Shown here piece after piece: positions 1 through 64,000 of a stretch of DNA of 64,000 nt (within the stretch, counting starts at the first letter, position 1; each line of letters starts with the position of its first letter). A program made the position numbers and the translations under genes. The stretch lies in the NCBI GenBank assembly GCA_023205875.1, contig CP060772.1, positions 186,001-250,000 of the forward strand, in the 5' to 3' direction. The DNA comes from Chloropicon primus. Taxonomy: Eukaryota; Chlorophyta; Chloropicophyceae; Chloropicales; Chloropicaceae. The notes beneath the pieces are model-generated. The model was not told where the DNA came from. It made no database searches and saw only the letters and a list, made by a program, of their open reading frames with translations.

Positions 1-226
1 TCACACCCTTGCGATGATGATGATGATGATGAAGAGTTGGTGTCCTATAATACAACAAGAGTCCTTCTCTCTCCCTCTCCCTCCCCCTCTCCCTCTCTGT
101 GTGTGTGGCCTGTGCTTATTATTTTAGTAGTGGTACAAAAAAACTTGGACAAAAACCTAAACCTTGCCCTGCCCAGCCTCCTCCTTCCCTAAAACACACT
201 CTTCCCTTTCCCCTCGCTCCGCTCCT

Positions 227-1993
227 CTAGTTGCGGGAGTATTGGGCGAACAGCAGGGGCTCCAGCATGCCTTGCAACTGGATCAGCTCCTCCTGGGCTT
301 TCATCTCGCTGTGGACTCTCTCGTACAACTGCATGACTTTGGTGTCGAACTCGTTCGAGATGCCAACGACCTGAGTGTACAGGTCGAAGAGAGCGTGGGC
401 GATGGGAACGCTCACTTTCATGGTGCGGGGATCGGCGACGTACTTGCAGAGGCACTTCATGATGGGCTGCAGGCTCGAGGCGTTCCTCTGGGAGAGGGCC
501 GACTGGAGGGCGTGGCCATCGCCGCCCTGGGCGCAGAGCTGCTCCAGCACGGCGAGGACTATGCTGGGGTCCCGCGTCTGGAGCGACTGGTCCAAAGCTT
601 CCCTGTACCTGAACTTCTTCAGGCTCTTGTCAAAGGGCTTGAGGTTGACCTTCTTCGGCTTGCTTGCCACGGCAATCGAAGTGTCGTTCACCTGGTCCTC
701 GCTCAGCTTGTAGTTCTGGCCTCTCAGAAAGTACCTGTAAGAATTCGCCGTCAGCATGTTTCTCCACCTCGGCCTCCTGCCTTGCCCGTCCGAGGAGCTC
801 CTCAGGAGGTGATGCTCGGCCAGCTCCCCCGGGGTCTCGCCCCCCGCGCCGTAGTGCGAAGGCCGCTTCTTCTTCGGCCTCGATCTCACGGCAAGCACGC
901 CGTTGGCCATCCCAACCGCAAGCTGGTTCGCGCCCGGAGTGCAGTCGAAAGACAGAACTGGGTTTGGATACTTGGTGGAGTGCACGAGGCCAAAGGTATC
1001 CAGCTCGTACACCTTGACGTGGCCGTCGACCGATCCAGTCAGCAACCTCGGCCCGGACTTCCAGCTCCTCCTTTCCGCTCCCCCCTCCTCCCCCTCCTCC
1101 TCCTCCCGCGTCTCCCGGTGGATCATCACGTGTCTCACTGTCGTCACCGTCTTCTGGTGGCTGTCCAAGGACGCCATGAGCTTGCCGCTGAGGATGTCCC
1201 ACATCCTCACCTTGGTGGACCCGCAAGAGACGGCCATGGTCCCGGACGGAAGGATGAGAACGTCCTCCACCGGCGATTCCGAGGCGTGGACCCAAGAGCG
1301 GACAGGATCCTTCGTCCTCGCATCCCAAAGGAAGCACCTGTGATCGTACCCCCCCGTCAGGAATATGTTCGGATCCCCCCTTGAGGTGCTCACGCTCCTG
1401 CAGTAATCCGAGTGCCCCCCAAAGGTGGCCACCTGGTCACCCAGAGTGATGTCCCAATACTTCACGAGAGCGTCGTCGCCACCCGTCACGAGGTGCGTGT
1501 TATTCCCGCCCCCCATGAACCTCACGCTCTGCACAGGCTTCCCGTTCTGAGAGTGGTGGAGCTGCCTGAGGACATCCCTCGACTTGTCGACCGAAAACAG
1601 CTGGACCACGCCAGTGTCGCTCCCTGCCGCCACCATACGCCCGTCTCTCCGAAAGGTCCCGCCATACGCCGTCGAGGAGAACCGTGTGAACTGCTTCTTC
1701 AACCTCTGCGTGTAATAGTCGTAGAGCAGCAGCCGGGTCGCACATGTCACCAGGAGGTCCCTCTTTGAAGTGAATACCCCGTGCCCACCGCCGTGACTCG
1801 CGCCAGAGCCGTCGTCGTCGTCCTCAAAAGGTATCGGTTGATACTCGCAGTGAGACACAACGCCGTGCTGCTGGATCAGCTGAGGTTGTTGCAGTTTCCT
1901 CCACCATTTCGTTTCAGGGCTCAATGTAGACGACCGGGAGGGCAAGGCATTGACCTTGACCTTCTCGTAGTCGCCCAAACTCGTTGCAGCCAT
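227..1993 (-). CDS. UTP15: UTP15-like WD40 protein of the SSU processome
   Basis: Single-exon gene of 588 aa starting at an ATG at 1993. The N-terminal two-thirds is a WD40 propeller, with repeat ends such as VKYWD, RCFLWD and VRMWD. The C-terminal part (about residues 430-575) has the Utp15 signature: a KPFDKSLKKFRYREALD stretch followed by alpha-helices ending in a long acidic helix. In yeast and human, UTP15 belongs to the UTP-A (t-UTP) subcomplex, which binds nascent pre-rRNA 5'ETS in the nucleolus and supports rDNA transcription. A low-complexity basic insert (KKKRPSHYG region) lies between propeller and C-domain. It shares a 562-bp divergent promoter with UTP21, another SSU-processome propeller. 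Length and domain order are normal for the family. Confidence 0.88.
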   Translation of the reverse strand: MAATSLGDYEKVKVNALPSRSSTLSPETKWWRKLQQPQLIQQHGVVSHCEYQPIPFEDDDDGSGASHGGGHGVFTSKRDLLVTCATRLLLYDYYTQRLKKQFTRFSSTAYGGTFRRDGRMVAAGSDTGVVQLFSVDKSRDVLRQLHHSQNGKPVQSVRFMGGGNNTHLVTGGDDALVKYWDITLGDQVATFGGHSDYCRSVSTSRGDPNIFLTGGYDHRCFLWDARTKDPVRSWVHASESPVEDVLILPSGTMAVSCGSTKVRMWDILSGKLMASLDSHQKTVTTVRHVMIHRETREEEEGEEGGAERRSWKSGPRLLTGSVDGHVKVYELDTFGLVHSTKYPNPVLSFDCTPGANQLAVGMANGVLAVRSRPKKKRPSHYGAGGETPGELAEHHLLRSSSDGQGRRPRWRNMLTANSYRYFLRGQNYKLSEDQVNDTSIAVASKPKKVNLKPFDKSLKKFRYREALDQSLQTRDPSIVLAVLEQLCAQGGDGHALQSALSQRNASSLQPIMKCLCKYVADPRTMKVSVPIAHALFDLYTQVVGISNEFDTKVMQLYERVHSEMKAQEELIQLQGMLEPLLFAQYSRN

Positions 1994-2555
1994 TTGGGTC
2001 CAAAACTCGGATGGACAAAAACTTCTCCTTCAGTCAAACCGCAACACCTAAAACGGGTCAAAACCCTTCGAACGACCACTCGTTCGAAAGAGGAAGAGAT
2101 GAACTTTCCTTCTGTGGCTTCTACTCCCTCTTCAAACGCTTTACTCGACCTCTGTGTCCTGTCTAACACGTCCCTCTCGGAGAAAAATCTGACCCAAAAA
2201 ACTTTCTTTTCGTCACCAAATCCTCTCCAGTGGACCAAATCTTTCGTTCAAGGGGTCAAACGAAAGATCACGACGCGTAATTTGTCTCTACGCATCCACT
2301 TTTGTCCCTCTTGACCTTCCTCGTCCCGCTTTTCCCCTCGAAGGCGCACCTCAATCGCTTGCTCCTCGAGCCAGAGCCGCCACAGAGAGAGAGAAAACTG
2401 AAAATCTGTGGCGGCGACGCTTTCGATGGAGTGTGTGAACTTTAGGACGACATCTCGGACAAAGTAATGAGTTTGAGGAGATTGTGAAGACACGAACCTG
2501 AAGAGAAACTCGTGTTCTCTCGATAGAGCCAAACCTGAGTCAAAACGGATCACTA
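1994..2555. promoter_or_regulatory. Divergent promoter UTP15/UTP21 with two palindromic elements
   Basis: The intergenic space between two start codons facing apart. It holds two copies of the recurring 24-bp quasi-palindrome. The first (2066-2089) contains perfect 9-bp arms TTCGAACGA/TCGTTCGAA (2067-2075 and 2080-2088). The second (2242-2265, extended arms 2239-2248 and 2259-2268) has perfect 10-bp arms ATCTTTCGTT/AACGAAAGAT around a centre containing AGGGGTC. The centres are about 176 bp apart and the core GACCNCT is in opposite orientation in the two copies, so each may serve one gene. Function as a factor-binding site is inferred from the symmetry and recurrence. Confidence 0.6.
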
Positions 2556-5500
2556 ATGGCTTCAAACGACTCGAGAATGGTTTCATTAGGGAAGCCTAGC
2601 ACCTCGTCGATGCCCAGCATAGTTCAGGAGGATGAGAAGACGGCAATCTTCGAGGCGTATAGGGCCATCGGTAGCATCACTGGTGAAGTTGAGTTCAATG
2701 TTCACCACCGTGGTCGCGTCGGTTACGTCACGACTGTCGTGGGAAGGACGTGGCACTTGTATACTCTGGCCAAGCTTCAGCTCAAGCTGGTGGGTCCAGA
2801 CCATCCAGGGATGATCACAAAAGTTGTGAATTGTGGTGACTTGACGATCTGTAGTGTCGGTGATGCGATCTGCTTGTCCAAGAGGGCTCACTTGATGCAA
2901 ACATTGAAGGAGGATGACAATGGGAAGAGTCTGGGGAACGTTGTGGATATGGTGCTGGTGGGAGACGCTCTGCTGAGTCTGCACTCCTCTTCCTCCTCCT
3001 CTTCTTCCTCCTCCTCTTCTTCTTCCTCCTCCTGCTGCTCCAAGGGGTCACTGATAAGGTGGAGGATCACGAGGAGGAAGAGGAGCAAGGGGATGGAGAT
3101 GGATGACGATGAGGAGGAGGAGGTGGGAGACAGGCTGGTGCAGGAGGACGTGATCGAGTTGGAGCCGGGGTTCGTGCCGAGCTGCTTGTGTCACCCGCCC
3201 GCGTACCTGAATAAGGTTGTGATCGGGTCGAAGACCGATGGAAGGGCCCAGCTGTGGAACGTCATGACAAAGAAGTGCATCTATACCTTTGACTTTGCCA
3301 AGGGAAAGGAGAAGGAGGTGGACGAGGAGGGGGAAGAGATCGCCGGCGTGACCGCCCTGGTCGTGAGTCCTGCTCTGGACGTCGTCGCTGTGGTCTTGGC
3401 GACCAACGAGATCATTCTGCACAACTTGAAGTTCGACGAGACCGTGACGGACTTCAAGCTGAACCAGACTCAAAAGAGGGTGGTAAGCGCGGTGAGCTTC
3501 AGCACGGGAATGGGGCTGCCGCTCATGGCTGTGGGGACCACCAGCGGAGCGATTTTGATCTTTGATCTGGAGAAGAAGCACCTTCACTGCGTCATGGGGA
3601 TGGGTGACGGGGGTTCTGACGTGCTGAGCCACTCGCAGAGGGTGGTTTCTCTGCACTTCCTTAGCAACAAGCCGATACTCATGTCGAGCAGCGAAGACAA
3701 CTCGTTGAAGCAGTGGGCTTTCAACGACCACTCCCTCGACAGCCAGCCGACCCTGCTTCGCTTCAGGCAAGGTCATTCCATGCCCCCGACGCTGGTGAGG
3801 CACTACGACAGAAGTGGAGGTGACTCGTACCAGCAGAGCAGCGACAGCATTGGCGGATTGAAGCTCCTGTCCTGTTCCTTGGACAAAACGTTCAGGGTTT
3901 TCTCTGCCCACAAGGATGACCAGAGTTTCGAGATGTCACAGAGAAACGTCGCTCGGAGGACCAAGAGGATCAAGCTGAGTGACTCGAGCGAGCTCAAGCT
4001 TGGCGCTGTTCGTGATCTGGCGTTCAACTCGTTGAGAGAGAACGAGTGGTGCAATGTGGTGACGGCTCACGAAGGCGAAACTTGCGCTTACACGTGGAGG
4101 CTGGGAAAGCAAGCCCTTGGAGAGTTCACCCTCCAGCCCCCTCTTTCGGAGTACATCCCATTCATGAAGCAGGACCAGAAGGGCCTTGGAGTGCAGAGGG
4201 CCATCGAGACCCACACGGATGCCCAGCATCTGATGAAGAAGCACTTGCTGTCTCCTGTGAGCTCGGTCGCCATGAGCAGCTGTGGCCACTATGCCATGGT
4301 TGGGTGCGAGAATGGAAGGATGGACAGGTACAACCTGCAGTCTGGGTTCCACAGAGGAAGCTTCTACCGCTACGATGCGAAGAACAGGATCATGCTGGCC
4401 CACAAGGCACGTGTCACGGGCATCCAGTGCGATGCCTTCAACAAGGAGATTTACAGCGCTGGCCTGGACAACGTTTTGAGGATCTGGGCGTTCAGCGCCG
4501 TTCACAAGCATGGCAAGAACAGGGGCAGCAAGAGGATGGGGGACTTGCTGATGCACGAGGAGCCCTTGAGCGGGCCCGTTGTGAAGCTGATGAACCACAA
4601 GCACAGTTCCATGCTGGGCTTCATCATTTCAGGATCCGTAAACGTGGAAGGAGATGCGGCGAGCGGAGGCAGGGTTGAGTCCGCGCCTGAGATTTGCATT
4701 TACGACACTTGGGCCAAGAGAGTGGTGCGAAGATTCAACGGCGGGAAGAAGACCGCCCAACTGGTGCACAAGCCTGGCACCGTCCTCAACGACTTGTGCT
4801 TCTCCCAAGACGGCAAGTGGCTCGTAACTTGCGGATCGGACAGACTGATCGTGATTTGGGATATTCCTGGGTCTCAAGTCTTGCAAGTGATGCAGGTGCC
4901 AGACGGGTCTGCCTGCGTGAGCTTGAGCTTGAGCCCTGGGAAGACGATGCTCGCCACGGCTCACGAGGACTGCAAGGGAATTTACCTGTGGACAAACATC
5001 CTGGTGAGCCGCCCGGGATCGAATTTGACGCTCAGCCACTCCACCAAGGCTGTTCTCGTCGACTTGCCTCTCCTCAACCCCCAGGTCGTTGACATCTCCA
5101 TGGATGTGGACGAGGAGGCGGATCCAGAGGACGTTTTGGATGTTCACATGGACGTCAGCCTGGGAGGAAATGCCTCAATGGGTCTGGTCACACTCTCTTC
5201 GCTGCCAAGAAGCTTTTGGCATGGACTCATGTACCAGGATGAGATCAAGGCGAGGAACAAGCCCAAAGAAGCTCCGAAGAAGCCGGAACACGCGCCGTTC
5301 TTCCTCCCCACTGTGAGCGGCCTGCACTCTCAGCCCGTCTTCGATGCAGAAGCGAAAATTCCGGGTTGGGACGACGGCGGCAGCGATGAGGAGGACGAGG
5401 AGGGCTCCTCCCGCATCATGAAGGGCCAGGAACTGGGGATGCACACCAAATTCCTCAAGGCCCTGGAGAGCGACGACGGCGAAGCGATGACTCACTTGAA

Positions 5501-5789
5501 GTCCATGTCTCCCGGGCAAATTTACACGGAGATCTACGCCTTTGACCACAAAGCCTTGCTCCTCGCTCTCACCTTCTGCACCAACCAGATCAAGAAGAAG
5601 ACGGACTTTGAGGTGACCCAGGCCCTCGTCAACGTCATCTTGAAGGTTCACATGTCAGAGATCTTGGAAAGCGAGGACCTCTCCCGTGCCGCTAGCGAGA
5701 TGAGGAAGGCTTTGGCAGACACTTGGGTCACTGTGGAGGAAAGATTGGAGCGGGTCAGCTGCCTCCTTAACTTTTTCATGAACTTTTGA
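2556..5789 (+). CDS. UTP21: UTP21/WDR36-like WD40 protein of the SSU processome
   Basis: Single-exon gene of 1077 aa from an ATG at 2556. It has two tandem WD40 propellers (about residues 40-450 and 470-830), with repeat ends such as LRIWAF and LIVIWD. The C-terminal Utp21-specific domain follows, opened by the diagnostic RNKPKEAPKKPEHAPFFLP stretch that UTP21/WDR36 proteins share. UTP21 is a UTP-B component that, with UTP1, 6, 12, 13 and 18, assembles on the 5'ETS of pre-rRNA. A pure serine run (about residues 145-159, encoded by TCC/TCT repeats at 2987-3031) and a following lysine/aspartate-rich stretch interrupt the first propeller, probably as a surface loop. An acidic EEDEEG insert precedes the C-terminal helices. 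The divergent neighbour is UTP15. Confidence 0.9.
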   Translation: MASNDSRMVSLGKPSTSSMPSIVQEDEKTAIFEAYRAIGSITGEVEFNVHHRGRVGYVTTVVGRTWHLYTLAKLQLKLVGPDHPGMITKVVNCGDLTICSVGDAICLSKRAHLMQTLKEDDNGKSLGNVVDMVLVGDALLSLHSSSSSSSSSSSSSSSSCCSKGSLIRWRITRRKRSKGMEMDDDEEEEVGDRLVQEDVIELEPGFVPSCLCHPPAYLNKVVIGSKTDGRAQLWNVMTKKCIYTFDFAKGKEKEVDEEGEEIAGVTALVVSPALDVVAVVLATNEIILHNLKFDETVTDFKLNQTQKRVVSAVSFSTGMGLPLMAVGTTSGAILIFDLEKKHLHCVMGMGDGGSDVLSHSQRVVSLHFLSNKPILMSSSEDNSLKQWAFNDHSLDSQPTLLRFRQGHSMPPTLVRHYDRSGGDSYQQSSDSIGGLKLLSCSLDKTFRVFSAHKDDQSFEMSQRNVARRTKRIKLSDSSELKLGAVRDLAFNSLRENEWCNVVTAHEGETCAYTWRLGKQALGEFTLQPPLSEYIPFMKQDQKGLGVQRAIETHTDAQHLMKKHLLSPVSSVAMSSCGHYAMVGCENGRMDRYNLQSGFHRGSFYRYDAKNRIMLAHKARVTGIQCDAFNKEIYSAGLDNVLRIWAFSAVHKHGKNRGSKRMGDLLMHEEPLSGPVVKLMNHKHSSMLGFIISGSVNVEGDAASGGRVESAPEICIYDTWAKRVVRRFNGGKKTAQLVHKPGTVLNDLCFSQDGKWLVTCGSDRLIVIWDIPGSQVLQVMQVPDGSACVSLSLSPGKTMLATAHEDCKGIYLWTNILVSRPGSNLTLSHSTKAVLVDLPLLNPQVVDISMDVDEEADPEDVLDVHMDVSLGGNASMGLVTLSSLPRSFWHGLMYQDEIKARNKPKEAPKKPEHAPFFLPTVSGLHSQPVFDAEAKIPGWDDGGSDEEDEEGSSRIMKGQELGMHTKFLKALESDDGEAMTHLKSMSPGQIYTEIYAFDHKALLLALTFCTNQIKKKTDFEVTQALVNVILKVHMSEILESEDLSRAASEMRKALADTWVTVEERLERVSCLLNFFMNF

Positions 5790-5877
5790 TCCAGGAACGA
5801 ACTTTGAAAGGAAACTATGAATATTGTTGTCACGAAAATAAGTGCAGGTTACACATTCGGAAGAAGAGCGAATCCTC

Positions 5878-7413
5878 TCACAGTCCAAAGGGGTCCTCGG
5901 TGTCCCCAGTGTCATAGGAAGTGGGCCTCGCGTCGTAGTCCATGTTGTCCTCGTTGTCCGTGGCGTCGTCCGAGATGTAGAGCGTGTCGTCGTCGTAAGA
6001 CTCTTCTCCCTCTCCCCGGTTCATCTGGGAGAAGGGATCGACGGAACCGCTGGAGTCAGCGCTGGAGATCTGGTCCAGGTTGTTGGAAACCAAGTCGATG
6101 TCAGCGTCATCATCCACGTCATCCACCCCATCTATCTCGACTTCAGACGCGCCCGCCTTTGCGGCCTTCCCCTTGCCCCTCCCCTTGCCCTTCCCTTTCT
6201 TCTCCTCGAGCTTGCCGGTCGCCATGCCCATCTCGACTGCCGCCGCGGCGTCGTCCGAGGACGAAGTGTCCTCCCCCTTCCCGTAGAGCTCTCCGGGCCA
6301 CTTGAGTCGCCCCAGGGCCTCCAGCTCGAACAAGACTGGATCGTGGTTCGAAAAGTTCTTCTCGTTCCCATGGAAAACCACCTGGCTGTGCTCCGGACAG
6401 TAGTTATTGAAGACTCCTTGCAAGTTCAGCTCGTGCTCTATCGGCCTGACAGTCTCCCTGTAGTCCACGACCTCGTCCATCCCCAAGGTGTACATCTGGA
6501 CGTGGGTCGTCCCCTGAAGCTCCAAGACTTCTTCGCAGGTTGGGGTCTGCCCGTGCCTCGTGACCGTGTCCCAAATCTCCTTCTCCGTGTAATTGTGCCT
6601 CTTCCAACCTCTCAGCTCGCTGTACTGAATCCTGTCATCCAAGGCCGAGTTGTCCAAGAACTGCGTCTCTTGCTCCACGTACTTTCTCGTGTTGCCGAGA
6701 TCCTCCTGGATGCTCACCTGCTTCTTCTTCTCCTTCCACGCCTTGACCTTGCGCTCGAACGCTTGCACGACAGGGTTGTTCATGTACTCCTCGACCTTGC
6801 TCGGGTTCCTTCTGTACTCGCGCCAGTTGTGAGGCGCGGGCTCAGGGCTGTCGATGGCGGGAGCGACGTAGTACCTCTTCACCGTCGACGGGGAGAACGC
6901 CCTCTGCTTCTTCTCATTCCCGTACGCTTCCTCCTGCTTGCTCACCCTGCACAAGAACTTTTCCAAGAACTCCGCGTACCAGACCTCATCGTCCGTCAAG
7001 TCCCTCTCCACCAGGGCCTTCTCCCTCGCCAGGGCCTTCTCCCTCGCCGCCTCGGCCGCAACCAACCTCGCCCTCTCGTCCTCCACCTCCTCTTCCTCCT
7101 CTGAGCCAGTCACCTCCCCGTCGTCCTCCACCACCATCACCTCCTCCTCAATCAGCTGCCTCCTCCTCGCAAGCTCCGCGTGCCTCGCCCACTTCACCCT
7201 CAACCTCTCCATCTCTCCAGCTCGGTCCACTCCGTCCGATGCCTCCACAGCAAACGCAACGAACGTCTTCCTCGACCCTTCCCCTCCCCTGGACCGAATC
7301 GTAACGCCTGGGCACCACCTAGAACCCGAACCCGTAACGTAACGCACGCCGCAAACTCGGGATGCCTCCCGGGAGACACATGGTCCACCCCTCGCTGGAC
7401 AGAACGCCGCCAT
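5878..7413 (-). CDS. Acidic protein with N-terminal presequence, family not recognised
   Basis: Single-exon gene of 511 aa from an ATG at 7413. The first 60 residues are rich in Arg, Ser, Gly and Cys and lack acidic residues until about position 45, which resembles an organellar transit peptide. A charged coiled-coil-like region follows (about 65-150), then a Trp/Tyr-rich core (about 150-370, with HNWREYRRNP, KAWKEKKK and VVDYRETV), and an acidic tail holding a KGKGKGRGKGK basic patch. Only the overall plan (transit peptide, Trp-containing core, very acidic C-terminus) and a short VVDYRE-like stretch recall the plastid transcription factor PTAC12/HEMERA; I do not assert that. It is transcribed away from MutS2 across a long inverted repeat. 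Confidence 0.7.
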   Translation of the reverse strand: MAAFCPARGGPCVSREASRVCGVRYVTGSGSRWCPGVTIRSRGGEGSRKTFVAFAVEASDGVDRAGEMERLRVKWARHAELARRRQLIEEEVMVVEDDGEVTGSEEEEEVEDERARLVAAEAAREKALAREKALVERDLTDDEVWYAEFLEKFLCRVSKQEEAYGNEKKQRAFSPSTVKRYYVAPAIDSPEPAPHNWREYRRNPSKVEEYMNNPVVQAFERKVKAWKEKKKQVSIQEDLGNTRKYVEQETQFLDNSALDDRIQYSELRGWKRHNYTEKEIWDTVTRHGQTPTCEEVLELQGTTHVQMYTLGMDEVVDYRETVRPIEHELNLQGVFNNYCPEHSQVVFHGNEKNFSNHDPVLFELEALGRLKWPGELYGKGEDTSSSDDAAAAVEMGMATGKLEEKKGKGKGRGKGKAAKAGASEVEIDGVDDVDDDADIDLVSNNLDQISSADSSGSVDPFSQMNRGEGEESYDDDTLYISDDATDNEDNMDYDARPTSYDTGDTEDPFGL

Positions 7414-7465
7414 GGAGACTGGCTCGAATTCGAACGAAACGAAGCAAGCTTAGTGCTCCAGAATT

Positions 7466-8124
7466 CAAACCAAACAAGCGACCACTCAATCAAAAGATCG
7501 TGAGTCAACGCTTCGTATCACACCCTCGTCTTCTCCTCTCTTTGCTGTCCTCGCCGTCACCGTCCTCGACAAGGCAGGCCTCTCGGGTGTTTTCTGCTTC
7601 AAATCCTGAAACACTCGAGTCTAATCGATCACTCTGGGCACCAAATGGGTCGATGAAGGTATCGACGGAAAGCTCGTGAGAAGATCTTTCGTATGATTCC
7701 TTCGTCTCTCGCCCTCGTTGCGGTTCTCGTCCTCTCCTTGTCGCTTCAATCGTCGCCTCCGTCCGATTCCGAAAGTGGATAAGGAGAGGACTTTTTGAGG
7801 CTGCCCTTCTCTGAGTGGAGAGGAGCGAGAGCATCAGAGGGGAAATCGGGGACGAAGGCGTCGGATCAAGGAGAGGCGTGAAAGAACAAGAAACCCTACG
7901 AAAGATCTTCTCACGAGCTTTCCGTCGATACCTTCATCGACCCATTTGGTGCTCGGAGTGATCGATTAGACTCGAGTGTTTCAGGATTTGAAGCAGAAAA
8001 CACCTGAGAGGCCTGCCTTGTCGAGGACGGTGACGGCGAGGACAGCAAAGAGAGGAGAAGACGAGGGTGTGATACGAAGCGTTGACTCACGATCTTTTGA
8101 TTGAGTGGTCGCTTGCTTGGTTTG
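7466..8124. repeat. 228-bp near-perfect inverted repeat between divergent genes
   Basis: The arms at 7466-7693 and 7897-8124 are equal in length and, read by eye, differ at only about four positions. They enclose a 203-bp unique spacer. Each arm carries the recurring promoter element (7648-7671 and, mirrored, 7919-7942) plus an outer half-site with AAAGATCGTGAG about 176 bp away. I see no terminal target-site duplication or coding capacity, so a transposon is not the obvious reading. The arrangement looks like one promoter module copied in opposite orientation so that each divergent gene (5878-7413 and MutS2) has its own. Near identity suggests recent duplication or gene conversion. Confidence 0.9.
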
Positions 8125-8348
8125 GCGTCGGAAGGACGTCTTGAGATTGAATTGCGGTGGTGGAGTGAGAGGGAGAGATTGAGGAGGAGAGGGGGCGACT
8201 GGAGTGGAGGGGGTGGCGTGAGAGGAGGAGTGGAGCATATCAGTGGAAAGGTTTTCTCATGAGTGTTTTGATTGTGTCTTCACTCGCTTGATGCATCTCG
8301 CTTGCATTTGGTTTCTTTGTGGAAGGAGGGGATAAAGAGATACAGGTC

Positions 8349-11012
8349 ATGCTGAGTCCACTGCTGGCTCAGGGTTCTCCAACGCCCCGGGGCTGGGGAA
8401 CGGCCAGGACGCGGCAGAGGGGTCGCGAGCCGTGCACGTGCGCGTGCGAGAGGAGTCAAGAGGCATCGTCGAGCTCGTTGCCATGTCACTGGAATGGGGG
8501 ACGACGACGGGTCAGTGGGCTTCCTGCCGTGCGGAGGAGGCGAAAGGTCGCGATGAAGGCCGGGGCTGACGCGTCCACCATGGTGGCAGGGGAGGCGCCT
8601 GGAGTGGAAGTGGATTCGATTCTGAGCGCCATGTCGTCGACGACGCTCTTGGCCTGCGAGTGGACGAGAGTTCTGGGCCAGGTCGGGCGCTTTGTCTGCA
8701 CCACGATGGCGAGGGAGAAGCTTCTGGGGGCAGAAGGAGGCCGGCTCGAATCGTTGCTGGAGGTGCTGCCTGCGTCGCAGTCGGCGGCGGAGGCGGAGGA
8801 GCTCCTGCTGCAGACCGAGCTTCTTCGGAAGTGCTACGACTCGCGGGGGGGAGGTGGGAGCGACGAAATCAAACGATGCGAACGGAACTTGGAAAGTCTG
8901 GGCGATGTTTCGGTGTGGCTGAGGATGATCGGAAGCTTGCCCGCGCTGCCTGGGAGGGAGGGCCAGCAAAGCGGATCCCAGACGAGGGGCTCAATGACCG
9001 TCCTGGACGTCAGGGAGACAGACGCTTGCGTCACCTGCATCGAGGACGCTTGCGAGTGCGTGAGAGGCACCGAAGCCCTTCTGCTTGGCGGAGGGGAAGG
9101 GAGACTGGGCAGCGAGGCATTCCAGAGGATGTACTCCATGGAGAGGGGGGCGCACTTGAAGGAAGTGGAGGATCTCGTGAGGGAGTGCAGGGACTGCGTC
9201 AAGCCAGGTCTGCTTTATCTGGATTCACGGGCCACCCAGGAGCTCTCACAGATTCGAGACCAGCTGAGGGACATCGAGACAAAGTTGCGAACGAGTCTCG
9301 AGGAGACAGCGCAGGAGCTCTTCGACGAGGGCCTGATGCCAGAAAAGCAAGTCGTCTTCCGGAGAGACCGGTACTGCATTCCGGTTAGGAGGGGCTTGCA
9401 GGGCGCAACTGCCGCTCTCAAGGGGTCGCTGACGTTGGGCGAAAGCAAGACGGGTCAAACGGTGTACGTCGAGCCAAAGTACTGCGTCCCGATGAACAAC
9501 AAGCTCATGAAGCTCAGGGCAGAGGAATCAAAAGAAGAGACCAAGGTCTTGAAGAAGTTGACAGAAAAGATCAGGAAGAAGTCCGAGCACGTCTTGAGAG
9601 TTTACGAGCAGGTCGTGGAGATCGACTTGATGCTCGCCAGAGCCAAGCATGCCGTTTGGATTGGTGGAAGCAGGCCAGAATTCGTGCGGCAGGCTGCTGG
9701 TGAGATGGCGGTTGACCTCCAAGGCGTTGTCCATCCCGTGCTGCTGGAGCAAGCCCTTGATGCCGTGGAGCAAGCAACGTCATCTGCGACTCGGGGAGAC
9801 CTCCCTGGGGTCTCTCCTGTCAACATCTCGATTCCTGGGAGCTGCAAGGTCCTCACCATCAGTGGCCCGAACACCGGTGGGAAGACAGCGACCATGAAGA
9901 CGATAGCCCTTTGCCTCCACATGGCCAAGTGCGGTCTGTACATTCGCACCGCTCCCGAAACAAGGCCAAGGATGGCGTTCTTCCAAGCCATCCTCGCCGA
10001 TATCGGCGACAACCAGAGCTTGGAGAGCAATCTGTCCACCTTTAGTTCGCACGTTACGCGGCTGAGAGACATCGTTCGAGTTGTGGAGGCGCTTGACTTT
10101 GATGGGTCGCTTGTTCTCCTGGATGAAGTTGGTTCGGGCACCAACCCCACGGAGGGGGCAGCCATTGCAGTTGCCCTCCTCAGGCACCTCAGCAAGTGGG
10201 CGTCTCTCACCGTGGCCACCACTCACTTCTCGGAGCTCAAGCAGCTTGCCGGGAGGGAGAAGAAGGAAGAGTGGCTGAACGCTTCCGTTGCGTTTGACAT
10301 GGACACCCTCCGCCCCACCTACCAGATTCTGCTGGGAGAGAGCGGGGCCAGCAATGCCATGCACATCGCGCGGGCCATCGGCTTGGATGGCGGCATCCTG
10401 AAGGAGGCCGAGCTGGAGCTGAGTGGGATGCAATCTTTCGATGCCGTGGACGTGGACGAGGGCAACATCTCCATGGTCTACGACTCGCTGACGAGGCAAG
10501 AGAAGAAGGCTCGGGAGCTGGCAGAGCGAGCCAAGGGCTACATGGCCAGGCTCCGGGACGACATTGCCTCCCTCCAAGCGGTGGCGGTGGACGATCCCGC
10601 TTGCGCGGACGGGGAGCTGGGCGAAGACTTTGTGCATGAGATGCGATCGATGCTGGCCAAGGAGGAGGAAGACTTTTACTCGAGCTGCGTGGCCTGCGTG
10701 GACCAGGCCCTCGCCCTCTACGAGTCGAGGGAGTGGGACCATTCGAGAACGGATGCTTTCCTGAGGACGATCGAGAGGGGCGTGAGGAGGAGGACGACGG
10801 AGCTCGCTGTCGCAGCGCAAGTGAAGGAGGTCTCGGTGGAGGCGGAGGCGGACAATGCCCTGTGGTTCCCGAAGAAGGGCGATAGGGTCAAGCTGAAGAG
10901 GCTTGGCGGGACGAAGGCCACCGTCGTCGGCTTCAACAAGACGAATCAGACGGTCACCGTCCGGAAGGGAACGATAACAATGACGTGCACGCTGGGTGAT
11001 CTCAGCAGATGA
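8349..11012 (+). CDS. MutS2 family ATPase, probably organelle-targeted
   Basis: Single-exon gene of 887 aa from the first in-frame ATG at 8349; ATG 8554 is an alternative start that would remove most of the presequence. The N-terminus is basic and Ser/Arg-rich like a transit peptide. The clamp/lever helices follow, then the MutS ATPase near residue 505: Walker A GPNTGGKTATMK, Walker B LVLLDEVGSGTNP, and the ATTHFSEL switch. It ends in the small KGDRVKLKRLGGTKATVVG beta-domain typical of MutS2. The Smr endonuclease domain that follows in many bacterial MutS2 proteins is absent; the stop codon comes directly after the beta-domain. In bacteria MutS2 acts in recombination control and rescue of collided ribosomes rather than mismatch repair. 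A plastid or mitochondrial role is inferred. Confidence 0.88.
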   Translation: MLSPLLAQGSPTPRGWGTARTRQRGREPCTCACERSQEASSSSLPCHWNGGRRRVSGLPAVRRRRKVAMKAGADASTMVAGEAPGVEVDSILSAMSSTTLLACEWTRVLGQVGRFVCTTMAREKLLGAEGGRLESLLEVLPASQSAAEAEELLLQTELLRKCYDSRGGGGSDEIKRCERNLESLGDVSVWLRMIGSLPALPGREGQQSGSQTRGSMTVLDVRETDACVTCIEDACECVRGTEALLLGGGEGRLGSEAFQRMYSMERGAHLKEVEDLVRECRDCVKPGLLYLDSRATQELSQIRDQLRDIETKLRTSLEETAQELFDEGLMPEKQVVFRRDRYCIPVRRGLQGATAALKGSLTLGESKTGQTVYVEPKYCVPMNNKLMKLRAEESKEETKVLKKLTEKIRKKSEHVLRVYEQVVEIDLMLARAKHAVWIGGSRPEFVRQAAGEMAVDLQGVVHPVLLEQALDAVEQATSSATRGDLPGVSPVNISIPGSCKVLTISGPNTGGKTATMKTIALCLHMAKCGLYIRTAPETRPRMAFFQAILADIGDNQSLESNLSTFSSHVTRLRDIVRVVEALDFDGSLVLLDEVGSGTNPTEGAAIAVALLRHLSKWASLTVATTHFSELKQLAGREKKEEWLNASVAFDMDTLRPTYQILLGESGASNAMHIARAIGLDGGILKEAELELSGMQSFDAVDVDEGNISMVYDSLTRQEKKARELAERAKGYMARLRDDIASLQAVAVDDPACADGELGEDFVHEMRSMLAKEEEDFYSSCVACVDQALALYESREWDHSRTDAFLRTIERGVRRRTTELAVAAQVKEVSVEAEADNALWFPKKGDRVKLKRLGGTKATVVGFNKTNQTVTVRKGTITMTCTLGDLSR

Positions 11013-11043
11013 AGAAGCCGGTGCGATGATGGATGTTGGATGA

Positions 11044-11676
11044 TGGATCCTCTCTCTCTCCCCTCCCTCCTCTGTCTGATCAAAAGAAGCCTGATCATCT
11101 GTCTCTCTACTAAAGGGTAACTGAAGCAAAAGAAGCCAAATCATCATCCAAGCAAAGTAACCGATGCATCTCCTCCCTCCTCTCCCTCCTCTGTCTGATC
11201 CAAAGAAGCCTGATCATCATCCAAGCAAAGTAACCGATGCATCTCCTCCCTCCTCTCCCTCCTCTCCCTCTGTCTGATCCAAAGAAGCCAAATCATCATC
11301 CAAGCAAAGTAACCGATGCATCTCCTCCCTCCTCTCCCTCCTCTCCCTCTGTCTGATCCAAAGAAGCCTGATCATCATCCAAGCAAAGTAACCGATGCAT
11401 CTCCTCCCTCCTCTCCCTCCTCTGTCTGATCCAAAGAAGCCTGATCATCATCCAAGCAAAGTAACCGATGCAACCTCTCCCTCCTCTCCCTCTGTCTGAT
11501 CCAAAGAAGCCTGATCATCATCCAAGCAAAGTAACCGATGCAACCTCTCCCTCCTCTCCCTCCTCTCCCTCTGTCTGATCCAAAGAAGCCTGATCATCAT
11601 CCAAGCAAAGTAACCGATGCAACCTCTCCCTCCTCTCCCTCCTCTCCCTCTGTCTGATCCAAAGAAGCCTGATCAT
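11044..11676. repeat. Minisatellite, units of 70-79 bp
   Basis: A tandem array whose units contain AAGTAACCGATGC, a CTC/CCT-rich pyrimidine block, then CTGATCCAAAGAAGCC and TGATCATCATCC. Successive anchors begin at 11155, 11228, 11307, 11386, 11459, 11529 and 11608, so spacings are 73, 79, 79, 73, 70 and 79 bp. Length changes come from gain or loss of short pieces in the pyrimidine block. It fills the space between the 3' end of MutS2 and the promoter of the SLT-LysM gene, and is followed by a GA run (about 11680-11712). Near identity of units implies recent expansion. Confidence 0.93.
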
Positions 11677-11680
11677 CTTA

Positions 11681-11715
<35 letters not shown>

Positions 11716-11788
11716 AGGGAGAAGGGAGGACGAGGAAGAGGACGAGGGTGGCGGAGGGTTCGACAAAAGGAAGCGTCTCATTACGAGC

Positions 11789-11812
11789 TTTCCGTGGACC
11801 CCTCGATTGAAG
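11789..11812 (+). promoter_or_regulatory. Promoter element of the SLT-LysM gene
   Basis: A copy of the 24-bp quasi-palindrome: TTTCCG, 12 bases including GACCCCTC, then TTGAAG. It lies 81 bp upstream of the proposed start codon at 11893. No second copy is visible at about 180 bp, where the minisatellite lies. Confidence 0.5.
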
Positions 11813-11892
11813 GATTTGGTGTCCTGTGGAGGATTGGAACCCACGGGAGATGATTGGAGGAAGTGGAAGATGAAGAAGACGCAGTGGTGAGG

Positions 11893-12913
11893 ATGTCGCT
11901 GGCTGCTGAGGAGATCTTGGAGCTGAGCGAGCAAGTGTTGCGAAGCTCGAACAAGGTGAAAGGAATCGAAGCGGAGATGGTCACAGCCATTGCTCTCATC
12001 GAAAGCAGTGGAAACGTCAAGGCTTATCGGTACGAGGAGCACCTAGGAGAAGCTTCTTCTGGATTAACCCAACTGCTGCAAAGTACGGCGAAGGTAAATG
12101 CGATTCTTTCGCTCTTTGATCTCGACGTCATGCGCATCTCCTCTCTCCTCTCTCTCTCTCTCTTTCTCTCTTCTGCCTCTTTTTCTCACACACACACACT
12201 TCTGCCTGACCCTCTGCCTGACTCTCTCTCTCTCTGTCTCTCTCTCTGATGCATGGACACTTGTCTTGTCTTCTCCTTGCCGCTTGCTGCTTGATGGCTT
12301 GGGTCGCACGCACGCGTAACGCACGGCGGACTGGACAAATGGCTCCTCTCCTTCCCTTTTTGGTTTTACTTCCTCCACTTCTCTTGCTCAGTGGCTAGCC
12401 GAGGACCTTTCCTATGATGAGTACGAGTTGGACCTCTACCAGCCTGCATCATCCCTGTACTTCTGTGCCGCTTATCTTTGCTGGCTCAAAACATACAAGA
12501 GCGTTACCCGGTCGGATGAGTTCGTCGTTCGCGGGTATAACGGTAAGCTTTGCCCTTGTGCATCTTCTTGCAGATGGATCTGGATGGAGCTCTCATTGCT
12601 TCCATTGGTTTAGGACACCTCCTCACCCATCACTGCGACCTCATGCCTCTTCCTCTCTTCCTTTGGAGCAGGTGGACCCAACGGCGTGAACCTTGAGGCA
12701 ACGGTGCCGTACTGGAACAAGTACAAGCAAGCCCTCGAGACAGTTTTATCCTTGGGCACACAAGGAGCAAAGAAACAACGTGTGATCTGCCCAGGGGATA
12801 CGTTCTACGGCATCGCAAAGGACTTGGGCATCGCACTGGAGGACCTCTTGGCCGCGAACGCTGGAGTGGATCCTACCAAACTCGTCGTTGGGCAAGCGAT
12901 CAACTTGCCCTGA
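11893..12913 (+). CDS. Lytic transglycosylase-like (SLT) protein with C-terminal LysM
   Basis: Three exons, 11893-12093, 12392-12542 and 12672-12913, join in frame through GT-AG introns (298 and 129 nt) to give 197 aa. The first 130 residues match the lysozyme-like SLT fold of bacterial lytic transglycosylases: AIALIESSGN with the candidate catalytic Glu37, GLTQLLQSTAKWLA, and GYNGGPNGV, corresponding to bacterial ES, GLMQL-TA and YNAGPG motifs. Residues 154-197 form one LysM domain (VICPGDTFYGIAKDLGI through LVVGQAINLP), a peptidoglycan/chitin-binding fold. The architecture resembles bacterial MltD. No signal peptide is evident at this ATG, so the location is unclear; plastid peptidoglycan, food bacteria or cell-wall glycans are possible targets. 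Introns show it is a resident eukaryotic gene. Enzymatic activity is inferred. Confidence 0.72.
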
Positions 12914-12918
12914 CGAGG

Positions 12919-12950
<32 letters not shown>

Positions 12951-13004
12951 CGATGGCGCCTTGGAAGTGTGTGAAGTAATTTTCTGTGTATTAGAAAAAA
13001 AGTT

Positions 13005-13221
13005 CTAAAGCTGCTCACAAGTGAACTCCTGCGTCTCCACGTTGGTAATCCCTTCGATCGCCTTGAGCTTCCCGAGGAACTCTGTCAAAGGGACGGGACC
13101 AAATCAAAACAGAGAAGAGAAAAGAGAAGAAGAAGATCTCACGCGTTCAGCACAAGTTCATGAGAGAAGGAACTCCTTTGCATCGATCACCATCAACCAC
13201 TTAAGGAGGCGGAGGGACACG

Positions 13222-13255
<34 letters not shown>

Positions 13256-13718
13256 CCTTCTCCTCTGCATCTCTCGTCCCATTCTCTCTGCCTCGCCTCG
13301 TTCTCCTTCACTATAAAGCCAATCGAGTCAACCGAGGGCTCGATGGAAAGCCAAGACGATGAAGCTTCTATCTAAACCACTCCCCGCTCCCTCACTCCTC
13401 TCCCTCTTTCAAAGTTCCTCCCCTCCTTCTCACTCCCTCACCTTCCTCTGGAGCGTAGCCCTTGGCCTTCCAAGTGTCGTGGTCCGCAGCCGGTTGGTTG
13501 ACGATGACTTTGAAGTCAGCGCATCCTCCGCAAACGATTCTCGTCACCTCAGCGCCAGCAAGTCCCTTGAGTTGTGGCAAGTACTCGTTCAACAAAGCTT
13601 GTGCTCTTGTCAACGCTTCACTTGTTCCTGGTCCGCCGTCTTTTCCCATGGCGTATTTGCAGCGCCACTCCCTCGCCACTTTGGTGAAGCTCACTCCAGT
13701 GCTGCCGATCTCTACCAT
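13005..13718 (-). CDS. Small conserved protein of unknown function
   Basis: Two exons on the minus strand, 13442-13718 and 13005-13081, are joined across a 360-nt GT-AG intron in phase 1 to give 117 aa. The reading frame crosses the junction at APEE-EFLGKLKAIEG, and the C-terminal exon has its own stop. Visible motifs are FTKVAREWRCKY near the N-terminus, RIVCGGCADFKV in the middle (a CxxC) and VETQEFTC at the end. The two halves look like a repeated alpha-beta unit (helix, then a strand with Val/Cys). I recall similar short proteins in algae but cannot name the family. The intron contains a 102-bp dispersed repeat and a CA microsatellite. No targeting signal is seen. Confidence 0.7.
13297..13398 (+). 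repeat. 102-bp dispersed repeat, copy A (intronic)
   Basis: About 90% identical, without indels, to 30377-30478. Shared landmarks are TTCACTATAAAG, GAGGGCTCGAT, AAAGCCAAGACGATGAAGC and a CCGCTCCCTCACT end. This copy lies in the intron of the 117-aa gene, antisense to it; the other copy is intergenic. Neither has terminal repeats or an obvious target duplication. It contains a half-site of the promoter element (GGGCTCGATGGAAAG) and a TATA-like box, so it may be a promoter-derived fragment. Confidence 0.8.
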
Positions 13719-13884
13719 CTTCCTCTTCTTCCCTTCGCTTCCCTTCGCTCTTCCTCTTCGTGTCGCTCGCCGCTCCTCGCTTGCTTTTGCTTTTGGAAAG
13801 CAAAGGTGGTGATGATGGTGGTGGAGGAGAGGATCATGATTGATCTATTTTATGTGTCTCACATCTATCGCTGACAGGCTAAAA

Positions 13885-13942
<58 letters not shown>

Positions 13943-14125
13943 GAGCAGCAGCAGCAGCAGCAGCAGGGTAGGCTTTTGACTGGTGTCCCTTTCTCTTGCT
14001 TCAGCTCTAATATGGGTAATGTCCCTGTTGTTACAGATGATTCACTTGTTTGATCCTACAATATCTCACACACTCTCCCAACAGTTTGTATTGCGGCGAG
14101 TCGATCGATCGGCGAGCTCATCTCT
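13719..14125. other. Intergenic, CA and GCA microsatellites
   Basis: No gene is seen between the 117-aa gene (start 13718) and the 3' end of the kinase gene. It holds a long CA run (about 13886-13938) followed by GCA repeats (about 13945-13966). Confidence 0.8.
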
Positions 14126-16126
14126 CTAGTCTCTCGACATGGCCTTTTCCCTTCGGTCCATCTCCGCCGCTTCTCGCGTCGAGAAGGTCAGCCTGAAGGG
14201 GCCAAAAGGTGGCCGCCAGACCTCTACCCTCGCGCCAGGGGACGCAATGGTATGCGACGCTCGATAGACCATCTCTTTGACCTCCAACCAACAATCCGTG
14301 GGAAACTTTTTGCCCGACGGGCCCGTCTCCTCCTCCGCCACCAGGCCGTCGGAAGTCGCCACCGAGCTGCTCCTGCTCGTCGTAATGTCGCATTCGTCGC
14401 TGTCAATAGCCGTGGAATGACCTGTGCTCTTGTCAGACTGCCTCCTATCCAATGGGCTAGAGCTCGTGAACCATCCCTGCATCTTTTGCATGATGCCCTC
14501 CATCAAGCTCCTCTTTTCAGGCCTCTTCTTTTTCTTCTGACTGTACAATGGCGCGAAGATCTCCTCTAACCTCTCTTCCGACTGCTCCCTTGCGACCCAA
14601 GGGTGGTCATAGATCTGGTCCAGCTTGATGCGCTGGCTGATGTCGAAACGAAGCATCCGGTTGAGGAGATCAATGACCTCGTCAGAGAGCTCGCTTTTGC
14701 CCAAGTCATTCTTGAGCAAGTCCGTCTTCACCCTTGAAGGGATTCTTTTCAAGATCTCCATGCTGCCCTTGCCGTTGAAGTCGGGGAACGGGAACTTCCC
14801 CCTCAACATGTAGTACAGCATGATGCCCATGCTCCAGACATCTACGGCCGTGCCGTCGTACCCATCAATGCAAAATTCCCTGGCAACGATCTCTCGCGCC
14901 ACGTACATGGGGGAGCCCACCCTGGTTCTGCAGCGCGCGAATACGACATCGCTGGGGTCCAAATCGTCCAGGGGCAAGGGGTCGGCCTTCTTCTCGAAGT
15001 CAGAGACCGCGCTGTCAGCGATGGAGTCCCCCTCCGTGTCACCAGAGTCCTCCCCGACATCCTCGTCCTTCTTCTTCCTCTCCGGCGGAGTGATCCAGTG
15101 CTTGGAGAGGCCAAAGTCACAGATCTTCAGCTCGGGGGGCTTGACCGCCGTGTCGATCAAAACGTTCGTCAGCTTCAGATCCCTGTGAGCGATGTGGTGC
15201 CTGTGGCAGTACGAAACGCCACTGAGAACCTGCTTGAAAAAGTAGAGGGCCCTCTCCTCATCCAGGTGCTTCCTGAACTTTTCATCGCGGGGCTTCCTGC
15301 TCAGCACGTAAAGACCCTGCGCGACGCCGTCGTCGTCGTCTTGCTTCTTTTTCGAGCTTCTTCTGCTGGCCGATTTCTTCTTTGACTCGGACCTCGAGCT
15401 CTCAGTCCCCCTGTGCGGGAAGAGGATTCTCTCTGGGATGGGGTACTCCTTGATGTAACCGTAGAGCTCCCCACCCTTCACGAGCTCCATCACCAGGCCA
15501 ATGTGGGTGGCGCTAAGGTACACTCCGCTCAGCTGCACGAGGTTGGGGTGATTCAAGGCACATTGCATGATGATCTCCGCGGCCACCCTGCTGGGATTGA
15601 ACTTGCGTACTTTTGATTTGTTTCTTCTTCGAGCCGCCTTTTTGGCATCTTCTCCTCTGTTCCCTCGCAGGCTGTCGAGCTTGCTCCTCAGCGATTGCAA
15701 ACTCGCTCCCATGGGCTTGTCCGAGTGCCTTGCGATGACTTTCAGAGCAACCTGGGGCCGAGAGAAGGAGAGGACAGGTCAGCTGATCTCCCTGTGTGTG
15801 CGTGTGTGAGGGAGACGCGCCGTGTCCCTTGGGGCGCGACTTACCTCCTCGCCCGTGACGACGTCTCTGCAATGCCACGTCTGTCCTTCCGACCCCTCGC
15901 CGAGGACTTGCTTGAAGATGAAATGCTCTCCAAGTCCAAACTTTCCCCTGGACCTTCCTCCGTAGCCCTTGCCAATCTTTCCCTTCCCGTCAAGCCAGGA
16001 TGACTCTGGGAACGCCGCTGCGAAGTGGGACCCCGAGGAGGCAGACTTGCCGATGGACGCCTCGTCGTACGACGACGCGCCGTGAATGGCATCGTCGCCG
16101 TGCCTTCCCTTGCCGCTTCCATTCAT
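14126..16126 (-). CDS. Ser/Thr protein kinase with long inserts (CAMK/SnRK-like)
   Basis: Two exons, 15845-16126 and 14126-15751, with a 93-nt GT-AG intron in phase 0, give 635 aa. The kinase core is complete in most motifs: glycine loop LGEGSEGQTW, VALKV lysine straight after the intron, AAEIIMQ helix-C Glu, HRDLKLTNVLI catalytic loop and DFGLSKHW. Three oddities stand out. There is a basic Ser/Lys-rich insert between the hinge and the catalytic loop. There is an acidic insert of about 60 residues in the activation segment (after ITPPERKKKDED). The usual APE motif reads ARE (GSPMYVAREIV). An N-terminal Gly/Ser-rich region and a Ser-rich C-tail flank it. YDGTAVDVWSMGIMLY and the following helices fit the CAMK/SnRK group. 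The substrate is unknown. Promoter side faces the coiled-coil gene. Confidence 0.85.
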
Positions 16127-16613
16127 CACTACGAAAAAGAAAGCGCGAACGATGGAAGGACTCGAAGAACCTAGTCTAGGGTTGTAGCTGGTGGAGCCCT
16201 CAGCCTCCCAAGGAAAGCGAATGAGCAGCAGCGACCAAAAAAAAAAAAAAAAAAAGCAAAAGCTCGGAGACACAAGTCTTGAGGCTCCCGAGTCTGTCGA
16301 GAGGATCCACAGATGCAAAGAGACTCCGCGTCTACCTCTCTCTCTCTCTCTCTCTCTCTCCGCGGACCGAGGCCACGGCCTCTCGTAGGGTTTGTTTGGG
16401 GTTTGAAGCGTTACATTCGGAGACGTTACGTTAGATTGAGAGATTGGCCTTTTGGACGAGCGAGCGAGAAAGGGGGATCGATTGATTGCGATTGCGATGC
16501 TTGAATCAATGGGATGGATCTCTCCTCATCATCCACGTTGCTCCTGTTGTCCTCTACCCATTGGTTTGTTTGTCTCTGTGGCGTCTTTCTCCTTGCTCTC
16601 CTTGGCTTAGGTG

Positions 16614-16652
<39 letters not shown>

Positions 16653-17330
16653 GAGCGAGGTATCGAAGGAAGCACAAGATAGGGAGAGAGAGGAGTGGCA
16701 GGGGGAAAGAGAAGCGATGGTGGAGGGAGAGAGAGAAGGCGTTGATGCTCCGGTGACACCTTGACGCACATGGTCCCCCTTCTCTCTCTTTCTCTTTTAG
16801 TGGTCCTCCTCTTTTGGTGTATGATGATGATGATGTGGCGCACAAGGAAAAGGGGGGGATCAAAGACAGAGACAGAGATAGATGTCATCGATCACCATCG
16901 TCATGCACCATGCATCATGATCCCTCCCCCGCTCCCACGTTCCCTTGCCTCTCTCTTAAGACAAAGCTGAGAGTTATGACCTATCCGTGACTGGAAAGGA
17001 AAGTGAGGGATCAAACAAAAACACAAAAGAAGAGAAAGACAAAAGAGAAAGACAAAAGAGAAAGAAAGATTATGAAAGACGAGAGGACGGCAATGATCAT
17101 GCCGCCATCCCTCTTCCTCTTCCTCTTCCTCTTCCTCTTCCTCTCTCTCTCTTCAAAAGATATTCGTTGAAGATTTAAAAATGATTTTCTATTTTTTCCG
17201 TTGATCAGATTCAAAAAAGTCTGGAGTCCCAAGGTGAGACCTTTGGCGAGCCTTGTGGAGGACATTAGGGAAGGAGGTCGAGGCAAGACGGGGAGAAGGT
17301 TCTCACAAGACGAGAGTAGACCCTGAGATC
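16127..17330. other. Divergent intergenic region with simple repeats
   Basis: No convincing gene between the kinase (minus) and the coiled-coil gene (plus). It contains an A run (about 16236-16256), TC runs (about 16337-16361 and 16617-16653) and CTTCCT repeats (about 17105-17150). Paired GTTACG-type motifs occur at 16409-16434. Short open frames here are made of Ser/Leu/Arg simple sequence. Confidence 0.7.
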
Positions 17331-17354
17331 TTTCTTTTGATACCTCACTTGAAG
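17331..17354 (+). promoter_or_regulatory. Promoter element of the coiled-coil gene
   Basis: TTTCTT, then 12 bases containing GATACCTCAC, then TTGAAG, ending 13 bp before the ATG at 17368. It matches the 24-bp consensus and its centre closely matches that of the copy at 38692. Its position so near the start codon implies a very short 5' UTR or a role at the transcription start. Confidence 0.5.
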
Positions 17355-17367
17355 CATTTGACGAAAG

Positions 17368-19390
17368 ATGACGTCTGCTGTGGGAATGATGTCTGAGACA
17401 GCTCACAAGGTTCACATGTCCACCACCATGCCACACTACGTGGCTGGCGTCACTGGGACCGGAAAAACGAATGCACAGATCACTCCGCGTGCGATGGACG
17501 TCCCATCCACGAGTGGAGTGAGTCCTGGGCCGATGATGGAGCAGAAGGGCGGTGAAGTTGCGAATTATTATAGGGAGAGAGGGGAGCTTGTGCCTCACGA
17601 GGCTCACGGTGTGTGGATTGCGACAAACTTGTGGAAGAAGATGAGGAAGGAGCTCGCTGCGAGAGAGAGGCAAGTGGAGGACCTTCAGGCCGAGCACAAG
17701 CAAGAGATGCTCAAGCTGATCGAATCCACAAACCATGTGAATATTAGGAACAGGGAGCTGACTGACCAGCTTGCCAGAGTGGAGAATATCCACCTGCAGA
17801 AGCAGAAGCAGCTTGAGGAGCAAATCACGGACCTTCACTCTCGTTTGGACAGTGCCATACGCTCCTCGGAGAAGCAAAAGTTCGAGCACGAGGCGGAGAT
17901 CGATTACTTGACGAGGTACGAAGGCATTCTTTCATCCAATCCAATCCAATCCGATCATTCCATTTCCTTGTTGCTTGCCCTTGCTTGCGTGACCACGTGT
18001 GCTGACCTTCCGCTTGACCTCGTTCCACCTCCTTGCCTTGTGTTCTTCGGCGTGTCCTCTCTCCTGCAGGCTGCTGAGTGAGCGGCATGAGGCAGACGAG
18101 CAGGTGAAGGTGCTGCAGCAGCAGCTGGACGAGGCCGTCCTCAAGGTGAAGCTGGAGAAGCACAGGTGCACGGTGAGCGTGAACCGCACGAAAGTATTGG
18201 AGAAGGAGATTGAGTTCTTCAAGGACCAGCACGTCCGGAACAAGCAGAAGACGCAGGAGCTGGAGGAGCGAAACAGGGAGGTGGTGAAGCAGGTCACGGT
18301 GAACAAGCAAGAGATCCAGAAGTACAAGGACAAGGTCAAGCTCGCATCGAGGCCGAACGAGATCTTGAAGAGGGAGAAGGACAGGTACAAGGGAGATTGC
18401 CAGAGGCTGATGTATCTCCTGGAGTCGAGCGAGCACAAGCGACTCGCCAAGGAGCTCCAGAGAGCCGGATCGATGCACTACGTCTCTCTGGCGGACTGCT
18501 TGTACGTGGAAGGCGTGAACAGCGAGAAGTACGCCTCCCTCGGGGACAGGCCTGCTCTCGCTAACCTGGAGAGAAACAATTGGGTTCCTTCCAAGGCTCT
18601 GGACCTCGTCAAAGATTTCACTCAGGAGTATCCATCCTTGAACTTGCCTCTGCAGCCCTTCACGGTGCTGCTGCTGCAGCTGAACAAGGTGTGGAAGCTC
18701 AAGGAGAAGTCCATCCTCAAGTCAAAGTCTCTCGAGGTGGAGAAGAAGTACGCCAAGCTGAAGCGGATGACGGAGAACACTAAGCCTTACAAGCTTGTGA
18801 TCTGCAAGGAGAAGGTGAAGCACCTGAAGAAGGAATTGACCACGACCAAGGTCAAGTGCGAGAAGCTGGACAAGATGAAGAAGAGTTTCAAGAATGCCAA
18901 TGACGAGCACACGCGTCTCTTGCTGCAGTGCGGCGTCGGCACCATCAAGAACTTGGACTCCCAGCTCAAGGGCGCCAAGGTGAAGAACAAGAAGCTGTCG
19001 AAGAAGCTGACCAAGATCTCGACCTTGGCAAAGCAGAAGCAGAAGGACCTGCTGGAGAGGGAGGAGAGCCAGGCAGGACGCGTTGGAGGCGCGGAGGGAG
19101 ATTCGATGAAGGAGCTCCTGGAGGAGCTGCAGAGGTCTCACGAGGACGTTGTCGCCCTCAGCAGCGTGGCGTCGTCGGGAGGGGAGGAGGAGGACGAGGA
19201 GGGGAGGGTATTCCCAGAGGGGAGGGTTCCCGCGGACGACGACCTCGTGTCGGTTCTCTACCCCGAGGACTCCAAGTCTGACATCCTCGACCAGGCCCTG
19301 GTGAGGAAGGAGCAGATGGAGGTCCAAAAGAAGCACAGGTCCGGGGGAAGAACCAGATCCAGATCCAGATCCAGATCCAAGTCAAAGTGA
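17368..19390 (+). CDS. Coiled-coil protein, possibly ciliary; family not recognised
   Basis: Exons 17368-17915 and 18070-19390 join through a 154-nt GT-AG intron in phase 2 to give 622 aa. About residues 85-320 form a nearly continuous coiled coil (KKMRKELAARERQVEDLQ onward, through LSERHEADEQVK just after the junction). A less helical central block follows (about 330-400, with SMHYVSLADCLY and NLERNNWVPSKALDLVKDF), then more coiled coil and an acidic tail ending in an RSRSRSRSK repeat. Nothing catalytic is visible; the GTGKT near residue 30 lacks a P-loop NTPase context. Genes for cilia lie nearby in the window, but a ciliary role is only a guess. The promoter element sits directly upstream. 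Confidence 0.75.
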
Positions 19391-20061
19391 ACCTCTACCC
19401 TCCAGCAAGCATCCCAGTACCAAACACAAAAACACAAACACATCACGTACCTTTGTAACACATGATATATATTTTGCATCCAATCACCCAGGGTGGCGGG
19501 CTCTTTAGAAAGGGGAAGAGGAGAGGGAGGAGACCATGATGTCATCAAAAGCCTTCCTTCTCTTGCCCTTGCCTCCTCACCACACTCACTCTCACCACTA
19601 TCCTCCTCATTCTCATTCTCACTGTCCTTTTCATCGAGTGAGGGCTCTTTGGAAGCAGGAAGAGAGAGAGAGAGCAAGGGGAATGCACAATGCAAGAGAC
19701 CGCCCCCTCTTCCCTCACCATCCTCCTCCTCCTCCTCCTCCTCATCATCCTCATCACCCTCACCCACCACTGGCGGGCCTTTGCCCCGTCCCGCCCCTCT
19801 TAAAATTCAAAATCGAGGCGTTTCTGCGTCAGGAGAAAGAGTGAGTAAAAACGTTTGCATGAGGAGGTCGACGACGGGGGACGGGGCGAGGTGCGAGGCA
19901 AGGGAGGGTACTCGTGTCATTGGCTTATTCCTCACCTCGTCCTCTTTCGTTCGACCCCTCGCACGAAAAAATTGATGGACTCTTGATACTGAAGCTCTCT
20001 TCGGCGGTTACAGGAGAAGGAAGGTTCTAACGTGCGTGCTGTCGTTGTGCTTGCTCAGGTG
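19391..20061. promoter_or_regulatory. Intergenic region with promoter element for the four-helix gene
   Basis: It holds a CTC/TCC-rich stretch (19690-19770) and no supported gene. At 19945-19968 lies a clean copy of the recurring element: TTTCGT, 12 bases containing GACCCCTC, then ACGAAA. That is 94 bp upstream of the ATG at 20062. Confidence 0.55.
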
Positions 20062-20959
20062 ATGGCAAGCAACAGTCCGCTGGCGGAAGGAACAAAAGGG
20101 TCATCGGGAGCGGAGGTATCGGAGACCGTTTCGAAGGCGAGCGGATTCAAGCCAACCCCTCAAGAGAGCTTCGACGTGGAAGTTCGCGATCCAGCAAAGG
20201 CAGCTGCAGTGACCGAGATGGCCAAGGATCCAGAGATGCTGCCGGAAACGGTGGGCGGCGACAAGAAGCCCAAGGGCAAGCGCATTGTAAGCTCTCGAAG
20301 GACGACCTCCCTCTCCGTCTCTGTTGGAAGGCGAAGAAAATGTTCACTGAACTCACGCTTACTGCGCTCTTCGATGTCGCGAACAGGGAATGAAGGTGTT
20401 GGCGTGGGGTTGCTACGGAGGCAGTGGCGTCCCAGCTCTGATCTTCGTGATCCTTTGCTTCTACACCTGGCAGGAGTTCAACCAGCTTCAGGACAAAGTG
20501 AAGACCGTCCAGTACGTTCCTGGAGACTTGCCAAGCAACGCGACGAGCGGTGTGCAGAATGGAGCCGTTCTGATCGATATTGACGGCCTGTCCAACATCT
20601 TCCAGGGCGCTGCGGTGAACGGAGCCGTCGTTCTTGTCGCTGTCGTCATATACTACGTCGCTAGCGCGAGCCTGTTGATGTGCTCCTGCGTTTCTCTCGC
20701 TCATCCCACGAAGAAACTGAACAGGGGAATCTGCATCGGCGGCGCCTTTTGGTTGATGTTCCTCACGCTGAACAGTGGGCTGCAGTTCACCTCCTTTCAG
20801 TCCTTGGTCACCTCCATGAGCAGGAACTACGACACTGAATTCAACACCGACATCTTGGCTTCCACCGCAGCTTTTGGCTACATCTCCGCGATAAGCTTTC
20901 TTCTCTTGAGCATGGCATTCTTCTTCTGGAAAGAGAAAGTTGTGACTGTTCATCACTAG
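20062..20959 (+). CDS. Four-transmembrane-helix protein, family not recognised
   Basis: Exons 20062-20286 and 20387-20959 (intron 100 nt, phase 0) give 265 aa. A hydrophilic, Lys/Glu/Pro-rich N-terminal region of about 75 residues corresponds to exon 1. Exon 2 carries four hydrophobic helices: around GVPALIFVILCFYTW, AVVLVAVVIYYVASASLLM, GGAFWLMFLTLNSG and ISAISFLLLSMAFFFW. The first extracytosolic loop contains an N-linked glycosylation sequon (NAT). The tail is short. The layout is tetraspan/MARVEL-like, but no family signature is visible. The ATG at 20062 is chosen because the upstream frame has only non-ATG starts. It converges on PEX22. Confidence 0.75.
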
Positions 20960-21141
20960 CCACTGGGCGGGCGGGCGGACCCCTCTTCGTCTAAAACAAG
21001 CTCTTTTTACATTACGTCTGTTAGGCGCCGATGCACCTTGTCGCCTAAAAGGGTTCGAGCCCAGCAACTCTGGCGCTCGCCTCGCCAGCCGGCTCCACCA
21101 AAGCAGGCAATTCTCCCCGCCGCCCCCGCCTCAACCACCTT

Positions 21142-22172
21142 TCAGGAAGTGCAAAACGTTTTCAACGTCTCGTCCACGAGCATGTTTGGCTTCTGAGAAG
21201 ATCCGCTCGGCGCTGCGCTATCGCCTTGAGCGTTGGCGATGAACAACACTTTTGGCAAAAACCTCTGAAGCTCCAGAACTGTCGCTTTCTCGGCATCGAT
21301 GTGAATTCCTGGCTCGATCTGCCTCGCTATGCTGATCTTGCTCACGTGCTTCTCGCAGAACAGGGCGTGGTGACCCTTCACCAACCCACCTGAGCCAACG
21401 ATGCCGCTGGCTTGGAGCGTCTTTCTCACGTTCTCCTCGCTGGCGTCATCGAACACTTGCGTGATCAGGAAGACTTCCCCAAAATATGAGATGGACTCGA
21501 CCAGGTCTTTCGCGAGTGGGACGAGTGTGGCAGAAGACTTCAGCTGGTGGCACTCCTTCTCCTCGAAGAGAACCCCGCAAGTCGATATTGTGACACGCCT
21601 CCCGGTCAAGAGGCTACCCACCCCAGACTCGGGAGAGACTTTCCGTTTGAAGGTCTCGTGGTACCGGCGCACTTCGGGCCTCACCCGATCCCAAAATTCC
21701 TTCGAGTGCCCCTTGCCCTGATGGGTTCCGCTGGACCTTCCTCCCCCACCTGACCTGTTGCCCTCGCTCCTCCCTCCCCCGCGCTCGCCACCGCTGTTCC
21801 TGTCACCCTCCGCTGCCCTATTCGCCGCGCTGCGTTGCATGGTTTCAAGAAGGCGAGAGGCAGAGAAGAAGCAAGAGCGCAAAAACATACACACACAAGT
21901 CGCTCGTCAGTACCACGGCAGCTTGCTGATGCCCCTTCCGCCATCAGTGGTCCCAGGAGAAGATACCCGGCCGGGTAAACGAGGAAGGTTTGGGGGTGGA
22001 GGTTGACTCACCTCGACGACGACGACGTTGGCAAAAAGGGTTCCAAGAGTTTCGTCACCAAAAAATAAGTCAGAGCTAATGCCAAAGTTGATGTCCAGAT
22101 GAGGACGACGGGATCCATTCCTTGCGCCAACCTGTACAAGGCAATGGCGTACTTCTCCAATGTGGACTCCAT
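21142..22172 (-). CDS. PEX22: Peroxin 22 (PEX22), plant type
   Basis: Two exons, 22012-22172 and 21142-21829, with a 182-nt GT-AG intron, give 282 aa. Exon 1 encodes a single membrane anchor (VVLIWTSTLALALTYFLV, about residues 23-40). After a Gly/Arg/Ser-rich linker, the C-terminal domain matches plant PEX22: RRVTISTCGVLFEEKE, FGEVFLITQVFDDASEE, SGGLVKGHHALFCEK and RQIEPGIHIDAE. PEX22 tethers the ubiquitin-conjugating enzyme PEX4 to the peroxisome so that PEX5 can be recycled. The linker is longer and more glycine-rich than usual. A half-site of the promoter element is 66 bp upstream. Confidence 0.87.
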
Positions 22173-23171
22173 GACTCTGACAAGACACCTTCAGATCTTT
22201 CCCTCGGGCTCTCACGATTCAATCCAGCAAAACAAAACGTCGTGCGACCACACAATCGAAAGATCGCGAGTTGTATCTTCCTCCAGTCCCGACCTCGAGT
22301 CCAATCCCGGCCTTTGACGCGGCCACCTTCCTCCCTCCAATGGCCTCAGTCTCGAGCTCAGCTCCCTTGTTTTCTCTTGATCCCGGTTGTTCTCCGAGGA
22401 TCCGGCAAGGAAACACGTCAAGTCGCACGTCGATGGAAAGATCTTGAGTTCTAGTTTCGTTTGATCACGAGATCTTTCCCCTCCTCGAGCTCCTTCGCAC
22501 TCCTAGGCCTCTCCCAAACTCGTCGCTTCCTTCCCTTCCCCCTTTCGTGTGTCGAGAGAGAGAGAGAGAGAGAGAAATGAGACTCTCTCTCCCACGAAAC
22601 GTAACGCTTTTGAGGTCATAACGGGTGAGTTTGGGATGAGGTGGACAACGGGAGAGGGAGAAGACGGGGGAGTGGGCGGCGTGGAGCGAATCCTTGTGTC
22701 TTGGTCTTTCGAAAGAGCCCTTCCTTGAAAAGATTGACGCTCTGGTGAGGACAGGAGCGTAGACTGAAACGAGCTCTTTCCGTCCTGTTTTCCTGGTTTC
22801 ATGGATGCTAGTTGGAGAGGTGAGTGAGCGAGGGGAGGGGCGCCAGTGGCGAGGAGGCGGGTGACGGGTGGGTTCGTCGCATTCTCCTCTTTCGAAAGAG
22901 CCGCCACTCGTCGCGTTCTGTCGAGGATGACGACTGAGACCGCAAGTTCAAGGAGGTTTGCCCCCTGGCGAGATGGATGGTTGTCGAGGAGGAGTGGCGC
23001 ACACTTCTGGCTCACACAGGCGGACTGAGGGAAGGCATCGAGTCTGAAACGTTTTCTCTTCCCTCCAGCACTTGTTCTTTCTGTGTTTTTCGTTTTTGGC
23101 TCTGCGTTTTTCTGTGGTCGCGCTCGTGCGTAGTGCTCGACGGCGTCGGAGCTCGCGAGGGTCTTGTCATC
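22173..23171. promoter_or_regulatory. Divergent PEX22/acyltransferase promoter with paired elements
   Basis: Two pairs of related sites are visible. Half-sites AAAGATCGCGAG and AAAGATCTTGAG lie at about 22258 and 22436 (178 bp apart) on the PEX22 side. Full elements TTTCGA-N12-TTGAAA (22707-22730) and TTTCGA-N12-TCGTCG (22890-22913) lie on the acyltransferase side, 183 bp apart. A GA run is at about 22555-22574. No gene is supported; the open frames here are repeat-derived. Confidence 0.6.
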
Positions 23172-23999
23172 ATGAGCAAGGTTGGGATGGAGCCCGAGAG
23201 AGGGGCCGAGCGGCATTATGGGTGCAAAAGTGTTTTGCCGTCCTTCGTGCCCCAGTTCGTAAGGCTCGTCATCTGCATGGCGTGGATGATGGTCTGCGTT
23301 GCTCTGGTTCTAGTGGTGGCGCCGCTCCTGCTGCCGAAGAGGAGGTGGAGAGCCTGCATCGTGAAGGTGTTCATGGTCCTCTTCGCTCCCGTCGTGTACG
23401 CGGTATATGGGATCCGGCTTCGAGTGACGGGCATGGAAAACAGAGGGTCCCTCGCGAGAAGGGAGCCGGTGGTCTACCTCGCGAACCATTCCTCGACGCT
23501 TGACGTTGTCACATGCTCAAGGGTCACGAGCACGGGAACCATCGCCATCGTGAAGAAGGAGCTTTTGGTCCATCCCATCGGTTGGATCGCTTGGCTGAAC
23601 GGGACTATCTTCATCGACAGAAGCAGCCGGGAGAAGGCCATCAAATCAGTCAATTCCATTTCAGGCTTGCTTAGAAAGCACGGACTTAGCGTTTGCGTGT
23701 TCCCAGAAGGAACAAGGTCGAAGGACGGGCGGCTCCAGCCGTTCAAGAAAGGGGCAATGCACCTGGCAATGCAAAGCAAGGTTCCTATCGTTCCGGTTGT
23801 AGTCACGGGTGCTCACAAGCTCTGGGGCAGGAAAGGGTGGGGGGTGAAGTGTGATGGCGATCCAATTGAAATCAAGTTCCTTCCCGCCATAGACACCAGC
23901 GGCTGGACTCCGGAGAGTCTCGCCAAGCATACCGAGGACCTCCACGCCCTCTTCATCAGACACCTTCCTGAAGATCAGCGGCCTCTGAAGGGAGAATAA
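23172..23999 (+). CDS. 1-acyl-sn-glycerol-3-phosphate acyltransferase (PlsC family)
   Basis: Single-exon gene of 275 aa from ATG 23172; upstream in-frame codons have no better start. Two N-terminal hydrophobic segments (about residues 28-54 and 67-86) anchor it in a membrane. The PlsC motifs are complete and in order: NHSSTLD (NHx4D catalytic box), TIFIDRSSREKA, FPEGTRSKDG and VPVVVTGAH. The family converts lysophosphatidic acid to phosphatidic acid in phospholipid and triacylglycerol synthesis. No clear transit peptide is seen, so an ER form is more likely than a plastid one. Length fits the family. The C-terminus (DLHALFIRHLPEDQ) is typical. Confidence 0.87.
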   Translation: MSKVGMEPERGAERHYGCKSVLPSFVPQFVRLVICMAWMMVCVALVLVVAPLLLPKRRWRACIVKVFMVLFAPVVYAVYGIRLRVTGMENRGSLARREPVVYLANHSSTLDVVTCSRVTSTGTIAIVKKELLVHPIGWIAWLNGTIFIDRSSREKAIKSVNSISGLLRKHGLSVCVFPEGTRSKDGRLQPFKKGAMHLAMQSKVPIVPVVVTGAHKLWGRKGWGVKCDGDPIEIKFLPAIDTSGWTPESLAKHTEDLHALFIRHLPEDQRPLKGE

Positions 24000-24124
24000 T
24001 AACGTCAAGGATGGGAAAGACAAATACCAACAAGAAGCTTCATGCTGTCGATACACGCACACACACACACACACACACAAAAAAATACATACACTTAAAG
24101 TCTTCTCCCCACCGCCGGTCAACG

Positions 24125-27100
24125 TCATTCGCAGCTCATTCTCGCCTTCTCAAAGAGCAAGTCAATGCCGCGGGAACTTTTGTCGTGTCGTGGCAAGTCC
24201 ACCAAACCAGATCCACCGTAAAGGTGCAGGATGCTTCTGGTGCATGCGTGCTTGCCCAGGGAGCACACGTGGCTCAGGCACTCCGCAACTTTGGTGCGCC
24301 CATCGGGGTGGCTGCTCTCCGTGAGTCGAAGGATCTCCTTGCTGGTGAGCAGCAACGCCTCAAACGAAGTGAGGGATCTTTCTCTCAGAGTGTTCCCGTC
24401 GTATTCGGTCGCCATGCCCTTGATGTAATGCAAGCACAGCTGCAGGGCCTTCATCTTCTCGTACGAGTACAAGCCCCAGATCTGCTCTTCCTTGCGTCCG
24501 GCGTAACTCAGTATTTGTGGCACCCTGGCAAGGAGTCCTCGTTGGCAAACAAAATTGAAGATCTCGTTCTTGTCCTCACTTGTCAGCTTGCTCTCCACCG
24601 CAGACAAGTAGCTTGAAAAGTGACTTCCCTCCAATTCGATCTTGAGCTGGTCTCGCAAGCCGATGACATCCACGGCGAAGACTTGGTCGTGTTCCGAGGT
24701 GCACCAGATTGTCCCGCCGGGCGAGTAAGACAGCATGGAAAACTTTCCATTGCACAGCGCCGAGATGGAGGCGCTGAAGTCAGGAAGATCGCCCGTGAGG
24801 GATTTGTACGCAATCAGTCCAAGCGTACTCTGCATCTTGCGCGGCATCGTGTCCGACTGCAACGGCTTTGGGATTGCTGCACTGGAGAGAAACGCCGCAA
24901 AAATGGCATCCTGAGTGTTGACGAACAGGCATTCGCCTTCCCAAAGGCACCCCAGTGCGCCCTTGACACCGAGACTCCCGATGTAAGACATCGTGCCAGC
25001 CTGCGATGCCAGGATCAGCAAAGTGTTGCTGTAGCCGATCGCACAGAATTGGATTGCTGTCGAGCTTCCTGACTGAGGTTGGGACCATTCCATGAACGAG
25101 TATCCTGGCAAGTCAACCCCGTTCAAGTTGGTTCCCGACGCCCAAGGCCTCCGTTGTTCCCAAGAGACGAATTCTAGGTTTTCTTTGCCGTCGCGTCGCG
25201 TCACCACCGCGAGGCAGGGCCCGCTTCCCAAAGACAGGATCTCCCCATTTGCTTCCCCATCACCGATCACTTCGATCTGCTTCGAGTCTGTGTTGATGCT
25301 TAGGAATCGGATGCCTGGACCGAATTCAGTGGAGCAGCACACGCACAGGTTTCTCTCCTCCTTTTGGTTCCACGCGAGGTCCTTCACCTTCCCGAGCGAG
25401 TGGTCTATCTGAAGCAGACCATTCCCACAAACTTCGTACAGGAAGAGCTCATCCCTCGAAGAAAGGACGGAGAGGAACTTCCTGCGTGCCGAGAATTCCA
25501 TTTTTGCGTTCCTGTCCAGGTCCCTGACGGGGTTTGGGAAAACGCTTTGGATCCTTCTCATCCCCGAATGAATCTTCCCTCGCCGTCCGCCACCCTGCGG
25601 CGGAGGCGCTTGGCACGTAATGTGCTCAAGCGCCAGCCGGTCGCCATGGTTGGTCTTCAAGGCGATCAAGTCAGTCGCGTTTTGGGAGATCAGCAGAGGC
25701 CTCGGCTTCATCTCAAACCTTGTCGCTAGCGTCGTCAAGCCCAGACTTGTCCCGATCGCAAGCCCTCCAAAGCTTCCGTTTCTGCACAAGCAGTGAATCT
25801 TCAACTCCTCCACTTTGCCGCCCTTTGTTCTCCTTGACGGGCACCCGTCACCACCAGCAGCAGCAGCAGCAGCAGCGCTCTCCTTCCTGAGGTGCTTCTC
25901 CAACTCGAACGGCGGCAGACTCTCCAGCTCCGCCTTTTGTCCATCGATGCTGATCCTCGAGAACTGCAGCTGTTGCTGGCCGCTTCTTTGTTTCGAGGTG
26001 ATGGTGAAGCCAAAGACGTCGTCGGTTACAAACTCGCATCGGAAACTGATTTTCTTCTCCTTTGCAAAGTTCACCGTGGAAAACTTCAACGATGCGATGA
26101 TCGTCTGCGCTTGCTGCGCACCTTTCCCAAGCACAAGCCTTCCTCGCTCATCGACACATCGAATGATGTTCAAGTTACCGTCCTGGGTGAAAGCGTAGAC
26201 GTGCCACGGGGCGTAAAGCGTCGAGTCAAACGATTCCACGTTCCCGTCATCTGCCTCGGCACCTCGATGTGGAGCACCCTGCCAAGGCGAGCGCTTGACG
26301 TGACAGCTAAAGAGTCCACACTTGCCAACATGAAAGGCGCTGGAGGGTCTTACACCAAGTGGCTGTGTCCTTTTGGCCTGCAGCTGCTCCGAAGTCAGCA
26401 GCCAGGAGCAGATGTTTCCATCACTCGCCGCAGCGAAGAGAGCGAACGACATATCCTTGCCAGACGCCATAGTGCTCAGCACCGATGTTGCCGGAACGAA
26501 TGCCGCATCACAGAGCATGTTAGGGACACTTCCCTTGGCAAAGTCAAGGTAAAACGTCACATCCAGGGTCTCACAATCAATGACCTTCACCGAGGAGTCA
26601 CTGCAGCCCACTATCGCGTGGTTTGCTCCCAACTTCACTTGTTGTTCCTTCCCCGTGACCTCAGGCAAACGAGTGAGACCCAAAGAGGCAAGAGATTTGC
26701 TGGTTCCCATGCTCTTGTTCGACATCAATCGCATCCTTGTCTTGCCGATGGGCAAACTTGGTGGTCCACTCGTTCCCAAACGCTTGTCACTGATGAAGCA
26801 GACCTCTGCCTCCGTCAGGACCACAACCTCTGAGAAGATCTCTTCCTTGCCAATCTTGTTCTTCTTCTTTGTCAAATCGTAGAGACCGAGCCCCTTGAAG
26901 GATGTAGATGTCTTGAAGACTTTGTTGTCAAGCGATGGCAAGCTCAAAGCCATCACCTTGGACATGGTCAGACCATCCCAACATAGGACCTGGGCATCCC
27001 TTGTGACACAAGTGATAAGTATCCTCCCGCAGGATCTCTTGTGAACGGAGCAAAGTTTTGGTTGGATGGATGGAGGAATGATGGATGATGCGCTCGAGGC

Positions 27101-27157
27101 TTCATCGCCATCACCTCGGCATCTGCAACACGTCTGCACCGTCGTGATGTTGTCCAT
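24125..27157 (-). CDS. Large beta-propeller/alpha-solenoid protein, family not recognised
   Basis: Start taken at ATG 27157 (1010 aa). The frame is open up to ATG 27511, but that extension is Ser/Pro/Lys low-complexity sequence that reads like 5' UTR. The protein shows irregular WD-like beta-propeller sequence (VLCWDGL, VKVIDCETLDVTF, NICSWLL) through about residue 780. The last 200 residues are alpha-helical (NEIFNFVCQRGLLARV, MKALQLCLHYIKGM, EALLLTSKEILRL). This plan is shared by coat, tethering and scaffold subunits (for example WDR11 or TSET propeller subunits), but no diagnostic motif lets me choose. An Ala run with a CAG/CAGCAG codon repeat occurs near 25857-25880. It converges tightly on the acyltransferase gene, separated by 125 bp with a CA run. 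Confidence 0.75.
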   Translation of the reverse strand: MDNITTVQTCCRCRGDGDEASSASSIIPPSIQPKLCSVHKRSCGRILITCVTRDAQVLCWDGLTMSKVMALSLPSLDNKVFKTSTSFKGLGLYDLTKKKNKIGKEEIFSEVVVLTEAEVCFISDKRLGTSGPPSLPIGKTRMRLMSNKSMGTSKSLASLGLTRLPEVTGKEQQVKLGANHAIVGCSDSSVKVIDCETLDVTFYLDFAKGSVPNMLCDAAFVPATSVLSTMASGKDMSFALFAAASDGNICSWLLTSEQLQAKRTQPLGVRPSSAFHVGKCGLFSCHVKRSPWQGAPHRGAEADDGNVESFDSTLYAPWHVYAFTQDGNLNIIRCVDERGRLVLGKGAQQAQTIIASLKFSTVNFAKEKKISFRCEFVTDDVFGFTITSKQRSGQQQLQFSRISIDGQKAELESLPPFELEKHLRKESAAAAAAAGGDGCPSRRTKGGKVEELKIHCLCRNGSFGGLAIGTSLGLTTLATRFEMKPRPLLISQNATDLIALKTNHGDRLALEHITCQAPPPQGGGRRGKIHSGMRRIQSVFPNPVRDLDRNAKMEFSARRKFLSVLSSRDELFLYEVCGNGLLQIDHSLGKVKDLAWNQKEERNLCVCCSTEFGPGIRFLSINTDSKQIEVIGDGEANGEILSLGSGPCLAVVTRRDGKENLEFVSWEQRRPWASGTNLNGVDLPGYSFMEWSQPQSGSSTAIQFCAIGYSNTLLILASQAGTMSYIGSLGVKGALGCLWEGECLFVNTQDAIFAAFLSSAAIPKPLQSDTMPRKMQSTLGLIAYKSLTGDLPDFSASISALCNGKFSMLSYSPGGTIWCTSEHDQVFAVDVIGLRDQLKIELEGSHFSSYLSAVESKLTSEDKNEIFNFVCQRGLLARVPQILSYAGRKEEQIWGLYSYEKMKALQLCLHYIKGMATEYDGNTLRERSLTSFEALLLTSKEILRLTESSHPDGRTKVAECLSHVCSLGKHACTRSILHLYGGSGLVDLPRHDKSSRGIDLLFEKARMSCE

Positions 27158-27596
27158 GGTGGTTGCCTCTGCCTTCGTTGCCCTTGGCCTCCTACCTTTG
27201 GTGAATGAAGAGAGAGAGAGAAGAGAGGGAGGGAGAGAGAGAGAGAGGGAGGGAGAGTCATCATCATCATCAACAACAGCAAGAGGTGGTGGTGATGGAT
27301 TGGATTGTGTTCTCTTCCTCCTCTTCCTCTTCTCGTTCCAAAGGAGAAGAGCCGACTCAATTGTTGGTGGGATGGAGGAGGAAGGTGGTTGAACGATGAG
27401 GGAAAGGTCGTGGTGGCAATGAAGGTGGATGGAAAGCAATGGCAGGAGAGTATACACCTTGGAAACCACGACTGGCTTCAAGTTCACGCGGTGGAGGAGC
27501 TTAGAAAACATGATATCTATTTATGACTTACAAAGAGTAATCCCTTTGACGGGGAAAAACAAAGTAATCTCATAACGTTCTTCGTCTCGTCTCGAC

Positions 27597-29189
27597 TTAG
27601 AGTTCGTCGTGAATCTCATCACCCATCTTCTCCATGTATGCCTTGATCTTCTCGATCTTTGCCTCTATGGCCTCAATACCGTACACGGACGTCAGCTCCT
27701 CCTTAACCAAGTCCGTCTTTGGGTTGGCCAGCTTGCACTCGATGATCACAAAGTTGCTGAACTCCTTCATCTCGTCGAGCTTGTTGATCTGGGCGTTAAG
27801 ACTGTAAGCAGACTTTGGCTGCATCTGGAAGTATGGGAACACGATATCCTCTCCCTTTTTCACGAAGTACGTCTGGATCTTCTTGGCGATTCTGAAAGCC
27901 TTTGCCTTCTCCTTGTCCGTGGCGCCGTACACGATCTTGATGAACACAGAAGTTGGGCTGGCGTCCTTCAACAGGTGCAGAGAGTAGACGGCCGAACCCG
28001 TCAAACGCTTCTCATCGATGATGCCAGGTGCAGGTGGCAGAGTGTGGTCATTAAGGAAAGTGATGATCTCTTCGGCGGTCCTCAGATCCCTTGGGATCAG
28101 CGTGGCCGTTTTATCGACGATCCTCCAGTACACCATGTCTCCGTGCTGGACTTGAACGTCGTTGCCGTTGACGTCCTTGGTCTCCAAGATCGCAGCGTGC
28201 TCCAAGTTGTGGGTGTGGTACATGTAGTACTCCATGAACTGGAACTGGATGAAGTCGTACAAGTTGTTCATCCTCTCGGAACCGCCGGAGAAGACGACTC
28301 TGTTTCCGACCCTCTTGTACTCGTTCTCCTTTGGGAAGTTGAAAATATGGTAGTCAGCGGTCAGCTTGTCGGTCATAATGTTGTCCAAGCCCTCCTGAGT
28401 GATGCCACCAGTTGTGTTGAACTTTTCCATGGCCTCATCATGCTCAAGAATCCTGGAGCTCCTTGGTTCGGTCAACCAATCCAAGTCCTCGATCAGCTCC
28501 ACCGCTGACCCTCTGAGCGGAAGCCTCAACTGGTTCTCCCACTTTCCACCCGCAAAGAAGTAGATGCTGGCCTGGATGCCTGTTGGGTAGATGTTGTGCT
28601 CCATAAACTTGTCGTACAATGCCTTGAGCTCTGGCGTAGCATGCTTCTTGTTCACCATATTGATCTCGACGCGCCTGAAAGTCATCTGCTTTCCCGTTTC
28701 CTTCTCAAACAACTTGGCTGTCTTGGACCAGAACCGCTTCACGTCAAACCTCTGGTAATCGCTGTCAGTGTGGTAAAAGAAGATCCCAAGAGGGATCCCA
28801 GTCTTCCCAGTGTCCTCGATGTAACCGTCGACCTCCTCTGCTTGGATCTCAGGAACGTAAATATCCTTCCAAGGTCTTTGCTTCCAGTCGGGCATCTTCT
28901 CGGTAAAAACTTGCATTGGAATTTTGTTGGTGTCGTACTGGAAGTAAAGGTCCTCTCCAGCAAGAAGTCCTCCGGCTCCTACAACCGTCTCCCCTTCAAC
29001 TTCTCCATCATCAAGGAAGATGAAACCGATGAAACCGATGACCAAGACGAGCAAGAACAACATGGCTTTCACACAAGTGTTCATCCCTTTCTTCTTCTCC
29101 ATCTTGTTGTTTCCTTTTCCTCCTGCTGCATCTTTGGATCCTTCTTCAGGTTTCCCTTTTCCTCCGGCTGCCCTTTTCTGCAATGCCAT
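27597..29189 (-). CDS. Type II ER membrane protein ending in HDEL
   Basis: Start ATG 29189 gives 530 aa; the longer frame begins at a non-ATG codon. A Lys/Gly-rich cytosolic tail of about 35 residues precedes one transmembrane helix (AMLFLLVLVIGFIGFIFL, about 43-60). The remainder would be lumenal, and the last four residues are HDEL, the ER retrieval signal. The first lumenal half (IPLGIFFYHTDSDYQRFD to LIEDLDWL) has the strand-helix order of a thioredoxin fold but no CxxC, so it would be redox-inactive. The second half (KTATLIPRDLRTAEEII and VFPYFQMQPKS) is unfamiliar. A membrane anchor together with HDEL is unusual because HDEL normally retains soluble proteins. The function is unknown. 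Confidence 0.8.
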   Translation of the reverse strand: MALQKRAAGGKGKPEEGSKDAAGGKGNNKMEKKKGMNTCVKAMLFLLVLVIGFIGFIFLDDGEVEGETVVGAGGLLAGEDLYFQYDTNKIPMQVFTEKMPDWKQRPWKDIYVPEIQAEEVDGYIEDTGKTGIPLGIFFYHTDSDYQRFDVKRFWSKTAKLFEKETGKQMTFRRVEINMVNKKHATPELKALYDKFMEHNIYPTGIQASIYFFAGGKWENQLRLPLRGSAVELIEDLDWLTEPRSSRILEHDEAMEKFNTTGGITQEGLDNIMTDKLTADYHIFNFPKENEYKRVGNRVVFSGGSERMNNLYDFIQFQFMEYYMYHTHNLEHAAILETKDVNGNDVQVQHGDMVYWRIVDKTATLIPRDLRTAEEIITFLNDHTLPPAPGIIDEKRLTGSAVYSLHLLKDASPTSVFIKIVYGATDKEKAKAFRIAKKIQTYFVKKGEDIVFPYFQMQPKSAYSLNAQINKLDEMKEFSNFVIIECKLANPKTDLVKEELTSVYGIEAIEAKIEKIKAYMEKMGDEIHDEL

Positions 29190-29332
29190 CCTTCTCGGAG
29201 TCTCTGGAACGATTCTTTCTCTTAAAGATTGAACCAATCAATCAATCAATCAATCAACCAATCAACCAATCAACCAATCAACCAACCAATCAAGGAAAGG
29301 AAAAGATCTCTCTCTCTCTCTCCCTCTCTCTC

Positions 29333-29373
<41 letters not shown>

Positions 29374-30958
29374 GTGTGCGTGTTCAATGAAGCTGATGAA
29401 GCAAGGCAATGCAATGCTTGAGTTGTGGAGCCAAACGACTGATACAAATCAAATGGTTTGAGAGGACAGCTACTCCGTGTCTTTGACTAGGCGGTTGGTG
29501 ATGGATCAAAAAGGGAGAGGATGGTTGTAGTGAACTTTTCAAGAGACAGAGATAATGTGTTCTAATCTCTGGCCCCCCGGAGTTCTCTCTAATCCTCTCA
29601 CTCCCCTCTCTCTTGGCTGCTGCTGCTGCTGGCTGCTGTCTCTGGCGTCAAAGGCCACTGGAGTTCCTCCTTCCCTCGTTGCTTTGTCCCTCCTCAACCC
29701 TATTTTCACGATTTCATCGAGAGGCATTACACATGGAAGCCGTGGGACCACAAAAAAAGGTGGTCCCAAGAAGGGAAAACTACTTCGAAACCGTCTTCAA
29801 GAGGAACGTTCTCGTGGAACGCCGTACGATGAAAATGTCCTGGGGATAGAAGCGTTCTTCAGAAGGAGTTACTTTATGTGGAGACGCGTTCGATGGAATC
29901 GACGGGAGACGTTCTTTGTAGAACAAGTGACGTCGTTGGATGAACGCTCAACGCGAAGAGAGAACCACCTCATCAGGAGGTGGTTGCCCTCCGTCATTCG
30001 TCCGTAAAAAACAAACCCTACTCTCGAGAGGACGGGAATAAGCCTAAGGCTTTGTCTTGCGGTTTCCTTAAAGTAAAGCAATTCCTTCCCTCCCTCCTTC
30101 CTTCCTTCCTTCCTTCTCTCTTCGCGAACCCTCTTCATTCTCCTCCTCTCTCTCTCTTCTCTCTTCCTTCTCTCTCTCTCTCTCTCAGACCTTTTCCTTT
30201 TGTCTTTTGTCTCTTGGAGTTGCTCATTTGCTCATCAGCTTTGTCTTCCGTCTCTCGATGAGAGAGAGAGGAAGAGAGGAAGGAAGAGAGGAAGGAAGGA
30301 ACCAGTCCATTCGCTCCGCTTCGCACCTGAACTCCTCCTCCTCCCCCCCTCTCCCTCTCCTCCTCCTCCAAGGCTTCTCGTTCTCCTTCACTATAAAGTC
30401 AATCGCGTCAAGCGAGGGCTCGATAGAAAGCCAAGACGATGAAGCTTCCATCTAAATCGCTTCCCGCTCCCTCACTTCCGTCCTTCACCGCCTGCCGCGC
30501 GCACAAAGGTTCTCTCCTCCTCTCCTCCTGGTGGTACACTGCTTTCCCGACCCCCTCCGGAGAAAAGGGGAAAAAGCCAGCAAGGACGAGGCGGCGAGGG
30601 CCAGAGCCACGGCAGGTGAGTTCGAGTCGAGATTGAGGAGGTAGGACGCGCAAGAGGTGGGGTGATGCTTAGATCATTGGAAGATTCTGGTCGCGCTCTT
30701 TCGATACGTACCTTTTTCGGAAGGAATGGCGTCATGTGGAGGACGCGGCGGACGAAAACGTCCCACTGAGAGTGACTGACGACCTTGTTTGATGGACACA
30801 ATACTCGCTCACTCAGGTGGAGTTCGCAGCGGAGGGGGGGGCGAGCAACCGGAGGAGAATCTGACGTAACATCCGGCTCGTTCTGTAACGCACGGGATTC
30901 ACGTTCTTTTTTTTTTTGTGTGCGTGTCGCAAGTTGTCGGAAACTGGCTCCCTAAACC
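29190..30958. promoter_or_regulatory. Divergent intergenic region with simple repeats and promoter element
   Basis: No gene is supported over 1.77 kb. It contains CAAT/CAAC tetranucleotide repeats (29233-29293), TC runs (29305-29375, 30140-30185), TTCC repeats (30085-30115), a copy of the dispersed repeat (30377-30478) and GTTACG motifs near 30853 and 30886. At 30699-30722 is a promoter element (TTTCGA, 12 bases with TACCTTTT, then TCGGAA), 237 bp before the cytidine deaminase frame. GAACGTTCT-like motifs near 29808 and 29912 may serve the HDEL gene. Confidence 0.55.
30377..30478 (+). repeat. 102-bp dispersed repeat, copy B (intergenic)
   Basis: Gap-free match to 13297-13398 with about ten differences, same landmarks (CTATAAAG, CGAGGGCTCGAT, GACGATGAAGC). 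Both copies allow a short similar peptide beginning MKL.SK.LPAPSL, but this is probably incidental. Confidence 0.8.
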
Positions 30959-32176
30959 ATGACCCTGGAGGCTGGCCTGGCGAGGGCGATTCATTCGGAG
31001 GTGAGGGCGCCTCGCGTGCGTTACGACCTGAGCCACGCATGCCGTAACGGCAGAGCCTCGCGGTCATCCACGGCCTGCGATGCATCGGGCAGCAGGTGGT
31101 CTGAGGCTCCTGAGAACAAGTCTGCTGGTGACTCGAAGGGTGGCTCGAAGTGGAGACTCGTGAGCAAGACTCAGGGGAAGAAGGCCTCACTGTCCTTCGG
31201 TGGCGAGGGGTCGTCCTTCTTCACGTTTAGGGCGACGCACGAGCTGAGCAGCAGCGGGAGTGCGATGGACGAGGACAGCGTTCGAAAAATATTGGACACG
31301 AGGAAGGAGAGCTTCGTGCTCTGCCCGGAGGAGGTGGAGGTGTTGATGGCCAAGGGTGGCTTTGAGACCAAGGAGGATCTCCTGTTGGAGCTCGTGAAGA
31401 ACACGGCTCACCTCTCTCTTCCTCCCATTAGCAACTTTCACGTGAGCTGCGCGGCCCTGGGCTCGAGCGGACGCGTCTACATTGGCGTGAACATAGAGTT
31501 CCGCGAGCTCCCGCTGCCTTCCGCGCTCCACGCCGAGCAATTCCTCGTGATGAACGCCTTTCAGCACCAGGAGGAGGCCCTCGAGATCCTGTACATCTCT
31601 CACGTGCCGTGCGGCCACTGCAGGCAGTTCATGTGCGAGCTCCACAGGTCCGAGCACATGACGATCCTGATCAACGGGATAGAGGGGGAGAGGTTCACGC
31701 TGCCCCAGCTCCTGCCTCTCAGGTTCACGCCGAGGGATCTCATCGGTGACGAGGCCAGGTTCTTGTTCCAGCCCAGGGACAACGAGCTGCGTTTGCCGAA
31801 AGAGGTGGAGGAGAGCTTGCGGGAGGGCGGCGAAACGCTCGAGGCGGCCATGGCAGAAAGGGCTCTCAAGGAAGCCAACGCTTCGTACGCTCCGTACAGC
31901 AACTGCCCGTCTGGGCTGTGCCTTTCCGATGCCAGCGGCAACCTCTACGGCGGCTGCTTGGTCGAGAGTGCGGCTTACAACCCAACGGTGAGTCCGTTGC
32001 ACTCTGCTTTGGTCAACGGTTTGGTGAACGGCCTAGGAGGCTGGGAGGCGATAACTCAAGTAACCTTGGTGGAGGCGAAGGATGCCGCCGTGAAGCACGA
32101 GCACGTCATCCGAGAGTGCCTGAAATTTATTTGCCCCGGTGCAAAGTATACTGTCCTTCCCGCGGAAGGAAAGTAG
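30959..32176 (+). CDS. Cytidine deaminase (homodimeric, two-domain type)
   Basis: Single-exon gene. ATG 30959 gives 405 aa with a 102-residue Ser/Arg/Ala-rich extension that could be a transit peptide. ATG 31265 (MDEDSV) gives 303 aa, the usual length of E. coli and plant CDA. The catalytic domain has the zinc motifs HAEQ (His and proton-shuttling Glu) and PCGHC. The second domain (SYAPYSNCPSGLCL onward, with SAAYNP) is the catalytically dead repeat of this subfamily. The enzyme deaminates cytidine and deoxycytidine to uridine forms in pyrimidine salvage. A promoter element lies 237 bp upstream of the long start. Confidence 0.88.
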   Translation: MTLEAGLARAIHSEVRAPRVRYDLSHACRNGRASRSSTACDASGSRWSEAPENKSAGDSKGGSKWRLVSKTQGKKASLSFGGEGSSFFTFRATHELSSSGSAMDEDSVRKILDTRKESFVLCPEEVEVLMAKGGFETKEDLLLELVKNTAHLSLPPISNFHVSCAALGSSGRVYIGVNIEFRELPLPSALHAEQFLVMNAFQHQEEALEILYISHVPCGHCRQFMCELHRSEHMTILINGIEGERFTLPQLLPLRFTPRDLIGDEARFLFQPRDNELRLPKEVEESLREGGETLEAAMAERALKEANASYAPYSNCPSGLCLSDASGNLYGGCLVESAAYNPTVSPLHSALVNGLVNGLGGWEAITQVTLVEAKDAAVKHEHVIRECLKFICPGAKYTVLPAEGK

Positions 32177-32330
32177 CGCCACCAGAGGCGTCGAAAGGAA
32201 TTAGGGTGAAGGGTACCTATTTACGAATTAATAATATCACAAAGGGAAAGGGAGAAAAAAATCTTTACGCTTCTACATCACAAAGAGTCCCGGTATTGAT
32301 TCGTGCATCGAAAGAGAGTTCCTCAAAGAG

Positions 32331-32989
32331 CTACTTGTCGACGGACTTTTGCTGCTCCTTGGCTTGGTGGTGGCTCGCGACCCTGTAGAGCTGGTAAAAC
32401 GCAGTCAAGCCCATGACAAAGTTCACGGTCATCAAATTGTAGTTTACCTGCAGAGAGAGAGAGAGAGAGCGAGAGGTCAGCGCATTCTTGGCCGAGAGGA
32501 ACAACCAAATGCGGCAGCTCGCGACGGACGACTTACAGGCTTGATTTGAGTGGAGAACCTTGCCCAGATCATGCCGGTGAGACCCACGGCTGCCGAGGCG
32601 GGGGAGGAAACCAAAGAAAGACAGGAAAAGAACGAATGATCTCGTCTTGTCAGCTTGATGAGATGGAACAAGGGCCAAGGCAGCCTCGTTGGACGTACCG
32701 CACTGCTGTGGGACGGACACCTTCTCGACAGGACTGCTAAAGTCCGCGATATTCGCGGCCGAGATGCCCCACTTGAAAGTTGGCGCCCAAAAGTGAACTT
32801 TGGACAGGCAAAGGAAAGGTGAAGAACAACCACCAGAGAGACAGAGACAGAGAGAGAGAGAGAGCGTGCAAGTGTGTGCGTGTGTCAGGGGAATGGCGAG
32901 GGAAAGATCCCACGAGCAACAAACTCACTGGTCTTCGGTCCCGCCGGGTGGTTCCAAAACTGCTTGACCTGGTTCGCCACGGAGGCCAT
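32331..32989 (-). CDS. Mitochondrial pyruvate carrier subunit (MPC2-like)
   Basis: Four exons, 32929-32989, 32699-32797, 32537-32589 and 32331-32447, separated by GT-AG introns of 131, 109 and 89 nt, give 109 aa in one frame. Signature pieces are QVKQFWNHPAGPKTIHFWAP, FKWGISAANIADFSSP, VGLTGMIWARFSTQIKPVNY and LMTVNFVMGLTAFYQLYR, all collinear with MPC2. MPC1/MPC2 heterodimers import pyruvate across the inner mitochondrial membrane. This is the most intron-rich gene of the window relative to its length. Upstream lies a tandemly duplicated promoter module (33194-33495). Confidence 0.9.
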
Positions 32990-33193
32990 GACGATAAGCG
33001 GTGGTGGTGCCTGAAGCTCGTCTCGATGAAAGAACAAAGAAAGGATCGATGCGAAGCCAAGGGGATCGACGCAACTCCGATTCGTCCTCCTCGTCCTCCC
33101 TCCTCCTCTTGCGTTGGTGATGGAATGAAACATGAGCAAACAAGGAAGAAGAACGTGTGTCGTCGGATGAGTCTCTCTATCCAATCATCTTCG

Positions 33194-33495
33194 CCATTCG
33201 CTTCGTTCCAGAGGTCGATGGAAAGAGAATTTCGTAATGCTTCCACCTCCATGGGTCCTCGCCGCCCTCGACGCCGTCCTCGTGCCGAAATTCGGTCCAG
33301 AACTCACCTGACTCGTGCGAAAGAAAACAGAACGAGGGCACGTGCCTTTCAGTGCTTCAAAATCTTCACCAGCACGCCATTCGCTTCGTTCCAGAGGTCG
33401 ATGGAAAGAGAATTTCGTAACGCTTCCATTGATCTGGGTCCTGGACGCACTCGATGCCGTCCTCGTGACGAAATTCGGTCCAGAACTCACCTGAC
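33194..33495. repeat. Tandem duplication, period 183 bp, in the MPC promoter
   Basis: Copies at 33194-33312 and 33377-33495 are about 85-90% identical. Each includes the promoter element CTTCGT, 12 bases with AGAGGTC, then TGGAAA (33201-33224 and 33384-33407), followed by TTTCGTAAYGC and an end reading TTCGGTCCAGAACTCACCT. The elements lie 212 and 395 bp upstream of the MPC start codon. Confidence 0.9.
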
Positions 33496-33610
33496 TTTTT
33501 AGAGGTCGACGAAACCTCTTTTGTTGTGATTATTGATATTTTTTGGGAGGAAATCACCCTTCTTTCGTTTACACCAAAACACACACACACGGATGAATGA
33601 GACTTTTCTT

Positions 33611-33960
33611 CTTCCCCTTGTGACTGTCTCCTCCCTCAGCATTGTGTGCAGCAGCATTGTGGACGCTTTCTTTCTTTGGAGCCTCCTCCTCCTGCTCCTC
33701 CTGCTCCTCCTGCTCCTCCTCCACCACCGGGAAGCAGTGTGAAAGACAAGGAAGACTCTCTCCACGAGCCCTTCCCCTTAGACTCGGAGTTCTGTCTTCC
33801 CCTTGTAGCCGTCTCCTCCCTCAGCACTGTGTGCAGCAGCATTGTGAACGCTTTCTTTCTTTGGAGCCTCCTCCTCCTGCTCCTCCTGCTCCTCCTCCAC
33901 CACTGGGAAGCAGCGTGAAAGACAAGGAAGACTCTCTCCACGAGCCCTTCCCGTTCCTGT
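33611..33960. repeat. Tandem duplication (176-185 bp period) upstream of kinesin-9
   Basis: CTTCCCCTTGT begins copies at 33611 and 33796. Both share a GTGTGCAGCAGCATTGT stretch, a CTCCTG repeat block and a GAAGACTCTCTCCACGAGC end. The offset falls from 185 to 176 bp through loss of repeat units in the CTCCTG block. The 24-bp promoter element is not obvious here, so the shared feature with other promoters is the period. Confidence 0.85.
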
Positions 33961-34455
33961 CCGGGAGTGGGAGCAATGCAGCGGAAGCTTTCTTTGGTAT
34001 CACCGGGGCGGGGGTGGGCTTCCAGGGAAAGCGAAGTCCGCGACCTGCAGTCCTCGGGTTCGAGGAGATCCTTGATCGGGAACGCTTGACGACATGATGA
34101 TGATGATGATGATCGTCGTTTCCTGCTGTGGTGTGCTGTGGAACGTCACTGGCGGAACATTCATTTCAAGACGTCCGCTAAGAGACTGCATGTTTCGGTC
34201 GTTCTTATAGATTACGCTTGTTGTGGGTGGTGTGTTGTGTTGTGTTGTCGAACGTCTATGAAAGAATTTGTGAAATGCGCTGACCGAAAGGCTGCTGAGG
34301 GGGGGAGCAAGAGGGCCAAAGGACCTTTCCATTCTCCTGAGAAGAGGGGAGAGAGAGGAAAGAGAGAAGAGAGCAGAGAGAGGAGGAGTGGAGGAAAAGG
34401 GGATTGAGGTGGATTGATCATCATCATACCTTGATCGGATTCTTTGATCACAAAA
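33961..34455. other. Intergenic, kinesin-9 5' flank
   Basis: No gene is seen. It contains a GAT run (34094-34113), TGTGTTG repeats near 34230 and a purine-rich GAGAGGA stretch (34340-34400). Confidence 0.7.
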
Positions 34456-37005
34456 ATGGTGAGAAGTGCCGTCCACGTTTACCTCAGGACGAGGCCGACG
34501 AGCGCAGGAAGTTCCTCCCTCTCTGTGCAGCAAGATGGGAAGACCATCAAGATGCTTTTGCCGAAAAATGCGGAAGCGGGACTGATCAACAACCAGCTTG
34601 AGCACTTGCTGTTCAAGTACGACGGAATTCTTCCCAAGGCCAGCCAGGAGACCGTCTACAGCACTTGTGCACAAGACGTGGTTGACCATGTATTGCGAGG
34701 ATATAATGGGACCATCTTTGCGTATGGACAGACTGGAGCTGGGAAGACTTACACGATGAGCGGAGACACGCAGTCGTACCAGCAGAGAGGAATCGTTCCG
34801 CGTGCCATCCACCAGATCTTCAAGGAGATTGACATGAGGGTGGACCAAGAGGTTGTGGTGAGGGCGAGTTACTTGGAGATATACAACGAGGTGATGTATG
34901 ACCTGCTGGCGGACCACTTTGACACCTTGGTGCCTTCCACGGGGGCCTCCTCGATGGACGGCTACGGGCAATCGTCCGAGCAGTACGGCATTAACCACCG
35001 TGATGCGATGGGTGGGTCCAAGAAGGGGCACCACAAGGGAACCGCCGTCGGCGACCCGTACAGCGGTCACTTTCTGGGGAGTTCTTACAAGAAGGACACT
35101 CTCCACGTGGTGGACGCTGAGGTGAAGGGATTGGTGAAGAGGGTCGCGAACACAGAGGAGGAGGCCTTGGCCCTGTTCTTCGCTGGAGAATCCATCAGGT
35201 CCACAAGCAAGCACGCCCTGAACTCGAACTCGAGCAGGAGTCATTGCATCTTTACCCTGTACCTGGAGACCAAGCAGGGCTCCGACTCTCTGGGCATGAA
35301 GGGCCTTCAGTCCAAGCTCACTTGCGTTGACTTGGCAGGAAGCGAGCGCACCAAGAAGACCCACGCCTCTGGTCAGACGCTGAAGGAGGCCATGTTCATC
35401 AACAAGTCACTTAGTTTCTTGGAGCAGACGGTCAACGCCTTGTCCAAGGCCTCTCACTCCCGCGGTGCATCGTCTGGAGGTCGAAGGGTGCTGGGGGAGG
35501 ATGGAACCTCGGCCTCTTCCGACCAGGGCAACGCCTTTGTGCCCTTCAGGCAAAGCAAGCTCACGAGCGTTCTCAAGGACGCGTTGGGCGGTAACTGCAA
35601 GACAGTGATGATCGGGAACATCTGGCCGGAGGACAGGCACCTGGAGGAAACCATCTCGACGCTGAGGTTTGCTTCGAGGGTGAGGCAGCTCACCACCAAT
35701 GCCGTGGTCAACGAGAGGAGGGATCCCGAATTCCTGGTCAAGAAGTACGAGCGTCAAGTGGCTAACTTGAAGCAGGAGCTCGCGATGCGGGATGCTTTGA
35801 GCGGCACGAGCAACAGGCTGTCGTCCAGGTACGGGTCGTTCAGCGAAGCGGAGAAGCAGGAGATCAAGAGGATCGCGAGGAAGATGTTAAACGGGGAGAC
35901 CCCGATCGAGGACGTGACGCTGCACTCGTTGAATTACATCCGAGAGCTGTTCATGCAGGTGAAGCAGTGCGCGGATGAGCAGAAGAGCGAGCTCGGAAAC
36001 AAGCACGCCAGCGCGATGCTGGAGCTGGAGACGAAGCTGAAGCAGTTTGGAAGCGATGCTACCAAGGTGGAGGCGGCGAGCAAGGCGGATGAGGGCAAGG
36101 CGGCGTCGGACGAGGCGGCGAGCGCGGCCGTTGGGGAGTCGGACAAGCCCAGTGGGTTTCACGTGGGGAACGCTCCTTCGGATGCCAGGCCAGACCGCGG
36201 GGCGGGGACTCCAGTCGCTTCCATGCAGAACCAAGAGGATTTGGCGGACACGTACCAAGACGTCAGCGCTCCGATGCCGTTGGACCTTTCTCCTGCCCTC
36301 GGCACGAGCATGAGCGGGTCGATAGACAAGTCCACGGCCTTTGACCTTTTCAAGTACGAGGTGGAGGAGGGAAGGAACCTGAGCATGATCCTCAAGGAGA
36401 GGAAAAAGAGGCTGACTGACTTGAGGCACAACTTGAGAGACCAGACCATGGAACTGAATTCGGGCAAGGAGGAGATCGATTCGCTGACCCACGCTCTGAA
36501 GAACAGGGAAGGGACCAAGTCCGAGGGGGACCAAGACGTGGTGGACGAGGAGCAATACAAGTACATGCAGAGCCTAAAGACCGCGAAGAGAAACTACAGG
36601 GAAGTTTATCAGAAGGTCAGGGACTCGCAGTTGCAAGTGCAAACGTGCTCGAGGGATGTCGTTGCTGCCAAGGTGGACCTCTACAAGCGTTTCAACGACT
36701 GGTACCCAAGGACCATGGCGAATGTGGTGTCCAGGGACGAGCTCTTAGCCAAGATGAACAGCCTTTCTGTGCAAGCGGACGAGGAGAACGAACTTCTCGA
36801 CGCGTCCGAACACTTTGACAAGGTCGAGATGCAGAGAATCATCCTGGAGGACCCAGATTCGCTCGCGTTCCACACCGCCAAGAAGAGCTTGAAGAAGATG
36901 ACGCCTCTCGCCAAGGGCAAGACGCTGAGGGGAGAGAAGGCGAAAGCGACCATGACGAGGAGGATGGAGAGGGACCTGGCTTTGAACTTCGGGCTCAAGC
37001 AATAA
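34456..37005 (+). CDS. Kinesin-9 (KIF9/KLP1-like) motor
   Basis: Single-exon gene of 849 aa from ATG 34456; the longer frame begins with TTG. The motor domain is N-terminal (about 1-430): P-loop GQTGAGKTYTMSG, switch I NSNSSRSHCIF, switch II VDLAGSER, and the kinesin-9 hallmark EAMFINKSLSFLEQTV. The motor contains Gly/Ser/His-rich insertions after the DLLADHFDTL helix and before the VPFRQSKLT strand. The tail has short coiled coils (MLELETKLKQF, VEEGRNLSMILKERKKRL) and a basic C-terminus. Kinesin-9 proteins are axonemal; Chlamydomonas KLP1 works at the central pair. With the dynein gene it implies a motile flagellum at some life stage. Confidence 0.9.
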   Translation: MVRSAVHVYLRTRPTSAGSSSLSVQQDGKTIKMLLPKNAEAGLINNQLEHLLFKYDGILPKASQETVYSTCAQDVVDHVLRGYNGTIFAYGQTGAGKTYTMSGDTQSYQQRGIVPRAIHQIFKEIDMRVDQEVVVRASYLEIYNEVMYDLLADHFDTLVPSTGASSMDGYGQSSEQYGINHRDAMGGSKKGHHKGTAVGDPYSGHFLGSSYKKDTLHVVDAEVKGLVKRVANTEEEALALFFAGESIRSTSKHALNSNSSRSHCIFTLYLETKQGSDSLGMKGLQSKLTCVDLAGSERTKKTHASGQTLKEAMFINKSLSFLEQTVNALSKASHSRGASSGGRRVLGEDGTSASSDQGNAFVPFRQSKLTSVLKDALGGNCKTVMIGNIWPEDRHLEETISTLRFASRVRQLTTNAVVNERRDPEFLVKKYERQVANLKQELAMRDALSGTSNRLSSRYGSFSEAEKQEIKRIARKMLNGETPIEDVTLHSLNYIRELFMQVKQCADEQKSELGNKHASAMLELETKLKQFGSDATKVEAASKADEGKAASDEAASAAVGESDKPSGFHVGNAPSDARPDRGAGTPVASMQNQEDLADTYQDVSAPMPLDLSPALGTSMSGSIDKSTAFDLFKYEVEEGRNLSMILKERKKRLTDLRHNLRDQTMELNSGKEEIDSLTHALKNREGTKSEGDQDVVDEEQYKYMQSLKTAKRNYREVYQKVRDSQLQVQTCSRDVVAAKVDLYKRFNDWYPRTMANVVSRDELLAKMNSLSVQADEENELLDASEHFDKVEMQRIILEDPDSLAFHTAKKSLKKMTPLAKGKTLRGEKAKATMTRRMERDLALNFGLKQ

Positions 37006-37174
37006 CATTGAGGGACGGAAGTGAAAAAAAATAAACACAAAACAAGGCCTGGAATGAGAAAATTCTTACACGTTCTTTTTTTGGTTGGTTTGCTTGCGCT
37101 TGCTCAATTTCTTTCTTTTTTCTCTTTCGAAAGTGTGCGTGCGTGTATGTGCGTGCGTATCGAGTTTTGCCGCT

Positions 37175-37942
37175 CTACAACTTTGGGGCTTTTCCCTGCG
37201 TGGCCTCCGCGTAGTAGCCGTTCACGGCCTCCCAGTTGACGACCGACCAGAAGTTCTGGATGTACTCGGGTCTCTTGTTCTGGTACTTGAGGTAGTACGC
37301 TGCGAACGAACAAAATGGGGTGAAGAGCGCACAGGAGGCAAGCCAAGAGAAGAGAGGTGTTTGTGTTAGGAGAGGCACGCCTCCTGGACTTGTGGATTTT
37401 TCCTACTCACCGTGTTCCCAGACGTCCAAGCCCAAGACAGGGATGCACGCTTGATCGACGACGTTCGCCATCAGAGGGTTGTCCTGGTTCGCCGTCGAAG
37501 TGATAGTGAGCTTGCCACCCTCTTCCACGCCGAGCCAGGCCCATCCGGACCCGAACCTCCCCGCAGCCGCGGCGTTGAACTTGGATTTCATCTCGTCCAT
37601 GGACCCGAAGGCGCCATCGATGGCGGCCTTGAGCTCGCTCGAGGGCCCGTTCGTGGACGACGGAGGGGCGAGAACCGTCCAGAAGAAGGAGTGATTCCAG
37701 TGACCACCTCCGTTGTTCCTCACATTCGTCATCTGATCCGCTGGTATCTCACTCGTTCCGATCTTCTGGTTCAGGGTGAGCAAGTCCATGGACCCAAGCT
37801 CAGGACACGCGCCCACAGCCGCGTTCATCTTCGTCACGTAAGTGTTGTGATGCTTCGTGTGGTGGATCGTCATCGTCGTTCCATCGATGTGAGGCTCCAA
37901 TGCCTCATATCCGTAATTCAAGCTCGGCAACTGAAACGTCAT
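37175..37942 (-). CDS. Manganese superoxide dismutase
   Basis: Exons 37411-37942 and 37175-37299 with a 111-nt GT-AG intron in phase 1 give 218 aa. Metal ligands are in place: [20 protein letters not shown] and DVWEHAYYLKY (the last spans the splice junction). GGHWNH together with a Gln in TANQDNPLM points to the Mn rather than Fe subtype. The protein begins almost directly with the SOD fold ([16 protein letters not shown]), leaving no room for a mitochondrial presequence, so the product would be cytosolic unless an upstream exon exists. The promoter region holds a 181-183-bp duplication (38053-38336). Confidence 0.92.
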
Positions 37943-38052
37943 CCTCTTCCTCTGGTCTTCGTGTCTTGGGTTCTCTGCTTTGATGGCTGAAGAGATCGAA
38001 AGAAAATCCGCTTTCAGCTCCTCGTAACGCTCGAAAAAAAACCGTTACAAGG

Positions 38053-38336
38053 GGTCGATGGAAAGATCTCGAGGCATGGAAGACAGCTGCGCCATCTCTT
38101 TCCCGTAATCGACGCCCTCGTAACGAAAATCCTCCTCAAAAGTGACTCACTCCAGCACACCTCGAACCAAGCTTCACTCTCACGTTTCGTACTCAAGCTT
38201 GTCGTGAATGGCGTCAAAATCGTCGATGGAGGAGGTCGATGGAAAGATCTCGAGACGAGGAAGACATCTTCCCGGTCTCTTTCCCCCGTAACCGACGCCC
38301 TCGTAACGAAAATCCTCCTCAAAAGTGACTCACTCC
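38053..38336. repeat. Tandem duplication, period about 182 bp, in the SOD promoter
   Basis: Copies beginning GGTCGATGGAAAGATCTCGA at 38053 and 38234 continue to a common end AAAAGTGACTCACTCC at 38153 and 38336. The start is a half-site of the promoter element (AGGGGTC or GGAGGTC, two bases, TGGAAAGAT). They lie 111 and 292 bp upstream of the SOD ATG at 37942. Each copy also contains CGTAACG. Confidence 0.85.
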
Positions 38337-38616
38337 AAACTCACCTCCTTTTTGGGTTTCGTTCGTGAAAAATGATGGAGTCACTTTTTAGGGTTAGGGT
38401 TTGGTTTTCTCAAGGAGCATAACGAGTGTAAACTAGGGTTACTACACTCATGCCTACACATTCGATTACGGACGTTACCCATTTAAGTAGATGTGTACAC
38501 GTTGAGGTAGCCTCAGGGTAACGTCTTAAGAGGGAAGGAGGGAAATGCGGCGATTTCTCGTGTGGAGGATGAGATCACTCGTGTGGACGACAAGGACGAC
38601 TGAGGAGGAAGGTTTT

Positions 38617-38961
38617 CGGAGGGAAAGGGAGGAGAGGGGTTGAAGAAGAGGGGATCGAGAGACGCATCATTCGAAAGATCATCTCACGAGCTTTCCATTG
38701 ATACCTTACTTGACTGGTTTTGGGTTCCGAATCAGTCGCTTCCATCGACGGAGAAGGCATTGAGTTTGAAAGCAGAGGGTCCATTCCGTTCCCCGTTTCG
38801 GAGGGAAAGGGAGGAGAGGGGGTGAAGCAGAGGGGATCGAGAGACGCGTCGTTCGAAAGATCATCTCACGAGCTTTCTAGGGAGTGGTCACTCGACTGGT
38901 TTCGGGTTCCGAATCAGTCGCTTCCATCGACGGAGAAGGCATTGAGTTTGAAAGCAGAGGG
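38617..38961. repeat. Tandem duplication, period 182 bp, in the bL17m promoter
   Basis: Copies at about 38617-38779 and 38799-38961 share GAGGGGATCGAGAGACGC, TTCGAAAGATCATCTCACGA, TTCCGAATCAGTCGCTTCC and GGAGAAGGCATTGAGTTTG at a constant 182-bp offset. Promoter elements TTTCCA-N12-TTGACT (38692-38715) and TTTCTA-N12-TCGACT (38874-38897) sit at the same place in each. The second copy ends 81 bp before the start codon at 38978. Confidence 0.92.
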
Positions 38962-38977
38962 TTGAGTTGGGTTGAGG

Positions 38978-39430
38978 ATGAGAGGAGGAGGGAGGAGGCT
39001 CGGGAGAAAAACGAGCCACAGGCTGGCAATGCTGAGGACGATGGCGAATCAGTTGGTGGAGCACCAGAGGATTCGGACGACTTTGGCGAAGGCGAAGGAG
39101 TTGAAACCAATCGCGGAGAAGATGGTGTCGCTGGGGAAGAGAGGGACGATAGAGGCGAGGAAGAAGGCGGCGTCGTTCTTGAGGACGGACGATGCGTTGC
39201 ATAGGGTGTTCACGGAGATGGCGGAGCGTTACAAGCTCAGGGAGGGGGGTTACACGAGGCTGATGCATTTGCCGGCGAGGCAGAAGGACGGGGCGAAGAT
39301 GGCCGTGATAGAGTACGTGGACAGGGAGGGAGAGATCTGGCCGGCAAAGCCGCCGAGACCGAACCAGAACTTGCCCAAGCAACTCTACCCTCTCGCGGCT
39401 CAAGCTGCGATGAGGGGCAAGAGCTCGTGA
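38978..39430 (+). CDS. Mitochondrial/bacterial-type ribosomal protein bL17
   Basis: Single-exon gene of 150 aa from ATG 38978; the frame opens earlier only with TTG. bL17 core motifs are RRLGRKTSHRLAMLRTMANQ, RIRTTLAKAKELKPIAEKMV and EGGYTRLMHLPARQKDGAKM. The last of these is continuous with a short eukaryote-type extension (PAKPPRPNQNLPK). bL17 is a large-subunit protein near the exit tunnel in bacterial-type ribosomes. Absence of a long presequence and the AEKMVSLGKRG spacing fit a mitochondrial copy, in which the basic N-terminus can act as signal. It converges on CHMP1 across a 199-bp gap with GAC repeats. Confidence 0.87.
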   Translation: MRGGGRRLGRKTSHRLAMLRTMANQLVEHQRIRTTLAKAKELKPIAEKMVSLGKRGTIEARKKAASFLRTDDALHRVFTEMAERYKLREGGYTRLMHLPARQKDGAKMAVIEYVDREGEIWPAKPPRPNQNLPKQLYPLAAQAAMRGKSS

Positions 39431-39629
39431 TGGACGGGATCTGCATCTGCCCACTACGACTCACGTCGTCAACGAGTCAAGACGACGACGACAACGACGA
39501 CGACGACGACGCGTGTTGTGTACGACTAGTCTAAATACTGTACAAAATGAACCAGACGCCGGTTAGGTTAGGTTAGGTTATTCTTTTTACGTTCACACAT
39601 TGTTTGGCCCGACCGCCGAAGCAGACACT

Positions 39630-40382
39630 TTAGGCTCCTCTCAAGTTGGCGAGCCTGTTCGCCAAGTCGTCCTCCTCGTTCTGCTGCTGCGTCACTCCCT
39701 GGGGCTGGACGGTGCCGACGCCGGCGTTCGGCATCAGCATACCCGTCTCCAGACCGTGCTCGTCCGCGACCTGCATCATCAGGTTGTTGACCTCGTCCTC
39801 CGGCGTAGACATGGCCTGCTGGTTGCCCATGGCTTCCTGCACGCACTCCGACTGCACGTCTAAGCTCTCGAACTGCTTCTCGAACTGGTCCATGGTCTAG
39901 CCGCCGGGGGTGGGGGGTGGGGAGGGAAACAAAAAGATCAAAGTCTCGTCGTCAGCAAGAAGAAACCCTACCATCCAATCCACGAGCGAGCGAGCGAGCG
40001 AGTTGTTCTCCTCATCACTCACCTGGCTGACCTGCTCCAAGTTGTTCGACTGGAGCGCCCTGTCCAGAGCCTTGACAATGCCAGCCATGCTCTTGTTCAC
40101 CGTGTTCATCTTGGACTGAGTCTCAAGCTTGGACACCACAGCATCAAGTCTGCTGGCGAGCTTCAAGTAATTCAGCTGCTCCGTGTGCTTCCTGATCGCG
40201 TTCTGGGCGTAAATCCTTGCACCATCGATGTTCCCCTTCTCAATCGCTTTCTTCACCTTAAGCTTCTCGCTCTTCTCGTCCTTGACACACTTGTTCGCCG
40301 ACCGGGTCAGTTGCTTGCTCGTGAACTTCAGGTTGAAGATCTGATCAAGAAGCTGCTTCTCTGAGGATGCACCAACTCCCAT
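39630..40382 (-). CDS. CHMP1: CHMP1 (Did2/Vps46), ESCRT-III-associated protein
   Basis: Exons 40023-40382 and 39630-39896 with a 126-nt GT-AG intron in phase 0 give 208 aa. The basic N-terminal helical hairpin ([35 protein letters not shown]) and an acidic C-terminal half are typical. The final helix [11 protein letters not shown] is a MIT-interacting motif (MIM1) for VPS4. CHMP1 acts late in ESCRT-III disassembly during multivesicular body formation and cytokinesis. Length is normal. Confidence 0.92.
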
Positions 40383-42070
40383 CACGACGACGCTATCTAA
40401 ACCTCAAAACACACACACAACCAAATCTTCTACTTCAACAGGCCTCTCTCTCTCTCTCTCTACTGTGTCCCGTCGTGGGTTGAACTGAACTGAACTCTCG
40501 GAGCACTTTGGTAACGCACTCTCGTCCGTTAGCTAGCGAAGATTTTGAAACACACATCCTCCTCCTCCTCCTCCAGCACCACCGTGTCTTACCTCTTTCA
40601 ATGCCTCTCCCTCTATGAAATGGAATGAAATGATGTTCTTCTTGTTGATGAAGATGATGAAAGTTGAATTCTGTTCCTGTCGTCAGAGCAAAACACGGGA
40701 CAAGAGTTTCAGTAACGCACTCTCGTCCGTTACTAAATGAAGGAACACATCCCTCCTCCTCCTCCTCCTCCTCGTCGTCTTCTTACCCGTGGATGGTGCT
40801 GGTCTGTTGCCATGCCAAAGGACAAGCGAGAGAGAGAGAAGCGATGCGATGCGATGCGATGAAGAAAACGAAGAAGAAGAAGAAGTCAGAGATCACCAGA
40901 GGGAATGGTTTAGGGTAAGGACGAAGGGGATGGATGCTTCCGTGGTCGTCACGTACCTCTTGCCCTCAATGCGCTCCTCAATCCCTCTCTCTCGAGACGT
41001 TCTCCGCGTCCTCTTGATCTCCGCAAGGGAGAACATTTCCAAAATTAAATTCCAAATTAAAACAAGGGAAGATCTACTCTACACGTAATTCACATTTGAA
41101 GTACTGGAAACATTTCTGTTCTTTAAGAGACATCTAGTCATTATGAAGAGATTTACCACTACGTGTAGATCTGTTCAGTGTGATGTAATAGAACAATTGT
41201 TACTAGGTAATGTGAGAGAAAGAACGTGTCACGAGTGTAATAGGAAAGCCGAAAGAGATCAAAATCGCCGAGAGATCCATCGCGCCCAGAGAGAGAGGGA
41301 GAAGGCGAGGCATTCCGCGGCGTGTTTTGACCCACTGGAGGGTCTCTTTGGTGGTAGAAGGTCTCCATAGATTGAATATTCATCTCGAGATCTTTCGAAC
41401 GAACTCTCGCTCGTCCATTTTGGTTCATGTTCGAGCAAGGTCCACGTGAATTCGTGATTTCGTGTTTCAGGAAGTTCGAGTGTGCATCGCCAACAAGGAA
41501 AGGGAAGAGAAGGGGAGGAGATCGAGGGTATTGAGGGGGGAGAGCATCACAAGGGGAAGATTCGTGTCGAGATCTTTCGAACGAACTCTCGGACGTCTCG
41601 TCTGACGCGAGAAATACCAAGTTGGTCGAAAGATTCTTCCAAGGCAAGGACGAGGAGACACCTACTGGAGTGTCAGGTGAGTTTTCGTTTTCGGCGTGCG
41701 TTACGAGGAAGAGAGCGAGACGTTACGAGTTGGCGAGGTGCATCTCATCACGATGTCTCGAAACCCGAACATGACGCTTCTCCCTTCCTCGATGGAGCGC
41801 ACGCAACGAAGAGATGAGAGAGAGAGAGAGAGAGAAGAGATGAGAGAACCAATTTTTTTGTTCGTCTGGTGGCTGGATTGTTGTTGTGTTGGATGGTTCA
41901 TTCCACTCCACTCCGTTCCATCAGTCTTCTCCTTTGTCGTGGGTGATCTCTCCCTCGTAAACTGACACGCTCCTCCCCCTCCGCCTCTCTCTCTCTCTCT
42001 CTCTCGTAGGAGTACTGGACAACTGAAACGGGTTTCGGGTTGGTTGGCAATCCATCCATTCCCTTCTGAT
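40383..42070. promoter_or_regulatory. Divergent CHMP1/PIMT-BTB intergenic region with paired elements
   Basis: No gene is supported over 1.69 kb. Elements GATCTTTCGAACGAACTCTC start at 41389 and 41571 (182 bp apart); as 24-mers they are 41393-41416 and 41575-41598. Another direct repeat, GTAACGCACTCTCGTCCGTT, occurs at 40511 and 40712, each copy followed by CTC/CCT repeats. A 200-bp AT-rich island lies at 41030-41230, in marked contrast to its surroundings. CGATG repeats occur near 40840-40861. Confidence 0.6.
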
Positions 42071-43852
42071 ATGGCGGACGAAGAGGAGGGAAACCTGATC
42101 GAGGTTCGCATGGACGCTCACGAGGAGGACGAGACGTCCGTCTCAGAGGAGGAGGATCTCGAGGAGATGTCGGGCGACGACCTGGTTAGCGAGGACGAGG
42201 ACGAGGCGGGGGCCGAGGCTGAGAGAGGTGCGACGACGGGGGACGAGGGCATGCCCAGGCACGTCCAGCGCGCCTTGTGGCGTATACTTGTGGGGGACCC
42301 CGCCAGCCTTGGCCCAGAGCCCACGACCCACGATGAGCTGATTCAGTCCTTGAAGAGAGCGAGGGTTTTGTTGGATCAGAGAGTGAGCAGAGCGATGGAG
42401 CTCATTCCGAGAGGCTCCTTTGTGCCGGAGGAGCAAAGGGGAGAAGCGTATTTGGACTGCCCGTTGGCTGTGCCGCAGCTTGGTTTCAATATCAGCGCCC
42501 CGCACATACACGCCACTTGCTTGGAGAAACTTTGCTTGGAGCCGGGGCACCGTTTCTTGGACGTCGGATCAGGTACTGTGTCAGCGAGCGCGCTCCGCCC
42601 TCCGCCACACCACCCTCGTTTTCTTTTCTTTCCCTTCTGCTCACAAGACTCTTTTCCTTTGTCGTCTCTAGGTTGCGGCCTGGTGACTTGCTTGGGGGCC
42701 TACATCGTGGGGAAGACGGGCTCAGTCGTGGGAATCGAAATCAATGACGATGCTCTTGCAATAGCGGAGAAAAACCTTGCCTCCATCAAGGCAGACTGCC
42801 CAGAGTTTGCTCTCACCGCCTGCGAGGTGACGTTCGAAAAGCACAACGTCTTTCTTCCTGATCCGAAGGGAAGGCTGTACGATAGGATAAACGTGGCGGG
42901 GACGTGCCCAAGGTCCAGAGTGCCGAGTCTCCTGAATCTTCTGAGGGAGGACGGGAAGCTGATCGTCCCCTGCGGCTCGGAGCTGCAGCTTTACAATAAG
43001 GAGGGAGGAGGTAAGATGCGAATGGAAGTGGTCTCGAACGTCAGATTCGGGACGCTGGTGGTGCCGACGGACGCCGAGGTGGTCATACGCACGCTGGAGC
43101 TCGACAAGAAGAGGGAGATAGATCTCTTGAGGCGGGTGGACACGTCCTCGTCGCAGGAATCCGATGGCGGCATGGATGAAGATCACTGCTTTGAGGAAGA
43201 AGAGCAGCACGCCGCTGCTCCAAGTGACAATCATTACGATTGTTTGATCATAGGAAAGAGGATTCCTCACGGGATCCCGTGCCACAAGCACCTTCTTGCG
43301 GGGACGTGCAAGCTCTTCAAAGCGCAATTCACGAGTCCCATGAAGGATGCCAGGGCCAACGAGCTGGAGATACCTGAGAACTTCTCCTTTCAGGCCTGCC
43401 AGCTCTTTGTGGACTTCCTGTACGGCAAGGGGGTCTTTCTTGGTCTCGGGGACTCCCATGAAGAAACCTCAAGGTTTTTGGAGACCAAGCAGGAGCTGCA
43501 GGACGTTCCAACGAGAACGATCATCGACACCTTGCAACTTGGCACCTACGTGAACTGCGCCAAGCTTTGCAGGTTTCAGGAGGCGTGGCTTGAGACCCTG
43601 ATAAGCGTGGAGAACTGCGTCGAGCTTCTGACCGTCGCCGATGAGGTTGGGTGCGCTCCCTGCTTGCAGAGAGAGTGCCTGGATTTCATCGTGGAGGAAT
43701 ACGACGAGGTGGTCACCAAGACAAGCAACTTCGAAGGTCTGGAACCTCACCTGGTGAAGCAAATCGCGGGGAGGGCGTGCAAGAAGCTGAGTAAAGTCAT
43801 GAACGTTCTGCGTGACAGGAATCCTGTGCTGGAGAATGAGGGAAGCACGTGA
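42071..43852 (+). CDS. Protein-L-isoaspartate methyltransferase-like protein fused to BTB
   Basis: Exons 42071-42572 and 42672-43852 with a 99-nt GT-AG intron in phase 1 give 560 aa. After an acidic N-terminus (1-65), residues about 95-300 are a PIMT-type domain: PRGSFVPEEQRGEAYLD, ISAPHIHATCLEKL and SAM motif I FLDVGSGCGLVTC, with the intron between the two glycines of GSG-CG. From about residue 350 a BTB/POZ domain follows (DCLIIGKRIPHGIPCHKHLL, KLFKAQFTSP, FVDFLYG), then a BACK-like helical tail. PIMT repairs isoaspartyl residues; BTB proteins often recruit CUL3 ubiquitin ligases. Vertebrate PCMTD1/2 pair a PIMT-like domain with a SOCS box, so this may be a parallel solution. The intron has no stop codon and is a multiple of three. 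Confidence 0.82.
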   Translation: MADEEEGNLIEVRMDAHEEDETSVSEEEDLEEMSGDDLVSEDEDEAGAEAERGATTGDEGMPRHVQRALWRILVGDPASLGPEPTTHDELIQSLKRARVLLDQRVSRAMELIPRGSFVPEEQRGEAYLDCPLAVPQLGFNISAPHIHATCLEKLCLEPGHRFLDVGSGTVSASALRPPPHHPRFLFFPFCSQDSFPLSSLGCGLVTCLGAYIVGKTGSVVGIEINDDALAIAEKNLASIKADCPEFALTACEVTFEKHNVFLPDPKGRLYDRINVAGTCPRSRVPSLLNLLREDGKLIVPCGSELQLYNKEGGGKMRMEVVSNVRFGTLVVPTDAEVVIRTLELDKKREIDLLRRVDTSSSQESDGGMDEDHCFEEEEQHAAAPSDNHYDCLIIGKRIPHGIPCHKHLLAGTCKLFKAQFTSPMKDARANELEIPENFSFQACQLFVDFLYGKGVFLGLGDSHEETSRFLETKQELQDVPTRTIIDTLQLGTYVNCAKLCRFQEAWLETLISVENCVELLTVADEVGCAPCLQRECLDFIVEEYDEVVTKTSNFEGLEPHLVKQIAGRACKKLSKVMNVLRDRNPVLENEGST

Positions 43853-43945
43853 CGAAGCCCACAAACACGCGCGGTGGGATGTAAAATTATGCTATTTGCT
43901 AGAAGTACAAGTATATATGGAAAGACCAGGGTGCTGTCTTTTTGT

Positions 43946-44971
43946 TCACGCAGACTTGAAGGCGTCCGCCAAAATCTTGAAAGCTTCCGCTGCGTTCGAC
44001 GAGGGGTTCTTGTCAGGATGAACGAGGAGGGAGAGGTACCTGAACCGCTTTCGTATCTCCGCCTTGCTGGCCGAAGGATGGAGCCCGAGAACCTCGAGAG
44101 GAGACTTCCCATCAGCCTTTGCGCCAAGGAGCATGGCGATGGCTTTGGTCTGCTCCTCGCTCGTCAGGTTTTGTGGTTGCGTCCTTCTGAGCACGCTCAA
44201 CCTCATCCTTCGGATGCTCTCGACAAAGTAGGGGTCCAAGGGATGGTTTGACGTGGACAGACCCTTCTCCTCGTGGACAAAGTTCTCGGTCTCTTCGTCG
44301 TCCTTCCAACCTGGTGGAAGGGGCATGCAAACTGCTTCCTCAAGCAAGTGCCTGCAATGGGGCTCCGAATCCAAGTCGACCTCAAAGTAGGCGGCCATCT
44401 CCTTCACTTCAGTCTCCGTCGGAGGGTTCGCCATCTTGGCTTTGTCCACCTTCCCCTGACAACCTTTCTTCATGTATATCAGCCCCTTGTAGTACTGCTC
44501 CAGGGGATGCTCCCACTGCGTGACGCCCGTCTTGCCATTCACATAATACACGTGGTCCTCGTCCTGCTCATTGCCAAGCAGCAAGCGTTACCGTTACGGG
44601 AGAGAGAGGTGAAACGTAGCGTTGTTAGACTCCTTGAGCCCCCCGATAGCCTTGTTGTTCGCTTGCTCGCGAGAACTTACCGTGATGGCCTCCTCCCAGT
44701 GATCCGGCAAGGGGCTCAGCCAGAACTCTTCGGCAATCCAAAGCAGGGCCGTATCCCTCAAGATGTTCAAGTCCAACATCTTTGCGGCCTCCAAGATGTC
44801 ACCTGCGTGATAGATAGTCTCCATGCTGCTCTGCTCCTCTTTACCTTTGGCCTCGCCCTTCCTGTTTCCAGCGCCAGCGCCACCGCTCGGCTTGTGAGCC
44901 ACTGACTTGAGATGTGGAGGCGTTTGTGCCCTCTTTCGTATCACTGAAGGTATCCCTGGTGTGTTCAACAT
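43946..44971 (-). CDS. WW-WW-J-domain protein (CEP164-type WW modules)
   Basis: Exons 44681-44971 and 43946-44566 (or 44563) with a GT-AG intron of 114-117 nt give 303 or 302 aa. Two modules resemble the extended WW domain of CEP164: first ALLWIAEEFWLSPLPDHWEE then YYVNGKTGVTQWEHPLEQYY, split by the intron. The second is FEVDLDSEPHCRHLLEEAV then MPLPPGWKDDEETENFVHE, degenerate because its second Trp is Asn in SNHP. The C-terminal 50 residues are a J domain with helix II RKRFRYLSLLVHPDKNP (HPD intact), which would stimulate an Hsp70. CEP164 builds ciliary distal appendages; a J domain there is not known to me. Tandem acceptors GAG/CAG add or omit one Gln. Confidence 0.8.
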
Positions 44972-45698
44972 CTTTCCTCACTTCAAATTCTTGCTGCTGT
45001 TCCCAAAACAAAACACCACCAAGCTCTCTCTCTCTCTCTCTCCGTGTCTCTGTCTCTGTCCCTGTCTTTCTTGCCAAGCACCGCACCAGTCTCTCTCTCT
45101 CTCTCTCTCTCCTCGCTGCACAAGGGTGCAAGTCGTCCAAGTTAGGTATCACCCTGATTCCTGCAATCGTGTGTGCCAAGCAGTAGCCTCTCTCCTCCTT
45201 CACCCAATACCCTATCACTTGGACAAAAGAGAATCCAATCGGTGGCTGGCAACAACACAACACTTCTCTCTGGGTCCCTCTCCAGTCTCCAGACACACAG
45301 GCTGGGAGGAGGCAATCAATCCAAAAGGTCAAGATCAAGAATGCCAACCGTTGGCAATCCTCCCGATTTGTAACGCTCTAGAGACTTTCTTGAAGACACC
45401 AAACTCCAAAGCAGAACCTTTCCTTCAAGTCTCCATCAATGGTTGGGAACAAAGTACACACAAGGGGTTGGGTCTCTGTCTCTCTGTCTCTGTCTGGCTT
45501 TATGGTTTTCAAGAATCAAGAAAAGGAAAGGTTCAAGAGCAAGGTGGTGAGGATGTCAAGGGGGGAAGACCTCATCCCATCACTCCATCCAAGCCAAGCT
45601 CCTCCTCCTCGTCCTCCTCCTCCTCCTCGTCCTCCTTTCTCCCCTTTCTCCCCTTTGCCCTCGAAAACTTCAAATTTCAAAATACCGCAACGTGGAAA
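44972..45698. other. Intergenic, low complexity
   Basis: TC runs (45025-45045, 45093-45112), a GTCTCT run (45470-45492) and CTCCTC repeats (45599-45650). A frame stays open across it on the plus strand but encodes only simple sequence. No P-loop (GxxxxGKS) of the GTPase fragment downstream is present here. Confidence 0.65.
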
Positions 45699-45959
45699 AT
45701 GCACATGCTAAGTAAAGCAAAGGTGAAGTTTCAAGTCGTGATGAACAAGACGGATGCCTGCAAGCCATCCGACCTGGCCAAGCGGTGGTGGCACGTCAAC
45801 GAGGAGATCAAGAGGCTCCCGAACGCGGTGCACCGGATTCACATGTGCAGCAGCAGGACGGGGGCAGGGGTCCAGGAGATCACAAAGGAGCTCTACCACC
45901 TCACGAGCCACATCATCGGCACCACGTCGTCCGTGCAGCAGCAGCAGCAGCAGCAGTAG
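45699..45959 (+). pseudogene. C-terminal fragment of an EngB/YihA-like GTPase
   Basis: ATG 45699 opens 86 codons. KAKVKFQVVMNKTDA carries a G4 NKxD motif, and IHMCSSRTGAGVQEITKEL carries a G5-like SSxTG motif with the following helix, collinear with the last third of EngB/YihA GTPases, which act in large ribosomal subunit assembly in bacteria and organelles. G1, G2 and G3 are missing, and I find none in the 700 bp upstream. The product ends in seven glutamines (CAG run) just before the stop. It is either a truncated duplicate, or the last exon of a gene whose other exons are not recognisable, or a real short protein. The codons look normal. Confidence 0.5.
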
Positions 45960-47814
45960 CAGGAGAGCCACAGGGGGAGAGAAGGAACCAAACAACCCTT
46001 CTTCATTGCATTATTCTTATTCTTATGCATACATCATCACATCATCATCATCATTGTATCCCTCCAGCTCCAGACTCTCCTCCTTTCTCATCTCCATATT
46101 ACATCGGACTGGGAAGCGACGAGAGTCGAGTCGAGTGGTCTCCATCCTCTCGCCCGGCCGGCCGCTGGCAAAAATGTGTGCATGTCTATCCCCCTTCTTG
46201 TAAAACAACCAACACTTCTCCTTCTCCTTCTCCTTCTTCCCCTTCCTCCTCTTTGAATGGGATCGGCGAGGAGAACGCGAACCACGTAGACGCTTGGCAG
46301 TAGGACGTGAGGTCGAAGGGCCGTCGGAGGTCATGGTGTCGAAGTAGAGTTAATGTGGAAGTGCCCAGCCCCCCTCCTCTGTGGCTGTGGCTGTGGCTGT
46401 GGCTGTGGCTGTGGTTGTGGCTGTGGTCGTGGAAATTTTGAAAGTGTCATCGGAGACCACGACCCTCACCCTCAGTTGTGAGAGTCCGTCGTCGCACCAG
46501 GCCGGTCGCTTGCCCGAGCGACCGGCCTGAGCGACCGGCCTGCCCGAGCGACCAGCACTTCCCTTGGCGACGCCGTGTGCCCATCACCATGGTGTGCCCA
46601 GCCATGAAGAAGCTGCGCTTGATTAGTCGAGACTGAGAGGTTCTCGTTTTTGTTTAGCGCCCCCATAGTCGAGGCCACAGCTCGAAGACTCAAAGAGCGT
46701 GCGAGCTCGACAGTCCTGGCATCGGCGGGGTGATTGGTTGTGGACGATGAAAGGAGCAGCCTTGCGTGCCTGTTTCAAGACTCTTGATTCTGAAACAGCC
46801 AACCAACCAAGCCTCGCCACCGCCGGGGTGAGCACTCGGGACAGCTCCTTCCTCTTCGGAGTGGCCGCTCCATTCAAGGCGTTTCGATTCGCTGGGGCCG
46901 GGCCGCATAGAATACAATCGAAGGTACCTGATGGGAGTAATCAACTTTTGCGTGATGGTATCGTGTAATCAAATGATGAGAAGCAAACGTAGACGCAGCG
47001 CAGGCCGTGGTGAAGCCCTGGTGGAATCTGATGTAATATGTGAACGCCATGAAATTAGAATTGAAGTTTGGAAACATTGGGTACACTGATACAACGCTTC
47101 GCATGTAATTAAGACAATAGGTTTACATGGTGTACACGCATTGTGGACATTTCTTCGGCCCGAGGGCCGCGTCGATTTGGATCAGCGAGATGAAATTTTT
47201 GCATTTTTGCTGCATGATCATCATGATCATGACCCGATCATGGTGATCAGTAACTGATGGGAACGTGTCGACCTTGTTGGGCATCCCCAGAGAGAAGGCT
47301 AGACTTCTGATCACCCCATTGTCCGTTCTGATTATCCAGATTGTGCCAAGTTGAGGCCTTTGCACTCGTCAAAGCAAGCCCACTCTTAAGATTATTGAAC
47401 TGGATTGCTGGTGCCAGCACAATCTTGCTTGCCTGAATCGATATGCTAGAGGCTGCAGTTGTCGTGGGGGCCATGGTAGCACCAGTTGCAGCGGTGAACA
47501 CTTTTGGGCTGTTCGTGTACTTCGATTGCTTCAAGATCTTTCACGTTGAACCTGCTGTGGTGCCCGTAGCAGATATGACCGCGGCGCCAACGGGAGCGGC
47601 GTTCTGAAGCCCAACGACGTGTGTGTACGATAAAAGTATAAAAGTGTTTTGTATGAAGTCCGAGCGAATGCTTAATGAAAAGAGTTTTTGTAATTACAAT
47701 ATATAATGTTTGTTTGTTTGGTTTTGTTTTCAAGTTCCAAAGAATGATATGTTGAAGGGGCCTTTGCTCTGTGTTTGCGAACATCAATCGTCGTCGTCTG
47801 CTCCACGCGTCTCT
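45960..47814. other. Convergent intergenic region, partly AT-rich, with hairpin and hexamer repeat
   Basis: It holds a CTGTGG hexamer array (about 46379-46430), a perfect 13-bp hairpin with 6-nt loop (46498-46529, arms CAGGCCGGTCGCT) followed by an extra half arm, and an AT-rich segment from about 46930 to 47760. No open frame here shows a recognisable protein. It lies beyond the 3' ends of both flanking genes. Confidence 0.7.
46498..46529. repeat. Perfect GC-rich hairpin
   Basis: Arms 46498-46510 and 46517-46529 pair over 13 bp with a TGCCCG loop; GAGCGACCGGCCTG recurs just after. A structured RNA or 3'-end signal is possible, but no ncRNA family is recognised. Confidence 0.7.
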
Positions 47815-50800
47815 TTAGTAGGACAGAGACAACAGCATGCAAACACCTCTCATTGTCCAGTGGTGCTCTGGCTTATCAGTGGGCATGTTCAAGAACATCA
47901 AAAAGTTGGTCGAGTGACCCGTCGTCGCGAGGACACCTCTCCTGTCCGCCGTTCTATACACAGGGCAGGCGTAACAAGGCCTCTCCTTGAGGTCTTTCGT
48001 CTGCACAGGTTTGAACCAAATCACGGGCGAGGGCTCGAACAATACTCTTGGTCTGGACTCGCTCAGCGTCCTGCTCGCGATGTCCCATCCACAGCCCTCA
48101 AGGTACATTCCATAGACATACACTCCGTTCGTTGGCGACTCTCCGTTCTTGTAGATCTCTGGATCCATGTCGAGCATCTCGAAATCGAACGCGATGGTGT
48201 CAATCGCCAGCTTGTTCTTTCTGGCGTAGTTCTGCAAGACAGCCGTGCAGAAACTTGGGGTAAAGAAGAAGCCAGGGAGCCAGAAAGCGCTTGGCGGGGC
48301 TCCCGCTTCGTACCAAGACTGAAGCATGTTCAGCCTACCGAAGAAGTCTTCCACGTACGCCGCGGCTGGCTTCATGCTGGGATACGACTTGCTCATCCAC
48401 ATGGGGGGGACCTTGCCAATCGACAAGCTGTTGTACACCTTCTCGAGGTCGGAAGACATCACAATCGTACCATCGATAGCCTTGATCACGTTGACCAAAG
48501 AATTCCTGACGATTGTCGTGAGCCTGTTGTACCTCAGCATTTCCTGGGTCAAGACCTGGTTCAGAGACTGTTCGTAAAGCACAGGGAATGCTTTTTGAAC
48601 CTTCTCGATGTCAAAGTTAGGCGGCAACCGCTCGAGAATGTCGCTGCACATGGCTCGGACAACCTGCTCTTGGCCCCCGGAGTCTCCTCCGCCACCAGCC
48701 TCACCCATCGTCGTGATCAGGGTGGCGATCATCTGGTTCGTGTCATTCAAATCCTTCGTGATGTCTGCGTTGTCGTGGAGCCCGAAGACCTCAGGTCTGG
48801 GGATCGTGGGCAGGGCGTCTACATACTCTACATAGGCCTGCAAGGTGTTGTTCTTGGGAATTCTGTACACGCCGCTGGAACTCAAATTGAACTCCTCTCC
48901 AGTGATCTTCTCGTCGTAGATCAAGTCCAGAAGCGTGGAAAGGAGCCTCCTGTCCTTGTCATCCGTGACCCTGCCACCGTAGTTGCACTCACCGATCGTG
49001 TACTTGAGGGCAGCAAATGGCAGCTCATCTCCCGACTTTCCTACATACATGTGAAGCTGGCGGACACTGATCCTCAGGTCAGAGTCATTGAAACTGTAAG
49101 GAATGTTCCAGCCGATGGGTCCGAACTTCTTCCTCTCCTGGACAAAGGCGTGGATGAAGCACAGGCCAAAGAGAAGCCTCTTGAAGTCCCTGCTCTTGGG
49201 GCAAGATTCGAAGAACTCTTCATCGGAGATGGGATCGAGCCCCAGGCTCCTCTTGAGGTTCGCGCGGACGCCACTTGGGGGCTCGTTCGTCATCTTCACC
49301 CCGTTCTGCAAAATGCTCAGGGGGAAGGCCTTGCTCGGCATGCTGGTCACCCACAGCCTGAAGTCCGGCTCGCATGTCTCTGGCTTGATGCCCTCATAAA
49401 TCTTCTCCAGCGTGGGCATCCAGGAAGCGGCAAGGTGGCAGTTCTGCAACAAGACCCAACCGCCGGACTCAATTCCTTGCTCAATCAGCTTGGCAGCCTT
49501 GGGCCCCTGCCCTTGTCCCATGGAAATGACGCTCAGCTTGGAGGCCATGTCCCGGTCCTCGGCGTACTTGAGAAGAGCCGCAGTTGGATCCGATCCAATA
49601 CTGAGGACGAAAATCAGTGGACAAATGCACGAACTCTCGTTGTAACTCAGTTCCAAGTCAAACGTGGGGGGTTCCGTGAACTTTCTACCCATCGAGCTCT
49701 CCACGAAGGAAGAGACGGCGGGGACGAATTTGTCCGGCCTCATCGACCGGATCAGAAGAAGCTTCTGCGCAGGCGTAGGCTCATTCGGGTCCCCCTTGCA
49801 GTAAGGTGGAGGCAGATTCATGAGGAACGGATCCGCGGTCTCAAAGAGCTCCTGCCAGTCCGTTGAGTTCCTCTCGACGTGCTCTGGCAGCGTCGCAAAC
49901 GGCTTGGGGCATGCACCAGACAGTTTGCAAACGCTCTCCCACACTCTGTCCTCGATCAGGTCGCTAACAGGATTCTTGCTCGCGTCGTACTTGCTCTCGG
50001 CTCCGATTCCACCGGTGAGCAAGAACTGCTGCTCCGCTGCGGTGAACTCTCCCTTGGTTTCCAAAATTTTCAAGGAAAGCACAAAGGCGAACAAGAGCTT
50101 GTCCTTGACAAACAGAGAGCGGCAAATGTTGCAGTACAGCGAGTACGTGAAGTAGCTGTTGATGTCATCGAGGCGGGTCTCTAGACTGGACTCCTCTGAA
50201 GCATCCTTGTCCGACTTCTTACTGCTGTGAATGGCGCGAACGAACAAAGCAATGAACCAACTCAACGAGTACTGGTACATAGGGTCGATGTTCGCAAAGT
50301 CTGCCACACAGAAGTAGAGCATGGCGTTGTACTCGCCACAGGACTTGTATCCGGTACGCGTCTCCTCGATCATCTTTTGCGTCTCTTCGCCGATGGCCTG
50401 CTTCTCCTCGATCTCTCTGGACACGACCTTGGCCTCGGAAAGGATTTGGATGGCAGTAGTGTCCTCCAGAATGTTGCCTTCACTCGAGGACAAGACGTGA
50501 AGAATCTTGTTCTCAATCTCAGTCAGCTTCCTCTTGTTCTCTGCAGACTCGATGACGAGCTGCTGGTGCTGCTCTTCAAGATCGGGCCTCTCCTCAGCCA
50601 CAACGACACCAAGGAGCTGATCTGCCAAACCATGAGGCGTAATCATGAAGTTAAGCAGAGTAACTTTCACTGAAACCTCTGGAAGGTAGTGAGGGTTACG
50701 GAGTGCCGTCGTGATGTAGAACCTGAAATCGTTCGAGAACTCGATCACGCTTTCTCCGAGCTTGATGCAGATGACGCCTCCTTGCTTGAAGGTCTGGTTC

Positions 50801-53800
50801 AGGAGCAAGGGCTCAAGCGAAGGCTCGATTTCTTCGCCGACGTTCTCCAGGACAACTGGGAGACCAAATTGGACGGCATTCTCCAGGGTTCTCATGTAGT
50901 CAGAGTCCGTGAACTTAATCACCTGGACGTTGTTCGACTGCTCCATCTTCTTCACCCACTTGTTGGCTTGGTTCTGGGGATCAATGAACAGGGGCCATCT
51001 CCTCGCATTCGCGACGACAATGGCGTTGTCGATACTCAGCTGGTCGTTTGGCAGGCCAGCGATACTCCACTCACGAATTTTCACGGGATCGCCGAGGCAC
51101 TGTTGCATGGTGAAGACGTCACTGCATGGAATGCCTCGCTTCTTGCACTCGGCCGTCCATTTCTTGGTCAAGCCTTCCCTGAACGGCATGGTGAACACGC
51201 CGAGGTAAGAGATGAATCCCGCGGCGATGAGAACATCTCCAAGAACGTTCTGCTGCTGCTCGGCAAGGTCTTGGGCAGCTTCGCTCCATCTCTGACGCTC
51301 TCCTCCGAGACCGCCAATGAGCTTCTCTGCCCTTTCCAACTTCTGAGCACAGAGCTCGACTTCATTCTCGAGTCTCTGCTTCTCTGTGATAGACTCCTCG
51401 AGCTGGTTCTCGAGGAGGGCGAGCTTGTCCTGGAGCTCCTGGAGCTCGGCTTGCTTGACTTTCAGGCCCACCATGACTTCATTGTACTCTGCCTCTGCCT
51501 CAGCAAGGGCTTTCTTCTTAGGCGCAACAATCTTTGCAACCCTGTCATAGGAGTCGATGGCGAACACCCACTTGCAGAGACCTTCCGCGGCGGAGGCACC
51601 CTTTGCCGCGTTTGCGGGAGTGAAGTCAGGGTTGCTCGTGTACTGGGATCGAACCTTATCAATGACCTTGACTGGGACATTGTCCTTGTCATAAGTCTTC
51701 AGGCGATCAATGAACCCCTTGTCACTCAGCAGACCCTTGCTCGGCTCCCAGTAGTCCTCAATCTTCTTGCCGCTTCCAGCTGGATCAGCGATTCTCGCGG
51801 GCTTCACGTCCAAGCACACGCAGACAGCTTCCAAAACGAGCTTCACGGCAGCAGGAGGGTTCTTGAAGTTCTTGACCAGGTTGATATCAGCGGCCTTGAT
51901 CGTGTCGAGGGCTGCCATAGCGGCCTCAAGCGCCGGAATGGCCTCGGCGAGGGCCTCCTCGCACTCCATCTTGATGGCGTTGGCTTGGTCTCCCTTCGTC
52001 TGCGCCTCCGCCACCTCCCTGTCAACCACTGCTGCTTTGGGCTCCACAACCTCGGCCTTCTCCACCTTGATCCTCTCCATCAGCTCCTCCGTTTCCTTCA
52101 CCGTCTTCTCAAGGTTTGGCTTGAGCGCAGTTAGCTCGTCCTGCATGGCCCCCACTTGTGTTGCCGTGAAGTTCAACTTATCCAGACCGACAACATAACG
52201 TTTTCTTGAGGTTTCGAGCTCGTTGTTCTTCTTCTTCAGAATTGTTGCCAAGGTGCTGAGCAGCTCCAAGTAACTTGTTGGGGTGACATAGGAAATGCGC
52301 CCGGTCTTCTCCTTGAACTCGTAGCTCGTGTTCCTCGTGTCCGCATGGAACATCTTGCAAATTTTGATCAGCTCGAGCCTTTGCTGCTTCGCCACCTCCT
52401 CGCTCGCGGCGACAGATTTCAAGAGCTCGTCAATAGCGTTCAACTTCGTCCTTGCGACTGCCTCCAAGGCATCAGCGGGCCACTGCTGGAACCAGTCAAT
52501 CGTGCAGCAGTTGACAAGACTTGGGAACTGCCTCAGTCTCTCACGGAAAGCATCTCCAACAGGACTCATGCAGAGGACCACATGCAAGTTCTGCTTGGTC
52601 ATCTTCACGAAGAAGTCCCACAGCTCTTGTGGCGACTCCCCGTTGGCCGCTGGATCTTTCAGCTTCTTTGCCAAGAGCCTCGCTTGCTCCATCACAGCAG
52701 GCTTCTCGTCTTGGGGGAAAAGATTTGGAACTTCTCCAGTGTTCAGCAGGTTGTTGATGTCCTCCACGAAGACTTCGTCGTTGATTTGGGTGTCACTAAA
52801 CAGGAACATCATCTCCACGCCGTCGCCTCCGGCTCTGCGGATGAGCTTTCTGAGATCCTCCTTCCACTCCTCCAGGCCGTACGATTTGGAGACAGCAATC
52901 TGGAAAGTCTCGATGGCGCAAATGTACGCTGCCAATCGACTGAGGGACTGGCGACCGGAACCACCCACGCCGACGTTCAGCATGTGAGCTCCAGGCTGCT
53001 TCAAGACACGGCAAATTCGACTCGTGTGCTCGATCGCGTACAGGAACATGGCGAGGTTCATCTGAGACTTGGACAAGGCGTTGTACTCCTTGAGGTACAT
53101 CTCCATCCTCTCGATGATGGCCAAGGAATCTTGGTTCTCGACGTAAGTCAACTTGCCCTCAGTCTTCAGATCCGCCCTGTCAAAATCATCAGAAGTCATG
53201 TAATCGCCAAAGAAGCAGTTCCTCAGAGACTCCTGATCGACTTTCCCGTCATTCGCAATGTGCTCGAACAGCTCGTCCAGGTTCACGGAGAAGTCCTTTG
53301 CGACGACTTCCCTGAGGAAGCCGATGAACCAGTCCCTGTCATTGTCGTCGACAAGTCTGTCGTAGAACACTCGAAGAATTTCGTGACCCCAAAGCCTGAT
53401 GAAACTCGACTTGATGTCGTCGCTCTCTTCGATGGACGACTTCTTGTTCTTCCCCTTCGGCGCGATAAGCATGACCCCACGGACAACCCGGGCAAAATCT
53501 CTCAGGTTGAACACGTAGTGCGACTTGGAAGGTGTCGGCAAGAGCTTCGCCATGACTTCGTTGTAGACAGCATTTGTCGCTTGAACCACCTTTGGAATCT
53601 CCACCTTGATCGTGGACGAGACGTTCTCGAAACCGAGAGTTAAGATGGAGTTGAAAACTGTCATCAGCGTAGCAGCAGTGAATTCCAAGATGCCGGTGAC
53701 AGCAAAGTGCCTCAGGAACCTCCCGGTGACAGGGTTTCTTCCACCGCCTGGAGGCCCCATGGCCGAGCAGAGAATCACGTCAATCATGTTCCTGAAGGTC

Positions 53801-56800
53801 CATTCTCCCGCAAGCCCTTCGTACCAGCCGCCATGGTCAGCAAACTGTCTGACAAGCTCGATTGGGGGCTGGGCACCGTAGGTCTCAAGCTGCGGCATGT
53901 TGAGATCATCGATGAAGATCACGCAATGCTTTCCGGGCGGGGGGCCGTAAATACCCTTCCTCCTCTTGTCAAGCTTGATATCAATCATGGTCTGCGTGAT
54001 GTTGGCAGAGGTACGGGCAGAAAAGTTGACATTCACTGCCGGGGCCCACTCAGCGGCATCAAGAACCCTCAACGCTTTTTGCAAGTAGACACTCTTTCCC
54101 GTTCCTGTTGGTCCCACCAGCAAAAGAGGCATACTCATCGCGCAGCCTTTGCCCTCCGCCCGGACTCCTCTCTCCAGAGCGGACTGCAGGAGGTAAGTGT
54201 AACGGACGGTATCGATGGTTGGAATGATAATCTCGTTGCTCGAGACGGCATTCTTCATGAATTCATCCAGGTCGATCCTCGACTCCCACTTGGACCAGGT
54301 GTTCGTAGCCCCGTCGTACACAAAGTCGTGCAGCGAAATCAGGGAGGAGAAGCTGTCCTTGGCTTCATCACCCGCCTCAATGGTCTGGAGGGTGATGTCA
54401 TTCTTGGACAAGGTGAACTTTGGAAGCTTGGGCGAGTTCTCCTCGACACCAAAGGTGTAGTTTTCGCCGCCCCTGCTGGTGTACGTGGTCTTCTTGAGCA
54501 TGATGAGGTTCATGACCATCTCTGTGAAATGTTTCCTGCCCTCGAGGTTTCCAGCAGTTCCGCCCACACTCCAAGTCAAGGCGAACAAGAAATAGTTGTC
54601 AACAATCTGTCGCAATTCGTCAGCGAGGGCTTCGGGGGGCTCCTCTTCCACGGGTTTCTTGACAGGGCTCGCCTGCTTCTCCTTCTCCTCGGCGCCTTCT
54701 TTCGCTTCCTCTGCCTCTGCCTCTCCCTCTCCTTCGCCGCTCTCCTTCTCCTCGGCCTCTTCCTCCTCCTCCTTCACTTCCTCCTTGATCGCGTGGTCAG
54801 CGAAGGCGGCTTGGATCTGGTGAAGGGTACTGGCCAACGTCGCCATCATGCTGCAAGCGACGTTGGAGTCGGACGTTGGAGCAATCTCCTTGATCTCACG
54901 CCTGAGGAACCTCAAGGACTCGGGGAGCACAAGAGTGAATATCTGTCGAAGGTAGCTGGCAAGGCCAGGGACCCTTCCACCGGTGGACTTTGGGAGGTCT
55001 TCGCGAAGCCAGGATTCCAGGATGGGCTGCCAGCCCAGCTCGCTCGGCTCGAGGTAGACCATTCCGCACCTCGAAACAGTGGCAGGACTCGCGACAGCGA
55101 GATCATTCACCTCGAAAATCATGGTCATCACCCTGGACATCGAAATTATCTCACCGGAGTTCAAACAAAGCTTCTTGTTGTCGTCCAGGACGGTGTTCAT
55201 GTTCTCAATCCAGATCGCGTCGACAGGTCCATCGAGGACCAGCCACCTCCTGTTGGTCGAGATGCCGGCGTTGAACTCGCTCGCACAGGAACGGAAAGTG
55301 ACCGCGAGGACTCCGTCCGTCCACTCGTGTGTGATGGGGTCGAATTGACCGTAGAGCTGCCCGATCGTGATCGATTTGGGGTTGATGCAATGATAGTTAA
55401 CCTTCTCCTGGCTCTCGTCACCGGACTCCCTGATCGTGGTGAGAGCCTCCGCGAGGACTTTGTAGCTACCACTCTTGCCTCCCATCGGGAGGCCGACCAG
55501 CATGAGGCCGTGCCTCACTTGAATCATCTCGTAGAGCTCAATCGTCTTCCTGAAAAAGTAAGGCGTCTCCTCCAGGTTGAACTTCACGCACGCCTTCCTC
55601 ATGTGCTCCTCGAGCTGGTCATAATCTGGCTTTGGCAGAACGACGCCAGGGAACAAGTCATTCGTGATACCCTTGAACAGGGGCAAGTCGTGGGAAAGAA
55701 ACTTGCACAAGTTGACGTCAATGATGGATCGGAGGATCAGCACCAGCTCATCCTCTTCTGGGAAAGCTCTCTTCAAGTTCGCAGCAGCGCGAAGCACGGC
55801 AATGACAGCACGCATTCCGTAGTCATAGTGATCCTGACTACTCAGCTGCTCACTGCAAAGTTTGTAGCACTGCACGATCTTCTTGGAACACTCGCGGGCG
55901 GAGAGGTACCCGTTACTGAACAGAATGATCTCCGCAATAAGAGCGTAGTCTGGAACCATCATAGCGACAGTTCTGAAGAGGGCCTTGAGGTTATCTGGGA
56001 GCTCCGAACGGCCTGCGTAACCAGGGTTCATTGTGATGGAGCACCACGCAGAGCACTTCAGCCTCAGCTCAGTTCCCTCGAACATGAAGGTCTCCACCTT
56101 GGCACCGATGGCCCTCTGCAAGTCAAGAACTTGCTGGGCCACGACACTCAGGACCTCCAAATCAATTCTGTTGAACTCGTCGAAGCAGGCCCAGGCGCCC
56201 GCGGAGGCGAGACCCTTGAAGAACTTGCCCATGGCAATGTAATCCAAAGAGTCACTGCAGTTGAACACCACGCACTGCCTGGCCAGGGCACGGGCCAAAT
56301 CCTTGGTGGTCTCCGTCTTTCCGGTTCCGGCGGGTCCCTCTGGGGCTCCGCCCAAGGTCATGTGAATGGCCCCGATCAAAGTCCTGTAGGCTCTGTCGGT
56401 GAGAGGAGTGATGACGAGTCGGGAACTGTTTCCAAGGTACTCGTACCCGTACTCGACCTCGGCGCTCATCATTCTCAGCATGGCCGTCTTCTCCTCTGCC
56501 TCCGGCGTTCCAGCCTCGGCATCTGGCCTCGGCTCCCAGTAGGTACGGAGCTGAGCAGCCCAGTCAAAGTCTTCTGGGGAGCTCACGTTGGACTTGCTCA
56601 TGTTGTCAACGACGTCCCTAGCGTGAACGTCCATGACCACCAGAGCGCCCAAGGTCTGGCGCTCGAGCTTGGTGAGCTGTCCCCTGACCTTGCCCACAAC
56701 CTCGAGCAGGTCGCTGGTCAGTTGCTTGCCGTATTCGGTGACCTTGCCGTCCGTGATGGCCTGGGTCACGCCCTTGGTCCAGAAGATGGCAGTGACGACC

Positions 56801-59800
56801 AGGACAACCATTCCTGGCCACTGGACAATCCAGTCGATACGAGGAGTTTGGGAGTAAGCCTCGATTCCACGTCCGGCGACATCGTGGACGGATTCAAACA
56901 TGGCGGCCTCGACCTCAACGAGCCACTTCTCGACTGATCCGTTCGCCTTTGCCGGCTCCACCTTGTTCTTGAACGGCACGGTCTCCTTCTCCACACTCGT
57001 CATTCCCGTGATTTCCATCTTGTCCCCCTCGAAGACGAGCTTGTCGATTCCTTCGAAGCACTTCTTCATGTGAGGCTGCACCCTGGTGGGATCCTTGGTC
57101 TCACTCAGGATCTCAAGCATCTCGTCGTTACTCAGGAAGAAGAACCTTGGGAAGAAGAGACGCTTCTTCTCCAAGTAAGCCGCCAGACCCTTTTGGACCG
57201 AATCGAGCAACTCGTTGCACCTGATCAGTTGCTCCAGGTTCTCGGCGTCCTTGGCGATCGTGACCACGACGGGGGTCTCCTGAGTCTTTGCCATAAGCTC
57301 CCTCCAGATAATATCGACTTCCTGGAACTTGGAGCCCTCCTCTGGCATCTGCTTCACGATATCCTCGCTGCTGAAAATTGGCTCCAAGTAGAGCCAAGTC
57401 TGCTGGCACTTGAGCCAGTTGTCGATCAGATCTTGGAGCGTCTGCATCATAGTCTCGAGGTCGTTCACCTGGTCCTTGAATGGCTTGGCGAATGGGCTGG
57501 CGCTCATGGCCTGGATCTTCACGATCTGGTCGTCCAGAATGGCCTGAATGTCGTCAGTCGACGCCAGAATGAACGTTCCTGAGTCCTTGTACGCCATGCA
57601 CATGAACTCCTTTCCGTCCCACTCCTTGTTCATCTTCTGGAGCGTCTTAAGCATGGACCACTCCTTGGAGGCAACGCCACTGATGTTCTCGACGGCCTCC
57701 ATGTGGTCCAAGATACCGTACTCGATCAGCTTGCGGATGCTGAAGTTCACGTCCTGGTGGTACGGCTTGTTGATCACCGTGAAAATTTGCTCCCAGTGCC
57801 TTGGCTGAAGCGCGGGGTTGGCCAGCTCCCTCAGCAAAGGAAGGTACTCCTTGAAGCTGTCGATCTCGTCCTTCAGCCTGTACACCACCCTATCCTCCTT
57901 GTTGGCCTTTGCCATCTTGTGCGCGCTCCTCACGGCATCGTCCACGGTCGTTTCGATGTCCTCGATATCCAACGGGTTCTGGACATCAAAGCGCTCGTCC
58001 AGCCAGCTGTAAACGTTGTTCTCCCACACAAAGAGCGCGTTCCAGGTGTTCCTCCTGCTGTCAAGCTCCTTCTGAGTCAAGGACACGTTACTGAAGTCGT
58101 CCTGTGGCATCTGGAACAGCGCCTGGTAGTGCCTGAACGTTTCCGCCCTGCGGCTTCGCTCGTCAATCGCGGCGGCGACCTCCGCAAGGTCCTTCAGCAC
58201 AGTCTCTGGCTCCGACTCGGGGTCGATGTAGCTGCCTCCGTGGAGCTCTGCGAGCATGGCCAAGAGGGATTCGTTCATCTCGACGATCTCGTCGTTCAGC
58301 GTCGTGATGTTGTTCGCCTTGTTCTCCTCGATGAACTCGGCGACGTCATCAAGGGCCGTCTTGAAGGCAGAGACGTTCTCGTGCAGGTCATCCAAAGCCA
58401 CCTGGTCCTTCATTGGGATCTTCATCTCGTAGAGGTTCAGCATGTCGTACATGTCGTCGATCATGTTGCTCTCCGCCAGAATCTGCTTCCTGGTCTTCAT
58501 GGTCTGGTTGTGGATCTCGAGACACGTCACGAAACCATCGAGGACTGGAGGGCGCTGAGAAAGGTCGTTGACCCTCTTGGCAAAGCCCTCGTTCGCCTTG
58601 GTGCAGTGCTCCCTGGCCACGACGAGAAGCCTCATCTTCATGGAATCCAAGGCGTTCGAAGTGACTTGCTTCAACTCCTCACGAAGCGTACGGGAATCGA
58701 TGTAAAGCACGCCAACAACGTTGCTGATCTTCATCGACCTCTCGAGCTCGTTCCTCCACTCCCTTTGCATGGACATGTCCTGCCTGAACTCCTGGACGGT
58801 GCTCTCCTTCTTGTCGTAAGCATCGGCGTCCCACGACTGGCCGAACTCGAAGACTGGTCTGTGGTTCTCGAAGATTGTGGCGTACTCGGTCGCTTCGCCA
58901 AAAGACGCGGAGATGGCGTCGCCGCAAGACACCCGGAGCTGGGAGAACTTGGGCGTGTTCTGCACGATCTGCACGGGGTTCGGGCCCGTCAGCCTGTCCT
59001 CGAAGAAAGAGGAGAAGGAGCGCATGAAGAGAAGCCTTGGGATTCCGTTCACGCAAGAAATGATTCCTTCGATGATCACGTCGATGTTCTTCAAGACGTG
59101 AGACTCCGGTGGGTTGAAGGACATTCCCTCGCTGGCGAACCCGACGGTGCAAGAGAAGAAGCCCTTGGCCCTGCTGGGGTTCTGCAAAATTCCAAGCAAG
59201 TGCTCCACGGTACCGATCGCTGAGCCGACGATCGCTTCCACGAGCATGTTGTCCACCAGCCTGATGAAGGCTCCAAGCATCTTGGCCTCCTCCACGACCC
59301 TCTTGTAAGTCCGGGCCCTCTCGATCTTCTCCTGCTTGACAGCGACCATGGACTTGGTCTTGCTAACGTTTCCAGGAAGCAGGCTGATTCCCGTCCTGTC
59401 CCCAATCTCCTTCTCCACGCTCGCCCTGTACTGCCTCTCTTGCGTGATCACCTCCCTCGCCACCTTCTCCAGCACCCGCTGGATTCTTTCCACGAAGCCC
59501 TCGATCGCAGGAATCGCCTTTTGGATCCTGTGCTGCTGCTGCTGCTCCGCGAACTCGTCGATGTTGTAGCAGTGGTTGTGGGAGATGTTGCTCAGCGCCG
59601 TGTTGGACACGTCCGTGACGAAGCCGTACACTTCCATGAGCGTCGGACAGAATGTCGGCTTGGCCAAGAAGAGCTTCTTCTTCAGCCTCTCTCTCACTTG
59701 CCTGTACAAGGTGTGCCTCACCTTGGACCACCAGCTCTTGAACATCTTGTTCACGATGTAGTACTTGAAGAATTTCATCTGCGTCAACAGGTTGAAGATC

Positions 59801-60561
59801 GATTGCTCTCTGATCCACTCGCCAAGCGGCGTGAACTCGGCGTGAGTGGCGCTCTGGACGTGAACCACGCCGCTTGAGCTAATGGTGAAGTGCTCCATGT
59901 TCACCTTCTGCCTGTCCACCACCTCCAACTGGTAGGGGTTGAAGTTGTCCCCTTGCGGCATAGTGTTGCAATGAAACAGCTTGATCTGAGCGTTGTGCCC
60001 GTGCCTGATGTAGTAATCGATCACGTCCTTGCTGGTCTTGATGTTCGCTACCTCTGGGTCCACGTCACTGTCGTCGTCCGAGGATCCTCCGTGGTTCACC
60101 ACGAGGGTTGACTCCACGCCCGCGGGCTCCTCCACCACGACCTTCTCCTTCTCCTCCTCCGCGGAGGTGGCGGTGTCCTCCAACGAGGGCAAAGTCACCG
60201 CAGGCGTCGTGGGAAGCGGCATGCCATCCAATGCCTTCCCCTTCTTCGCATGCGTCCTCCTCTTGCTTCCGGCCACCGTCCTCTTGCGAGAAAAGTGGTG
60301 GCTGATATCTTTCAAATCTTCGGACAATTCAGCGACAGCCATTTTAGAGCTGAACCCTTTGGCGTATCCTCCGTTCCCGGGACCTCCATGCTTCATCCCT
60401 CCTCCGCTGCTTCCATTCTTGCTCTTTCCATTCCCTGCCGTCCCCGGCTTCAAGTAACTTTGAGACCACTTTCCAGGTTCATTCAAGAAACCTGTCACAG
60501 CAGTCGTGTTCTCCATGCTTGAGCCTCCCTCCGCTCCCAACTTGTCCAGCAACCTCGACAT
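47815..60561 (-). CDS. Inner-arm axonemal dynein heavy chain (DNAH6-like, single-exon)
   Basis: An uninterrupted 12,747-bp frame encodes 4248 aa from ATG 60561. Domain order: a Ser/Gly-rich start, the N-terminal stem (EHFTISSSGVVHVQ and MFKSWWSKVRHTLYRQVRE resemble DNAH6), linker, then six AAA modules. P-loops are GPAGTGKTETTKD (AAA1, near residue 1410), GLPMGGKSGSYK (AAA2, near 1690), GPTGTGKSVYLQK (AAA3, near 2150) and GVGGSGRQSLSR (AAA4, near 2530). The stalk coiled coil with microtubule-binding tip, AAA5/6 and C-terminal domain (GWDIASRTLSESRPRVLF) follow. A highly acidic Glu/Ala insert (about 1924-1977) lies between AAA2 and AAA3. It would drive ciliary bending. The subfamily call is tentative. 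Confidence 0.93.
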   Translation of the reverse strand: MSRLLDKLGAEGGSSMENTTAVTGFLNEPGKWSQSYLKPGTAGNGKSKNGSSGGGMKHGGPGNGGYAKGFSSKMAVAELSEDLKDISHHFSRKRTVAGSKRRTHAKKGKALDGMPLPTTPAVTLPSLEDTATSAEEEKEKVVVEEPAGVESTLVVNHGGSSDDDSDVDPEVANIKTSKDVIDYYIRHGHNAQIKLFHCNTMPQGDNFNPYQLEVVDRQKVNMEHFTISSSGVVHVQSATHAEFTPLGEWIREQSIFNLLTQMKFFKYYIVNKMFKSWWSKVRHTLYRQVRERLKKKLFLAKPTFCPTLMEVYGFVTDVSNTALSNISHNHCYNIDEFAEQQQQHRIQKAIPAIEGFVERIQRVLEKVAREVITQERQYRASVEKEIGDRTGISLLPGNVSKTKSMVAVKQEKIERARTYKRVVEEAKMLGAFIRLVDNMLVEAIVGSAIGTVEHLLGILQNPSRAKGFFSCTVGFASEGMSFNPPESHVLKNIDVIIEGIISCVNGIPRLLFMRSFSSFFEDRLTGPNPVQIVQNTPKFSQLRVSCGDAISASFGEATEYATIFENHRPVFEFGQSWDADAYDKKESTVQEFRQDMSMQREWRNELERSMKISNVVGVLYIDSRTLREELKQVTSNALDSMKMRLLVVAREHCTKANEGFAKRVNDLSQRPPVLDGFVTCLEIHNQTMKTRKQILAESNMIDDMYDMLNLYEMKIPMKDQVALDDLHENVSAFKTALDDVAEFIEENKANNITTLNDEIVEMNESLLAMLAELHGGSYIDPESEPETVLKDLAEVAAAIDERSRRAETFRHYQALFQMPQDDFSNVSLTQKELDSRRNTWNALFVWENNVYSWLDERFDVQNPLDIEDIETTVDDAVRSAHKMAKANKEDRVVYRLKDEIDSFKEYLPLLRELANPALQPRHWEQIFTVINKPYHQDVNFSIRKLIEYGILDHMEAVENISGVASKEWSMLKTLQKMNKEWDGKEFMCMAYKDSGTFILASTDDIQAILDDQIVKIQAMSASPFAKPFKDQVNDLETMMQTLQDLIDNWLKCQQTWLYLEPIFSSEDIVKQMPEEGSKFQEVDIIWRELMAKTQETPVVVTIAKDAENLEQLIRCNELLDSVQKGLAAYLEKKRLFFPRFFFLSNDEMLEILSETKDPTRVQPHMKKCFEGIDKLVFEGDKMEITGMTSVEKETVPFKNKVEPAKANGSVEKWLVEVEAAMFESVHDVAGRGIEAYSQTPRIDWIVQWPGMVVLVVTAIFWTKGVTQAITDGKVTEYGKQLTSDLLEVVGKVRGQLTKLERQTLGALVVMDVHARDVVDNMSKSNVSSPEDFDWAAQLRTYWEPRPDAEAGTPEAEEKTAMLRMMSAEVEYGYEYLGNSSRLVITPLTDRAYRTLIGAIHMTLGGAPEGPAGTGKTETTKDLARALARQCVVFNCSDSLDYIAMGKFFKGLASAGAWACFDEFNRIDLEVLSVVAQQVLDLQRAIGAKVETFMFEGTELRLKCSAWCSITMNPGYAGRSELPDNLKALFRTVAMMVPDYALIAEIILFSNGYLSARECSKKIVQCYKLCSEQLSSQDHYDYGMRAVIAVLRAAANLKRAFPEEDELVLILRSIIDVNLCKFLSHDLPLFKGITNDLFPGVVLPKPDYDQLEEHMRKACVKFNLEETPYFFRKTIELYEMIQVRHGLMLVGLPMGGKSGSYKVLAEALTTIRESGDESQEKVNYHCINPKSITIGQLYGQFDPITHEWTDGVLAVTFRSCASEFNAGISTNRRWLVLDGPVDAIWIENMNTVLDDNKKLCLNSGEIISMSRVMTMIFEVNDLAVASPATVSRCGMVYLEPSELGWQPILESWLREDLPKSTGGRVPGLASYLRQIFTLVLPESLRFLRREIKEIAPTSDSNVACSMMATLASTLHQIQAAFADHAIKEEVKEEEEEAEEKESGEGEGEAEAEEAKEGAEEKEKQASPVKKPVEEEPPEALADELRQIVDNYFLFALTWSVGGTAGNLEGRKHFTEMVMNLIMLKKTTYTSRGGENYTFGVEENSPKLPKFTLSKNDITLQTIEAGDEAKDSFSSLISLHDFVYDGATNTWSKWESRIDLDEFMKNAVSSNEIIIPTIDTVRYTYLLQSALERGVRAEGKGCAMSMPLLLVGPTGTGKSVYLQKALRVLDAAEWAPAVNVNFSARTSANITQTMIDIKLDKRRKGIYGPPPGKHCVIFIDDLNMPQLETYGAQPPIELVRQFADHGGWYEGLAGEWTFRNMIDVILCSAMGPPGGGRNPVTGRFLRHFAVTGILEFTAATLMTVFNSILTLGFENVSSTIKVEIPKVVQATNAVYNEVMAKLLPTPSKSHYVFNLRDFARVVRGVMLIAPKGKNKKSSIEESDDIKSSFIRLWGHEILRVFYDRLVDDNDRDWFIGFLREVVAKDFSVNLDELFEHIANDGKVDQESLRNCFFGDYMTSDDFDRADLKTEGKLTYVENQDSLAIIERMEMYLKEYNALSKSQMNLAMFLYAIEHTSRICRVLKQPGAHMLNVGVGGSGRQSLSRLAAYICAIETFQIAVSKSYGLEEWKEDLRKLIRRAGGDGVEMMFLFSDTQINDEVFVEDINNLLNTGEVPNLFPQDEKPAVMEQARLLAKKLKDPAANGESPQELWDFFVKMTKQNLHVVLCMSPVGDAFRERLRQFPSLVNCCTIDWFQQWPADALEAVARTKLNAIDELLKSVAASEEVAKQQRLELIKICKMFHADTRNTSYEFKEKTGRISYVTPTSYLELLSTLATILKKKNNELETSRKRYVVGLDKLNFTATQVGAMQDELTALKPNLEKTVKETEELMERIKVEKAEVVEPKAAVVDREVAEAQTKGDQANAIKMECEEALAEAIPALEAAMAALDTIKAADINLVKNFKNPPAAVKLVLEAVCVCLDVKPARIADPAGSGKKIEDYWEPSKGLLSDKGFIDRLKTYDKDNVPVKVIDKVRSQYTSNPDFTPANAAKGASAAEGLCKWVFAIDSYDRVAKIVAPKKKALAEAEAEYNEVMVGLKVKQAELQELQDKLALLENQLEESITEKQRLENEVELCAQKLERAEKLIGGLGGERQRWSEAAQDLAEQQQNVLGDVLIAAGFISYLGVFTMPFREGLTKKWTAECKKRGIPCSDVFTMQQCLGDPVKIREWSIAGLPNDQLSIDNAIVVANARRWPLFIDPQNQANKWVKKMEQSNNVQVIKFTDSDYMRTLENAVQFGLPVVLENVGEEIEPSLEPLLLNQTFKQGGVICIKLGESVIEFSNDFRFYITTALRNPHYLPEVSVKVTLLNFMITPHGLADQLLGVVVAEERPDLEEQHQQLVIESAENKRKLTEIENKILHVLSSSEGNILEDTTAIQILSEAKVVSREIEEKQAIGEETQKMIEETRTGYKSCGEYNAMLYFCVADFANIDPMYQYSLSWFIALFVRAIHSSKKSDKDASEESSLETRLDDINSYFTYSLYCNICRSLFVKDKLLFAFVLSLKILETKGEFTAAEQQFLLTGGIGAESKYDASKNPVSDLIEDRVWESVCKLSGACPKPFATLPEHVERNSTDWQELFETADPFLMNLPPPYCKGDPNEPTPAQKLLLIRSMRPDKFVPAVSSFVESSMGRKFTEPPTFDLELSYNESSCICPLIFVLSIGSDPTAALLKYAEDRDMASKLSVISMGQGQGPKAAKLIEQGIESGGWVLLQNCHLAASWMPTLEKIYEGIKPETCEPDFRLWVTSMPSKAFPLSILQNGVKMTNEPPSGVRANLKRSLGLDPISDEEFFESCPKSRDFKRLLFGLCFIHAFVQERKKFGPIGWNIPYSFNDSDLRISVRQLHMYVGKSGDELPFAALKYTIGECNYGGRVTDDKDRRLLSTLLDLIYDEKITGEEFNLSSSGVYRIPKNNTLQAYVEYVDALPTIPRPEVFGLHDNADITKDLNDTNQMIATLITTMGEAGGGGDSGGQEQVVRAMCSDILERLPPNFDIEKVQKAFPVLYEQSLNQVLTQEMLRYNRLTTIVRNSLVNVIKAIDGTIVMSSDLEKVYNSLSIGKVPPMWMSKSYPSMKPAAAYVEDFFGRLNMLQSWYEAGAPPSAFWLPGFFFTPSFCTAVLQNYARKNKLAIDTIAFDFEMLDMDPEIYKNGESPTNGVYVYGMYLEGCGWDIASRTLSESRPRVLFEPSPVIWFKPVQTKDLKERPCYACPVYRTADRRGVLATTGHSTNFLMFLNMPTDKPEHHWTMRGVCMLLSLSY

Positions 60562-61766
60562 GAATGCAACTCAACGCAAGTGGCTTCACAAAATAAAATA
60601 AGAAAACTTTCCCCAAAGTCAAGTTAAGGAATCCCTCAAACCTTGCACTGCAATGGAATCGAATGCCTTTGGGAAATGGCAAATGCTTAGCTTAGAGAGA
60701 GAGTTACCTCATCCCTTAATTTCCTTTCGACTCCAAAGTGGAGGTGGAGTCAAAGAGTGAAGGGCTTTGAAAGGGTTTCTTAGGATTATTTTTCTTTCTT
60801 TCTTGTTCTTATCTTTCACAAACACTTTGCCTTCCCCTTTCTCCTTGTGTCCCTTGTATCCCTCCTCCTCCTCCTTGGCGCTCCTCCGCGCTGGAAGGTC
60901 AACCTTACGCCTTCCCCCCTCGGCTGCACCCCTTGGGGGCTCGGTTTTGAATCTTGCGCCATGTGACGTTCGAAAAACGAGAACGTTTGTATTCATTCTA
61001 ATGTAGTGGGACCTTCTATGGGACCATGAAAGTCCGTAAACAAGAGGAACGACACATAACGAATCATAAGCTATACGACGACCGTTCATTCTTTCCACGA
61101 AGTTCCACGGGATGCTTCTCTGCCTTGCTCGTGATTACGGTAATATGACAAAGAGGTGACGTCTTGAGAAGAACGTCGACGACGTACACTCGAATATACA
61201 CCGTACACTCCGTCGTAGACCGGAAACGCACGGCGCCAAAAGAAACGCCCACGATCTCGTCCGAGGGAGAGGGAAGAAGAGGTGAGTTTTTCGGCGGATT
61301 TGAGGTGTGACGACGGAATCTGAGTCGACAGGAGACGACATAGGGACAAGCGTCTTGTCGAGATCTTTCGAACGACCCCTCACTCGAAAGATTTCACCGA
61401 GGATTTTGGTGAAGAACATTGAATGGAACCCCCCTTGACTGACTTTGGTTTTTGGCATGGTGAAGGAGGTGAGTTCACTTTCGACGACGGAGGGTAACTA
61501 GAGAGCGGTGACGAAGGAGATCATCAAACCTACGTAGTTATCGTCCTCTTCTCATTCTCTTTCGAATGACCCGTCGGTCGGTCGGATCGTTTTTCCTGAC
61601 AACTGACTCATTGACTCAGCACAGAGGAGAGGAGACAGAGAGAGAGAGAGAGAGAGATTGAGGCACTCGACAGCGGAGGAGTATCTTTTTTTTTTTGGAG
61701 CTCAGCACGGGAAGCATCTCTTCCGGTTTTCTTTTTCTTTTTCTCCAGTGATTCGTTGTTGTTGAG
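60562..61766. promoter_or_regulatory. Divergent dynein/MYND-CS intergenic region
   Basis: No gene is supported. On the MYND-CS side are two promoter elements: TTTCGA, 12 bases with GACCCCTC, TCGAAA (61366-61389; arms extend to ATCTTTCGA/TCGAAAGAT at 61363-61371 and 61384-61392) and TTTCGA, 12 bases with GACCCGTC, TCGGAT (61560-61583), 194 bp apart. Near the dynein start, GACTCCA/TGGAGTC arms occur at about 60729-60754. Confidence 0.55.
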
Positions 61767-63065
61767 ATGGAAGTGGCAGCAGCAGGAAACCAAAGGAGTT
61801 GCATCGGGGTCACGGATGAGGGGGCCATGATGATGAGTTCGGGCAAAGCGTGTGCGAACTGTGGAGCAACGGCGGTGAGTTTTTGTGCTGTGTGTGTGTG
61901 TGTGTGTGTTGTGGCAGCTTTGATCTTCTTTTTTCGAAACGCGGTGCCGGGACGACGACAAGGAGCAAGTTGTTGTTCGAAACAGCAACTGACTGACTGG
62001 AGTCTCCTCCTCTCTCTCTCTCTCTCTCCAACCCAAACCAGAACTTGCTCAAGTGCAGTCGATGCCACCAGGCCTGGTTCTGCTCCGTGAGCTGCCAGAA
62101 GCAGTACTGGCCGTTTCACAAGTCGGTGTGCAGGCGCAACGACTTTGCGGATGCCTTGGAGGGCTCGGAGCCAAAGTTTGCTTCGTGGATGAGAAAACAC
62201 GGCAAGATCGCCGTGCTCAAGGTGAGAGACCTCCGTTTCCGGGTTCGCGATCTCTGTTAAGCTTGGGCCCGAAGCCTGACACGCACTGCCGCTTCCGTTT
62301 CTTCTTCCACTTGTTGTCGAAACAATCTTTCTCAAAAACCGCCAGGACGACGAGGTGGATCGCTTGGAGAGGGCTGGCCAAGCTTGCAATGGGACGACGA
62401 GGGAGGAGGTGATGAGCTCGATGTACGGCCGAGCAGATCCAAAGCCCCTCCCCCCGTCTTACACCCCCGAAGACCTGAAGAAGATGAAGGAGAAGGAGGA
62501 GGCCCGGCTTTTGGAGAGCGCCAAGGTCGCGACCATCGAGGACAAGTCGTGGACCTCGATCCGAGTGGACCCGGATCTCGGCCTGGACTGCGGGGCCTAC
62601 AAGTGGACCCAGACCCAGGCCCAGGTCTTGGTCTACGTCAAGCTCCCCCCGCAGCCATTCAGTCGCTACTCTTCCTTTGGAAAAAACTCTCAGGTCGAGG
62701 TCTCGTTGGAGCCCCAGAAGCTGCGCGTCACGTCAAAGGGTCAGGAGACGATCATGTCCGGGACGCTCTACAGGGAGATCAAGTGCGACGAGAGCACTTG
62801 GTACGTCACCGACGGAATTCTGGAGATCTGCCTCCTGAAGCGCTACCGACGCGGCTTGGCGTACCAGAAAGGGGAGACCAACGCGAACACGTACTGGAAA
62901 TCTGTGTTCAAGGAGGCTTCACAGGAGGAGACCCTCTGTTTAAGGTATCCTCCCTCTTCCTACTACGACACGGAGTGGAAGATGGAAGGGGGAGGGGGGG
63001 ATCACACGACGCAGGGGAGGAGGAGGGTGGCGAGGGGAGAGCCGAAGAGAGTCACGGCAGTCTGA
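61767..63065 (+). CDS. MYND zinc finger plus CS (NudC-like) domain protein
   Basis: Exons 61767-61874, 62042-62221 and 62346-63065, with GT-AG introns of 167 and 124 nt, both in phase 0, give 335 aa. The first junction lies inside a MYND finger: CANCGATA, then NLLKCSRCHQAWFC, SVSCQKQYWPFHKSVC. The C-terminal half holds a CS/p23-like domain as in NudC proteins: YKWTQTQAQVLVYVKLP, VEVSLEPQKLRVTSKG and STWYVTDGILEICLLKRYR. CS domains serve as Hsp90 co-chaperones and MYND fingers bind proline-rich partners, so an adaptor or chaperone role is likely. The Gly/Arg-rich tail is low complexity. Two promoter elements lie 184 and 378 bp upstream. Confidence 0.85.
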
Positions 63066-63159
63066 GACATCCGCGCCCCCCCGCTGTTGGCACTACTGCT
63101 AAGTTGAACGACGACGCGACATGTTTTTTTTCGGATGAAAAATTGTAATCATATAATAA

Positions 63160-64000
63160 TTAGCTCTTTAAGCCTCCTTGAGTTGGCTTGACGCCATTCG
63201 GTTTGCTCCCAGTCTTGCCGTCCCCGTTCATCCCCAGCCCTCCCAGCCCTTCCAGAGCCTTGGCCTGCATCTGCATAATCTTCTCCTGCGTCTGCGGCTT
63301 TTGCGACACGTTCGCTTTGAAGCCATTCTGGGCGCTCGCGTGCCTTGGGCTCATGACTCCGCACCGGAGCTTGGTCTCCTCCAGCCTGTGCTTCACCTTC
63401 TGGAGGGCATCCTCGTGTCTCCGCTTCATCTTGATCTCTTCCTCCTTCTGCTGCCTGCACAGCTCCTCGATCTCGTGCTCGATGACCGTGATCTCCGCCG
63501 AGGGGTCGTGGTGGACGCCCTCGGGGCTTCCCGCCTTTGGCGGGTCCACCGCGTCGTCATTCGTGAGCTTCTTGACCTCCTCCTGGATCGCCGCCTCGAT
63601 CACGTCCTGGTCTTCTGGGGTCCAGCTGAACTCCTGGACCATCTCCGCGGCCACGCTCGCCGCCGAGTCCGATGTGCAGTCAAACAGGAACGAGACCGTG
63701 TTGCAGACTCCCCCCTCTGCTTTGATCTTCAGCTTCATGTAAAGCACGTTCTCGTTCTCCTCGCTGACCTTGCCCCTCACTCGAAACTCCGGGGCCAAGG
63801 AAGCCATGGACGGGCCCACATCCCCGTTCAGCCCCTCCGCTTCCCGCACGCTGTTGGTGAAGCTCCCGTTGCTCAGCGAGTGCGGCAGCCCCCTCGCACT
63901 CGCGTCGTCCTTGGTGGAGCCTCTGCTGCTGGACTTGGCCTCGGAGTCCGAGTTGTCGGGGGAGAGGCTCTCGTCCCCCCGCCTGCTTCCGTCCGCGCCG
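63160..64000 (-). CDS. WNK-family kinase, C-terminal part (runs off the window)
   Basis: The frame is open from the stop at 63160 to the window edge at 64000 (about 280 codons); the start and kinase domain lie outside. The visible core is an OSR1-C/WNK autoinhibitory-type domain: FRVRGKVSEENENVLYMKLK, CNTVSFLFDCTSDSA and VAAEMVQEFSWTPEDQDVI. Ser/Asp-rich linker precedes it. A coiled coil (EHEIEELCRQQKEEEIKMKR) and a Gln/Gly/Asn-rich tail follow. WNK kinases regulate ion transport and osmotic responses in animals and flowering or stress responses in plants. It converges on the MYND-CS gene, 94 bp apart. Confidence 0.75.
   Translation of the reverse strand, partial: GADGSRRGDESLSPDNSDSEAKSSSRGSTKDDASARGLPHSLSNGSFTNSVREAEGLNGDVGPSMASLAPEFRVRGKVSEENENVLYMKLKIKAEGGVCNTVSFLFDCTSDSAASVAAEMVQEFSWTPEDQDVIEAAIQEEVKKLTNDDAVDPPKAGSPEGVHHDPSAEITVIEHEIEELCRQQKEEEIKMKRRHEDALQKVKHRLEETKLRCGVMSPRHASAQNGFKANVSQKPQTQEKIMQMQAKALEGLGGLGMNGDGKTGSKPNGVKPTQGGLKS

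Follow-up and report, generated by a model that had tools for sequence, protein, structure and literature searches.

The window analysed here, a 64,000-nt stretch of Chloropicon primus DNA, carries a short sequence that recurs in front of many genes. This raises the question of whether it represents a control signal and, if so, from which side of the transcription start it would act. The initial annotation described it at 18 sites and three half-sites as a quasi-palindrome of 24 bp. A 64-nt nhmmer profile was built from these 18 sites and searched against 264 kb (the window and 20 samples of 10 kb), resulting in 57 non-overlapping matches at E<1e-3. The recurrence is real, all 18 sites being recovered, by construction; because the profile was trained on them, their E-values are not independent, whereas those of the other loci are. 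Two of the half-sites, 38053 and 38234, proved to be cores (E 2.6e-4 and 7.9e-6), and the third, 22256, gives a weak match (E 0.005). Sites 2066, 2242, 33201 and 33384 read better on the minus strand. Within the 57 matches, 38676 and 38858, both on the minus strand, probably reflect the dyad read in reverse and were excluded from the counts of upstream GTRAG, flank homology, dyad symmetry, skew, gene context and neighbour spacing; L014 8475 was also excluded from the first four. Since the 10-kb samples were hand-chosen, with seven of the 20 taken next to the window on contig 19, local densities do not represent the genome as a whole. The features in the window are the following.

2066-2089, minus: core, points at the UTP15 gene (PF09384; ATG 1993, distance 96); nhmmer E 1e-7
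2242-2265, minus: core, 176 bp upstream of the 2066 core, without flank homology to it; E 1.7e-11
7453-7710, minus: left arm of an inverted repeat (258 nt, 94% complementary; repeat search), element for the leftward gene
7648-7671, minus: core in the left arm, divergent partner of 7919; E 1.7e-10
7880-8137, plus: right arm of the inverted repeat (repeat search), two elements for the rightward MutS-domain gene (MutS_V PF00488)
7919-7942, plus: core in the right arm; E 5.6e-11
8095-8118, plus: weak core, not annotated initially, 176 bp after 7919; E 9.8e-4
11789-11812, plus: core; E 1.3e-10
13326-13349, minus: core, not annotated initially; E 9.5e-7
17331-17354, plus: core, ATG 37 nt past its start; E 6.9e-7
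19945-19968, plus: core; E 1.1e-9
22625-22630, plus: GTGAGT, putative 5' splice site 82 nt before core 22707, preceded by CGG and not AG
22707-22730, plus: core; E 1.3e-9
22890-22913, plus: core, 183 bp after 22707, without flank homology to it; E 4e-5
30406-30429, minus: core, not annotated initially, divergent partner of 30699 (270 bp); E 1.1e-6
30616-30621, plus: GTGAGT after CAG, putative 5' splice site of a 5'UTR intron
30699-30722, plus: core upstream of a deaminase-domain gene (PF08211; ATG 30959); E 1.5e-7
33201-33224, minus: core, CAG^GTGAGT 83 nt upstream, clear 3' splice end not found; E 1.6e-8
33384-33407, minus: core, belongs to the first unit of a GTGAGT-led tandem pair; E 7.7e-9
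38041-38064, minus: core (half-site 38053), Fe/Mn superoxide dismutase gene (PF00081); E 2.6e-4
38222-38245, minus: core (half-site 38234), 181 bp from the 38041 core, homologous upstream flanks; E 7.9e-6
38692-38715, plus: core, ribosomal protein L17 gene (PF01196); E 3.2e-10
38874-38897, plus: core, in the second copy of a tandemly duplicated 182-bp unit (TRF period 182); E 3.5e-8
41393-41416, plus: core; E 9.4e-10
41575-41598, plus: core, 182 bp after 41393, cores alike, flanks unrelated; E 4.6e-10
61282-61287, plus: GTGAGT after GAG, putative 5' splice site 84 nt before core 61366
61366-61389, plus: core, CS-domain protein gene (PF04969); E 5.4e-12
61469-61474, plus: GTGAGT after GAG, putative 5' splice site 91 nt before core 61560
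61560-61583, plus: core, 194 bp after 61366; E 3.7e-6

Alignment of the 57 copies reveals an oriented core of ~60 bp around CTTTCNNNNGANMCNTY, from about -27 to +42, with the consensus CTTTCSAWNGAGCC..TC..TYGAA; CTTTCGAAAGAGCC is a frequent variant among the matches listed. The 24-bp dyad forms the middle of this core, so that the quasi-palindrome holds for the centre and not for the extent of the element. Dyad symmetry is best at the TTTC/GAAA centre (0.46 complementary, against 0.05-0.36 at 20 other centres), and the dyad consensus would be compatible with binding of a dimeric protein, as had been suggested. Outside the core, the copies are conserved mainly in composition. The rigid form TTTC-N16-GAAA does not hold as a definition: it fits only four of the 18 sites (2242, 19945, 22707 and 61366). 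It occurs a fifth time in the window at 45675, which is not matched by the profile, and about one occurrence per window is expected (eight fixed bases, equal base frequencies).

A strict 22-mer of the element has 810 matches genome-wide and none with the pattern reversed; a relaxed 17-mer has 1,171 and 44, respectively. These controls rule out chance palindromes. An RNA hairpin was rejected, as the dyad positions lack compensating changes; no Rfam family matched in the window at gathering cut-offs, and no tRNA was found there. The short oriented element is probably a real, undescribed control signal and not a product of chance, with an estimated ~2,000 copies in the genome.

A general promoter architecture of the lineage, as first proposed, does not agree with this number, as the sister strain CCMP1205 has 8,693 genes. 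The distribution is also uneven: the strict pattern reaches 13.5 per Mb on contigs 1-4, compared with 65.6 on the remaining contigs, and the first 1.02 Mb of contig 1 contains no strict match. Promoters in such large element-free domains therefore manage without it. A k-mer ranking of 16.5 kb of non-coding DNA (pieces L014, L016 and L033 excluded from both groups) yielded no convincing alternative motif for these domains.

The gene context is consistent with a promoter association. The expected non-coding location is found for 55 of the 57 copies, which lie outside called coding DNA; introns, too, would fall outside called coding segments. Between divergent genes (41 of 55 local copies), 37 of 41 copies point at the nearer gene (p=1e-7), which bears out the claimed bias to 5' ends. 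In the 41 divergent copies, 11-1306 nt (median 349) separate the core from the coding segment it faces, a wider range than the 14-470 bp given before. In tandem gene contexts, four of five copies are oriented along the genes, the exception being L017 8543, which points against its genes; only four local copies are located between two same-strand segments, pointing along both. The core at 13349 (minus) is a misfit, since the coding DNA as called gives it a convergent context, and lies within a 110-nt stretch that is 89% identical to 30377-30486. The partner word GAAAG of divergent elements occurs 237 times at 253-283 bp and 72 times at 328-358 bp, in a count of the five-letter word only, with reciprocal pairs counted twice. 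Among 20 downstream proteins scanned, 15 match Pfam families at E<=1e-6 with no apparent shared theme. A common regulon was therefore rejected, in line with the initial view that the genes served are functionally unrelated. A bacterial origin of the window was set aside, as eukaryotic WD40 and kinesin domains are encoded.

The preferred pairing at ~180 bp is confirmed genome-wide: 97 same-strand pairs are spaced 167-197 bp, against two at 198-228 bp, this number including overlapping pairs inside near-identical arrays. Their median is 180 bp, with peaks at 177-178 and 182-183. In the 264-kb sample, all 13 same-strand neighbours less than 600 bp apart are spaced 167-194 bp. Where they could be tested, the outcomes named beforehand as speaking against the element (equal coding and intergenic matches, no peak at ~182 bp, no 5' bias) were not observed.

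Further signals are found upstream of the core. In the aggregate of 41 first-of-array elements, poly(A/T) peaks and the strand skew switches ~140 bp upstream (-160 to -120); part of this switch stems from the divergent partner, which brings a G/A-rich stretch of its own. Of the 1,171 relaxed matches, 175 are preceded at 67-97 nt by GTRAGT, which resembles a 5' splice site, against two for the complement; in 54 of the 100 listed, the distance is 82-84 nt. The skew switch and the position of GTRAGT make it probable that the core lies ~130 bp inside the transcript, in the 5'UTR or first intron. GTRAG is absent upstream of 38 of the 54 local copies, which leaves room for a classical upstream-promoter role in these.

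At L033 1501 (minus strand), GAG^GTAAGT, the core, ACTGAT, pyrimidines and ACAG^ follow each other in an intron-like stretch of about 176 nt, which may be a 5'UTR intron judging from its sequence; an ATG 8 nt past ACAG^ opens a good reading frame. This arrangement needs transcription from upstream of the core. A coding exon upstream of the L033 core was rejected, as the joined frame stops after 21 residues and the good frame begins after the core; such an exon was demonstrated in no case. For the putative intron at 30616, a candidate 3' end ...TCACTCAG lies about 94 nt past the end of core 30699. The ATG just before the GTGAGT at 61469 opens no frame of more than 67 aa with the 3' ends tried. 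Units of ~180 nt that start with GTGAGT and end with CAG directly before the next GT are present at L020 2415 and at 33.4 kb, where the 33384 and 33201 units are 183 bp apart with homologous upstream flanks and the CAG closing the 33384 unit abuts the next GTGAGT. An automatic search for coding introns yielded five examples, too few for a splice-site consensus.

The best explanation, with a probability of slightly more than one half, is that the element controls C. primus genes from close to the promoter, on its transcribed side. Transcription would start near the skew switch, placing the core ~100-130 nt inside the transcript, where it would sit either within the 5'UTR or halfway along a first intron of ~180 nt. 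The core would occupy the linker DNA after the +1 nucleosome, and further copies the later linkers. The core would be bound by a sequence-specific and perhaps dimeric factor, which would hold the nucleosome array in place and increase or direct initiation.

A position at or just upstream of the start site, as in a classical core or upstream promoter element with tandem copies as alternative promoters, appears rather doubtful. It would suit the ATG found only 37-112 nt downstream of a number of copies, the divergent pairs that could frame a bidirectional promoter of ~270 bp, and the 38 local copies without a splice-like site upstream. However, it does not agree with the preferred upstream distance of the splice-site-like sequence (175 against 2), with the poly(A/T) peak and skew switch ~140 bp upstream, or with the intron-like stretch enclosing the L033 core.

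The tandem units can also be read as an introner-like or small mobile element of ~180 bp with its own splice sites, amplified in tandem at gene 5' ends, the core being an ancestral relic. The abutting GTGAGT...CAG units are in agreement with this, as are an array of up to six nearly identical copies on contig 16 (near 318,341-319,206), look-alike copies on contigs 4, 7 and 18 (near 360,147, 442,134 and 336,388; by eye, 80 letters listed) and the reported preference of introners for linker DNA (PMC9860276). Nevertheless, such an origin is unlikely, given the mainly compositional conservation beyond the core, the unrelated flanks in nine of 13 local pairs and the GTRAG site missing from 38 of 54 local copies. 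Those same nine pairs, without detectable flank similarity and still spaced 176-194 bp, mean that recent duplication cannot account for all of the spacing; on this ground, a satellite or recent tandem repeat was rejected as a complete explanation. That promoter DNA merely duplicates in ~180-bp units by mechanism, leaving the spacing functionless, is thus very improbable; divergent partners also keep a preferred distance, although four of the 13 local pairs are clear duplicates and near-identical arrays exist on contigs 13, 14, 16 and 19.

If the element acts from the transcribed side, a broader and more tentative proposal can be made from the same sequence patterns. With one oriented element per linker, recurring at the nucleosome repeat, the 5' nucleosome array of C. 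primus may be written into its DNA, from the first linker past the bidirectional promoter centre. First introns would then measure one nucleosome repeat, with the element in mid-intron, and initiation, phasing and first-intron position would share one ruler. Cis elements that are active solely from within the transcribed region, as in intron-mediated enhancement, are said to be poorly understood (PMC6760150). With ~2,000 estimated copies in a 17.6-Mb genome, at a preferred geometry to promoter centre, 5' splice site and nucleosome length, C. primus would permit direct tests of nucleosome phasing as the mode of such elements. It would also allow asking whether the nucleosome repeat shapes first introns in compact algal genomes.

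The Drosophila DPE is an oriented downstream core promoter element at a fixed position of about +30. Both elements are oriented, and the C. primus core would likewise lie inside the transcribed region, though at about +130; the DPE is not known to recur at nucleosome spacing. In green algae, Micromonas and Ostreococcus among them, 6mA and 5mC mark linkers downstream of start sites, likewise periodically in the linkers of the first nucleosomes (PMC12695648). These marks are modifications of ApT or CpG, whereas the C. primus element is a conserved sequence; the name Chloropicon does not occur in the main text of that paper. The introners of Micromonas and Aureococcus are likewise small, linker-linked GT...AG units in algae (PMC9860276). 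They form families of highly similar introns, whereas conservation in C. primus is largely confined to the core, and splice signals are missing from most local copies. Over the 57 copies, near-identical introns dispersed among genes were not found, and dispersed similar copies are few.

In the green alga Chlamydomonas, expression is increased by introns close to the start; the study in question reports that no consensus motif was significant and argues for a post-transcriptional effect (PMC7419008). The Arabidopsis promoter-proximal intron motif of intron-mediated enhancement, TTNGATYTG, acts additively in several copies, and no fixed splice-site distance or nucleosome-length spacing is mentioned in the relevant sections (PMC6760150). 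Its sequence differs from that of the C. primus element, whose consensus does not match TTNGATYTG: partial likeness is seen by eye in TTTCGATT variants only, with TTCGATT variants alone sharing seven letters. We propose that the C. primus element works in a similar way to the Arabidopsis motif, outside that family.

The element is oriented, although its middle carries a dyad consensus. The initial annotation described it as TTTC and GAAA separated by 16 bases, and this form is indeed present in the window, five times, but only four of these are among the 18 sites that it listed. A profile built from those 18 sites gave 57 non-overlapping matches at E<1e-3 in 264 kb, 25 of them in the window and the remaining 32 in 13 of the 20 sampled 10-kb pieces. 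In the aligned copies, information extends from about -27 to +42 relative to TTTC and is strongest at CTTTC, GA, C/CT and TYG, and a G/A-rich stretch at -75 to -30 precedes the core. At the TTTC/GAAA symmetry centre, complementary pairs reach 0.46, against at most 0.36 at 20 other centres.

Pattern searches covered 17,584,162 bases in 20 contigs, the window being 186,001-250,000 of contig 19, and the genome-wide places mentioned here are taken from the first 100 matches listed per search. The strict 22-mer matched 810 times (413 + 397) and its reversed control 0 times; the relaxed 17-mer matched 1,171 times (605 + 566) and its reversed control 44 times (27 + 17). Since 32 of the 57 local profile matches fit the relaxed pattern, the genome total can be roughly estimated at ~2,000 copies, as (1,171-44)/0.56.

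These copies are unevenly distributed. If the listing order is taken as the genome order, contigs 1-4 hold 89 of the 810 strict matches (13.5 per Mb) and the remaining contigs 721 (65.6 per Mb), so that the density on C1-C4 is one fifth of that on C5-C20. All 26 strict matches on contig 1 lie at 1.03-1.66 Mb, with no match in its first 1.02 Mb. The relaxed pattern occurs 8 times in this first part, where the reversed controls (44 over 17.6 Mb) predict ~2.6, versus 35 times at 1.03-1.66 Mb. Leaving out three sampled pieces, non-coding DNA makes up 16.5 of 70 kb in the seven element-free pieces and 57.8 of 164 kb in the window plus ten element-bearing pieces, so that the element-free group has the higher share of coding DNA. 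Other words over-represented in the non-coding DNA of the element-bearing sampled pieces are CGTAACGC/GCGTTACG and CCTAAAAC, AAACCCTA (telobox-like).

Relative to coding calls from a codon-usage gene model, 55 of the 57 local copies lie outside coding DNA, in agreement with the non-coding location proposed initially. Once two reverse echoes of the dyad are dropped, 41 of 55 elements are found between divergent genes, in part because divergent intergenic DNA is the largest local class (40.4 kb, compared with 25.2 kb tandem and 10.1 kb convergent). Of these 41, 37 point to the nearer divergent gene (p=1e-7); for the 41, the coding segment that the element faces lies at a median distance of 349 nt, the other one at 805 nt. 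Five elements lie between tandem genes, four of them pointing with the genes; the others are between convergent genes (1), in coding calls (2) or at locus ends (6). Further features of the window are:

11100-11677, 79-bp tandem repeat array whose consensus unit contains CAAAGTAACCGATGCA, shortly before the element at 11789
34444-37005, KIF9-type kinesin
47815-60561 (minus strand), dynein heavy chain, a single uninterrupted 4,248-aa reading frame

The two motor genes belong to an alga with flagella-less vegetative cells, in which flagellar genes are reported to be retained (PMC6731263).

The preferred pair spacing of about 182 bp noted initially is borne out genome-wide: 97 same-strand pairs (65 + 32) have starts 167-197 bp apart versus 2 at 198-228, a count that takes in overlapping pairs inside arrays and duplicated segments. 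The median is 180, with clusters at 167, 170, 177-178 and 182-183, the 167 and 170 clusters being mostly near-identical arrays, for example on contigs 14 and 16. Locally, all 13 same-strand neighbours less than 600 bp apart are spaced by 167-194 bp. A flank is more alike than in 99% of random element pairs in four of the 13, and neither flank is in the other nine, among them 41393/41575, where similarity is confined to the core; most local pairs therefore keep the ~180-bp spacing although no homology of their flanks can be detected. Such pairs may have originated from old duplications that have since diverged. The pair at 33.2-33.4 kb is adjoined by a second tandem duplication (33610-33716 and 33795-33901; 185-bp spacing, 93% alike) that has no profile match. 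Two weak minus-strand matches under threshold, at 22239-22280 and 22411-22458 (E 0.005 and 0.004), have 5' ends at the preferred spacing, 178 bp apart. Element pairs near C19 296,510, 309,506 and 345,865, near C19 302,414 and 315,407, and near C8 491,501 and 539,189 are identical or nearly so within each group over the 80 letters listed, which suggests segmental duplications.

A minority of elements follow a sequence resembling a 5' splice site. GTRAGT lies 67-97 nt upstream of TTTC in 175 matches genome-wide (100 + 75, a few elements being counted more than once, as on contig 4 at 650,174-650,182), and its complement in 2. Among the 100 matches listed, the distance is 82-84 nt in 54 and 80-85 nt in 73. 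Locally, a GTRAG-type site between -95 and -65 precedes 16 of 54 elements, and in 11 of these 16 cases it directly follows AG. On the downstream side, ACTGA is most frequent between +40 and +60, with 11 occurrences in this bin over 57 elements. Judging from these sequences, splicing would occur at the GTRAGT sites. The clearest case, the minus-strand copy at 1501 of sampled piece L033, reads GAG^GTAAGT, core, ACTGAT, pyrimidines and ACAG^ over ~176 nt. A coding exon upstream of its core was rejected, as the frame of the upstream ATG stops soon after the join. A second ATG lies 8 nt past the 3' end, its frame open throughout the translated stretch (72 residues), and because the good frame starts there, the ~176-nt intron-like sequence would be a 5'UTR intron. 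At 33.2-33.5 kb of the window, two units that each begin with GTGAGT follow one another in tandem. CAG closes the first of them immediately ahead of the GTGAGT of the next, for which no 3' end could be clearly made out.

In the DNA upstream of the 41 elements that head an array, A/T runs are concentrated between -160 and -120, and GC skew and AT skew both switch sign at ~-140, in profiles that are sums from which single elements may differ. These profiles are alike in the 12 elements with a GTRAG site and the 29 without. Distances between local divergent partners peak at 250-290 and 430-460. Genome-wide, the partner word GAAAG occurs 237 times at 253-283 versus 72 at 328-358, reciprocal pairs being counted twice and ~35 per interval being expected arithmetically for a 5-letter word at equal base frequencies. 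Given a repeat of ~180 bp, the divergent distances of ~270 and ~450 would correspond to 1.5 and 2.5 repeats.

The geometry and orientation of the element, seen directly in these data, can be placed in a tentative scheme. Transcripts would start near the skew switch, so that the core would lie 100-130 nt inside the transcript, in the first linker, with further copies in later linkers. A dimeric DNA-binding factor acting at the core is the simplest guess.

No such element is described in the titles and abstract beginnings retrieved for Chloropicon promoter motifs or introners, or for linker or first-intron motifs in algae, among literature that includes few subscription papers. The word "promoter" does not occur in the main text of PMC12301720, and the part of PMC6731263 consulted, which gives 0.50 introns per gene with a mean length of 152 bp, makes no mention of such an element. 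Related behavior is reported elsewhere. In Arabidopsis, a motif located in promoter-proximal introns, or in transcribed sequence that is not spliced, raises expression only from positions near the gene start (PMC6760150), and 6mA is found in the first linkers after the start in species including the prasinophytes Micromonas and Ostreococcus (PMC12695648). Both results make a position in linkers on the transcribed side plausible, without proving it.
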